A stretch of 64,000 nucleotides of DNA. It comes from Ascidia mentula. Taxonomy: Eukaryota; Chordata; Ascidiacea; Phlebobranchia; Ascidiidae. The position numbers were made by a program, and so were the translations under genes. The stretch lies in contig OX387198.1 in the NCBI GenBank assembly GCA_947561715.1, forward strand, positions 12,090,001 through 12,154,000. The letters are read 5' to 3'. Positions 1 through 64,000 of this stretch are shown piece by piece (the stretch's first letter is position 1; every line of letters starts with the position of its first letter). The notes under the pieces were generated by a model. The model saw only the letters and a list, made by a program, of their open reading frames with translations, made no database searches and had not been told where the DNA came from.

Positions 1-430
1 CCTACTATGTAAAGATGTTATCTGCTCCAGCAGCGTTGAATTCACTTCATACGCGCTACAAAAATGGTTATTACGTTAACTATACACATAGTGAAGCAAT
101 ATTATAGTGGAAAAAAATTGCATGACACAAATGCCTACATTTTGCGATGATTGACCTCAACGAAAATTTATTGCGAATAAAACACCCAAATTACTTTTGC
201 TGTGATATACTTGGCTCATGCATTAGTTACAAAATCAAGCAATCAAGGAACAGTTACATAAGGGGAAAACCAAAGGGAAACTTACGCACTTCCTGTTCCT
301 AGCGCGTAAAGCTAGTCACGATGAATTAGTCCCTACATTACGATACAACATATATCTGTGGTTAGTACAGTTGACAAAGTTAAACAACCGACATTTTTGC
401 ACATAAAACGTAACGGGACGGTTTGGGAGT
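1..430. other. Upstream flank, no gene seen
   Basis: AT-rich sequence before the first exon of copy 1. I see no coding exon, RNA gene or repeat that I can support. It may hold the promoter and 5' UTR of copy 1, but no clear core-promoter motif is visible. Confidence 0.4.
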
Positions 431-3400
431 ATGAATGGAAAGGAAATGGAAATGTGTGCAGATGGCAATTGTCAACAGAACAGTAAGTTTTGGAAGATGT
501 CATGTAAAACTAGCGCCCGGTTTTAAGTAGCAATATATTTAAAGATTATTATTGATGGCTTGTCTTTCTGATATCCAAACAAGCAATAGACATACCGCAC
601 AACGACAAATGCTGAGCAAAGTATGCACGAAATAACTGTAATTAGTGTTTGCCGTGTATATATATATGATTAAACCAATAATGCTTAACTGGAACTCTAC
701 GAGAAATAGTTGAAGTATAAGTATAATTAATTGGCCTTGTCCTGCAGTTTACAGTCAACAGGAAAAAATTTCAAACCTGAGCTCTGAATTGAAGCAAAGT
801 TTGAAGAATGTGAAGATTTTGCTGGTGGTGTTGGGTGCACTCATGTTGATTGCCTTTATAACAACACTCGCTATAGTAAGTAATGCATTTGGTGTAACGT
901 TCGTTCGAGGATGTCAGAAACGTTCTTTCGAAGTTATTATGTTCAGAGACAGGGCGATTGCAGTTGTGTTTTTGCAAGTTAAACAGCTTTTAAAACTTAC
1001 ATCTTCATAGTGCCATTCAACTTCGAAGTAAAAAACACAACAAAGTAAACTTTATTTTTGTCGATCACGTATCCTCAATGCAGACATAATATCCACTCCC
1101 CTTATGAGTCAAGATCACATTTTCTCATAAACATCATCGTCGTAGAGAGTTGTTGGAAATCTTAATCTAATTACGCGTTTAATATCGGCTGTGGGATGAC
1201 AAATCATTACAGAGTTTCGGATCCAACAAGTCGCGCGTATAATTGACAAGCAGAGGACCAAAAACGCATAAACTGCAATGATCGTGACCTGAATCTGGTG
1301 TAGTTGATTTAACGAACTAATTTTCTGTTTCAGCTCACGCCACAGATCTCTCAAATAAAAGGTAGGTGAATAAAAACAGAGATGTTAAACCGTCAGGTTA
1401 CTGGAATTTGTGCTTGAAAGCGATTGTTTGATATTATTGAAGAAACGTTTTTTAAGAACACTCGAACGTAATTAAGGATTTGATAACGATGGTTTAAGAT
1501 AATTTACAGAATCACATCCTGTTATATGACAAAAAGTATCAAATTTATTTTGCAGGTTTATTGCTCTATATGATATTAACATAAGATTGCACTGTTTAGG
1601 CCAGTTGAAAACAGATAAAAATGACGCTACAGAACAGACACAATTCTGGGGAAAAACTCTATCCTCCGTGCAAAGTATGGGAACAATTGGTTAACAGAAG
1701 GGATACACAAAAAGTGATGCGCATTGGTGCTTTGGGGCATGGGCAACCTCGCATAATGCAGAATTTCTATATGTCTATACATATATCATTCAATGTAATG
1801 ACCATTTGCATCAACCGCCTGCCGCTTGATATTATCCTTTTGCATTTTGTAAGAATTTGTTTCTTAGTTCGAAGTCCATTTTTTTCATTGAATGAGTGAT
1901 TTTGTAAGATTTCAAGAACACAAAAGTCTTATGGAAATGGTTGCTGCTAGAATTTTACGAAAACAAGAAGAACTGTGACCTTGTGTTTCAGGATTATTGA
2001 TTTCTAAATGACATAATGTTCTTCATTACAGGATTTGTTGTTATTTATTTCAGAAATTCTTGAGACCTATTTACCGACATTCACTACAGCGTTTCAGAAG
2101 TTGGAAAAACGCTTGCGCAATTCTACTCAGCTCTCTGGTATATCTGTCAAAACAACAAAAAAGAGTTTTGTTACTGATAGGTGTATGCGTACGCTAGGTA
2201 TACTAACACGCAACGCGAAAAAGGGCGATTTGTGCATAATGGCGAGATAAGTTTAATACCTTTAGTGGAACAAGTTCACCCTTTTATGTGGGACTATTCT
2301 GCATCTTCTATACTTAAGATGCTGCCAACAAACACCTTGAACAAATGAATGTAAAACTGGAGGAGTTAGAAGAAAAAGTTACTCAGTTGACGGCTTACCA
2401 CCAGGACCCTACGTCAGCCAAAGGTAGATGGGAAATTAATGTCACAAACAAATTGTTTAAAAACATTGGACAGTAATGTGTCGAGTATTACAGTTTTGTA
2501 AATCACTACATAGTAAAACTCACTTTAAGGCTGTAAAACGTAATGGAATTTGCACTCTTAATATAAATGTAGGTCCTAAGTCTTTAAAGATTGGAATGTT
2601 AACATAGTAAGCATTAAACTATGGATGGAAAGCTATTGTTTCGTCTTAGACAAATTGGAACTAGAGAGGTATTTATAAGCCATCAGGAAGGCCGCGGCAC
2701 TAACTTTTCCATCTTTCATTCCAAATTTTTACCGTTTTAAGTACGATGGCAGCAGCCAGAACAGCATTAGCAATGGCGGGCATGGGATGTACAACGAAGG
2801 AAATAGGGTAAAACACCTAACTTTATTTCTTTACTCTATAAACTAATACTACACTTTTACTGAAAGTTACAAGTTTTGAAAGACAGTCACCCACCAATAT
2901 CAATAAAATACAACGAAACGTACAGGTGAGTTATGACCTTATTTATAAACAGACAAGGGTCACAAAATTGTTTCATTCAGGGCTGAAGATGGATCGTTTA
3001 CCGTGACTTCTGTTACCGACCATCCGTTTATCTTGGCGATGTTAATCAGAAACCACGACCAACGTACTGAACACAGTTATTTTATTAAGGTCAGCTATGC
3101 CCCAAAAATTCCACCGACATTCTATGTAAACAAATCCACATTTTCAGGAATTGGGAAAATTGGGAGCTGAAGGTAGCGGAAGTTTCAGCATGCATTCCGG
3201 CTCGTTTTGGCAAGGTTCAATCCACTGTTCATACCGGATTTATCAGGTGTTTGGAGCGGACAGTCCATCCATCATTCAAGTATTTCTGAACATGTACAGT
3301 GTTGAGGTATGAACATATTCACAAATGCAAACCTTCCCACACATTATGTAGCTGAGAACGACATACTTAAGCAGATTAAACCTAATTTGTAATTATGTTT

Positions 3401-3542
3401 GTTGATTGCAGCTTTTTAAATCGACTGGGACGGCTACGTTGAGGTTTGAGGATTACAGCCGTGTGACAAATTACACTGATAACTTTGCAGAGGTATTCGG
3501 ACGATTTAGCAACCGATACTTCTGTTATTTTCTTGCTTCGGG
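431..3542 (+). pseudogene. Copy 1 of the stalk-receptor family, broken
   Basis: Exons read by hand: 431-482 (start MNGKEMEMCADGNCQQN), 748-875 (transmembrane, KILLVVLGALMLIAFITTLAI), 1334-1361, 1600-1674, 2054-2137, 2319-2423 (stalk coiled coil, e.g. LEQMNVKLEELEEKVTQL), then ectodomain exons B 2650-2807, C 2867-2925, D 2981-3089, E 3148-3306 and F 3412-3542. Phases agree at every junction and exon sizes match the other copies. Two defects suggest a pseudogene: an in-frame TAA at 2676-2678, where other copies read RYVRAL, and no terminal exon G before the Gypsy debris that starts near 3.7 kb. No exon A was found. The N-terminal exon, the helix and the stalk are otherwise open, so loss may be recent, or a short form ending in exon B could still be made. 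A sequencing error at the TAA cannot be excluded. Confidence 0.72.
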
Positions 3543-3710
3543 GTAAGTCTGTTCGCAGAGCAAAGCAGCATTTTTGAAACCTCCCTCAATCATAAAAATA
3601 TTTAAAACATGTTTAAACTTGACCATCGCATCATACAAAATTCCAACTGAACCACATACTTTTGTCTTCAAACCTCATACACAGTAAATCCATTGTGAAA
3701 TAAATATGTA

Positions 3711-5526
3711 TTACCCTGTGAAGACTGAAGTGGGCCTACAATATTCACGCAAACATGGGTGAAACGAACCCGAGGCGGAAAGTAGCGAACGCACATTATA
3801 TTGGATTTTCATATTCTGACATTGTATGCAGTTGCGTGCCCACAATCCAAATTGTTGTTTCATCCCATGCCACACGAATTTGGAAGCAACTAGCTGGCGG
3901 TTGACTTTAATGAATGGGCGTGACAAACCATCACATTTGGCTACGTTGATGACTAGACGTATAAAAAGTCGTTTTAAATGGTTGTAGTGAACAGCAGGTG
4001 TTTTGCTTACTACTAATATGGCATCTAGGTCCACAATGCAAAATCAAGTAACTGGCAAGCTGTGTCCTTTAAGTGTTGAAATGTTTGGGTGGCAATTTTT
4101 AACCGGCAGGAATTCAAAAAGACCTAAAAATGTGATTGCTGTTGTCTTGGCAACATCCGCGGGAGCAACTGAAACTTGGTGGTAGACACGCACAAGGTCG
4201 ATTTTGGAAAAAATAGTAGATCCTGCCAAACTTGCTGAAAAGTCCTGAATGTGAGGGATTGAGTAACGGTTTGGTTAAGTAGCAGCATGTAACTGCCTGT
4301 AGACTTTGGAACTATGTGTAGCGGCGAAGCCCAAGGGCTGGACGAGCGTCTAATAATCCAGTTTTTACATATTGGCGAACACATTTCTTGCCAAAGTGAG
4401 TTTCTCAGGAGGAAGACATCGAGCACGCGCGTGTTTGCAAACAGAAACACTAGCAAACGTTTTCGCGCTGATAAAACGCTGTTGTTGGAGATCCACTAAC
4501 AAAGAATGTGCTCTCAAAAAGTCTGCGCCGAGCAGTGGCCTGGAGACATAAACAAAATTCCATTTAAAATATCCAGGTGGAAAAATTAGTGAGATCAGAT
4601 GTGAGCCGTACGCCCGAAAACCCTGAATTCTGCTTCCGTGTCCACAAAAAAGTTGCGCCCAGACACGCGGTCCATTAAAAAAAATCGGCTGCTCGTTTTG
4701 CCGGCCGTCACAGTGGTGGCTAAAGACGGTCGGCTTGCTAGATTTCCCGAAATGAACATGGAGGATAACACTGACGTGCGTTTGTACCGAAACGTTGGTG
4801 GTAAAAACATAGTTTGGAAGCGTTTCTTACTTGTTTTGGTGAAGTAGGACTGGACCTTGCGCATCGCACCTTTAATACTGCGTATTCCTCGTCTTTCCGA
4901 CAAGTCAATAGCGGAGCATCCGCCTGTTGCGCTAAACTGCGAGCACAAGGAAAATCCCCTCCAGCCAAACCCGTGCGCAGTACAACGGTCAACCGTAGGT
5001 TTCTCTCTCAAGGTTCCTCTCTCCCAAGCAAGCGTTGCACTGCTTTATTGCATTCCCAAGTTAAGAATGAATCCACAAGTCCACGCAACACCAGCACAAG
5101 AGAAACGCGGCGAAAAAAGGCAATTAATAATACAATGCGGCAAAGTGAGCGCTTCATACCCCCCCACAAGAAGCGGGCAACAAAATTTAGAAACGAAAAC
5201 GGGCCAGGGAGCGAAATTCGAACAGCGCGCTTGCGTTTAATAGATGAATGGGGTGGCAATGGTGGTTGTAGGGTAGGCTTGTCATGCCTTCCTCGACGCG
5301 GTGGTTGAGCCGTTTTGGTCAGGTCGAGGTGGGCAGGCTTTAAACGGTCAACAGAAACTGTCTGTTGACACCCGCCCAAGTCCAGCGTGAACGGTTTGTT
5401 TATTCGCATTATGACCCGGTATGACCCCTCATACAGAGGTGTCAAAGGCGGGCGATGTTTGTATGAAAACATATGCACTTCACTTGTGTCCAACGACTTC
5501 GGAACAATTTCTTTGGGATGTGACAC
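3711..5526 (-). mobile_element. Scrambled Ty3/Gypsy retrotransposon remnant
   Basis: Several minus-strand open stretches resemble Ty3/Gypsy gag-pol pieces. 5526-5130 resembles the integrase C-terminus (HRPPLTPLYEGSYRV, SVDRLKPAHLDL). 4992-4740 resembles a gag zinc-knuckle-like region (CFYHQRFGTNARQC). Near 4690-4630 lies a protease-like stretch in which the expected DTG reads DTE (FFVDTEAEFRVF). 4456-4044 resembles reverse transcriptase (SSPWASPLHIVPK; AGSTIFSKIDLVRVYHQ). 4034-3711 resembles the integrase zinc-binding part (RQLVASKFVWHGM). Reading frames change several times, so this is not functional. The order is unusual, because the integrase end lies upstream of gag-protease-RT. A purine-rich tract followed by TG near 5163 and an AATAAA-like signal near 5055 hint at an LTR at that junction. 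It separates copy 1 from its missing last exon. Confidence 0.75.
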
Positions 5527-5639
5527 GACGTGGGTGTCTGCAGGAGCTTTCCAACAGCCGACCTCAAAGCTGGCAATAGTCGACGCGTTGAACCAACAAA
5601 ATCAGCAGGCACAACCAACAGTAAAATGAGCGCTACAAA

Positions 5640-6846
5640 CGTGATAAATGTTTTTCAACACCACGGTAGATTCAATAAATCGCAATGAACAGCAATTGAT
5701 ATCGCAAGGACGAAAATCATTGAATTTACGTTGTCCTTTCAAGCTAACATTATAGTGAAAATAGGGTGCTTATGTACAAATGTAATCCCTTAGGATGTTT
5801 GTAATATGATGACTTTGATGACTAATTTATAGACTACCAAATATTTGGGGACATGTTGCATTACTCGTCTGGTTAGAAACGAAGTACGTGATGCAGTAAG
5901 AATACAACAAACATTCTTTATCACACATCAAGACGTGGTATAGCGAAGTACTGTCTAAACTTAACGATATGTCTTGAAATTGTAAATAACTGTGTCTCAG
6001 AGATATTTAACAGTGCCTCGATAGCGTGAGCGCGAGATGAGTCTCTTGGATTCAAAAACCTGCTTCTACCTCGTTCTGTAAAGCAACCAGAACTCGGATA
6101 ATTTCCCGAGTAATTTTTGTATTGAAAACTGTTACCAGCTTCATTGAAACAGTACATTACGACTCTGCAATACGAACGTTGATTCTACCAGGTTCAGAGA
6201 GACTTGCAGTTAATATCAGAATAGCAGTATAACGGTAATACGATAGAATAAGTAGAATGAATTCACAGGCACACACAGGGCTTTTTGAAGCTCTCCCTAC
6301 TGAGAGCTGATTGGTCAATAATGTCACGTGATATCATGAACCGCTTGAAGTAATACAATACAAGAACATAAAATACAGGATATTCTCCGCCAGGACACAT
6401 ATAGGTTATATGTAAACCGGATATAGGTGATTCACGTGTGCTGGAGAGTCACTGGTGAACACGTTCTGGTGCAACACTTAACGGAAGGTGATCGTTCGCG
6501 TGTTATCTGGGACGCATTCAAATGGTTAGTTTTATACAAGAGTAAAAATGTATCCTGTGAGAATATTTTATATGGTAAACAGGATATTAAATGAATCACT
6601 TTACTCGAGAACATTCGATGGATTAATCATTTGGGTCACATTATAAGGTTATGTTTACACTTGGGTCGGAAATTGCGAAATATTCAATGCATTTGGTAAC
6701 ACCTGCAAACGAAATGGATTATGCAATACTTGTGCAAAGTTGCACACAAAACATTACGCAATACAAGCACTGGTTTCTGTGACGTATGTTACAAAATAAT
6801 AAGGTTGTCCTCAAGCAGTTATGGGCTTGGTGCATCGGTTGTCGTT
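5640..6846. other. Intergenic, nothing recognised
   Basis: About 1.2 kb between the Gypsy remnant and the stop codon of copy W. Short open frames occur on the minus strand (e.g. 6157-5921) but have no recognisable motif and no flanking exon pattern of the local family. The lost terminal exon of copy 1 was looked for here and not found. Confidence 0.4.
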
Positions 6847-9800
6847 TTATGGTTTATAGATCGTTTGAAAGACTCGAATCAACTCAACTATAGCATCTTT
6901 TAGGGCTTGTGAACTCATAGGCTCAGATGGATACCTGAAAAACAAACACATTTTGGTTTATATGGATGTTTCATAATTATAGAGCTGCAAATTTGATCGG
7001 TATTTCTAGCTTCACACAGAAACTCTCGCAGCTATTGATCGACAGCCTGTCAGGGTTATACTTATGCCTTTTTTATTTATGGTTAATATGTATATCTGCA
7101 TGCGATAAAATAAATATACCTGAAATCCTACAGATCTCTGCGTGACGCAAAGTAAACATTCAGCAATATTTACAATACAAGTTTTTGGAATAATTATTTT
7201 AAAGGTAACACCGTAAACTGAAGCAATAATTGAATGCATTTGTAAGAATATTTTCCCAAAATTTGTCGGTACCGTTTTTAAAACTTTTCTCACCTCGAAG
7301 CTAAAATGTAGCACAAAAACCTATTGCTAAATTGACCCGTATAACGTGCAGTATTGTCAGTTTCACCTGTTCCTTCCTCGTTATCTGTTAAGTAAAGAGT
7401 ACTTCTCCCAGTTGATTGAAAAAGCTACAAAACAGTAATAGAGAACAGTTAATATTTTTCATGACATAAACAACCTATTACAGTAATACGTTGTTTGTCT
7501 TTACACTAATTAGAATAAAAACCGTTTTTGCAATTACAAATGTTTTATTTTATTTCTTGCCTCAGTACTGTAAAATGAAAGAAATATCTGTATTATGGAT
7601 GGATCAGGTGTTCCATACACTTGATATATCTGGTATGCAGAGGAGATTGAACCTTGTCTAAACGAACCGTGAAACGTTGAGTAATTTCCATATCCATCAG
7701 TTCCTAGGTTTCCCGATTCCTGAAATATAAAATAAGAAATAAAATGCTATCAATCATAAAATGTGCTGCCGTATAGTGGTTGTCAAAAACGTTGACGCGT
7801 CCACCTGGTGATTCTTCTGGTACGGTTTATAGACGAAAAAAAAATAATTTTATGTACATTGTTAAGCATTTTTTCAACAAATAATTTTCACGAAGTTTTG
7901 AAAAGTCAAGGTGATTAGCACCTTAATGTAAAAACTCTTTTCACTTTGCTGGTCTTTGTTTCTGATTAACATCGCCAATATAAATGGATGATCGGTAACC
8001 GAAGTAACCGTGAATGAATTATCTTCAGCCCTAGGTAAATACAAAGCAGTTTTAAAATTTGAATAAAAACGTTTCGAGACACTTCCTGACCCACCTCAAC
8101 ATTTTGTTGTATGTTATTGGTATTGTTTCATAGCAGTCTTTCCAAACAGTTAACTGGAAAAGAAACCAAACCAGATACAATTTGCAAATCAAAGCAGCAA
8201 TTTCAACAACAACAATTGCATTTTACAATCACTAGGTATACTGGTTTGTCAGCCAAGTTAGTTCAGTTTCTTTTTCGGAGCGTGATAGGAAAAATCATGC
8301 TCCCGGTGAGATTTGAACCAGACCCAACCCTGTACTGACTGAGATACAGGAGCGAAGCGTTTGTACAGGGTACGTTGCACTTTACATGATGCAGGGTAAC
8401 TCTACAACTATGATCAGGCAACGCACAAGTGTTTCATGCAACAGGAAAGATCGCCCCACTGCAGTTGTGCGTTTGCGCACCTGTCTGGGGCGACCCTGCC
8501 AGTCATGCAGTTGCACAGGATCGTGAGTTCTGACCTCACCGAAACCATCATTTTTCAGATCTCATTCTCAGACTTTGTACGTACCTTATTGCCGTTGTCA
8601 AACATGTCATGACCGCCGTCGCTTATGCTTTGGTTGTCGCTACCGTCGTACTTATACCGATAAAAATTTGGTATTGTTTTTGGAAATGATTTGGTTGCTG
8701 CCTTTGTTAATGCTCTCGTGAATCTGGCCAGTTTAAAATCACCTTACACAAAAATATACAAGAGTTTGTTAAATAAGTTAATATTCGGAAAAAGTCGCAT
8801 AAAGACCAACTGGTTAGTTTACGTTTTATGGACGACTCACAATCTTTTTGCGCCTACCTTGCAAAATACCCTCACTTAAAATTTTAAAAGACGTTTCCAT
8901 TTGAATCTGTAACATTTCAAAACCCTTAGTTGTGTTGCGAGATTTCTGAACCTCGCAACCTACAGAACAAAACGTTGATTGACGCCCAATTGGTTGCTAT
9001 CTTTTGCACGATTTGACATTCTACCGACGTCATTCTGGTAGTGATATGATTGCCGCATCTATCCAAATGATCTAAACGACGATCGTAGTGGTAATAATGT
9101 CGAGTTTAATTCAACTTTCGTTATCCTGATTTTAACATATTAGCCAATTTTCGGGAACACGTTTTATTATTAGTGTAGAAATCTGCAAGTCTTTTGTTCT
9201 TCATGTTCCTAAATATCTGTTACTCAATCGTTAATATTTTTGGTCTTACAACGAAAATTCCGAAAACACCATTATCGATTTTTTCCCGGTTTTGATTAAT
9301 ATAATATGCGTTATCCTGTCACTGAAGGATAAGGACAAGTATTTTAATGCTTATCAAATCTGCGGACTGAACTATGCGCTTTTTCACAACCTTAGATAGA
9401 AGCGGTAGTTACTATAGGGATGCACCGAAAGTTCGCCCAATTAGTTGATGCCTGTGCATGGTTTTTACCTTCCGTCGACTTGATTCTGGTGTGATTCCCG
9501 TAATTCGTCAGTTGATCTAAATAGAAATAAAGGTGGTTATTCTGATTTGAACGCACTGATGTACAGACTTAATTTATCATTTTCTAATTGTTTTAAACAA
9601 CAGAATGGTTAGTGCAAGGAATAAATCATTCGGAATGTTTTTTTATAGGTCACCCCGCAGTGACAAAATATCGATTTGCAAAGATCGAATGTCTTCCATG
9701 ATGTTGGCTTCATGCATCATTGGGGAGTCTGAAAGACAGTTCATGTTACACTCTTGTTATGTATGCTTTTGTTCACGTATACCTTTGATTTGGGAGTTTT

Positions 9801-10599
9801 GCATCCAAACCTGAAAAAAAAACACATTTAATAAAATGTATGCACTCTCTGCTTACTGGCTTAACCTTTTTAATCGCGAAATCTGATGACTTAAAAGCGC
9901 GCTTTTATTTGATTGGTGATCTTTCTTTCATTTAAATAATGCCATGCAAGCTCGAAACAACGGTCTTTTGTTGTTTCGTACATGTTTGTATTTACGTAAA
10001 GATCGTGACTGGCTAGAAAGACCAATTAATATGACATGGTCGATCGCTTATAGGCAGCACAAAAGTGGCGATGCAATTAACCAAACAACACAGTACAGTT
10101 ATGTAGCTTAAAGATCTTCTGGGTTTATCAAGAATCGCACACCTGAACAAACTCCGCATCAATATTTTTTTGTTTAGAGCGCCTAGATTGGTGGTTACAA
10201 AACACCATTGCGCGAGCGTCACGGGATCGTGAGACTCATAAAATGCACAATCTCCCCTATATTTCCATTTCTGAATAAACTATATGTTTCCATGTTTACC
10301 CTTTTCGTTTGGTGAATAAATATCGGAAACCAAACCCTCTTTTATACTTGGAGTACAAAGATGGAGTTACAAAAAAAAAACTTTAAACGCGTAATTAAAA
10401 TAACACCATATAGTGACCTTAAAAAGTAATGGTTTACTTACTATACCAAGTGTAGCAACACTCGTCATCAACATAACTGCACCAAACACCCCGAGCATAA
10501 TCTTCATACTCTTCAAACTTTGATTAAGTTCAGAACGTAACTTTGAAACCGTTTCATGGTCAACTCGAGGCTGCTGCCGTGGTGATGGCTCCTCATAAA
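6847..10599 (-). CDS. Copy W: stalk-receptor family, 5' exon unresolved
   Basis: Exons in transcript order: 10599-10442 (transmembrane, SLKSMKIMLGVFGAVMLMTS), 9810-9783, 9516-9469, 9071-9018 (short stalk), A 8959-8858, B 8742-8585, C 8153-8095, D 8030-7922, E 7719-7561, F 7424-7294 and G 6934-6847, ending FQTIYKP-stop. All phases join and no internal stop is seen. A predicted type II membrane protein with an extracellular C-terminal head. The first coding exon was not found. An in-frame ATG at 10660 would give 384 aa, but the equivalent region in copy Z looks intronic and differs by two bases, so a separate upstream exon is more likely. Oddities: exon E uses a GC donor; exon A lacks the cysteine found near its end in X, Y and Z and has one at its start; exon C gains a cysteine (KDCYE). 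The 54-nt stalk exon has a weak GTCAAA donor. Confidence 0.75.
8299..8353 (-). repeat. tRNA-like fragment, probably a SINE head
   Basis: On the minus strand a 55-bp stretch has ends that pair as a 7-bp acceptor-like stem (GCTCCTG with CGGGAGC). It has an A-box-like TATCTCAGTCAGTACAGG and a B-box-like GGTTCAAATCTCACC. It is too short for a tRNA because there is no anticodon arm. It lies in the intron between ectodomain exons B and C of copy W, followed on the + strand by GC-richer sequence (8360-8540) unlike its surroundings. A tRNA-derived SINE or tRNA pseudogene is most likely. Confidence 0.45.
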
Positions 10600-10779
10600 C
10601 TACAGCGTAAAAACCATTTAAACTAAAACTTAAACATTGAAGATTTTTATTTGGAAGCAAATAATAAGCAAAACATATTTTTGGCGGATAAATTTATTAA
10701 CTAACAAATGAGAAAACAGTCACCTCTAGAAACTACATAGGTTATGTGGTCTTTGCTGTGCATATCAAATATCTGCGTT

Positions 10780-11012
10780 AATTAAAGTTGTTCCTTTAAG
10801 TGTTTATCTGCGTTTGTGACGTGGCTGTAGCCCTCACCCATGTGCATTTAAATGTGCGCCAGTAGCCGCAATGCCACTTCCGCGTCTACAGGACTACCTT
10901 GCAGTGAATATTTGTTTGGAAATCAGTTAGTGACGTAAGATGTGGTGCAAACCGTGAATTTGGTTTGCCGCCAAAGACGCAATTCTTTGCAGGACTCCTG
11001 CGCTTAGTATAT
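10780..11012. repeat. Dispersed repeat, copy 1 of 2
   Basis: About 230 bp closely similar to 22995-23222. Both contain the phrase ccagtagccgcaatgccact and end at gcgcttagtatat. Here that edge abuts the middle of an orphan terminal exon, so the repeat may have inserted into or recombined with it. No coding potential was recognised. It could be a MITE or SINE-like element; no clear terminal inverted repeat was seen. Confidence 0.55.
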
Positions 11013-11075
11013 TCCTGAAGAAACCTCACAATTGCCGCTCTCAATGTGCTTGAACTAGTATATTCGTTTGGATAC
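11013..11075 (-). pseudogene. Orphan, truncated terminal exon G
   Basis: The minus strand has the acceptor ttcag and then reads YPNEYTSSSTLRAAIVRFLQ, nearly the same as the terminal exon of copy X (25275-25362). It loses the FQTIYKP-stop ending where the dispersed repeat begins. No exon F lies upstream within reach. It is a dead exon left by a duplication. Confidence 0.7.
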
Positions 11076-11639
11076 CTGAATGACAAATAAATGATTTTCA
11101 TATATCCTAATGACTCATTGGCAGACATTACATGAAAGTTTGACACTTGTGTTTTGCAAATGATCACTATTGTGGCAAGTACCATGATCAAATGAAAAAA
11201 ATAGTTTCATGGAAGTAAGCACATAATAGTTCGTCGAAATTTCCTAAGTTAATGCTCGCAAGAACAATCACACGTTATGAAATTAAGACAACATCTGAGT
11301 TTGAGGACATAATTGTTTGGTTTTTTAAGTGTTAACCTTTACCAGTGTAGAACATCGGAAATTTGGTCAGGACAAGTGCAAACTGCGAGCACAAAATGCC
11401 ATGTAATGAATTACAAACACGTTAATGAGTAAAGAAGCAGATAACAAACCATAGACAAAAGCAGTGGTACTGTCACTTCCAATTCATCTAAAACTTTCAG
11501 GGATTTTTTTGATGAATGTAATGATTGATTGAATTTAAAATGCTCAGATTTGTTCCAACAAATATAATCGGTCTGTAGTTTGAATGATGGAGTGGATAGC
11601 AAAAATACTTCGCAATTTACCCGTTTCGCACTGATAACA

Positions 11640-12538
11640 ATGGTGCTGAAATGTTCGTTTTCAGATGTTGAGATTCCCCAAGTTTGCGTCGCTCAATATG
11701 TGTTAGAAACGATGGAATACTTCGGAAAGTCTGTGGCTTTGGTGGATTCTTACCATGATTATTTGTGGACCTTTTGAGGTAAATGGTGCTTTTATAAGTA
11801 ACTTTGTGACGTTTACAATATTACAAACGAAACTGTTTTGAAAAGCAACAACACCTTGAAGTTTTTGCTAGTCGGTGGAGCTCCAACACCAAAAGATTTG
11901 ATGCAGAAAGCAAGTGATAAATTTGATGCGATCGTCACCAGTGCGTATGGCGCTTCGGAAACCGGTATGATTTCACTTCACGTTACGAAAGAAACTCCAT
12001 TCGAAGGTGTAGGAATGCTTTGTCCCAATGTTCAACTCAAAGGACAGAACTTGGTTACGGAAAACATGGAGAACTTTGTGTAAAAAGCCCAGGTGTCTTT
12101 AAAGGATATTTGAACAACACAGGAGCAAACGAAGCAGTGTTGTTTGAATGTGGTTGGTTTCGGACAGGAGACTTGGGATATTATGACGAGCAAGGATTCG
12201 TTTACTTGGTCGACAGACTAAAAAATATGATCAAAATTCACGAAAATAGTGCGGTTTTTCCGGCCCAGCTCGAAGAAATACTTTTGTCTCATCCAGGTGT
12301 GGTGGAAGCGGTTGTAGTTCGTACGACTCATCCAGTTTATAATGAGGCGGCAAAAGTCTTTGTTGTGAAAAAAGACGAATGTCTGACAAACGAACAGTTG
12401 CTAAAATTCTTCAATGCACACGTGGCAGAATATCAGCAACTCTTCGGTGGTTTGGAGTTTATTGATCATATTCCAAAGACTGATGGCCTTGGAAAACCAA
12501 ACAAAACTGCACTACAAAAACATTCTTCGTCTAATTAG
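11640..12538 (+). pseudogene. Acyl-CoA synthetase / 4CL-like pseudogene
   Basis: Member of the adenylate-forming (AMP-binding) superfamily, which activates carboxylic acids to acyl-AMP and then acyl-CoA. Segment 11640-11777 reads an N-terminus-like stretch (FSDVEIPQVCVAQYVLETME) and ends in a stop just after LWTF. Segment from about 11812 reads FLLVGGAPTPKDLM and YGASETGMISLH, the usual YG-TE-type motif. A change of frame near 12035-12050 then leads into GELCVKSPGVFKGYLNN, GWFRTGDLGYYDEQGFVYLV and DRLKNMIKI, ending at 12538 with a C-terminal domain up to GKPNKTALQKHSSSN. About 200-250 central residues, including the P-loop motif, are absent, so it cannot be active. It sits between copies W and Z and transcribes in the opposite direction. 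It could instead be a real gene with a mis-assembled middle, but two frame breaks make decay more likely. Confidence 0.85.
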
Positions 12539-12599
12539 ATTCTCTTCACATCATGAAGCTCCAGAAACCAAACATTTATTTATCTCTCTATTGAGGTAG

Positions 12600-13422
12600 A
12601 TTACGTTTGTTATAGTGGAAATTATGGGAGCGATTTCTAGCATCGACTAAGAAGCTGGTCGGAAATGATAAACAGGATAACCTGGCAACGCATAAATAAC
12701 ATTCACTTGGCTTGGCTTGGCTAATATGCCATAACTAACATCATTAAAATCGACAGCTGAGTGATAATCCCAACAGGAGGGCAAACAGTGGTGGAAATAC
12801 TCTACATGAATTGTGCACAACATTAACTTGGCGACAATCTACCTCACATAACTAATAACTTCCCGTGTAGCTCAGTCGAAGGTTGTTGCACACGATGCCT
12901 ATGGGTTTGCGATTTTAAACTCCACTGGAGTAGTGATTTTACTTGCCACTTGATGCATGTTACGGTGGTTTTGCTTTTTTGGTGTTGAAATTATATCCTC
13001 AACTGACTGATTCTGAATTAAACTTTCTGCCTAATTTGGATTAAATAACTAGATTACGATGTGGTGTACATGATAAATTTTTATTGACATGGCATGAATG
13101 ATTTGAAAGATTGTATTTTGGTGGTAATGAAAGTTACACAGTCAAAAGCCATTTCTTATGAAACTGACATATGGAAGTATTGACACTGAAGTCAAAACAA
13201 TGAATTTTTGTACAATTGTTTGAACACAAACATATTTGAATAAAACGGCGATTTCATGTACAAAAATCTAACATATTTACAATAAGTATGACGCAATACA
13301 ACTAAATGTTGCAAATCCTGTTGATCTTGTCCTCGAAACAACAGAATTAAAGTCCCTTTACAAACTACACATTAATACAATTTGACTTATTGTAGATTGA
13401 GATTTAGACCCTCGGTTGCTTT
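12600..13422. other. Intergenic, with a tRNA-like stretch near 12862-12930
   Basis: No coding exon was recognised. Around 12862-12930 the + strand has an A-box-like TAGCTCAGTCGAAGG and a weak B-box-like GATTTTAAACTCC, which may be a decayed tRNA-derived SINE. The rest is AT-rich 3' flank of copy Z. Confidence 0.35.
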
Positions 13423-16400
13423 TTAAGGTTTATAGATCGTTTGAAAGACCCGAATAAACTCAACCAAGACAGTTCTCATGCTTGATGAACTCATATACGC
13501 GGATGGATACCTGAAACACACAAAATACATTTTAGTTTGGACATTATTACCTGTACTTATCATCACCCAAAATCTATTTCGCTCTGAGATTTGGGTCGCA
13601 ACCAAACTCTTATTGACGGTGAGCACAACAATCTGGTCATGCCTGTTTTCTTCATAGATTGGCATTTAAGTTATGCTACAGAACGATATTGAGCTTCAAT
13701 AAAAAAGTTGTTGTTAAAAGTTAGGCAGTATCAAAAGCACATGCCTATTAAATATATATTATATTCCTTTTCAGTTTGTGGTTCAGATCCTTTATTCAGT
13801 AAACGCTAGGTAGTCGGTTGTATAAGCTGAATAATACCTACCTTGAAGCGAGCATATAGCAGAAATATTGATTGTTGAAGCGGCCGGAAAGTCGTGCAAT
13901 GTTGTTTGTTGGATCTATACCTGGGCTGTTTTTGTTGAAGTAAAGATTGCTGCTTCCTGTTGAATTGAAATCCTGTAAATCAAAACATACTTTATTTACA
14001 TGACAGGACTAAAGCGATTTGTGGTGTTTTTTTTCAATTAAGTCTTGGTTAAAAGGATTTATTGAAATTTATGATGTAATTTCGTACATGAGTACTTGAC
14101 ATGCTTAGAAATATCTGTATGATGGATGGGTCGGATGTTCCATACACTTGATAAGTCCGGTATGATGAGTAGATTGAACCTTGGGTAAACGAACCGGAAC
14201 CCATTGCGTCTTGTCCAAGTCCATCAGTTCCCAAGCCTCCCGATTCCTGAAAAATTTTCTTTCTTTTAAGGCGTTTGTTGGAAAACTAGCAGTTCATTGA
14301 GCGCAGTGACCTGGCGCTGGTGTGTAAGCACTGTTGTTTGTGTATGAAAAGTGTTGGTATGGGACGCCACTTGATTTTTGCTATTATGAAGTCTTTTTTA
14401 TGGTGGTATTCCTGCCGTGATTTCCACCTGGCCAAGACAGCGATAAAATAACCGACACCATTAAACCAGGGAGGTAAGGCGCCAATTTTATATTGTCGGT
14501 ATAAGTATCAACCCGATATGCCACATTCAAGGTAAAGACTCCAAAATATACAAAACTAGAAATGACGCAACGCGGTTTGCGGTCCGCTGCTGCCGCAGGA
14601 AAGACACTTTTTAGATCGACCTATATAGGAAGTGAAATGTCGCTTACAGCTGCATCAACAAACAACATATGTTAGAAAGTAACAAACGCTTTCTTTCACT
14701 GCTTTATTTGAATTTACCCCTTGTTTTTGTTCCACTTAACACATAACGCACTTTATTATTCACTTGCTTCTGTTTTTTCCCCGCAATATCGTTTTATTAA
14801 GTTACTTTGTGTATTACTTTTTTCATGTTGTTTTAAATGTTCAAGTTAAAATCACAGAAAAAATATGGAAATATACTGCTAATAAAGTTGACAATAGAAT
14901 CAAAAATATTTTAGTATAGCGTGAACGAAACGGATTCGTACTTCATTTAATAATGTTCAGGCATTGCAGGCATACCTGGACTCAATGCCTACAATGCCTA
15001 GAATGCCTAGACTCATTGCCTAGACTGCCTACAATGCCGACGATGCCTCGACTCGATGACTACAAGCTTACAATTAACAAATGCCTACTTTTTCTGGCGA
15101 AGGTTTCCATTTAGCGAAGTCATGGTGAGTTGGCAGATCGTTTTAAAAAAGTTATGCGGCTTCTTATAAACTGGTGTTTCTCCATTTTTGTATGCCCTAA
15201 AAGTATCCAACTCGACAGGAAGGTTGGCAACATTTTAAGGCGATTTGCCGCACGGAATTTTTACCTCAATAAAGAAACTATGTTCACTTTGCTGGTCTTT
15301 GTTTCTGATTAACATCGCCAAGATAAATGGATGATCGGTAACAGAAGTCACCGTGAACGATCCATCTTCAGCACTGATAAATGGCATTGTATTAGTTGCA
15401 TCTGGCTACTAACAGCTGCTGACCAACCTGTACGTTTCGTTGTATTCTATTGATATTGCTTGATCGTTGTCTTTCCAAACTCGTAACTGAAAGCGACAAC
15501 AAAGTTTTATTCAATAAAATATTGCAAAAAATTGTGATTGAATTAAGTATTTAAATCAAATCCTTCACCTTATTTCCGTTGTCATACATGTCGTGGCCCC
15601 CATCGCTTATTCTGTCCTTGTGGTTACCATCGTAGTTAAATCGGTAAAAATTAGTAATTGAGTTCCCGAAGGTAATGTTTGCAGCCCTGCTGAGTGCTCG
15701 CACGTATCGCGCCAGATACCATTTGTCTTTAAAACAAAACGACAAAACACATTCTTTCTCTTTTAGTTACGTAAAGGTTCTGTAAGGATTTTGATCTAAT
15801 TTGTTTCAGGTGTATTTACCGAAATAAGCGAGATATAAGAACTGATGTAATGGTTTTGTGATGCTTTATTGCAATAGTGAACAACCACTACCTTTAATTA
15901 TACTCTGGTCCCAAACGCACGTTGCTAATTTGGAGGTCGCCGTTTCAATGGCTGAAACTATATAAATATCAACACTTTTTTATAAATGGCAACACTGTCA
16001 TACATAGTTTCATCATTTTACAGATTTACATATTTTTTTTCTATATTGAAGTATTTTGTACATACCGCTACAAACTCTATTTATCTTTATTCCATTCCGT
16101 AATGTTTCAAAGGACTGAGCTGTGTCGTTTTTGAATCTAGAAAGCTTACCTACACAACGTTAAGTTTATTGTCGCGTAAGTGCGAATTTGTGTGTGCATG
16201 ATATTGCAGTACCTTCCATTGACGCAACTCTGTCAGTAATGCGATTCCCGTAACTTTGCAGCTGATCTAAAGAGAAATAGTGGTGGGTACTCCATGGTAT
16301 GGACGCAAGTATTTGTTATTCTATTACCTTCAACACCAGTAACAGCAATTTGCAGGGTTTGCATTTTGTCAATCGTGGCTTCAACATAATCTTGAAACTC

Positions 16401-18173
16401 GTCTAAATAAACGAGAGAGTTTACATTGTGAAAAGTGAGTATTCGGAAGGTTGTAAGTTATCTTGCAGTGACAAAAACGCGTTTTGTGAAGATCGTCCGC
16501 CTTCTTAGCTGCGGGTTTCGTTCTTTAATAGCTCGTCTACAAGGCAATACATCTACCGAAAACAGCACATATGCACTGTTGTAGCAGTTAAAACGAAATT
16601 ACTTTTCCATGCATTTTTGGAAAGTTACTGCAACGTACTAAAATCGAAACTTGCCTTGGTTCAAGGTTACACTTTCCTGCATTGCTCTACCCTCCTGGGT
16701 GGCTTCTACATGATTTATTTCCACTTGACCTGAAAGTATGGTAAGGCTTTACTACACTATGTCATACTGCACAACAAACATTTGTATGTTTTATTTGCTC
16801 TTGAAACTGCGACCATCTGATGCTGTTCGGTGTTTACTGTGTTTGTTTCGTTCAGTTTTGCGTCATAGCCACACTTCCCGCGATTGTCTTTGACGATATT
16901 GTTTCTACTTGGTAGCAGAGATTGGGCTTCTAACACTTGAAAATTGTTGATCGGGGATCAAACACCGGTTTAACATAGGAATTAGTTTCACGGGCCGACT
17001 TTCCCAATGGCATGAAATAGACTAATGTCTTTATGAGGACAAAATATTGCTCATGTAATTTTATAATTGAAAAATATTGGTGGTTGGATGAAATGAGCAC
17101 TGTTCAATGTTGCAAGAAGTGTGTGGCAAACTTATTAGTTCGTACTTTCGGTACAGGCTGCATGCCAAGCACTCGCGAGCTCTCTATACAATCTTGTGCA
17201 TAATTTCTTGTTCACGTACCTTTGATTTGGAAGATCTGCATCAAAACCTAAAACATGCAATAATTAATGAAACAAGCGCATTTGCCAATAAATAAGCGAA
17301 CGTTTCAGTTTCACTGTTTCTCAACCCCAAAACTGATGACTTGTAGGTGCGGGTAATGGTCGATCGCAAAGGTAGCACAAAAGTGGCGATGCAAGTTAAC
17401 CAAACAAAGTTATATAACTTAACGAAGATCTTTGGGGTTTATCAAGAATCGCAGACCTGAACAAACTTTGCATCAATATTTTTTTTGTTTAGAGTGCCTA
17501 GATTGGTGGTTACAAAACTCCATTGCGCGAGCGTGAGACTCATAAAATGCACAATCTCCCCTATATTTCCATTTCTGAATAAACTATATGTTTCCATGTT
17601 GACCCTTTTCGTTTGGTGAATAAATATCGGAAACCAATCCCTCCAACATACTTGGAGTTACAAAAATGCGTAAAAAATTAACGCGCAATTAAAATAACAC
17701 CATATAGTGACCTTACAAAGTAAATGGTTTACTTACTATGCCAAGTGTAGCAGCACTCGTCATCAACATAACTGCACCAAACACCGCAAGCATAATCTTC
17801 ATACTCTTCAAACTTTGATTAAATTCAGAACGTAACTTTGAAACCGTTTCATGGTCAACTAGAGGCTGCTGCCGTGGTGAAGCCTCCTCATAAACTACAG
17901 CGTAAACCATTTAAGCTAAATCTTAAACATTGAAGATTTTTTGCTTTGGAAGCAAATAATGATCAAAAATATTTTTATTGTCGTGGAACATTTTGAGAAA
18001 CAAGATATATCTGTTCTACTTTTACCATCATACTGACGAGAGTTATTCTGTACAGTTAAGTCGACCAACGGTAGTAGGTTTACATACTTTTGGTAGAGAA
18101 TTACTTTAGTTATGCTAAATGTCTAACAAATAAACAGCTTACTGTTTTCATCAGGTATTGGACGAACCGACAT
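13423..18173 (-). CDS. Copy Z: complete stalk-receptor gene, about 402 aa
   Basis: Exons in transcript order: 18173-18143 (MSVRPIPDEN), 17894-17737 (transmembrane, SMKIMLAVFGAVMLMTSAAT), 17247-17220, 16729-16655, 16402-16328, 16266-16213 (stalk), A 16149-16066, B 15726-15569, C 15486-15428, D 15373-15265, E 14246-14088, F 13972-13842 and G 13510-13423. Summed length is 1209 nt, divisible by three, with no internal stop. A predicted type II membrane protein with a short cytoplasmic tail, one helix, about 77 aa of stalk and a head of about 260 aa. Head cores: ISDGGHDMYDNGN, SVTDHPFILAM, QVYGTSDPSIIQIF and QYFCYMLASR. An alternative start is the ATG at 17910 inside the second exon (MVYAVVYEE..., 397 aa). 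The spliced start is preferred because copies 1 and X use the same exon boundary and phase. Exon 16729-16655 uses a GC donor (GCAAGT). Z is a tandem relative of W. Confidence 0.82.
14955..15060. repeat. Short minisatellite, unit near 10 bp
   Basis: Imperfect tandem copies of an aatgcctaga-like unit, about ten, in the intron between exons D and E of copy Z. No coding role. Confidence 0.7.
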
Positions 18174-18795
18174 TTCGTGACTTCTGCTGTGGATGATGAC
18201 AATTTCAAAGCAGTTAAAACGTCTGGCCACTACTCCGACTTGTGGAACAATACCCTGATGCTGCTTCAAGTTTCGGCGAAGAAGAAGGAAGTAGGTAAGT
18301 TTCGCTTTTGAAGCTGTTGTTTGTTTGCAACGTTTTATATATATTAGCCACACAAATGGTGCTGTAATCAAGGGATGTTGATGAAAATCAGTGATAAGTC
18401 ATGGATTGCCTTACAAGATTTTCGCAAACTAAACGAATATGAAAAACGGTTCACTAATTCATAAAATTTAAGGTTTGTTTGCTTTTTAACATGAATGCCG
18501 ATAGCCACGACTTCACAGTAACGGAAGTGACGTCGTTCATCACATATAAAATTCCTTCCAAACTTCGAAACAATAAAACTTCCGCGTCATGAGAAACCCT
18601 GCGTGGCTATAATGTAATATCACGTCTCATACAGTATGTAGGTGCACTATTTTATGAAGTTTGTTTGTCCAGTGAGTATGCTAACGTTGAATGTGTTTCC
18701 GGTCGGTCCAATAATTTTTTGTATACATTAACTATCAGTATTTATGATAACCAATTTTAAAAACTTGACGTTAGTGCAAGAAAAGGCTTCCTCAC

Positions 18796-18907
18796 CTGTG
18801 TATCTTGACCACCCACTAACCGCTAAGCTTGCGTAGCCTGCTAAGCCCAGTTTTATCAGTTCAAACTTCACCTGTGCAGCCTGATTTTTAAGATTTTGTT
18901 CTGACAT
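18796..18907 (-). other. Candidate first coding exon of unknown gene
   Basis: The minus strand has an ATG at 18907, 37 open codons (MSEQNLKNQAAQVKFELIKL, then LGLAGYASLAVSGWSRYT) and ends in phase 1 at a strong donor, GTGAGG. Phase 1 is the same exit phase as the first exons of the receptor family, and it lies upstream of copy Z. It could therefore be an alternative first exon for Z or the start of a lost gene. The residues do not resemble the other first exons. Prediction only. Confidence 0.3.
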
Positions 18908-19325
18908 GTAAAAAAATACTTATCAAGCTTGGCTGCTGCGATGGCAGTGAACCTAATGATCGATATACGATAGCTATAATAGCTTTGCAGCCTTGCCTTG
19001 CGAAAACATGAAACACTTCTCGATGAAAGAAAATACAATTAATACTGACCTCGACACCAACCGGAATTTATACGAGACAGGCGATATTTATCACAAACAT
19101 TGTTAGAAACATTGTTTTTAACATGGCAACAAAACACGTCCATATATACATAGATGCGGCAAATATAGGCGTCTGTCGCAGAACAATAAAAGTGTTGAAT
19201 TCAAATACAAGTATATACACACAATTTAAATCAAAATGTGGGCGCTAAAATGCCATCATACTCAAATGAACACACTATTTCGGGTTGTGTACCCCTGTCT
19301 GCAGCTCTAATTTGAGTCAAGATGA

Positions 19326-20571
19326 TCATGGGACGTGTGCCATCGTTTCCTGTATCCACCCGTTCACTTGGGAAACATCGGTGTAGTAGCCAGGAAGGGT
19401 AAAGTTCCCTATCTCGTGTGCACATTGATATCCGAAGCTGACGATTCCAATCTGTATCCAATAAACTTCTCCAGTGTTCAGATCTTGGTGCTGGAAGTAA
19501 AATTGTGTAAGCAATATCTCTTTGAGGTTTTCGCGCATTGCGTCTTATTCGTTACAACATAAGGGACAAATGCCTAAAGATGATATCATAAAAGTGGTTT
19601 ATCATTGCCTTCACAATGTGTAATGACGCAGGTATGCGGTTTCATTAACATGCCGTTTTGTTGCAATTCGTGGCCAAATATTGAACAAACCGTTTTAGAA
19701 AAGTTAAGATAAACGTGCCCTGTTTCTTAAGCGTAAATCTACGTTCCATTATTGCATGAATATATTTACCTTTGTAATAAGAGCACCACCAGCAACACCT
19801 GAGCAGCTAGATGGCGATCCCGCACAGAACATGCGGTCTGTGAAGATTCCTTTAAATGCAAATTCACTGTGTAAAAGTTGAACTCCTTTCCGACATCTAG
19901 TGATAAGAATTATATGATAACGTTAGTTTAGTGTCCTGAAAAACCATGATTGGAATTCCGATGTCATAAAAACAGAAACACCGGCCTAGGTGCTAGATCT
20001 ATATACAAGGCTTGTACGTATATGACAGGAATTTGTGCGCAGATTGTTACGTGGAAAAAAATGCCACATGTGACAGACATTTAAAATTGAACCAAATGTT
20101 TCACAGTTTTCTAATTTTCTAACATATTATCTGGTTGTATTTGCAGTTGGACATCGTGTAAATCAGCCGGCTTTTTGTAGGGTTTACTGGACTTTGTAAA
20201 GCCCTTTGAAATAACTGTTGCTCCTGATTCCGTGGTATCACGATCTGTTAACCAGCGCCCTGGAAATAAATAAGTGCAATATGTGCAGAGCTAGCACAGT
20301 AAATGGGTGGTTAGGGTGCAGTTCAAACCTAAATGCATTTACAATAAATCATTTTTTGCAAGATATTCTACTGTCGCCAGACCATGGTCACAAGCGACGA
20401 GAGCAAGAAATACCTTTTTTTGACAAGCAACCTCGTCCGAATCAGTATCGCAAATCATTCTTTTTCCGTTTACGTCCAAAATGCTCTGGATTGGTAAACA
20501 TGAATCACTGCAGGGAAGGCACACAGGGCGAATAAGCGAGGAAAGGGGAATCGTTCCGTTAAATTTGATTC
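19326..20571 (-). pseudogene. 3' part of a factor B-like serine protease domain, catalytic Ser lost
   Basis: Four exons read on the minus strand: about 20571-20383 (IKFNGTIPLSSLIRPVCLPC...), 20259-20124 (TESGATVISKGF), 19896-19770 (IFTDRMFCAGSPSSCSGVAG) and 19490-19326 (YWIQIGIVSFGYQCAHEIGN... ending MAHVP-stop). This is the C-terminal half of a chymotrypsin-fold domain. The IRPVCLPC phrase with two cysteines is like complement factor B/C2. The active-site serine loop, normally GDSGGP, reads GVAGGA, so both the serine and the preceding aspartate are gone and the product could not be a protease. The exons carrying His and Asp of the triad are absent, because sequence at and beyond 20662 belongs to an inverted duplicate of copy Y's end. 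The first exon's edges are approximate. It is probably a truncated remnant; the remaining exons show no stop, so loss of catalysis may predate truncation. Confidence 0.72.
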
Positions 20572-20663
20572 CTTGTCTGCTGTTGTTATTCGTTGGAAAG
20601 TAAATAAAAGGTCCATCTTGTACTGGACGAACCGAGACACCAACCCGAATCTTAATATATTTA

Positions 20664-21996
20664 AGCATGTCAAGCACTGAAGTAAGAAATTGTATAAAAA
20701 GTTTGAAGTAACAGGAAATATTGTTATCCTGATCGAAACAAAAACACCGCACATTGGTTCAATGTTAACATGTAAACAATGCATTTGTTTATTGTTTGCT
20801 GCAGATTTTTGATTCAACTGGAAGAAGCACTCTTCACTTTACAGCCAATAAACCAGGTACAAGATACACGAACAACACTGCGCGACTTTCCGGTCAATTC
20901 AGCAATCAATACTTCTGCTACATTCTCGCTTCAAGGTTGGTATTATTGCAAATACAAGTTTTCAGTCTAACTGCAACAATTTTTTACCTAAACCAGCTGT
21001 GTCCAACCGTAACGCATTATTGGGCCAAAATTTAAAGTGGCAGGTCAAGCTTACCTTAATGGACCAAGTTAAGATCGCTTCCTTCTAATTTATATTTGGC
21101 AAGAAAGGATGTACATATACTGTAGGTAAATAAATAAAACAAAAACAAATTTATTAGGAATTCGTGCAATTTCTTTACTCTTATTTTGTCTTTCTTTCTT
21201 TCTTTCTTTATTTATTTACAGTCAGTGGTAATTTCTTGTTTCACGGGACCACGCTCACCTGGATGACTTTCTTTGTTAGTTAGGTGGCATTCATTTTAAT
21301 AAATTAAAATTATGGCTTTGTAAAAAAATGTACCACTGCTGTTTTCTGGTATTGGCTTTTCAGTTTGTAAACAAAGGCAATTCCTAAAAACTAATATTTT
21401 TGTTTGAAGTGAAAACCAAGTAAACAATATGGCCGATTTTCATGTTTAAGTTGGAGCAATTTATTTAATAAATCAACAAAATGTTTCAAGAGATCGTCTT
21501 ACCTAAGGGTTTTCGCTGGGTATAACAGTGTAGGCTGTCAAGTGAGGTCATGTGCATTGGCATAGAATGTGTTTCTTGAAAAAATCAGAAAAAAATACAC
21601 AAACTGGAAATCAGTAGGTTGTTTGGTTATAGATTAGCACAACTTTATTGCTAAAGCAATGAAGCCAATACTATGTTTAATTATGCTGCATGTTGAGCCA
21701 TTGTTTCTACCTGTTAGGTCTCATCAGTGTAGCGTTAGTGACTATACTACCATTTCGCCCATCAAACGGCCAAGCCAAGTCTTTCATTTATTGATGTTTG
21801 CCTCAAACACGCAGAAAATGCGATCCATACCTGAGTGCAACGGACTTCTTAAATGTGATTGAAGAAATGAACATAATCAAGCCTGAACTAAAAAGTTTTT
21901 TTTTTCAGACATCCATCTGCATATACAAGTTCACAAAGCTTGAGGGCTGCTCTGATTGAGTTTATTCGTGTCTTCCAAACCATCTATAAACCATAA
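20664..21996 (+). pseudogene. Exon fragment E plus exons F and G, orphan
   Basis: Only the last about 20 nt of exon E remain (20664-20683). Exon F at 20805-20935 (IFDSTGRSTLHF... YFCYILASR) and terminal exon G at 21909-21996 (HPSAYTSSQSLRAALIEFIR... FQTIYKP-stop) are intact, with normal splice sites. With no upstream exons in this orientation it cannot encode the receptor. It could supply a donor tract for gene conversion of copy Y. Confidence 0.8.
21188..21213. repeat. TTTC/TTTA microsatellite
   Basis: About six to seven tandem TTTC-type units in the intron between orphan exons F and G. The matching place in copy Y (near 53098-53115) is shorter, so the tract has expanded or contracted since the duplication. 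Confidence 0.8.
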
Positions 21997-22720
21997 AAGA
22001 CACGAAAATTTGTGTTGGTTTTATGCTTGATCCATCACGTACCCATTTTGTAGATTAACTATTGACAATTGTGAATATATTCCCCACTATTAACTGAAAT
22101 ACACCGATCCTTTTTTGATTGTATGCACAAAGCAATGTTTGACGTCCTTTTACTTGCTGACGATATGTTTTTATACGCCAGAATCAAACTACTACTGCAT
22201 TTATAACGACAGACTAAGTATTTTGTTTGACAAGGTTTTTCCTTGTTACTTATATGTTTCATTTATGGGGTTTTCCACAGTATATATTTCATTTATGCTT
22301 TTAAGCATCATCAGTATCACTAAAACACATAAACAACACGTTTTAAAACTAACATAAATATAAGAATGTTAATGTAAAAAAGGCTCACAACTCTGCAGAT
22401 GTAACATTGTGAAACGAACAGTCGACTTCAGCAAAAACTAAAAGGTACTTGATTAACTGCTGAATAAAACCAATAGAAGCGGTGGGTGGATGGAAAAAAG
22501 GGAGAACAACGGCAGAAAAGAATGGTAACAAATTTAAGGAAATTTGCCGGCAGCGACCTGACTCTACTGATAACAGTTATCATGCCTACAACGATGTCAG
22601 TGGAAACAGGGGCGATAGGCCGTAAAAACACTTACTTTATAATGGGCAATAAAGGGCGATTAAGTTTCATTTTTGAGTTGATTTTGTGAAACCATTCATC
22701 TTCAAAAACGTCTAATAGGA

Positions 22721-24623
22721 TGACTGCCCTTGGTAAGTCCTTGGTAAGTTTTAACTGCACATAAAATCATATACCTGGAGATTTAACTACTACTGCAACG
22801 GATCAGCAATATTTTAAACTTCGCTGTATGCCAAAAGCCCCAAATGAGTCATTGATGTATCATGGTGAATCCCAATGATTGATATATGCACCATGCGAAA
22901 CCAAAATTGGCCGATGTCAAAAAATCACGACCCAATAAGTTTGCTTTAATCAAAATCAGACTTGCATTTATGTTCAATAAAATTGTTTCCTTAAGTGTTG
23001 TTTTCCTGCTTGGTTTGTGACGTGGTTGTAGCTCTAACCCATGTATATTTAAATGTGCGCCAGTAGCCGCAATGCCACTTCCCCGTCTATAGGGCTATCT
23101 TGCAGTGAACATTTTTTTGGAAATCAGTTAGTTTCGTAACATGTGGTGCAAGCCGTGAATTTGGATTGCCGCCAAAGACGCAATTCTACTTCCTTATTTG
23201 CAGGACTCCAGCGCTTAGTATATATGTTTCAATACACAGCAATGCAAAAAAGTACTTTTACTTCAGCGCACATTCCTCAAAATCTTGTCAAAAACTAAAA
23301 GTCGCGGGACCCGTGACCCATAAACGCCACTTGATCCCCCTTGTTTACACCTTTTTTTGTTATTGAAAAAAGGACGAAAGCGGCGAATAATTCCTTCCTC
23401 CGGAATTAGCGCATTTATTATTATCTTCAAAGTTTGCTAGGCATCAATTCAAGTATTAGTGATCAAATGATACCATTATTACCACTACTATGATATCTGC
23501 GGAAGCCCGCATCCGATTTTAGTGCAATTGGTTGACGTGGAATAACAGAAACGTCTGTGACAACAATAAATTTATCTATTGTTGTATAGGTTAATGGTGT
23601 CCATTATTATCTTGGTTTTAAGGTTTTTCATAACAGTCATTGCTAGCCTTTAATACTAATCCTTTGCCGGGAGTGGACAAAAGCAAAACGACAGTAGGAA
23701 GCCCGTTTACATGAACAATTGAAGTGAATGCGCTTCGCTCTATCGCTCCTCCCGTTTTTTTCCGCAAGAGGAGCGACGGAGCGCTCAATCGCTCTCGCGC
23801 TCAATCCGTTCGAAGGAGGTGTATTGAATTCGCTTCGCTTTCAATCCACTTGGAGAACAGAAGAGGTGTGCGTTTTTTTAAGTTTGTCACATTGCATTAG
23901 ATAAATGATAAACATTAAAAGATATGTGCTTGACATAGGTTTTAAAGTTGTTTTAGGTGTAGACCGTCCACATTGCACGCAGTGTAATGGATTCCAGCAC
24001 ACTTAATCTTTTTAGTTTATTTCTTGTTTTTTCTCCGATTTCATCGCAAACGGGAGGTTGTTCAGGAGAATTTCGCTTATTTTTAGATCTCTGCTTATTT
24101 TACCACGTTTTTAGTCAATAAAAATGACCAAACCTCACATGTAAACACATGCGAATTAAGGATTGGATTGCGATGTTTCAATTCGTCTCACTTCCGGCCA
24201 ATCCGATTCGCTTGACATATAAACCACAAAAGGTTTGTACGTGTCGTCGTTTTTGAAAAGATCATGCATGGCGTTATAGCAATCACAAAACTTCGACCAC
24301 TTCGACCACAAAAACACACTATCCCAGTTACAGCTTTATTATTGCGAAACTAAATTAGACCTAACAGGTCAAAACAGTGACCATCTGTCTGCAGCTCAAA
24401 AAGGCAATCATATTCTTTTTCATGCGCTTGGTCACCTGTTGTGCTACTGTTAAATGCAAATTTACTAAAGTAGTTTTACTCTGCTTTCCATTCATACGCA
24501 CAATGCTCGCTGGCAACTTTGTTTTTCATTGTATTGAAAGGAAGGCAAGAACAGGAAGAAGTTCAAACGAAAGCGAAATTAGCGAGGAGTTGTTTCTTCT
24601 ACTATAAACTGAGATCCGTCAAA
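22721..24623. other. Intergenic stretch with repeats only
   Basis: No coding exon was recognised. It holds the second copy of a dispersed repeat (22995-23222) and a GC-rich stretch at 23735-23850 with repeated and partly inverted motifs of the gcttcgctc / gaggagcg kind. The rest is AT-rich. Confidence 0.45.
22995..23222. repeat. Dispersed repeat, copy 2 of 2
   Basis: Matches 10780-11012 over about 230 bp and ends at the same sequence, gcgcttagtatat. It carries a short insertion (acttccttattt) near 23188 that the other copy lacks. The shared edge suggests a real element end. Confidence 0.55.
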
Positions 24624-24675
24624 ATGCATAGCAGTAGTCACAAATTGACAGTTTGTCCAATATCTGATGAAAATT
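24624..24675 (+). pseudogene. Orphan N-terminal exon of the receptor family
   Basis: The + strand ATG is followed by 17 codons (MHSSSHKLTVCPISDEN), leaving in phase 1 at a GTAAGT donor. The end resembles the first exon of copy Z (MSVRPIPDEN), and the upstream bases (agcagtagtcac versus agcagaagtcac) are also similar. No transmembrane exon follows on this strand before the end of copy X, so it is an orphan. Confidence 0.5.
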
Positions 24676-25274
24676 GTAAGTCGTGTTATTTCAGAATTTC
24701 TACGTAAAGCGTAGCTACTTACAATTGTTGGTCAACTTTGGATTATTCATTACAATACTAAAAGTAGAAAAGAGAACATGAATTTTTCCGCCTAATGAAT
24801 CTCAATAGAAATAACAATTGTTGTCTGCAAATACAATTTAGCGCACAACGGAACATGATACAATTCAATGACCAGTGAGTAGGTATTGCAATCTATATAC
24901 AGGCAGTCCATGACATCGCTATAACAGCGACACAAAGAGGAAGAGGAAAAGGGCAAAGGCTGCACAACAAGAAACAATAGACAGTAAAGCGGAAACAAAT
25001 CGTATGTACAAAACTTGCAAATTAAATATTATGACTGTATGGCATGTCACTAACATTCTAGTTGCGGGGGCATATGTCAAAACTTGGTATTGGATTCCTA
25101 CAGCTAACAAAAACCTTTTCCTAAGCAATAGTACGACGCAACATAACAAATTGCGGCAACGTATAGTTTACAACCTTTAAAGCAACATCGCATAAACTTA
25201 GGCACGACATATTTAAAAGGACCATTTGTTGACCACTGGTAAGATGTTGACCACTGGTTGCTTGTCGCTGTTTT
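24676..25274. other. Gap between orphan exon and copy X 3' end
   Basis: AT-rich sequence with no recognised exon. It presumably contains the 3' UTR of copy X, but no clear polyadenylation signal could be assigned. Confidence 0.35.
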
Positions 25275-28200
25275 TTATGGTTCAAAAATCGTTTGAAAGG
25301 CCTGAAGAAACTTAACAATTGCCGCTCTCAATGTACTTGAACTAGTATATTCGTTTGGATACCTGAATCACAAAAAAATAATTTGCATATATCATAATGA
25401 CTCAATGGCTGACATGAAAGTTTGTCACTCGTGTTTGGCAAATGATCACTATTGTGGCAAGTAGCATGATTAAATGACAAACATGTTCTAACACAATACC
25501 TTTTAAATAAGCACAAAACGTAGATATAAACATCATGTGCAGTGACAATTTCTGTGTGATAATTTTATCAGTCTATGCACAAGCGCATTTTAATCAAGTG
25601 GCACGCGTGATTATTCCCAAAGCGCATGTGACGCACCAGAAAAATGTCTTGACTCCCGCGCTTTAGCACGATGTTGCTATTAAAATTCCATATATGCGGT
25701 TAAGGTTACCAAAAGAAAAAACTATTCAAAGTAAATTTGACTGTAACGTTTCAGGAATAGGCACCTCGAAACAAGAATGTAGCAGAAATAGTGGTTTCCA
25801 AATGTACCATAGAGTTGTGCAGTGTTCACTGTTTCTCCTGTCCCTTCGCTTTTATCCGTGAAGTAGAGGGCGCTACTTCCAGTAGATTTAAAAAGCTGGA
25901 ACAATATATCGAATAACTGCAAAATACCATTTTTAATGATAAAAGTAGCTTTGACCCAATGCGTATTGTTAGTGTTTCTCAAACATAGATTCCTTGTTAT
26001 TAACCATGTTTTACATCTTACTTCAGCGCTTGACATAACAAAAAATATTTGTATGATAGATGGGTCTGATGTTCCATACACTTGATAAGCCCGATATTCA
26101 ATATAGATTAATCCTTCCGTAAACCAATCATGGTGCGTTGTGTAACTTCCACTGCCATCGGCCCCTAAGTTTCCCCACTCCTTGAAATTCAAAAATAGAA
26201 AAAAAGTTAAGGACATTGCTCTGGAAAGACTTTCATGCTGTGGTTTTGTATCAAATACAATTGCGTGGTCAAAAAAATCCCTTTAACACGGGATTAACAA
26301 AATGTTTGATATTTGCACTTGAATGGCGTATATGAGATACAATCAAAATTGGATATTAGAGTTTCAATCAAACACATTTCTGCACTTACTTTGTCGACAT
26401 ACGTCCATTCGAGAACACGCTTAAAAATTATGCGAGATAGTTTATACCTTAATATAGTAACTTTGATAACTTTCCTTCAGGTTCCTGATGGACATTGCCA
26501 AGATAAACGGATGATCGGTAACGGAAGTCACTACAAACGATCTATCATTGGCCCTATACGAACATAAAGTAGTGTAAAATCTAGAAATCCAAACCTTTAT
26601 GACAATTTTCTGTCTCACCAGTATGTTTTGTTGTAGTATATGGATATTCGTTGATCGTTGCCTTTCCAAACACTTAACTGGAAATGGCAAAACAGAGAAC
26701 AATTTTTTTGATGAAAAACTCAATAAAAATTTGAACAAAAAATTTTAAAATGAATTGACAAAATTGTCCTTACCTGATTGCCTGTGTCATACATGTCGTA
26801 TCCTCCGTCCGCTATACTCGTGGCTGAACCATCGTATACATACTGGTAAAAATTCGAGATCGTGGTTGGAAATGTTAGGGTTGCAGCCTTTTTCAGTGCT
26901 CTCACGTATCTTGCTAGTTCAAAATCGCCTTTCAAAAAAGCATAAAAACAACGAAATAAACCAACGTGAGATAGTTCTATAATCTTCATCTAACATTTTA
27001 CAGCTTAGTCGGATTAGGGGTTACCAAATTTTGCATACCTCCTAACCCACAATCACTCAGAATGTGAAAAGAGGTTTCCATATTATTCTGCCACGTTTCG
27101 ATGTCCTGAGTTGTGTCGTTTCTAAACCTCGCAATGTCACCTAAACAACAACGTAACATAAATTGTGGGAAAAATAAATTTTCGCATTATTAGGAGCAGA
27201 CATTCACGTTAAAAAGTTCGCATGGCATTGAGTTATTGGAAAATGTAAGGTACTTACCCCCAATCGAGGTTGTTGTACTCAGCACTCCACCCAACGCCCT
27301 AGTACTCTCATTACGATGTATATTCAATTGGTCTAAACATAAAAATAAGAAGTATTCTCATTACGATGTATATTCAATTGGTCTAAACATCTGGATTAGT
27401 TTACACGTAGGCTAGTATTTACATATTTTCATTTTTGACATTTTCAAAAACAGTTTTTGGTCAAAAATACATTCGACAGCTAATTTTAAAGTGAAAGCTC
27501 CATTTGGTCAAATACGAACTCTCTGAAACAAATCCATATCACATATTAATTGATTAAGGCCTGGCTTGACTCCCGTTGTATTGTTATTAATTACTTGTCA
27601 TGGCCCTCAATGAAGCACCATTAGATCCATGAAGGGTTTTTTGGCCATTGCGCGTTTCAAAGACTTCCTTATTGAATAGGTTTGTGTGCGATTGTTAAGT
27701 AACGTGGGAATGAACAAAAGCATGAAGTTGTGCCAATTGTGTGAATTCATTATATCGGGTACAGAGTTAAACCTAAACTTACGCAAATAAAGAAACGTTA
27801 CAAGAAAAGGCCGTTTGGTCGGCAAAGTCGTGTGATAATCACACCAGCATCTCTCTAAGCATTCTGTGGCATAGGCATTTGTTAATGTTAAAAACTGCAG
27901 GTCGTCTGTGCTATGTTTATCAATGCTCATGATGGCAAGTAATCAATTGTCAATATTCTTCCAAGCGTCACAACACAAATTCCGAAAACACCAATATCTT
28001 TTTATTTTTTTCCAGTTTTGATTAGGATAATATGTGTTATCCTGTCCCCGAATGCCAAGTACCAGTATTTTGGTGCTCATTAAATCGGCGGACTAAACTA
28101 TGCGTCAATTCACAACCTTTCATAGTATAGCGGTAGTTACCCTGGACAATATTGTTGTATGCTTGCATCTGTTGAATCGTTTCATTTCGATGAATTTTCA

Positions 28201-31200
28201 ATTGGTCTAAAAACAACATGAAAGATTATATTTATTTAATGCAACCAAATTAAAATAAAGATGTTATGACAAAAACAAAATCAGAATTTTTTTGTATATG
28301 CGTTTCTATTCCAAATTTTGTGAGTTTGCAATTGCAGTTAGTGTTTGTTAAATGCAATATTGTAGTTTAATAAACAACTTGATAAATACAGTTGAATTTT
28401 TCTTACCATGAAGAATGCTCTGAAATGATTGAGTGTGTCCAGTTGTGGCCACTTGCTGTCGTAAAGCTGCTATGTCACGATGTGTTGTATTTTGCAATAT
28501 GTCAAGCTGGCCTGAAGAGCAGGTATTTTAAAATTTATTTGGTATCATACCAAATATTTGAGATTGGCATACCACAGAATTACAACCTAGTTAGTTTACA
28601 ATTACCCTAGTATTTGCGCATTTTCAAAACATTTGTTGGTCAATAATACATTCGACAGCAAATTTTGAAGTGAAAGCTCCATTTGGTCATAGACGGACCC
28701 CATGAAACAAATCCATATCACATCATAATAGATTAACCCCTGGCTTAACTCCCGTTGTATTGTTATTAATTACTTATGGCCCTCAAGGAAGCACCAATAG
28801 ATCCATGAAGGGTTTTTCGGGCATTGCGCGTTTCAAAGACTTCCTTATTGAATAGGTTTGCGTGCGATTGTAGGTCAGGTGGGAATCAACAAAGTCATGA
28901 ATTGGTGCCAATTGTGTGAATTCATCATATCGGGTACAGAGTTAAACCTAAACTTTTACGATTTTTTAAAGATACGCTACATTTTTTGTGGCGATTGTGG
29001 CGAAATATTTTAAATTTTTCAGTTAGTTTCTATGTATTTCTATTCAAACGTAACGTCGTGAAGTGCAAATATTTAATATTAATTTTAGTGAAGATTGGAA
29101 TTAGGACAATGGTGTGCGACAACCTATAACCTGATTGTAGTATATTAACCAATCGTCGGGAACACGTGTAGTCCATTGGCATTCTTATGCATAGGCATTT
29201 ATTAATGTAGAAAACTGCATTTCGTTTGTGTTATGTTCATAATGCTCTTAAATATCTATCACTCAATTGACAATATTTTTGGAAGCGTTACAGCTAAAAT
29301 TCCGATTGAAGCGAAATATCCGATTATATTTTCATTTTTACCTGTTTTGATTAAGATAATATGTAATATATCGTTACCGAATGCCAAATGCCAGTATTTT
29401 GTTTATCTTTAAATCGGCGGACTAAACCATGCGCCAATTGACAAGCTATAATAGAAGCGGTAGTTACCCTGGACAATATTGTTGTATGCTTGCATCTGTT
29501 GAATTGTTTCATTTCGATGAATTTTCAATTGGTCTAAAAACAACATGAAAGATTATATTTATTTAATGCGACCAAATTAAAATAAAGATGTTATGACAAA
29601 AACAAAATCAGAATTTTTTGTATATGCGTTTCTATTCCAAATTTTGTGAGTTTGCAATTGCAGTTAGTGTTTGTTAAATGCAATATTGTAGTTTAATAAA
29701 CAACTTCATAAATACAGTTGAATTTTTCTTACCATGAAGAATGCTCTGAAATGCTTGAGTGTGTGAAGTTGTGGCCATTTGCTGTCGTAAAGCGTCAATG
29801 TTACGATGTGTTGTATTTTGCAATATGTCAAGCTGGCCTGAAGCGCATGTATTTTATCATTTATTTGGTATCATACTAAATATTTGAGATTGGCATGTGA
29901 CAGAATTACACCCCGGTTACTTTACATATAGGCTGGTATTTGCACATTTTCAAAACTGTTTCTGGTCAATAATACATTCGACAGCTACATTTTGAAGTGA
30001 AAGCTCCATTTGGCCAAAGACGGACCCCATGAAACAAATCCATATCACATCTTAATTGATTAACCCCTGGCTTAACTCCCGTTGTATTGTTATTAATTAC
30101 TTATGGCCCTCAAGGAAGCACCAATAGATCCATGAAGGGTTTTTCGGGCATTGCGCGTTTCAAAGACTTCCTTATTGAATAGGTTTGCGTGCGATTGTAG
30201 GTCACGTGGGAATCAACAAAGTCATGAATTGGTGCCAATTGTGTGAATTCATCATATCGGGTACAGAGTTAAACCTAAACTTTTACGATTTTTTAAAGAT
30301 ACGCTACATTTTTTGTGGCGATTGTGGCGAAATATTTTTAATTTTTCAGTTAGTTTCTATGTATTTCTATTCAAACGTAACGTCGTGAAGTGCAAATATT
30401 TAATATTAATTTTAGTGAAGATTGGAATTAGGACAATGGTGTGCGACAACCTATAACCTGATTGTAGTATATTAACCAATTGTCGGGAACACGTGTAGTC
30501 CATTGGCATTCTTATGCATAGGCATTTATTAATGTAGAAAACTGCATTTCGTTTGTGTTATGTTCATAATGCTCTTAAATATCTATCCCTCAATTGACAA
30601 TATGTTTGGAAGCGTTACAGCTAAAATTCCGATTGAAGCGAAATATCCGATTATATTTTCATTTTTACCTGTTTTGATTAAGATAATATGTAATATATCG
30701 TTACCGAATGCCAAATGCCAGTATTTTGTTTATCTTTAAATCGGCGGACTAAACCATGCGCCAATTGACAAGCTATAATAGAAGCGGTAGTTACCCTGGA
30801 CAATATTGTTGTATGCTTGCATCTGTTGAATTGTTTCATTTCGATGAATTTTCAATTGGTCTAAAAACAACATGAAAGATTATATTTATTTAATGCGACC
30901 AAATTAAAATAAAGATGTTATGACAAAAACAAAATCAGATTTTTTTGTATATGCGTTTCTATTCCAAATTTTGTGAGTTTGCAAATTGCAGTTAGTGTTT
31001 GTTAAATGCAATATTGTAGTTTAATAAACAACTTCATAAATACAGTTGAATTTTTCTTACCATGAAGAATGCTCTGAAATGCTTGAGTGTGTGAAGTTGT
31101 GGCCATTTGCTGTCGTAAAGCGTCAATGTTACGATGTGTTGTATTTTGCAATATGTCAAGCTGGCCTGAAGCGCATGTATTTTATCATTTATTTGGTATC

Positions 31201-34200
31201 ATACTAAATATTTGAGATTGGCATGTGACAGAATTACACCCCGGTTACTTTACATATAGGCTGGTATTTGCACATTTTCAAAACTGTTTCTGGTCAATAA
31301 TACATTCGACAGCTACATTTTGAAGTGAAAGCTCCATTTGGTCAAAGACGGACTCCATGAAACAAATCCATATCACGTCATAATAGATTAACGCTTGGCT
31401 TGACTCCCGTTGTATTGTTATTAATTACTTATGGCCCTCAAGGAAGCACCATTAGATCTATGAAGGGTTTTTCGGGCGATTGCGCGTTTGAAAGACTTCC
31501 TCATTGAATACGTTTGTGTGCGAATTTGAGTCACGTGAAAATAAAAAAAAGCATGAAATTGTGCCAATTGTGTGAATTCATCATATCGGGTACAGAGTTA
31601 AACCTAAACTTTCTCGATTTTTTAAAGAAATGATACTATTTTTGTGACGATTGTGGCGAAAATATTTAAAAATTTTCGGTTAGTTTCCATGTATTTCCAC
31701 TCTAACGTAACGTCGTGAATATTTAATATTGGATTTTAGTGAAGATTGGATTTAAGACAATGGTGTGCAACAACATACAACCTTATTTTAGTTTATTAGC
31801 TAATTTCCGGAACACATTTGGTCAATAGGCATTTTTGGCATAGGCATTTATTAATGTAGAAAACTGCATGCCGTTTGTGTAATGTTCATAATGTTCCTAA
31901 ATGTCTGTTACTTAATCGTCAATATTTTTGGAAGCTTTGAAAAGAAACCGGTTTTGATTAAGATAGTATGTGATAGTTTTTCACCGAATGCCAAGTACCA
32001 GTATTTTGTTGATCTTTAAATCGGCGAACTAAACTATGCGCCAATTGACAAGCTATAATAGAAGCGGTAGTTTTCCTGAACAATCTTGTTGTATGCTTGC
32101 ATATGTTGAGTAGTTTCATTTCTATGAATTTTCAATTGGGCTAAAAACAACATGAAAGTTTATATTTATTGATAGGATTGAACAATTTTGTTTGCAATTG
32201 CAGTGTATTTTTTGTCAATTCCAATATTTGCAGTTGAATAAATAACTTGATAAATACAGTTGAAAATTCTTACCATGAAGAAAGCTCTGAAATGCTTGAA
32301 TTTGTGAAGTTGTGGCCACTTGCTGTCGTAAAGCTGCTATGTCACGATGTGTTGTATTTTGCAATACATCAAGCTGGCCTGAAGAGCAGGTATTTTAAAA
32401 TTTATTTGGTATCATACCAAATATTTGAGATGGGCATGCCACAGAATTACAACCTAGCTAGTTTACAAGGAGCCTAGTATTTGCGCATTTTCAAATCATT
32501 TTTTGGCCAATAATACATTCGACAGCTAATTTTGAAGTGAAAGCTCCATTTGGTCAAAGACGGACCCCCTGAAACAAATCCATATCACGTCATAATAGAT
32601 TAACCCCTGGCTTAACTCCCGTTGTATTGTTATTAATTACTTATGGCCCTCAAGGAAGCACCAATAGATCCATGAAGGGTTTTTCGGGCATTGCGCGTTT
32701 CAAAGACTTCCTTATTGAATAGGTTTGCGTGCGATTGTAAGTCACGTGGGAATGAACAAAGTCATGAAGTTGTGCCAATTGTGTGAATTCATCATATCGG
32801 GTACAGAGTTAAACCTAAAATCTTTTACGATTTTTTAAAGATACGCTACAATTTTTGTGGCGATTGTGGCGAAATATTTTTAATTTTTCAGTTAGTTTCT
32901 ATGTATTTCTATTCAAACGTAACGTCGTGAAGTGCAAATATTTAATATTAATCTTAGTGAAGATTGGAATTAGGACAATGGTGTGCGACAACCTATAACC
33001 TGATTGTAGTGTATTAACCAATTGTCGGGAACACGTGTAGTCCATTGGCATTCTTATGCATAGGCATTTATTAATGTAGAAAACTGCATTTCGTTTGTGT
33101 TATGTTCATAATGCTCTTAAATATCTATCACTCAATTGACAATATTTTTGGAAGCGTTACAGCTAAAATTCCGATTGAAGCGAAATATCCGATTATATTT
33201 TCATTTTTACCTGTTTTGATTAAGATAATATGTAATATATCGTTACCGAATGCCAAATGCCAGTATTTTGTTTATCTTTAAATCGGCGGACTAAACCATG
33301 CGCCAATCGACAAGCTATAATAGAAGCGGTAGTTACCCTGGACAATATTGTTGTTTGCTTGCATCTGTTGAATTGTTTCATTTCGATAAATTTTCAATTG
33401 GTCTAAAAACAACATGAAAGATTATATTTATTTAATGCGACCAAATTAAAATAAAGATGTTATGACAAAAACAAAATCAGAATTTTTTGTATATGCGTTT
33501 CTATTCCAAATTTTGTGAGTTTGCAATTGCAGTTAGTGTTTGTTAAATGCAATATTATAGTTTAATAAACAACTTCATAAATACAGTTGAATTTTTCTTA
33601 CCATGAAGAATGCTCTGAAATGCTTGAGTGTGTGAAGTTGTGGCCATTTGCTGTCGTAAAGCGTCAATGTTACGATGTGTTGTATTTTGCAATATGTCAA
33701 GCTGGCCTGAAGCGCATGTATTTTATCATTTATTTGGTATCATACTAAATATTTGAGATTGGCATGTGACAGAATTACACCCCGGTTACTTTACATATAG
33801 GCTGGTATTTGCACATTTTCAAAACTGTTTCTGGTCAATAATACATTCGACAGCTACATTTTGAAGTGAAAGCTCCACTTGGCCAAAGACGGACCCCATG
33901 AAACAAATCCATATCACATCTTAATTGATTAACGCTTGGCTTGACTCCCGTTGTATTGTTATTAATTACTTATGGCCCTCAAGGAAGCACCATTAGATCT
34001 ATGAAGGGTTTTTCGGGCGATTGAGCGTTTGAAAGACTTCCTCATTGAATACGTTTGTGTGCGAATTTGAGTCACGTGAAAATAAAAAAAAGCATGAAAT
34101 TGTGCCAATTGTGTGAATTCATCATATCGGGTACAGAGTTAAACCTAAACTTTCTCGATTTTTTAAAGAAATGATACTATTTTTGTGACGATTGTGCGAA

Positions 34201-37200
34201 AATATTTAAAAATTTTCGGTTAGTTTCCATGTATTTCCACTCTAACGTAACGTCGTGAATATTTAATATTGGATTTTAGTGAAGATTGGATTTAAGACAA
34301 TGGTGTGCAACAACATACAACCTTATTTTAGTTTATTAGCTAATTTCCGGAACACATTTGGTCAATAGGCATTTTTGGCATAGGCATTTATTAATGTGGA
34401 AAACTGCAAGTCGTTTGTGTTATGTTCATAATGTTCCTAAATGTCTGTTACTTAATCGTCAATATTTTTGGAAGCTTTGAAAAGAAACCGGTTTTGATTA
34501 AGATAGTATGTGATAGTTTTTCACCGAATGCCAAGTACCAGTATTTTGTTGATCTTTAAATCGGCGAACTAAACTATGCGCCAATTGACAAGCTATAATA
34601 GAAGCGGTAGTTTTCCTGAACAATGTTGTTGTATGCTTGCATATGTTGAGTAGTTTCATTTCTATGAATTTTCAATTGGGCTAAAAACAACATGAAAGTT
34701 TATATTTATTGATAGGATTGAACAATTTTGTTTGCAATTGCAGTGTATTTTTTGTCAATTCCAATATTTGCAGTTGAATAAATAACTTGATCAATACAGT
34801 TGAAAATTGTTACCATGAAGAAAGCTCTGAAATGCTTGAATTTGTGAAGTTGTGGCCACTTGCTGTCGTAAAGCTGCTATGTCACGATGTGTTGTATTTT
34901 GCAATACATCAAGCTGGCCTGAAGAGCAGGTATTTTAAAATTTATTTGGTATCATACCAAATATTTGAGATGGGCATGCCACAGAATTACAACCTAGCTA
35001 GTTTACAAGGAGCCTAGTATTTGCGCATTTTCAAATCATTTTTTGGCCAATAATACGTTCGACAGCTAATTTTGAAGTGAAAGCTCCATTTGGTCATAGA
35101 CGGACCCTCTGAAACAAATCCATATCACATCTTAATTGATTAACCCCTGGCTTGACTCCCGTTGTATTGTTATTAATTACTTATGGCCCTCAAGGAAGCA
35201 CCAATAGATCCATGAAGGGTTTTTCGGGCATTGCGCGTTTCAAAGACTTCCTTATTGAACACGTTTGCGTGCGATTGTAAGTCACGTGGGAATGAACAAA
35301 AGCATAAAATTGTGCCAATTGTGTGAATTCATCATATCGGGTACAGAGTTAAACCTAAACTTTTACGATTTTTCAAAGATACGCTACATTTTTTGTGGCG
35401 ATTGTGGCGAAATATTTTTAATTTTTCGGTTAGTTTCTTTGTATTTCTGTTCAAACGTAACGTCGTGAAGTGCAAATATTTAATATTAATTTTAGTGAAG
35501 ATTGGAATTAGGACAATGGTGTGCGACAACCTATAACCTGATTGTAGTATATTAACCAATTGTCGGGAACACGTGTAGTCCATTGGCATTCTTATGCATA
35601 GGCATTTATTAATGTAGAAAACTGCATTTCGTTTGTGTTATGTTCATAATGCTCTTAAATATCTATCACTCAATTGACAATATTTTTGGAAGCGTTACAG
35701 CGAAAATTCCGATTAAAGAGAAATTTCCGATTATATTTTCATTTTTACCTGTTTTGATTAAGATAATATGTAATATATCGTTACCGAATGCCAAATGCCA
35801 GTATTTTGTTTATCTTTAAATCGGCGGACTAAACCATGCGCCAATTGACAACCAATAATAGAAGCTGTAGTTACCCTGAACAATATTGTTGTATGCTTGC
35901 ATATGTTGAGTAGTTTCATTTCGATGAATTTCCAATTGGTCTAAAAACAACATGAAAGTTTATAAATATTGATAGGATTGAATAATTTTGTTTGCAAATT
36001 GCAGTATATTTTTTGTCAATTCCAATATTTGCAGTTGAATCAATGACTTGATAAGTACAGTTGAAAATTCTTACCATGGGCATGGATATTTCTTACCTGT
36101 AACATAACTTTGCAGGGCTTGCATATCAGCGATGGTGCCATTTCGATAGTTTTCTAAGTTATCTGAATAAACAGGAAGTTTTGTGAGTAGAATTATTCGT
36201 TTGTAAGTTTGGATTACAACGAAGTGAACATAATGTGATTTTCTGAAACAAAAACGTTTCAAAAGGTTTTTGCAGCCGTTTGCATGCAATGTTACCTCCT
36301 GTAGAAGTCAGAACATTACTCTTAATAAGTGAATATTAACTATACGTCTCAACGAATTCCTTTACACATTTTGCCCTACTTAATGATTGAATAAAACGTT
36401 AAAAGTAATATTCTTACCCTGTACGTAGGTTACGCTTCCCTGGATAGCTCTCATGCTTTGGTTGCTTCCATCCCGATGTATCTCCAGTTGACCTGAACGT
36501 AGGCTATGTATTTTACACATTACAAGATGTTTAATTTGTTACATTTTAAGTATATAATGCTTTTGTGCTTCAATATCAACAATGTTAGTATCTCTCAAGG
36601 GTTGTCAAAATAATCTCGTTCAATTATTCAACTTTAGATCCTTCGCCATTGCTGTGCTGGTGAAGATTTATTAAGGCCACTTAAAGGAAATATATTTCTT
36701 TATAATCCACAATTTCTAAGATATTCAACTGTGTTTTCAGGCTCTTGCTATACTGTTGCTCAAGGTTTAGTTTGATGTAATGTGTTGTTTTGATTATAAA
36801 AGTGTGACTTTAAACAGATTTTACATAATCAAATAAGTTATGTTAAATCCATACCTGAATACTGCATTTTAACTTTAATAATAAACATGGCCCATTAATT
36901 CAACTTAGAATATTCAAGCATTGTTTAAATTTTAGGCAAAATCCAAGCATAAAGACACATAACGAAGAATGTGTCCCATATCACCAAAAGCATAGAAAGT
37001 AAAAAATTAGGGTGTTGTCGAAATTTGATTTTGTTGGCGAAATTTAATTCAAGTTATCGAATATTTGCATTTACCCCGTGTGCTTCACATTAGGACAAAA
37101 CATAATACAATATTTTGCACATGTTTTAAGTAAATACGGTCCTTACTTTGTATTAATGCTACACTTCTCTGAATTCCTTGCATTACAACTGTGGTTTCAT

Positions 37201-40200
37201 TTCCACGAATTTCCATTTGACCTGAAAACAACATAGTCGGCATTTCCTCATCACCATTTTAATTTTGCAGACCTAGTGTAGCACAAATTTTTTTTTATCA
37301 GGAAAAAAAAGTAGTGGTATCACAGGTTGAGAAACACTGATCTACAGCATTTCCGTTGTGATGGCAAACTCCCCTATGTGCTTTAATTGAGAATATTACA
37401 ATCATTTGAACAGCTTTCAGAAAACAAAGGTTCTTACTTTGTATCGATGTTAAACTTCCCTTTATGCCTTTGATCACAGCAGTAGACTCATTTCTATAAG
37501 TTTCCATATAGCCTAAACACAACATAGCAATACTTTTTGTAACTTTTTAACACCTTTTCACTATCTTTGTAATCCTATGATCCTTAATTTTTTGCGCAAA
37601 TAAAACATATCAGTTATATCACTTCTCAACGCTTGGATTTGTGAAGGTGTTGTCATTTGTTTCCGTAACGCGTTAATGTAGTGATATGTAGATTTTTGCT
37701 GATCTAAACAACAAGTTTGGTATGTTTATGTTTCGAACGATGATGGCACAGTGATTAGTTATAACATAGTACCTTTTGTAGCAATAGTCCAAGAAATATA
37801 GCAATCTTGGACTATTAAACGGGGAACGTTTTAAACGGTTAGTGTTCAAGCGGGGTTTAATGACACAGGAAATGTTTGTATTCCTATTTTATTACTCTGA
37901 AATCTGGTTGAAAGTTTAGATTGATACATGGTCAATAATACGTTGTTGCTAAAGGAAGAATAAGTTTAAAGTAAAACGAAGTTCGTTCACATGCAAAACG
38001 CAGAAATGGAATCGTCAACTGCAAAGTAACATTTTTGGCGATCTCCGTTGTGGAATTTTTGTCGTTAGGTTTACTAGCATCAAAGTCATGCAGAATTAGG
38101 CATACAAATTCACAAATAATAATCAAAATGGTCATTACCTTGTATTGCGGACATATTTATCCGAATTTCTTGCATGTTCTGAGTAGTTTCATTTCGATAC
38201 ATTTGCATTTCGCCTAGACAAACATTGGCATAAATAACTTTTGTAACAAACCAAATAACGAATCAATTATGAAGTTGTATTTGAATAAGACGCATTTTAA
38301 ATCATTTAATCGTTGCGTTTACTGAAACTAAGGAACTGACGATGCCCACAGGGCGAAATATATATTCCAAATATCAACCAGACTGACCCTGTTGTCAAAA
38401 GCTATTGCTTTGTGTGGATATAGTGCCATTACGGAAGTTACATAGCGATTGCTAGGCCAACATTTGCAGTTAAAACTTACCAAGGACATTTTCACTTTTT
38501 GCCGATTGAATTGTTGAAGTTGTGGACATATGTTTCTGCAACTCTTGTAGGTAGTGATGTGTAGCATTTTGACGACCTAAATTCCAAGTTTATTGTGTTA
38601 ATATTTCTCCATTGACATGTTCATGTTATGATAATTAGTTGCACATATTTATTTTTTCTGATTTGAAACTCAAATCAGAAACAATAGTCATGGAAAGGAT
38701 GAGCCTGTGGGCGACAATTAAGAACAAACCGTGATACAAAATTTTGCACAACATTCAGACAACAAAGGTCCTTACTCTGTATTGATGTTAAACGTATCTG
38801 CATTCCTTGCATCAAAGTAGTACTTTTATTTTCGAGAATTTCCATTTGGCCTGAACACAACAAAGTTATCAAACATTTTTGTGACTTTTTAACAACTTTT
38901 TACTGTTTATTTATTCCCATGATTCTTTGTGGTTTATAGGTAAAATTAATGGATATTATTACACTGTTACTACAGGAAGGAAAAAGTGTTTGTTTTCTTC
39001 TAGTTTCATTACAACAGCGTTCCTTAAGTTACAAAATGCAGTAATGGAATCGTCAAACTGCAAAGCAACATTTTTTGCACAAGTCCGTCATGGAAGTTTT
39101 TTTCAATAGGTTTATTGCCACCACATCCCACAGGATTAACCCTTTAAGCGCCACGCCCTATAATCAACAATTGAAGATTTTTCATTGTTTAAGTTCAGGA
39201 AGCTATAACTTTTTATCTATCTACAAACGCTAGACTAAAAAATAAAACACAAAAATCATGTACAAATTCATACTCTACACAGTTATCGCTTTTAACCACT
39301 CCTACTAAAATAGTTTCCAAGCCATAGGTACCCTATTTAAAATTTCCATAACTCCCGAAATTGTGCGAATTTTAAAATAATTCGACTGTTGACTCAATCA
39401 GTGTGAACACCAAGACGCAATGAAGCGAAAAAACTGGGACGCTGCATTTGATACAGGGTTGCCAGATTGGCGCTTTCGGCGCCAAATTCCCTGAATTTGG
39501 CTTTTTTCCATTTTGTCTGGCGCGCAAAATTTGGTTTGGCTTATTTGGCCCTTTTCTGGCGTTTTTCCTGTTAGCTTTGCGTTCGGAAGTTGCCCGGGCT
39601 CGTTCGTGACGAAACAGGTTCGCGGTATGCTCCTTTTCGGTAAAAAACGTCACGCATCACAGCCCAAGCTAGTTCAGAAGCGTTGCAAACTGTATGCCTG
39701 GGTCGCGTAAACCAATGTCCACAGAAAACATTTCTATGACTTTTTCGTAAACTTGACTACTTCTTTAGTGACGTCATAATTTGAGTTTTGAAAGACTGTT
39801 TGTTAAAAGTTTGCGTAGCACTGGCACTGCTATGCACATAGAAAGACGGATATAATCCAAGAGCATAAATAAACAAAGAAGAGATTATATGTTGCTCTAC
39901 CACATGAATGTAATTTGCCTGTAAATACAATTGAACTTATGTTAGGGGAGCAGAAAATTAAACAATACAGTATTTAAACGATTGACTCTTTTCTGTTTCA
40001 CTCAAAACTAGTTTTGGCGCTTTTTGGCGTTTTTTGTCGTGTTGTTTGGCTCTAAACAAAAAAAATATTCTGGCAACCCTGATTTGATATTTTTGAGCGA
40101 CGGTACTGTCTAGTAAACTGAAATTTTAGGGAGTTATTTTGGTATAACCTACTTATACTGTTAGTTATTGCTTGTAAAAGGGCTTGTAAACTTTATAACA

Positions 40201-43200
40201 CAGCTCAGGCGTTTGCTAACTGATAGCAGATGAATTTGACAGCACTTCTAAAAAAAATTTTTTTTGTTTGTTTCTTTTTGTGTTCAACTGGTAGTGTATG
40301 TCAGCAAGTTGATGAAAAAGAAGGCATAACATCAATGTATATTGATAATTGAATAGACAAGCCTTCTACCAGTGCACATAAACCTTTTCCACAACATAAC
40401 AGAGACAATGTAGAAAAAAAAACAAGGAAAAAAATCAGTTGTATGAAATTGAAGCTACCCTAATTACTGGGTGACGCCCACAGCCACACCCACAACTGTT
40501 GGATACTTGAACAAATTGCATGAATATGGTTCCATATATGATGCTTTGATAGCAAATTATACATCAGGGATGTTACAGAGGTGACTGTGACATGACCACA
40601 TCATCATCATTGAACTTTTTGTGGTTCTGTTTTGGATATACCCTTCCGAGAACAATTGGCGATTGTTATGCAAAGAAAAGAATATGAATAATTGAGTATA
40701 CAAGCCAACTACTAGTGTATAAGCCTTAGCCACAACATGACAGAGACACTCTAGAAAAAAGACAAGGAAAAAATCAGCTGTATGAAATTGAAGCGACCGT
40801 ATTTACCGAGTCACGCCTTCAACGACACCCACAACCCTTTGATTCTTGAACAAATTGTATGAATATGGTTCAATATATGATGCTTTGATAGCAAATTATG
40901 CATCAGGGATGTTACAGAGGTGACTGTGACATGACCAAATCATCATCATTGAACTTTTTGTGTTCTGTTTTGGATATACCCTTCCGAAAACCATTGGCGA
41001 TTGTTATGCTGAGGAAAGAATTACTCAATTGTCTATTGTCCGGAAAGCAAAACCAGTGTTATGGAACCAGAATAAAAACCTGTAACTATAAGTAATGAAG
41101 GTGTTCATGTTATGTACATTTGTTCCTGCTATTTTGTTGTTTTGTACGCAAAAAATACAACAATACCACCAGTCAAAATTTGCATGCGCACATCTCGCCA
41201 TTGTGACGTCATAGAAAGAAACGGAAACCGCCGATCGAAAGCTGAGACCCTCGCGCACAATTCGTCTGTAGAACGTTTCGCGCTACTCCCAACGGGTAGT
41301 TGGCCATTTAATTGGCCAATTTGGTTTGTTCATAATGATAATCATCATCAAATGAATGACTAATTAATCAAAAAATTTCAATGCAAATGTATTTTTTTTT
41401 TTTTTTTTTTTCAATAAACTTCACGCTTCAAGTTGTCTGTTGCTGAAAACCTTATGTCTCTAGGCCAATCACAACGGAATTGATAATTAATCAAAAAAAG
41501 TACCTCTTTGGGCCTTAAGTGGCCCGTGGCGCTTAAAGGGTTAAACCATTTAAATTTACAAGTTTTTAAAATGGTACTAACCTTGTAATGCAGATACTCT
41601 TATCCGAATCTTTTGCAGGTTCTGAGTAGTTTCATTTCGATACAATTGCATTTCGCCTTGACACACATGGCATAAATAACTTTTGCAACAAACCAAATAA
41701 TGATTCAATTATGAAGCGGTTAAGATATTTTGTAATTTTACGAATGCACTTTTTGTTTAAGTTGTCAATGCTGTGAGGATTTAAATGCTTTGCCACACAA
41801 TCAGAAGTTACTCACCAATCACAAAATTCTGCAATGCTTGAATTTGTGTACTTGTGGTCATCTGTTGAATTTCACGACATGAAGTATTCTGAAAACTCTC
41901 CATCTTTCCTAAAGGGCAAGTATAAAATATTTTTTACTGCCACATTATTGTGGTTCAATTGTTTCCAAAAAACTTCTTTTCCTTTTTGTGCCATTCCCTG
42001 GCATATTTACAACATGGCAAATGTTTGATTTGTAGTTTGTTAAACATCGGCAAGTGCGTTTGTTCTTCCTTTCTGAGCGATAAGGTCATGACAGACGTGG
42101 AGGGTTATGTGATAATCAAATGCTGGTAACGAGGGTATGGCGCCCGGGCATCCTTGCGAATAGGGTTCTTTTGTGCAAGCACGTTTTACTTCCTGATTCA
42201 TAAAATTTATATGGGATAGAACTGTTGCATAGTTAAGGCAGTCGTGCCAACGTCTGGACAGCAATCGCGACGCGGATATCTGGTTATATATCTGCTGTGG
42301 TTTGAAACAATTTCATGGATAACAAACAATCGTTACAAACATTGCTCTCAACATGAAACCGTTAAAAACTAGCCTGTTTTACGACAAGCAATATTTTTTT
42401 ATTTTAAATATAAACCATATCATATTGCTGTACACGAAAATTGTGAATGTCTGCCTTCGTTAGGTAACCCATACCTTGCATTAAACTTAGATTTTCTTTA
42501 ACTTCTTGCAACTTCTGAGTAGATATGTTTTGATGTATTTTCAATTCACCTAAACATAACGTGATGTGTTTTATTGCTTTGAAAAGTCAAGGAAATACTA
42601 AATGGAATCGTCAAACTGCAAAGTAACATTTTTGGCGATCTCCGTGGTGGAATTTTTGTCGTTAGGTTTACTAGCATCAAAGTCATGCAGAATTAGGCAT
42701 ACAAATTCACAAATAATAATTGAAATGGTCATTACCTTGTATTGCGGACATATTTATCCGAATTTCTTGCATGTTCTGAGTAGTTTCATTTCGATACAAT
42801 TGCATTTCGCCTAGACAAACATTCGCATAAATAACTTTTGTAACAAACCAAATAACGAATCAATTATGAAGTTGTATTTGAATAAGACGCTTTTTAAAAC
42901 ATTTAATCGTTGCGTTTACTGAAACTAAGGAACTGACGATGCCTACAGGGCGAAATATATATTCCAAACAACAGCCGGACTGACCCTGTTGTCAAAAGTT
43001 AGTGCGTTGTGTGCATAATGCCATTACGGAAGTTACATAGCGATTGCCAGGCCAACATTTGCTGCCTGTGGTTTAGATCTAAATTTTTTAATATTTGAAG
43101 TAATTACAATGGAGTTTGTTAAAAACCTGTTCGTTAATATTATGTGCAGTTAAAACTTACCAAGGAAATTTTCACTTTTCGTGAATTGAATTGTTGAAGT

Positions 43201-44433
43201 TGTGGACATATGTTTCTGCAACTCTTGTATGTAGTGATGTGTAGCATTTTGCTGACCTAAATCCCAAGTGTATTGTGTTAAGTTTTCTCCATGGAAATGT
43301 CCATATTAAGACAGTAATTTTTCCTGTTTTTAAAGTTAAATCAGGAACAATAGTGAACACAAGAAGTTGTTACGTCCATTGAAATACCCCTCCTGGTTGC
43401 AGCAACAACAAAATATTACCTTTTATTTCATTTGCGATGGAGTTTGTTTGGTCAATACTGTCATGATTATCACGAATTAAACTTCTAATCACAGAAAGGC
43501 GTCCCTCGTTAGTCAATGTGAAGTTCTTGCGGTCGAGACGAATTTGAAGTATTTCCTGGTATAAATCTTAGTGGAAAGATTAAACTGTGAGTTTGGATGT
43601 TTGCGATGTCGGTAGTAAGACATGCATAAAAAATGGTAGTATGCCATCCATAAGTATTAAAACTAAAAGAAACACGTGTTGTAGACAAACGAACCTTTGA
43701 GAAACTCAAAATTTTCTGTAATGATGTCCAGTTTTTTCCCCAAAATATCTGAAACCATTGACGAAATCGTTTGGGGTCACTAAAGATAATCAAATCAATA
43801 ACTCTAACCGTTTTGTTCTTTGAGCTGACTGGTAAGTATTATTTTAGGAGATCCGCGTTCTTTGCAGGGTGTGACGTTAAGTTCTGTGTAAAAATATATG
43901 TACTATGTAAAATAATGTATCATATATTTAAACAATACCACTTACTTGCTGGGAGGCCACTAAGTTTTGCATCAATCTACAAAAATATGAATGAAACCTT
44001 CGGTTTAAGCGCAGGAAATATATGCACTGTATGCGTTGTATTCTTATAGTTTTCATTAAAGTCCAACATACATTAAACGCACTATAACGGTATTTTGTTT
44101 AATGCATTGATGCTTACCTTGTGGTACGTTACACCAAAACCAACTAACATAAAGATGCCAAATAACACCACTGAAACTCCCGCAATCTTTATCGTCTTTT
44201 CCAACAAGCGCTCCATATTTCGTAACTGCCCTGAGGTTTCATCGCGGGGAATTTTGTTTGTCGTTTCGCATGACGAACCTGCAGTGCCACCTAAAACAAA
44301 CGGAAAAGTGCCACATTTTAGCAACAAAACTAAACCCAATGGGCTTCACGAATATTGATCGGTTTGGTATGTTACCTTGATCAAACGATGTCGTTGCCAT
44401 TTGGTGTAATAATTCTCCTCTTTCTTTACTCAT
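25275..44433 (-). CDS. Copy X: giant stalk-receptor gene, 36 exons, about 1077 aa
   Basis: Starts at ATG 44433 (MSKERGELLHQMATTSFDQ, exon 44433-44376). Transmembrane exon 44290-44118 (helix KIAGVSVVLFGIFMLVGFGV). Stalk: 43824-43809 (16-nt microexon, tentative), 43748-43695, 43566-43420 (147 nt), 43256-43161, 42810-42736, 42549-42475, 41908-41816, 41656-41582, 38850-38776, 38576-38481, 38213-38139, 37512-37438, 37221-37147, 36492-36418, 36162-36097, then the 1.3-kb array and 27332-27258. Head: A 27140-27039, B 26928-26774, C 26677-26619, D 26553-26448, E 26180-26022, F 25895-25765 and G 25362-25275. Leaving out three exons with damaged donors, the sum is 3234 nt, divisible by three. Predicted type II glycoprotein: about 50 aa inside, a coiled-coil stalk of over 700 aa, and a head of about 270 aa including a Cys in A (SDCGLG) and in F. 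All stalk exons after the first enter and leave in phase 1. The head and stalk may be joined differently in different transcripts. Confidence 0.78.
27258..27391 (-). other. Last stalk exon of X with a duplicated acceptor half
   Basis: The 75-nt exon 27332-27258 encodes QLNIHRNESTRALGGVLSTT. Its first 27 bases plus the acceptor (27306-27343) are repeated 48 bp upstream at 27354-27391, without a donor. The extra piece offers a decoy acceptor but cannot be a whole exon. It looks like a small tandem duplication. Confidence 0.6.
32075..32140 (-). pseudogene. Stalk exon with lost splice donor
   Basis: A 66-nt exon of the array with a normal acceptor, but the bases after the last G read AAAACT instead of GTAACT, so the GT donor is gone. 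The open frame is kept. Skipping it would not change the frame of copy X. Confidence 0.75.
34615..34680 (-). pseudogene. Second stalk exon with the same lost donor
   Basis: Same defect as 32075-32140 (AAAACT in place of GTAACT) and one higher-order period (2.54 kb) away. The damaged exon was therefore copied along with the array after it had broken. Confidence 0.75.
37611..37703 (-). pseudogene. Stalk exon with GT-to-AT donor, copy X
   Basis: The acceptor is good and the frame reads QQKSTYHYINALRKQMTTPS, but the expected G|GTATGT donor reads G|ATATGT. The same change is at 57574-57666 in copy Y, so it predates the duplication. The exon is 93 nt, so skipping is frame-neutral. An unusual AT donor being used is possible but unlikely. 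Confidence 0.6.
39140..41540. mobile_element. Non-autonomous piggyBac-like element, 2401 bp
   Basis: Bounded by TTAA on both sides (39136-39139 and 41541-41544), with 16-bp terminal inverted repeats CCCTTTAAGCGCCACG. TTAA targets and CCC/GGG ends are the hallmark of the piggyBac superfamily. No transposase-like frame is present, so it must have been mobilised in trans. Inside are an hAT-like element (39454-40081), an internal duplication of about 330 bp (40359-40690 and 40695-41010) and a poly-T run near 41391. It lies in an intron of copy X, 41 bp past the donor of exon 41656-41582. A paralogous empty site is at 63551-63578. Confidence 0.9.
39454..40081. mobile_element. hAT-like MITE nested in the piggyBac-like element
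   Basis: The 628-bp insert begins CAGGGTTGCCAGA and ends TCTGGCAACCCTG. It is flanked by a perfect 8-bp target duplication, ATTTGATA (39446-39453 and 40082-40089). An 8-bp duplication and CAGGG ends fit the hAT superfamily. It has no transposase. The interior repeats a tttggcgttt-like motif. Confidence 0.88.
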
Positions 44434-44813
44434 GTTTCGGATCCTCACGTTACGTACTTTGCTACAACTGTATTTTGTTGCAATGAAATAGTTTAAATGC
44501 AACTATTTGAAGGAAGCCTAAAATCGCCTTGCCTATGTTCCGCTCGAATTTGAAGTACTTACAACTTTCGGTACAGAACGGTATGTTGGGCGGAGCAGGA
44601 AGTTTCAGGCCCTCGATTGACTGGAGCTGACTCAACCGATTGCTCTATCAGCCATAATACATTTCTGAAAGATGCTGCAGAGCCACCAAAAATTACAACA
44701 TAAGCCTCTACTGTTACCTAAAGTAAAGTCTTCGTAAAATATTGATTGACTGTGTCGTCCTTTTGTGTGCATCTGCAGTGCGAGCACGCTTTTTGCCCAT
44801 TGCCTTGTTAACA
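44434..44813. other. Upstream region of copy X
   Basis: Between the ATG of copy X and the inverted piggyBac-like copy. It should hold the promoter and 5' UTR. Near 44600-44650 the minus strand has a faintly tRNA-like A-box (GGCTGATAGAGC), too weak to call. No core-promoter motif was assigned. Confidence 0.35.
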
Positions 44814-47120
44814 CCCTTTAACTGCCTCGGGCCCCATCTCAGCCCAAAAAAGGAGGATATTACCTAAAATTATTTCTCCCGTTGTAATTGGCCTAGCGAC
44901 CTAAGGTTTTCAGCAACAGACAGCTTGAAGTTTATTATAAAAAAAAAAATATTTACATTTGTAACGTTTATGCGTGACGTAGTGTTCACATTTACGTAAT
45001 TTTCCATTAGGTAATGGAGAGTGACTTGCAGTTTTGTACTGCCCAGATAAATACCACAGTTCTCGGAACTGTCCAGGGAGAACACGTAATTAAGTATCGC
45101 GGTTCGCACGCAAGCCGCATAACTGAATTGCTTTTAAATCTCTGGTTTCTGTGGCCCGAATTCATTCCACATTGTGGGATCGCCTACTCAGCGCTGGGCT
45201 TCTGCCTAATGTAGTTTCACCATTCATTCTACATGTTGGTTCGCCGGAATTGACAGTGCGATTTCCCGCAGCGACAAGCCAACGCCCGCCGGCAGCCCGG
45301 GCCAAAATAACGAGACGGAAATTGGGCAGGGGGAAACGAACAATCACGGATAATATCCAACGTTGTATATGGGGAACGATGAAATCCGTCTTTTTTTTTT
45401 TTTTTTTTTTTTTTTTTTGTGTTAGTTTGTTTTATTCACCAAAACGAAAGATATATGTTCAGAAATACAACTCAGCCCCAGAGTAGCATAAACAAACGGT
45501 GATTCTACGCTAAAAGCGTACCAACATGTAGAATGGAATGTTGAAACTACACTAGGCAGAAGCCCAGCGCAGAGTAGGCGATCCCACAATGTGGAATGAA
45601 TTCGGGCCACAGAAACCAGAGATTTAAAAGCAATTCAGTTATGCGGCTTGCGTGCGAACCGCGATACTTAATTACGTGTTACGATCAATTCACCCTGGGC
45701 AGTTCCGAGAACTGTGGTATTTATCTGGGCAGTACAAAACTGCAAGTCACTCTCCATTACCTAATGGAAAATTACGTAAATGTGAACACTACGTCACAGC
45801 ATAAAACGTTACACATTCGCATTAAAATTTTTCGAGTAATTAGTCACTTTGTGATGACGATTTATCATAAACAATAAACCAGCACAGCAGGTGGCCTGAT
45901 TGCATGTCTCAACAAATGGCCAATTATCCGTTGGGAGTAGCGCGAAACGTTCTACAGACGTATTGTGCGCGAGGGTCTCAGCTTTCGATCGGCGGTTTCC
46001 GTTTCTCTCTATGACGTCACAATGGCGAGATGTGCGCATGCAAATTTTGACTGGTGGTATTGCTGTATTTTTTGCGTACAAAACAACAAAATAGCAGGAA
46101 GAAATGTACATAACATGAAATAAACATTATGAGGGTGCAGTATAAAAAAAATGAAGAAAAAAATTATAATAAACAAACAAAAAAAAATTTTTTTTTTTCG
46201 CCGAAGCAAAAAAAACACCAATTTCCAAAAAAAAATAGAACACCTTCATTACTTATAGTTACAGGTTTTTATTCTGGTTCCATAACACTGGTTTTGCTTT
46301 CCGGACAATAGACAATTGAGTAATTCTTTTCTCAGCATAACAATCGCCAATGGTTTTCGGAAGGGTATATCCAAAACATATCCACAAAAAGTTCAATGAT
46401 GATGATTTGGTCATGTCACAGTCACCTCTGTAACATCCCTGATGCATAATTTGCTATCAAAGCATCATATATTGAACCATATTCATGCAATTTGTTCAAG
46501 AATCAAAGGGTTGTGAGTGTCGTTGAAGGCATGACTCAGTAAATACGGTCGCTTCAATTTCATACAGCTGATTTTTTCCTTGTTTTTTTTCTAGAGTGTC
46601 TCTGTCATGTTGTGGCTAAGGCTTATACACTGGTAGTTGGCTTGTATATTCAATTATTCATATTCTTTTCTTTGCATAACAATCGCCAATTGTTCTCGGA
46701 AGGGTATATCCAAAACAGAACCACAAAAAGTTCAATGATGATGATTTGGTCATGTCACAATCACCTCTGTAACATCCCTAATGTATAATTTGCTATCAAA
46801 GCATCATATATGGAACCATATTCATGCAATTTGTTCAAGTATCCAACAGTTGTGGGTGTGGCTGTGGGTGTCACCCAGTAATTAGGGTAGCTTCAATTTC
46901 ATACAACTGATTTTTTTCCTTGTTTTTTTTCTACATTGTCTCTGTTATGTTGTGGAAAAGGTTTATATGCACTGGTAGAAGGCTTGTCTATTCAATTATC
47001 AATATTCTTTGATGTTATGCCTTCTTTTTCATCAACTTGCTGACATACACTACCAGAAACAAAAAAAAAATTTTTAGAAGTGCTGTCAAATTCATCTGCT
47101 ATCAGTTAGCAAATGCCTGA
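44814..47120 (-). mobile_element. Third piggyBac-like copy, inverted and diverged
   Basis: Reverse-complement match to the right half of the 39140-41540 element (about 40200 to 41540), including its internal duplicated part (near 46260-47050). Its terminal repeat reads CCCTTTAACTGCCTCGGG and TTAA lies just outside, at 44808-44811, with two extra bases between. The other half is missing and replaced by satellite repeats at 47115. A fold-back element is inserted at 44962-45811. Confidence 0.78.
44962..45811. mobile_element. Fold-back element inserted in the piggyBac-like copy
   Basis: Two arms of about 240-260 bp are inverted repeats of each other (44962-45215 and 45540-45811), both starting TAACGTTT-ATGC and GTGACGTAGTGTTCACATTT inward from the ends. 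The central 325 bp holds GC-richer sequence and a run of about 29 T at 45391-45418. It interrupts a place that is continuous in the 39140 copy and is flanked by ACATTTG / ACATTCG, a likely 6-7 bp target duplication. No protein is encoded. Confidence 0.8.
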
Positions 47121-47335
47121 GCTTCAGTTATAGTGTAGCGTGGAAGCATTAAATACTCTAATGTGGGTTAAGGGCCTAGATTTCAGTTATGGTGTAGTCT
47201 GGAAGCATTAAATACTCTAATGTGGTTTGGGCCTAGATTTCAGTTATGGTGTAGCGTGGAAGCATTAAATACTCTAATGCGGGTTGGGCCCAGATTTCAG
47301 TTATAGTGTAGCATAATAACTTTATACTCTGTGGG
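47115..47335. repeat. Tandem satellite, unit about 61 bp, 3.5 copies
   Basis: Repeats of the phrase ttcagttatggtgtagc, followed by ggaagcattaaatactctaa. The last copy is diverged. It directly abuts the broken end of the third piggyBac-like copy. Confidence 0.85.
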
Positions 47336-47762
47336 TTGGTGTATGACTGGAACTATTATATTTTGGTTTTGCTTGGCTTACTTTGCACAAGCTCAGACCA
47401 TCAGAATGAAGCATGTTGCCAATGTGTTTAGATCCATTAACATAATTTAGGTCATTCTATTTTGACTATGTTGGTTTCAACAAAAGACAAATGACATTTG
47501 AAGCGACAAGTCAAACAGAAGACACAAATCAAAAGGTTTGTTATGATTTTATTTAAAAAAAAAAAATTTTAAATGCTACTTGAATTTCAGCTGAACATCT
47601 TCAATGCTTCTGTTGGAATATTACATCTGTGGAAAAAAAGTATAATTTGAATAAGGTAAGAATTACTGTTAAGTCTTTAAAGTTCATTTTGTGTGGTCCT
47701 TTTTACTCCTTCCCAAAAATGAAATTATTTTTTATCATACTATGGATATGGTAGTGTCGTAT

Positions 47763-47903
47763 TGTAGCGAGGTGTTTATTCGAGGTACAAACTAATGGAA
47801 TGACACAATGGGCGAATAAACCACGAGGGACGAGAGTAAAAGAAAAAAGGCAATTTGTCCGGTTCGCTGTAGGAGCGCAAACGTAGTTAGAGAGGCCGCT
47901 ACA
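47763..47903 (-). repeat. Short LTR, 141 bp
   Basis: Starts TGTAGCG and ends CGCTACA on the minus strand (7-bp inverted ends). The polypurine tract lies directly upstream and an AATAAA lies near its end. It is much shorter than usual Gypsy LTRs. The 5' partner is not in the window, so the boundaries rest on the inverted ends alone. Confidence 0.6.
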
Positions 47904-48497
47904 TGACCCCCCTCCAGAAACGGACATATATCAACACTGAAAACGAAGTGGAATACGAATGTTGCCACGCGTGCGCGTGTGTCTGCCTGAATGTGAAAAG
48001 TTGGGCTGGTGCTCCGGTGGGCCCAGTGATGTATGCGAGGGTTCAGGTGGAACCAGAAAAGGCGGAGTCGAAGTGTGCGAAACCGGCTCGGACAGCCCCG
48101 GGTCGGATGGCGGTGGGTGGTGCGTTGATGTCGGGGGTCGACCGCGGCGAGGAGGCACAGCCACCTGTACCGGTTGTGTGAGGTCGACATGTGCAGGCTT
48201 CACACGGTCGATGGAAACGGCCTGATTGTGTCCACCAATGGCAAGCGTAAAAGTCTTGCTATTGCGATCAAGGACGCGATATGGGCCATCGTATGGCGGC
48301 GTAAGCGGGGGTCGGTGTCCATCTTTGCGTACAAAAACGTACGGGGTCGTGCTTAACGCTTGTGGGAGCATTGTGCGAACGGGACCATGGCGTGACATCG
48401 ATGTCGGCACCAGTTGACGCACTGTGTCCCTCAACGATGGAATGACATCTTGAGGGGTAGGAATGGATGTGCAACGGATAACACTGGGACCAAACAT
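47763..48497 (-). mobile_element. Ty3/Gypsy 3' end: integrase C-terminus plus 141-bp LTR
   Basis: The minus-strand frame 48497-47931 resembles the Gypsy integrase C-terminal region (HRPPLTPPYDGPYRVLDRN; SIDRVKPAHVDL), with a proline-rich tail. Just downstream is a polypurine tract (ctggaggggggtca) and then an LTR-like unit at 47903-47763. That unit begins TGTAGCGG and ends CGCTACA and contains AATAAA. No gag, protease or RT is seen to the right, because the frame enters a palindrome at 48463. It is related to, but distinct from, the remnant at 3.7-5.5 kb. Confidence 0.8.
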
Positions 48498-49433
48498 GTC
48501 CTCTTCAGTCTTTCGCTAGGTTTAGAATATCGTTATCCATGTTTTTTTTTTAAATGGAGATCCCAAGGCTTTAGATTTGAGCTTTCCCAGGCGACTATGG
48601 TAGTCGTTGTCAAGTTCATTCAAGCGGTGCAACCTTCAAGCCTGTCCCTGCAGAACATTGTTATTCAAGCCGCAAACTACCTTTGAAGAAAAGATCGTCA
48701 ATCACGTCAGCAATGATCTGGACAACATTACACACACGCAAAAAGACGTGGGCGTACTATTTCTTAACGAAGAACACGTCTCTTTCACCTAATCTCCGTT
48801 TCCGTTTAAAAACCATCGAATACCACTGCTTTGCATCGATGCTTTATCGACTTTCCCACCAACCTCCGACAGTTTCAAAAAAATAATACACGGTTTTGGG
48901 GTCAATTTAGCGTCAGGTATTTCTGCTTTCTTGCTTCTGGGCGAGTCATGTTTGAGATCAACGGCATGAAATAATAGAGTTTGTGCATGAAACAAGCCTT
49001 GTTAAACAATGCTGGTTCTAATGATGTGACCGTTATACCTAGAGATTCGTTATATTTCCTTACAATGTTCCTTGCACTACTAATACACAACGTAGGTCAG
49101 ACCGGAATTTAACAAGGCAAGTAGGGTTGTAACGATAAGACTGCACTGCGACTCCTCTTACACAAGCACGTACCTATCGTCAATTCAACACTATTGCCAA
49201 CTGTTCAGCAATGACACTTGTAGAACAATCAATGAGGTTTTAAAGGGTAAAATGCAGTAAAATTAAAGTTTAGTGTTGGATAGCGATATTTTCGGATTAT
49301 CGATATTGGGAGTTAACGAGGTTCGCCTATAATTGTTGTGCCGATAGTAGGTTGAATCACTGTATGTCATTTCCTTGTATTTGTGCCCCAGGTTTCTCAT
49401 TCACAAAAAATAATAGTACTCAAGAACTTACAG

Positions 49434-49521
49434 ATACCCATCGGAGTCACTTGGTAATACCCGTTTGCGAGCTGGACTGATGGATTTTGTTCGAATATTC
49501 CAAACAATTTATATGCCTTGA
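49434..49521 (+). pseudogene. Orphan terminal exon G inside the palindrome loop
   Basis: The + strand has the acceptor acttacag and an 88-nt open exon reading YPSESLGNTRLRAGLMDFVR, then IFQTIYMP-stop. Size, phase and ending match exon G of all other copies, but the sequence is more diverged. No exon F lies upstream. It is a trace of a further family member that was otherwise lost. Confidence 0.75.
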
Positions 49522-50319
49522 TCAGTGAGACAGCAACGTTCTTCCCAGCATCGTCGGAAATAATTCACGTCAAGCATTTGGTGTTGTTCTACTTGTTTCT
49601 GCATAAATGTTGTTTAACTGCTTGCAATGCTGTTTGCGTTTCGCGTAAAACTCTTCGCTGCTGTATTTGTTTAGTTGAATCCCAACAATATCAGGACGTG
49701 AAACACAATTTCTCAAAACAACTAGTTCTTGCTTGTAATAAAAGTAAGTCGGCAGTAAAAAATAAAAGTAAATAATTCTTTACATTAATGTATTTTCTTA
49801 ATCAAGACGACAGTATGCGAGAATCGCAGTTGACTAAATGTTTGAGGCAAAATGGATATGAACCAGGTGATCATCACGCTTTATAGTACACTTGTGACTG
49901 TCCATCACCGATATGGAATAAGGTGTGGTTATATCGTACACAATTGACCATGATAACTAAAAAACTTTGTAGGAAGTTGAACTTGGTGATAAACAATAAA
50001 AAAAATTTGGAAAATCTAAAGGTGATACGTTTTGTGACGCAGGGCAAAGGGCAATATTTAATAGGCACACCTTCATTAAAGTTAATCCCATTAATAAAAG
50101 GCATTGCGATTCACGTAAACTCGCAACGAAACAATCACCCGCAGCACGAACGCGCGACGTTAATACAAGAAAACAAAAGCAAGGATAAAAGCAAAAAGGA
50201 AAGTACGTTACAACCGTAAGACACAGCAATAAAACACCAACAATATCTTTCCACGAATCCTGGGAAGGATCATTCTTTAGATGTTTATTGAAGGTTGGCT
50301 AAGGTTTAACCATTTGGCC
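49522..50319. other. Rest of palindrome loop, nothing recognised
   Basis: Short open frames on both strands (e.g. + 49923-50219, Lys/Asn-rich) have no recognisable motif. They may be 3' flank of the orphan exon. Confidence 0.35.
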
Positions 50320-51098
50320 ATTGATTGTTCTACAAGTGTCACTGCTGAACAGTTGGCAATAGCTGAGTGTTGAATTGACGATAGGTAAGTGCTTGTGTAA
50401 GAGGAGTCGCAGGTCCGTCTTGTCGTTACTCCCCGACTTGCCTTGTCAAATTCCAGTCTGACCTACGTTGTGCATTTGTAGTTCAAGGAACATTGTAAGG
50501 AAATATAACTCCGAATCTCTAGGTATAACGGTCACATCATTAGAACCATTGTTTAACAAGGCTTGTTTCATGCACAAACTCTATTATTTCATGCCGTTGA
50601 TCTCAAACATGACTCGCCCAGAAGCAAGAAAGCAGAAATACCTGACGCTAAATTGACCCCAAAACCGTGTATTATTTTTTTGAAACTGTCGGAGGGTGGT
50701 AGGAAAGTCGATAAAGCATCGATGCAAAGCTGGTTTTATTCGATGGTTTTTAAACGGAAACGGAGATCAGGTGAAAGAGACGTGTTCTTCGTTAAGAAAT
50801 AGTACGCCCACGTCTTTTTGCGTGTGTGTAATGTTGTCCAGACCATTGCTGACGTTAATGGCGATCTTTTCTTCAAAGGTAGTTTGCGGCTTGAATAACA
50901 ATGTTCTGCAGGGACAGGCTTGAAGGTTGCACCGCTTTAATGAACTTGACAACGACTACCATAGTCGCCTGGGAAAGCTTAAATCTAAAGCCTTGGGATC
51001 TCCATTTAAAAAAAACAAACATGGATAACGATATTCTAAACCTAGCGAAAGACTGAAGAGGACATGTTTGGTCCCAGTGTTATCCGTTGCACATCCAT

Positions 51099-51578
51099 AC
51101 AATCCACATACTATGGTAGTATGCAAGGCCCACCCACTCTCGCTCGTATACTCTTCAAGTATACAGAGGTATAGCACATTGTCACGACGAAAATACGCAC
51201 AAGATAGGGTTGTCACAGCCTTGCAAACACTGAGCCCCCGGTAATTTTGGCAACCACGCATAAACGGTTGTTAGTACAAGCCATTTACCAACACCTAAGG
51301 GGCCAATACCACATCGCCAGACATTAACCCTGCCGAAACTATGGCATTTATGTAGCCACCTGTGTTTTTTGTCGTGCCTAATACGTTGGTCGATCAAACA
51401 TCAAGTTTTTCACACGTTTGAACAGGCATCAAGCTATTTGGAAATTAGAAAAATATAATGGAAACACCGACCTAGCCATGTTGCTTCACCACTTCATAGT
51501 GTAACATAAACAACACTGGAATATCCACAACGCAAAATGTTGTCAGATTGTTTTTGTATAGAACAGACCCAGTCCACC
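51099..51578. other. Intergenic, nothing recognised
   Basis: Between the palindrome and the duplicated 3' flank of copy Y. A 71-codon minus-strand frame (51397-51182) has no recognisable motif. Confidence 0.35.
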
Positions 51579-53876
51579 TATTAGACGTTTTTAAAGATGA
51601 ATGGTTTCACAAAATCAACTCAAAAATAAAACTTAATCGCCCTTTATTGCCCATTATAAAGTAGGTGTTTTTAGGGCATATCGCCCCTGTTTCCACTAAC
51701 AGCGTGGCAAGCATGATAACCGTTATCAGTGCCGTTGCGTAAGGTCAGGTCGTTGCCGGCAAATTGCCTTAAATTTGTTACTATTCTTTTCTGCCGTTGT
51801 TCTGCCTTTTTTTTCCATCCACCCACCGCTTCTATTGGTTTTATTCAAGGCAGTTTAATGAACCTTATAGTTTTTGCTGAAGCCGACATTTGCTTACCCC
51901 GTCTTTACATCTGCAAAGTTTGTGAGTCTTTTTTTGCATTGACATTCTTATATTTATGTTAGTTTTGAAACGTGTTGTTTATGTGTTTTAGTGATACTGA
52001 TGATGCTTAAAAGCATAAATGAAATATGTACGATGGAAAAACCCACAAATGAAATATACACGATGGAAAAACCCATAAATGAAAACATATAAGTGAAAAG
52101 CCTTGTAAAACAAAATACTTGGTCTGTCGTAATAAATGCAGTAGTAATTTGACTCTGGCATATAAAAACATATCGTCAGCAAGTTAAAGGAAGTCAAACG
52201 TTGCTTTGTGCTCAACAATCAAAAATTATCGGAATATATTCACAATTGTCAATAGTTAATCTACAAAATGGGCATGATCGATCAAGCCTAAAACCAACAC
52301 AAATTTTCGTGTCTTTTATGGTTTATAGATGGTTTGGAAGACACGAATAAACTCAATCAGGGCAGTCCTCAAGCTTTGTGAACTTGTATATGCAGATGGA
52401 TATCTGAAAAAAAAACATTTTAGTTTAGACTTAATTATGTTTATTTCTTCAATCTCATATAAGAAGCCCGTTGCACTCAGATGTGGATCGCATTTTCTTC
52501 GTGTTTGAGGCAAACAGCAGACTTCGTCTGGCCTTTTTGGCGGGCGAGATGGTAGTATAGTCACTAACGCTACACTGATGAGACCTAACATGTAGAAACA
52601 ATGGCTCAACATGCAGCATAATTAAACATAGTATTGGCTTCATTGCTTTAGCAATAAAGTTGTGCTAATCTATAACCAAACATCCTACTGATTTCCAGTT
52701 TGTGTATTTTTTTCAGAATTTTCAAGCAAACACATTCTATCACATGCCAATGCACATGACCTCACTTGACAGCCTCCACTGTTATACCCAGCGAAAGGCC
52801 CTTAGGTAAGAAGATCTCTTGAAACATTTTGTTGATTATTAAATAAATTGCGCCAACTTAAACACGAAAATAGGTCGTATTGTTTACTTGGTTTTAACTT
52901 GAAACAAAAATATTAGTTTTTAGGAATTGCCTTTGTTTACGAACTGAAAAGCCAACACCAGAAAACAGCAGTGGCACATTTTTTTACAAAGCCCTAATTT
53001 TAATTCAATTAAAATGAATGCCACCTAACTAACAAAGAAAGTTATCCAGGTGAGCGTGGTCCCGTGAAACAAGAAATTACCACGGACTGTAAATAAAGAC
53101 AGACAGAAAGAAAGACAAAATATGTGTAAAGAAATTGCACGAATTCCATAAAACGTACAGACCTTAACTCTAACATTGTCGCCGTTTTGGGTTAAAACGT
53201 GCTGTTTAAATTACAACTTTTTGTCTGAGGGTCCATTTTATCTTACATTGATGTAGGTTTTAAATTGAAACAGGTTTAAATAGTCGCAAAAAAATTCTGA
53301 AGCTTATTTTTACACGTTTGTAATGTTTAATATTCCTATAGTATCATATATATGAATCAATTGGCAGTTTTGCAGGGCCTTTGGAACACTTGCACGACAG
53401 TAAAAAAATGGAAAAGTATTGGTCATATTTGTTCTGCATTATACACCGGTGCTATGTGAAGAGTCAAAATTTATTGCGCTTTCCTTTTTGTAAAGCAAAA
53501 TAAATTTTGGCCCAACAATGCTTTACGGTCGGACACAGCTGGTTTAGGTAACAAATTGTTGCAGTTAGACTGAAAACTTGTATTTGCAATAATACCAACC
53601 TTGAAGCGAGAATGTAGCAGAAGTATTGATTGCTGAATTGACCGGAAAGTCGCGCAGTGTTGTTCGTGTATCTTGTACCTGGTTTATTGTCTGTAAAGTG
53701 TAGAGTGCTGCTTCCAGTTGAATCAAAAATCTGCAGCAAACAATAAACAAGTACATCGTATACATATTAACATTTAACCAATGTGTAGTGTCTTTTGTTT
53801 GGATCTGGATAACAATATTTCCTGTTACTTCAACCTTTTTATACAATTTCTTACTTCAGTGCTTGACATGCTTAGA
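51579..53876. repeat. Copy Y partner of the 20.66-22.72 kb inverted repeat
   Basis: Contains exon E's last bases, exons F and G and the 3' flank of copy Y. The arm is about 0.2 kb longer than its partner through small gaps. At 52012-52082 there are about 2.3 copies of a 30-bp unit (aaatgaaatatacacgatgg...), while the partner arm has fewer. Confidence 0.8.
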
Positions 53877-56800
53877 AATATCTCTATGATGGATGGGTCG
53901 GATGCTCCATACACTTGAAAAGTCCGGTATGATGAGTAGATTGAACCTTGGGTAAACGAACCGGAACTCGTTGCGTCATGTCCAACTCCATCAGCTCCCA
54001 AGTTTCCCGATTCCTGAAGTCAGATATTTCTATCATTTTAATTGTTAGTTATAAAATTATTCCAATAAATGTGAGAGAGGCCATATTCGTCCATAAGAAG
54101 GGCAAGGATAGCATTTAACCCTTCTAAACAGCCAAAAAAGTACATAGAAAATAATCTATTTTCAAAACTATAATATTGAACAGCAGGTATCTGCAATATT
54201 ATATCAAATTAACTCCCCTTCGTTTGTTTGAAAATTATAAAATCATTCACCGACGGGTCTGCTCTATGCGGGTATGAAATGAACAACAAGCGTTTCCGCT
54301 ACAATTTACGAACTAAGTTATTCCAAATAACTTACTGTTAACAATTGCAACAGCAAAGCTAAATAAAACGTGATCTAACATAGCGGTAACATGCAGCATT
54401 AACAGCGTTCATAGGCGAACATTATAAACAGTGTTCTTTACTTAGGCTAGAGTGCAATGACCCAACGGTTCAGATTTGTCCAGCGGGCCGCAGTTTGCCC
54501 GTGTCTGTTGTGTACTCGATTGGTCTTGAAATTTTTATATACGACCTTTAAAATTTTTACATATAGCAACATTTGAAAATATTCGTAAAAATTTGCTTTT
54601 GAAGGACGATTCTTCAATAGGACTCAAACATTTATACCTCAATAAAAAAACTTTGTCCACTACGTTTTCGGTTTCTGATCAACATCGCCAAGATAAACGG
54701 ATGATCGGTAACCGATGTAACCGTGAACGATCCATCTTCAGCCCTGAATAAATACAAGCATTTGGCGAGTAAATAAAGCGTTCATTATTCTCCAAACCAC
54801 CTGTATGTTTCGTTGTAATGTATTGATATTGGTTGATCGCTGTCTTTCCAAACTCGTAACTGGAAATCACAACACTGTAGTAAGTTGTAAATGCAAAAAG
54901 ATTCGTTTTATTTGAATTCTCTTTACCATATTTCCGCGATCGTACATATCGTGTCCACCATCATTTATACTGTCATTTCGGTTACCATCGTATTTAAACT
55001 GGTAAAAATTTGGAATTGAAGTTTGGAAAGATCGAGTTGCAGCTTTACTGAGTGCTCTCACATATCGCTCCAATTCTCTTTTTTCTTAAAAACAAAACGT
55101 AAGTCAAGATGCACTGATGAGACTTCCCAGGTCGAAACAGCGGCTCCTTATGCAGCTCACTTAAAAATACCTTTACGCTTGGAACAGCAATTTATTCTTT
55201 TCGCATTTAATTACATCTTCCAGTATTTTCGTGTTTACATGTGAATCAATTAGGCTGTAATCCCATAGGCGGAAATCTGTTAACTTGAATTTTTTTTGGC
55301 TTAAATTTTTACACGTACCGCCGCAAACGCTTTCATTTTTTATTTTTCCAGAAGACGTTGTAGTCTGATTCTTTAAAGTTTCCATGACGTTCCTAAACCT
55401 TGCAACCTCACCTAAACAACAGAACATTGATGGTCGCTTAATGACGAGCGTTTCCTTGAATCTTGGTTGTTTATCTTTCACTGACGTCACACTGTTAGTG
55501 GTGCGCTTCCGTATCTCGTGAGATGATCTAAACCAGGGATTCTTAAACTAACAGGGCGCTCTCTAGGGTCGTGGAAGGTTGGCAAGGTGGAGCAAAAGTT
55601 TTGCAAAACCCGTCTAGCGACCAATCTATGATCTATTTAGTTTTTTTGTGTACCCAAACCTTTGAGCAAAGATTTAGCTGTTTGTCCGCAAAACAAACTA
55701 CGGGGTAACTGTTGATGCGATGTTTGTCATTGTGCAGACGAAAGTAGTTTTAACTTACTGGCTAGTGGTTTTGTATTTGTGAGGTGCAGCCTACATGCGA
55801 TGTGCATCGCCATTCACTAAACCACGCATTAAACACCTGGATTATGAAACAACTCTCATTTCTTTCGTTCTCTCGTTGGTGAGTGATATTACAAATAAAT
55901 AAAAACCTCTTTTTGAATTAGATTCCTTTGAGGGTTGGAAGGGGGTGCTAGATTTGATAAATAATCTCAGGGGGCGCGACTAAAAAAGTGAAAGAACTAC
56001 GCACTGATCTAATCTAATGTGGATGGGGTAGCGATAAATTTGGGCATGGAAATTTCTTACCTGTAACATAACTTTGCAGAGCTTGCATATCAGCGATGGT
56101 GCCATTTCGATAGTTTTCTAAGTTATCTGAATAAACAGGAAGTTTTGTGAGTAGAGTTAATCGTTTGTAAGTTTGGATTACAACGAAGTGAACATAATGT
56201 GATTTTCTGAGACAAAAACGTTTCAAAAGGTTTTTGCAGCCGTTTGCATGCAGTGTTACCCCCTGAAAAAGTCAGAACATTACCCTTAATAAGTGAATAT
56301 TAACTATACGTCTCAACGAATTCCTTTACACATTTTGCCCTACCTAATAATTGAATAAAACGTTAAAAGTAATATTTTTACCCTGTACGTAGGTTACGCT
56401 TCCCTGGATATCTCTCATACTTTGGTTGCTTCCATCCCGATGTATCTCCAGTTGACCTGAACGTAGGCTATGTATTTTACACATTACAAGATGTTTAATT
56501 TGTTACATTTTAAGTATATAATGCTTTTGTGCTTCAATATCAACAATGTTAGTATCTCTCAAGGGTTGTCAAAATAATCTCGTTCAATTATTCAACTTTA
56601 GATCCTTCGCCATTGCTGTGCTGGTGAAGATTTATTAAGGCCACTTAAAGGAAATATATTTCTTTATAATCCACAATTTCTAAGATATTCAACTGTGTTT
56701 TCAAGGTCTTGCTATACTGTTGCTCAAGGTTTAGTTTAATGTAATGTGTTGTTTTGATTATAAAAGTGTGACTTTAAACAGATTTTACACAATCAAATAA

Positions 56801-59800
56801 TTATGTTAAATCCATACCTGAATACTGCATTTTAACTTTAATAATAAACATGGCCCATTAATTCAACTTAGAATATTCAAGCATTGTTTAAATTTTAGGC
56901 AAAATCCAAGTATAATGACACATAACGAAGAATGTCTCCCATGTCACCAAAAGCATAGAAAGTAAAAATTAGGGTGTTGTCGAAATTTAATTTTGTTGGC
57001 GAAACTTAATTCAAGTTAATCGAATATTTGCATTTACCCCGTGTGCTTCACATTAGGACAAAACATAATATAATATTTTGCACATGTTTCAAGTAAATAC
57101 GGTCCTTACTTTGTATCAATGCTACACTTCTCTGAATTCCTTGAATTACAACTGTGGTTTCATTTCCACGAATTTCCATTTGACCTGAAAACAACATAGT
57201 CGGCATTTCCTCATCACCATTTTAATTTTGCAGACCTAGTGTAGCACAAATTTTTTTTTATCAGGAAAAAGGAGTAGTGGTATCACAGGTTGAGAAACAC
57301 TGATCTACAGCATTTCCGTTGTGATGGCAAACTCCCCTATGTGCTTTAATTGAGAATATTACAATCTTTTGAACAGCTTTCAGAAAACAAAGATCCTTAC
57401 TTTGTATCGATGTTAAACTTCCCTTTATGCCTTTCATCACAGCAGTAGACTCATTTCTATAAGTTTCCATATGGCCTAAACACAACATAGCAATACTTTT
57501 TGTAACTTTTTAACACCTTTTCACTATCTTTGTAATCCTATGATCCTTAATTTTTTGCGCAAATAAAACATATCAGTTATATCACTTCTCAACGCTTGGA
57601 TTTGTGAAGGTGTTGTCATTTGTTTCCGTAACGCGTTAATGTAGTGATATGTAGATTTTTGCTGACCTAAACAACAAGTTTGGTATGTTTATGTTTCGAA
57701 CGATGATGGCACAGTGATTAGTTATAACATAGTACCTTTTGTAGCAATAGTCCAAGAAATATAGCAATCTTGGACTATTAAACGGGGAACGTTTTAAACG
57801 GTTAGTGTTCAAGCGGGGTTTAATGACACAGGAAATGTTTGTATTCCTATTTTATTACTCTGAAATCTGGTTGAAAGTTTAGATTGATACATGGCCAATA
57901 ATACGTTGTTGCTAAAGGACGAATAAGTTTAAAGTAAAACGAAGTTCGTTCACATGCAAAACGCAGAAATGGAATCGTCCAACTGCAAAGTAACATTTTT
58001 GGCGATCTCCGTTGTGGAATTTTTGTCGTTAGGTTTACTAGCATCAAAGTCATGCAGAATTAGGCATACAAATTCACAAATAATAATCGAAATGGTCATT
58101 ACCTTGTATTGCGGACATATTTATCCGAATTTCCTGCATGTTCTGAGTAGTTTCATTTCGATACATTTGCATTTCGCCTAGACAAACATTGGCATAAATA
58201 ACTTTTGTAACAAACCAAATAACGAATCAATTATGAAGTTGTATCTGAATAAGACGCATTTTAAATCATTTAATCGTTGCGTTTACTGAAACTAAGGAAC
58301 TGACGATGCCCACAGGGCGAAATATATATTCCAAATATCAACCAGACTGACCCTGTTGTCAAAAGCTATTGCTTTGTGTGGATATAGTGCCATTACGGAA
58401 GTTACATAGCGATTGCTAGGCCAACATTTGCAGTTAAAACTTACCAAGGACATTTTCACTTTTTGCCGATTGAATTGTTGAAGTTGTGGACATATGTTTC
58501 TGCAACTCTTGTAGGTAGTGATGTGTAGCATTTTGCTGACCTAAATTCCAAGTTTATTGTGTTAATATTTCTCCATTGACATGTTCATGTTATGATAATT
58601 AGTTGCACATATTTATTTTTTCTGATTTGAAACTCAAATCAGAAACAATAGTCATGGAAAGGATGAGCCTGTGGGCGACAATTAAGAACAAACCGTGATA
58701 CAAAATTTTGCACAACATTCAGACAACAAAGGTCCTTACTCTGTATTGATGTTAAACGTCTCTGCATTCCTTGCATCAAAGTAGTACTTTTATTTTCGAG
58801 AATTTCCATTTGGCCTGAACACAACAAAGTTATCAAACATTTTTGTGACTTTTTAACAACTTTTTACTGTTTATTTATTCCCATGATTCTTTGTGGTTTA
58901 TAGGTAAAATTAATGGATATTATTACACTGTTACTACAGGAAGGAAAAAGTGTTTGTTTTCTAGTTTCATTACAACAGCGTTCCTTAAGTTACAAAATGC
59001 AGTAATGGAATCGTCAAACTGCAAAGCAACATTTTTTGCACACGTCCGTCATGGAAGTTTTTTTCAATAGGTTTATTGCCATCACATCCCACAGGATTAA
59101 CCCTTTAAGCGCCACGCCCTATAATCAACAATTGAAGATTTTTCATTGTTTAAGTTCAGGAAGCTATAACTTTTTATCTACAAACGCTAGACTAAAAAAT
59201 AAAACACAAAAATCATATACAAATTCATACTCTACACAGTCATCGCTTTTAACCACTCCTACTAAAATAGTTTCCAAGCCATAGGTACCCTATTTAAAAT
59301 TTCCATAACTCCCGAAATTGTGCGAATTTTAAAATAATTCGACTGTTGACTGAATCAGTGTGAACACCAAGACGCAATGAAGCGAAAAAACTGGGTCGCT
59401 GCATTTGATACAGGGTTGCCAGATTGGCGCTTTCGGCGCCAAATTCCCTGAATTTGGCTTTTTCCATTTTGTCTGGCGCGCAAAATTTGGTTTGGCTTAT
59501 TTGGCCCTTTTCTGGCGTTTTTCCTGTTAGCTTTGCGTTCGGAAGTTGCCCGGGCTCGTTCGTGACGAAACAGGTTCGCGGTATGCTCCTTTTCGATAAA
59601 AAACGTCACCCATCACAGCCCAAGCTAGTTCAGAAGCGTTGCAAACTGTATGCCTGGGTCGCGTAAACCAATGTCCACAGAAAACATTTCTATGACTTTT
59701 TCGTAAACTTGACTACTTCTTTAGTGACGTCATAATTTGAGTTTTGAAAGACTGTTTGTTAAAAGTTTGCGTAGCACTGGCACTGCTATGCACATAGAAA

Positions 59801-62800
59801 GACGGATATAATCCAAGAGCATAAATAAACAAAGAAGAGATTATATGTTGCTCTATCACATGAATGTAATTTGCCTGTAAATACAATTGAACATATGTTA
59901 GGGGAGCAGAAAATTAAACAATACAGTATTTAAACGATTGGCTCTTTTCTGTTTCACTCAAAACTAGTTTTGGCGATTTTTGGCGCTTTTTGGCGTTTTT
60001 TGTCGTGTTGTTTGGCTCTAAACAAAAAAAATATTCTGGCAACCCTAATTTGATATTTTTGAGCGACGGTACTGTCTAGTAAACTGAAATTTTAGGGAGT
60101 TATTTTGGTATAACCTACTTATACTGTTAGTTATTGCTTGTAAAAGGGCTTGTAAACTTTATAACACAGCTCAGGCGTTTGCTAACTGATAGCAGATGAA
60201 TTTGACAGCACTTCTAAAAAAATTTTTTTTGTTTGTTTCTTTTTGTGTTCAACTGGTAGTGTATGTCAGCAAGTTGATGAAAAAGAAGGCATAACATCAA
60301 TGTATATTGATAATTGAATAGACAAGCCTTCTACCAGTGCATATAAACCTTTTCCACAACATAACAGAGACAATGTAGAAAAAAAAACAAGGAAAAAAAT
60401 CAGTTGTATGAAATTGAAGCTACCCTAATTACTGGGTGACGCCCACAGCCACACCCACAACTGTTGGATACTTGAACAAATTGCATGAATATGGTTCCAT
60501 ATATGATGCTTTGATAGCAAATTATACATCAGGGATGTTACAGAGGTGACTGTGACATGACCAAATCATCATCATTGAACTTTTTGTGGTTCTGTTTTGG
60601 ATATACCCTTCCGAGAACAATTGGCGATTGTTATGCAAAGAAAAGAATATGAATAATTGAATATACAAGCCAACTACCAGTGTATAAGCCTTAGCCACAG
60701 CATGACAGAGACACTCTAGAAAAAAGACAAGGAAAAAATCAGCTGTATGAAATTGAAGCGACCGTATTTACCGAGTCACGCCTTCAACGACACCCACAAC
60801 CCTTTGATTCTTGAACAAATTGCATGAATATGGTTCAATATATGATGCTTTGATAGCAAATTATGCATCAGGGATGTTACAGAGGTGACTGTGACATGAC
60901 CAAATCATCATCATTGAACTTTTTGTGTTCTGTTTTGGATATACCCTTCCGAAAACCATTGGCGATTGTTATGCTGAGGAAAGAATTACTCAATTGTCTA
61001 TTGTCCGGAAAGCAAAACCAGTGTTATGGAACCAGAATAAAAACCTGTAACTATAAGTAATGAAGGTGTTCATGTTATGTACATTTGTTCCTGCTATTTT
61101 GTTGTTTTGTACGCAAAAAATACAGCAATACCACCAGTCAAAATTTGCATGCGCACATCTCGCCATTGTGACGTCATAGAAAGAAACGGAAACCGCCGAT
61201 CGAAAGCTGAGACCCTCGCGCACAATTCGTCTGTAGAACGTTTCGCGCTACTCCCAACGGGTAGTTGGCCATTTAATTGGACATGCAATCAGACCACCTG
61301 CTGTGCTGGTTTGTTCATAATGATAATCATCATCAAATGAATGACTAATTAGTCAAAAAATTTCAATGCAAACGTATTTTTTTGTTTCTTTTTTCAATAA
61401 ACTTCACGCTTCAAGTTGTCTGTTGCTGAAAACCTTATGTCTCTAGGCCAATCACAACGGAATTGATAATTAATCAAAAAAAGCACCTCTTTGGGCCTTA
61501 AGTGGCCCGTGGCGCTTATGCATGTTCTGAGTAGTTTCATTTCGATACAATTGCATTTCGCCTTGACACACATGGCATAAATAACTTTTGCAACAAACCA
61601 AATAATGATTCAATTATGAAGCGGTTAAGATATTTTGTAATTTTAGTATAAAATATTTTTTACTGCCACATTATTGTGGTTCAATTGTTTCCATAAAACT
61701 TCTTTTCCTTTTTGTGCCATTCCCTGGCATATTTACAACATGGCAAATGTTTGATTTGTAGTTTGTTAAACATCGGCAAGTGCGTTTGTTCTTCCTTTCT
61801 GAGCGATAAGGTCATGCTTTGCAAGGAGTGTGACAGACGTGGAGGGTTATGTGATAATCAAATGCTGGTAACGAGGGTATGGCGCCCGGGCATCCTTGCG
61901 ATTAGGGATCTTTTGTGCAAGCACGTTTTACTTCCTGATTCATAAAATTTATATGGGACAGAACTGTTGCATAGTTAAGGCAGTCGTGCCAACGTCTGGA
62001 CAGCAATCGCGACGCGGATATCTGGTTATATATCTGCTGTGGTTTGAAGCAATTTCATGGATAACAAACAATCGTTACAAACATTGCTCTCAACATGAAA
62101 CCGTTAAAAAACTAGCCTTTTTTACGAAAAAAAATATTTTTTTATTCTAAATATAAACCATATCATATTGCTGTACACGAAAATTGTGAATGTCTGCCTT
62201 CGTTAGGTAACCCATACCTTGCATTAAACTTAGATTTTCTTTAACTTCTTGCAACTTCTGAGTAGATATGTTTTGATGTATTTTCAATTCACCTAAACAT
62301 AACGTGATGTGTTTTATTGCTTTGAAAAGTCAAGGAAATACTAAATGGAATCGTCAAACTGAAAAGTAACATTTTTGGCGATCCCCGTTGTGGAATTTTT
62401 GTCGTTAGGTTTACTAGCATCAAAGTCATGTAGAATTAGGCATACAAATTCACAAATAATAATTGAAATGGTCATTACCTTGTATTGCGGACATATTTAT
62501 CCGAATTTCCTGCATGTTCTGAGTAGTTTCATTTCGATGCATTTGCATTTCGCCTAGACAAACATTGGCATAAATAACTTTTGTAACAAACCAAATAACG
62601 AATCAATTATGAAGTTGTATTTGAATAAGACGCTTTTTGAAACATTTAATCGTTGCGTTTACTGAAACTAAGGAACTGACGATGCCCACAGGGCGAAATA
62701 TATATTCCAAACAACAGCCAGACTGACCCTGTTGTCAAAAGCTATTGATTTGTGTGCATATAGTGCCATTACGGAAGTTACATAGCGATTGCTAGGCCAA

Positions 62801-64000
62801 CATTTGCTGCCTGTGGTTTATATCTAAATGTTTTAATATTTGAAGTAATTACAATGGAGTTTGTTCAAACCTGTTGGTTAATATTATGTGCAGTTAAAAC
62901 TTACCAAGGAAATTTTCACTTTTCGTGAATTGAATTGTTGAAGTTGTGGACATATGTTTCTGCAACTCTTGTATGTAGTGATGTGTAGCATTTTGCTGAC
63001 CTAAATTCCAAGTTTATTGTGTTAATATTTCTCCATTGACATGTTCATGTTATGATAATTAGTTGCACATATTTATTTTTTCTGATTTGAAACTCAAATC
63101 AGAAACAACAGTCATAGAAAGGATAAGCATGTGAGCGACAATTAAGAACAAACCGTAATACAATATTTTGCACAACATTTAGATAACAAAGGTCCTTACC
63201 CTGTATTGATGTTAAACGTCTCTGCATTCCTTGCATCAAAGTAGTACTTTTATTTTCGAGAATTTCCATTTGGCCTGAACACAACAAAGTTATCAAACAT
63301 TTTTGTGACTTTTTAACAACTTTCTACTGTTTATTTATTCCCATGATTCTTTGTGGTTTATAGGTAAAATTAATGGATATTATTACACTGTTACTGCAGG
63401 AAGGAAAAAGTGTTTGTTTTCTTCTAGTTTCATTACAACAGCGTTCCTTAAGTTACAAAATGCAGTAATGGAATCGTCAAACTGCAAAGCAACATTTTTT
63501 GCACACGTCCGTCATGGAAGTTTTTTTCAATAGGTTTATTGCCATCACATCCCACAGGACTAAACCATTTAAATTTACAAGTTTTAATTAAAATGGTACT
63601 AACTTTGTAATGCAGATGCATATATCCGAATTTCTTGCATGTTCTGAGTAGTTTCATTTCGATACAATTGCATTTCGCCTTGACACACATGGCATAAATA
63701 ACTTTTGCAACAAACCAAATAATGATTCAATTATGAAGCGGTTAAGATATTTTGTAATTTTACGAATGCACTTTTTGTTTAAGTTGTCAATGCTGTGAGG
63801 ATTTAAATGCTTTGCCACACAATCAGAAGTTACTCACCAATCACAAAATTCTGCAATGCTTGAATTTGTGTAGTTGTGGCCATCTGTTGAATTTCACGAT
63901 ATGAAGTATTCTGAAAACTCTCCATCTTTCCTAAAGGGCAAGTATAAAATATTTTTTACTGCCACATTATTGTGGTTCAATTGTTTCCATAAAACTTCTT
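52316..64000 (-). CDS. Copy Y: long stalk-receptor gene, 5' end beyond window
   Basis: Head exons: A 55411-55319 (ESVCG), B 55075-54927, C 54859-54801, D 54743-54638, E 54013-53855, F 53730-53600 and G 52403-52316 (FQTIYKP-stop). Stalk exons from the right edge: 63930-63838, 63678-63604, 63274-63200, 63000-62905, 62553-62479, 62292-62218, 61561-61519 (truncated), 58814-58740, 58540-58445, 58177-58103, 57666-57574 (AT donor), 57475-57401, 57184-57110, 56456-56382 and 56126-56061. All intact ones are phase 1 at both ends. The head is closer to Z than to X, while the stalk is a duplicate of X, so Y looks like a fusion of a duplicated stalk with a different head. It lacks the 1.3-kb array. No stop was found in the head. 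N-terminal and transmembrane exons should lie beyond 64000. Confidence 0.75.
55499..55530 (-). pseudogene. Decayed short stalk exon in copy Y
   Basis: After a good acceptor (ggtttag) the minus strand reads HLTRYGSAPLT and then a stop. It resembles the QLQSYGNRIT exon of copy Z and QLTNYGNHTR of copy W. It has no in-phase donor, so it is probably skipped. It shows that Y's head end descends from a W/Z-type short-stalk gene. Confidence 0.5.
57574..57666 (-). pseudogene. Stalk exon with GT-to-AT donor, copy Y
   Basis: Same sequence defect as 37611-37703 in copy X: the donor reads ATATGT after the last exon base. It is shared by both duplicates. Confidence 0.6.
59101..61518. mobile_element. piggyBac-like element, copy in Y, right end lost
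   Basis: The left end is intact: TTAA at 59097-59100, then CCCTTTAAGCGCCACG. It lies in the same intron as the 39140-41540 element. The right end stops at ggcgctta, lacking the last GGG and TTAA, and is joined directly to the middle of a stalk exon. It carries the same nested hAT-like MITE. Confidence 0.88.
59411..60047. mobile_element. Nested hAT-like MITE, copy in Y
   Basis: Same insert as 39454-40081, with ATTTGATA at 59403-59410 and 60048-60055. The last base is A instead of G, and one extra ttttggcg-like repeat unit is present. Confidence 0.85.
61519..61561 (-). pseudogene. Stalk exon truncated at the transposon edge
   Basis: The acceptor and the first 43 nt of the exon matching 41656-41582 remain (EMQLYRNETTQNMQ). 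The rest of the exon, its donor and the transposon's outer end are deleted. With no donor it must be skipped, or splice into transposon sequence. Confidence 0.75.
63551..63578. other. Paralogous empty site of the piggyBac-like insertion
   Basis: Reads cccacaggaCTAAaccatttaaattt. In copy X the same flanks are separated by TTAA-element-TTAA. This block was duplicated without the element, or before it arrived, and one target base then changed (TTAA to CTAA). Confidence 0.85.

Follow-up and report, generated by a model that had tools for sequence, protein, structure and literature searches.

The DNA analyzed here, a stretch of 64,000 nucleotides from Ascidia mentula (the window), raises the question of what kind of protein its run of similar, many-exon genes encodes and what that protein might do. 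An earlier note on this DNA described five copies of an apparently undescribed family of type II receptors, each comprising a short N-terminal exon, a transmembrane (TM) exon, a modular stalk, and a C-terminal "head".

Gene copies and gene anatomy

Five heads are found in the window by tblastn with peptides read from the sequence and by spliced protein-to-DNA alignment (Table 1), in agreement with the note, and the head cores quoted there are recovered in these copies. The seven-exon head described in the note needs revision: the spliced alignments give six exons instead. Four of the five heads have the complete six-exon set, and copy X has five. Because copy X carries an altered motif (NGGHGMYNEGN) and lacks the last head exon, it is probably decaying. 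The head of the 7-10 kb copy fits poorly at the joint of its fourth and fifth exons (spliced alignment), and a start exon for this copy was looked for and not found. For the fifth copy no TM exon is found within the window; it may sit beyond the window edge. The orphan exon sets that had been claimed are present as several orphan tail exons, two of these sites being clear and the others weak. An Rfam search of the window gives no match.

Table 1. Positions of family members, the stalk-exon array, and orphan exons in the window
Feature	Position	Strand	Details
Copy X	431..3540	+	N-terminal exon 431-482 (by eye); TM exon 748-875; stalk pieces; head exons 2679-3540
7-10 kb copy	6850..10599	-	TM exon 10599-10442; head 8731-6850
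Last-exon fragment	11077-11009	-	weak, E 1e-4
Gene Y	13423..18173	-	hand-built; 14 exons, 1269 nt including stop codon, 422 residues; head 15730-13426
Orphan fifth and last head exons	20805-20954 with 21904-21993	+	clear (tblastn)
Longest gene	25278..44278	-	likely TM exon 44278-44118; 23 candidate stalk exons 42810-27057; head 26932-25278
Array of ~1.3-kb units bearing stalk exons	27859..35964		units 86-97% alike
Orphan fifth-exon match	48810-48941	+	weak, E 4e-4
Orphan last head exon	49432-49518	+	clear, E 7.6e-8
Fifth-head-exon fragment	50685-50617	-	weak, E 8e-4
Fifth copy	52319..63930	-	12 candidate stalk exons 63930-55319 (10 scoring >=45); head 55085-52319

The shared phase plan proposed for the family is borne out in the complete model of gene Y, whose start exon was picked by eye and whose frame has no internal stop over its 1269 nt. 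The N-terminal exon exits in phase 1, the TM exon runs from phase 1 to phase 0, a mini-exon returns the frame from phase 0 to phase 1, and the stalk exons, which precede the C-terminal head, begin and end in phase 1. The splice acceptors are AG, and the donors are GT at twelve sites and GC at one. Hydropathy analysis identifies a single hydrophobic helix at about residues 46-66, and this arrangement predicts a type II topology. The stalk that follows is encoded by five exons (residues 73-188, ~116 residues) and contains a single N-glycosylation sequon; the head extends from about residue 189.

The stalk

Stalk exons are phase 1 in and out and have lengths that are multiples of three. The longest gene has 23 candidates at a score cut of 30, which sum to 1935 nt and would give a stalk of up to ~645 residues. 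The search was seeded from the window itself. With the cut raised to 45, 15 stalk exons are called on the minus strand between 26.9 and 48.5 kb, versus none on the plus strand and none in each of five Markov shuffles; the controls score 27-30 at best. Eight exons scoring 31-36 lie barely above the controls and thus rest on repetition rather than on score.

A sequon is present in all 22 of the stalk exons tested (of 23) in the longest gene and, when its distinct exons are considered, in 17 of 17, versus 4.5 expected under shuffling. A hydrophobic period of ~3.5 residues in the same 17 exons is reached by none of 2000 shuffles. The corresponding numbers are 0/2000 for P0001, a Phallusia mammillata protein discussed below, and 27/2000 for gene Y. 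The strongest single period in the stalk exons of the longest gene, taken alone, is 3.00. Since the exons are copies of one another, these sequon and period statistics do not represent independent events. The stalk shows a hydrophobic repeat of ~3.5 residues, as would be expected of the predicted coiled coil.

Repetition is also seen at the level of the DNA. Stalk exons are carried by the array of ~1.3-kb units (Table 1), and the segment from 36.1 to 41.5 kb is 97.9% identical to that from 56.0 to 61.5 kb. Together, these repeats and nearly identical blocks indicate that the stalk region grows by duplication, and the array captures the lengthening of a protein, exon by exon, in progress. (Tandem Repeats Finder, at periods up to 500 bases, does not show the array.) Much of the interpretation given in the earlier note is supported: the family is clustered and predicted to be type II, its stalk is modular, rich in sequons, and coiled-coil-like, duplications have been recent, and the head has no curated name.

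Family size, constraint, and the closest animal relative

A genome-wide count of members, which the note had proposed, was made in the 196-Mb assembly (79 contigs), with 150 of 233 candidates scored. There are at least 176 exon matches. By hand count, at least 34 head-start exons lie in one 388-kb cluster on contig 2 (11.967-12.355 Mb); three of these are weak, with an in-frame TAA. Six stretches outside the cluster contain 20 further head starts, several of them modelled only partly. Transposon-like sequence occurs in the vicinity of the cluster.

For the analysis of constraint, 23 sources were modelled (18 loci plus the five window copies), and four partial models were dropped to leave 19 heads. 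Most of the modelled loci have all six head exons and no stops, as given by an aligner that penalizes stops. Among the 19 heads, 169 of the 171 pairs give a mean dN of 0.245 and a mean dS of 0.96, the latter partly saturated, with a ratio of means of 0.25. Thirteen of the 16 closest pairs have dN/dS values of 0.24-0.66; the other three differ too little for the ratio to be judged (non-synonymous:synonymous, 5:0, 2:1, and 0:1). Head-wide diversifying selection is not seen on average over these heads and pairs. As judged from these ratios, the heads are under constraint with some relaxation and bear no average arms-race signature.

The nearest named protein is P0001 of Phallusia mammillata (374 aa), which is 44-45% identical over the head and combines a helix, a coiled-coil region, and a head in one chain. 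It belongs with P0002 to the uncharacterized protein LOC100175507, which is read as two records; the A. mentula family, in contrast, forms a long-stalked cluster. A protein search with the whole of gene Y, which admits longer relatives, returns P0001 as its sole match. Given the constraint on the heads and this Phallusia protein of the same plan, the family consists of real genes. A search for membrane helices ahead of the distant paralogs turned up several hydrophobic frames, none attributable to a gene.

The possibility that the cluster is mostly a collection of decaying, functionless duplicates would account for the altered motif and missing last exon of copy X, the orphan exons, and the transposon-like sequence nearby. 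However, four of the five window heads and most modelled loci are complete and free of stops, though the aligner penalizes stops, and dN/dS is below 1 in all 13 of the close pairs that can be judged. Decay is an improbable account of the cluster as a whole.

The head and its relatives in phages and bacteria

Two head profiles were used. The first, of 13 heads, served for the database search and one Pfam scan; two of its rows were hand-edited, those of loci L043 (~13 residues, absent from that locus, modelled on a neighbouring paralog) and L042 (an exon taken from tblastn combined with the spliced model). The second, clean ascidian profile has the 11 rows that remain without L042 and L043, and the results of the profile comparisons, the tree, and the search of PDB stand when both rows are left out.

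The earlier note did not recognize the head as a named domain and left room for a match to a well-known one. No such match is obtained: Pfam gives nothing above its curated cut-offs for two heads, 13 heads, or 10 found proteins, NCBIfam gives nothing above its curated cut-off for one head, and PDB sequences give no match at E <= 1 to the clean profile. Weak matches of heads to DUF4369, Rax2_2, and DUF7244 each involve one or two members; for the two families with a stated cut-off, they lie below it. Thus the part of the claim that concerns curated names stands. The head is not specific to this family, however, since homologues are present in phages and bacteria.

The 13-head profile, with its two hand-edited rows, finds 35 proteins, of which one is a second Phallusia protein and the remaining 34 are unnamed or hypothetical. 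Relatives are encoded by 60 viral contigs in IMG/VR (31 distinct ORFs after filtering) and by 63 loci in bacterial genomes (63 GTDB genomes); three queries of INPHARED give no match. By hhalign, the clean profile matches 17 phage rows with an E value of 7e-25 and 20 bacterial rows with 1.8e-18, and the phage profile set against the bacterial one gives 3.9e-21. As judged by these profile comparisons, the head is an animal branch of a widespread domain that is common to viral and bacterial proteins and apparently has no name; we use the working name "DGGxDMYD module". Its members share a signature (I-x-DGGxDMYDxGN, a GxxGADGxG loop, and DP) in which the Asp and Gly positions are invariant or nearly so, copy X being a deviant. 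Ascidian, phage, and bacterial members also have in common a C-terminal helix, which comes after this signature in the alignments. The conserved Asp/Asn residues look like a putative calcium or ligand site.

The proteins of the uncultured phages have the same module, often at the C-terminus, and unlike the ascidian proteins they have neither a membrane helix nor an intron-built stalk. Some have neighbours of the tail type. In contig L060 the module protein is preceded by an 809-aa protein with tail-fiber PHROG matches, which may partly reflect composition because the protein is rich in repeats. Near the module gene of contig L045 lie two proteins with matches to virion-structural and tail-fiber-assembly PHROGs, as well as to families of unknown function. 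The remaining scanned neighbours are DNA polymerases (L084, L053), GroEL (L062), and three proteins without a match. Among nine found proteins compared with PHROGs, the metagenomic protein P0005 has a weak tail-fiber match in its N-terminal part and P0001 has weak matches over the helix and coil; none has a match over the domain itself.

The bacterial relatives are large secreted proteins that carry the module internally, in frames ranging from ~460 aa to above 2,700. Seven scanned proteins have companion domains that include subtilase, TSP3, SdrD_B, and T9SS sorting domains, whose best stretches miss the module. When 20 bacterial module pieces are scanned, six families appear, in one member each. 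These are taken as neighbouring domains because in the seven full proteins scanned the best stretches fall outside the module.

Predicted fold

The head is predicted to fold as a beta-sandwich of ~200 residues that weakly resembles sandwich domains of sugar-active enzymes. Such domains, from glycoside phosphorylases and hydrolases, rank first for the models of two members; the supersandwich/galactose-mutarotase-like grouping is a candidate for the fold. Fold searches with the two models name no family among those that they cover. That the head is itself an enzyme or enzyme remnant, a divergent relative of these domains, would fit the top structural rows for both models but is very unlikely.

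A possible role in recognition

Starting from the observed gene anatomy, copy number, head homology to viral and bacterial modules, and head constraint, the interpretation that we favor, with slightly better than even confidence, is a tandem family of type II receptors in which the stalk presents the head as a ligand-binding tip. Each protein would cross the membrane once, with a short cytoplasmic N-terminus and one predicted helix. Outside the cell, a stalk assembled from interchangeable phase-1 exons would be N-glycosylated and, as predicted, coiled; the coiled coil would most likely make oligomers. The C-terminal beta-sandwich would most likely be the ligand-binding tip, as the homologous phage module may be. 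We would guess that the heads bind glycans or glycosylated surfaces, whether of microbes, gametes, or other cells. A part in self/non-self or pathogen recognition, as suggested in the earlier note, would be one speculative use of such binding.

The foremost alternative is that these proteins are structural, serving the cell surface, the tunic, or the egg coat as glycosylated spacers or matrix anchors, with a copy number that follows dosage rather than recognition. Such a role would be in line with average constraint without diversifying selection, with sequon-rich stalks of variable length, and with relatives within large bacterial proteins that have TSP3, SdrD_B, and sorting domains. Less easily accommodated are the strong divergence among heads of one cluster (mean dN 0.245) and a conserved motif common to phage proteins, some of which adjoin tail-type genes. 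We regard a structural role as rather unlikely.

If these proteins are receptors, they are distinct from the ascidian receptors with which they might be compared. The CD94-like C-type lectin receptors of ascidians (PMC5465252) share the type II plan and a C-terminal binding head. Their head, however, is a C-type lectin domain, and Pfam (E <= 0.1) identifies no such domain in the heads or in full-length P0001, which has a weak Lectin_N match, below its cut-off, over the coil. The fester family and FcoR of Botryllus (PMC12065747) are likewise ascidian receptor genes in multi-copy clusters, with turnover of gene content and an allorecognition role supported by work on Botryllus. They differ in being type I proteins with Ig and sushi domains; neither domain has a Pfam match in the heads or in P0001, and the hydropathy of gene Y predicts type II. 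No literature mentioning the head motif strings or LOC100175507 was found, nor, judged by titles and abstract openings, was a description of this receptor family.

A receptor family of this kind would be of interest for several reasons. It offers a large set of candidates for research on tunicate immunology or fertilization and ties a chordate receptor-like family to phage proteins through real homology. The module itself appears to be a widespread extracellular domain that is missing from the curated libraries searched. A single solved structure of a head with its ligand would be informative for animal, phage, and bacterial proteins alike.

Origin of the head

How the module came to be shared was addressed with a tree of 133 of 169 sequences, rooted at the midpoint and containing few eukaryotes. 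All 14 ascidian heads fall into a single clade (0.957), whose sister is the metagenomic P0005 (0.931), and are nested in a viral/metagenomic group (0.971). Because of the midpoint rooting and the few eukaryotes, this makes transfer from virus to ascidian only possible. A tentative and somewhat doubtful scenario is that the receptor-binding tip of a viral fiber was acquired by a chordate lineage, mounted on a glycosylated stalk anchored in the membrane, and multiplied to more than 50 copies that serve as a repertoire for surface recognition. Support is poor (0.352) for the group formed by the bacterial modules, which has one phage sequence inside, and two phage sequences are placed outside the viral group. 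When the L042 and L043 rows are removed, leaving 12 heads, the three supports are 0.947, 0.925, and 0.975.

Genomic surroundings of the receptor copies

The heads encoded at L020, a genome locus, and by the minus-strand receptor copy at window 52319-55085 differ by a single residue across the first ~110 and by clearly more thereafter, a pattern suggestive of mosaic structure or gene conversion. Divergent heads occur in four more places in the genome (L039-L044), with 20 head starts in the stretches examined.

Within the window, broken receptor copies are adjoined by transposon-like frames at 3711-5601 (-) and 47931-48515 (-). An Integrase_H2C2 match at 3711-4043 (-) is weak (E 2.9e-5, under the Pfam family cut-off); the remaining frames, which lack a Pfam match, look by eye like retrotransposon polyprotein ends. 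Copies of a dispersed repeat in the window are 96% alike. An open frame at 11927-12538 (+), amid the receptor copies, matches AMP-binding_C (E 1.4e-10) and is the predicted terminal part of an acyl-CoA-ligase-like gene.

Locations of the dispersed repeat and the divergent heads
Feature	Location	Orientation
~0.9 kb dispersed repeat	window 40202-41106, 46238-47123, 60168-61071	both
Divergent heads (L039-L044)	C1:18.50, C1:19.76, C2:5.17-5.21, C70:7.56 Mb	

Module position in viral proteins

The module is not always C-terminal: some viral proteins (encoded by the sequences L083, L100 and L102; 555-1239 aa) carry it internally or close to the N-terminus.
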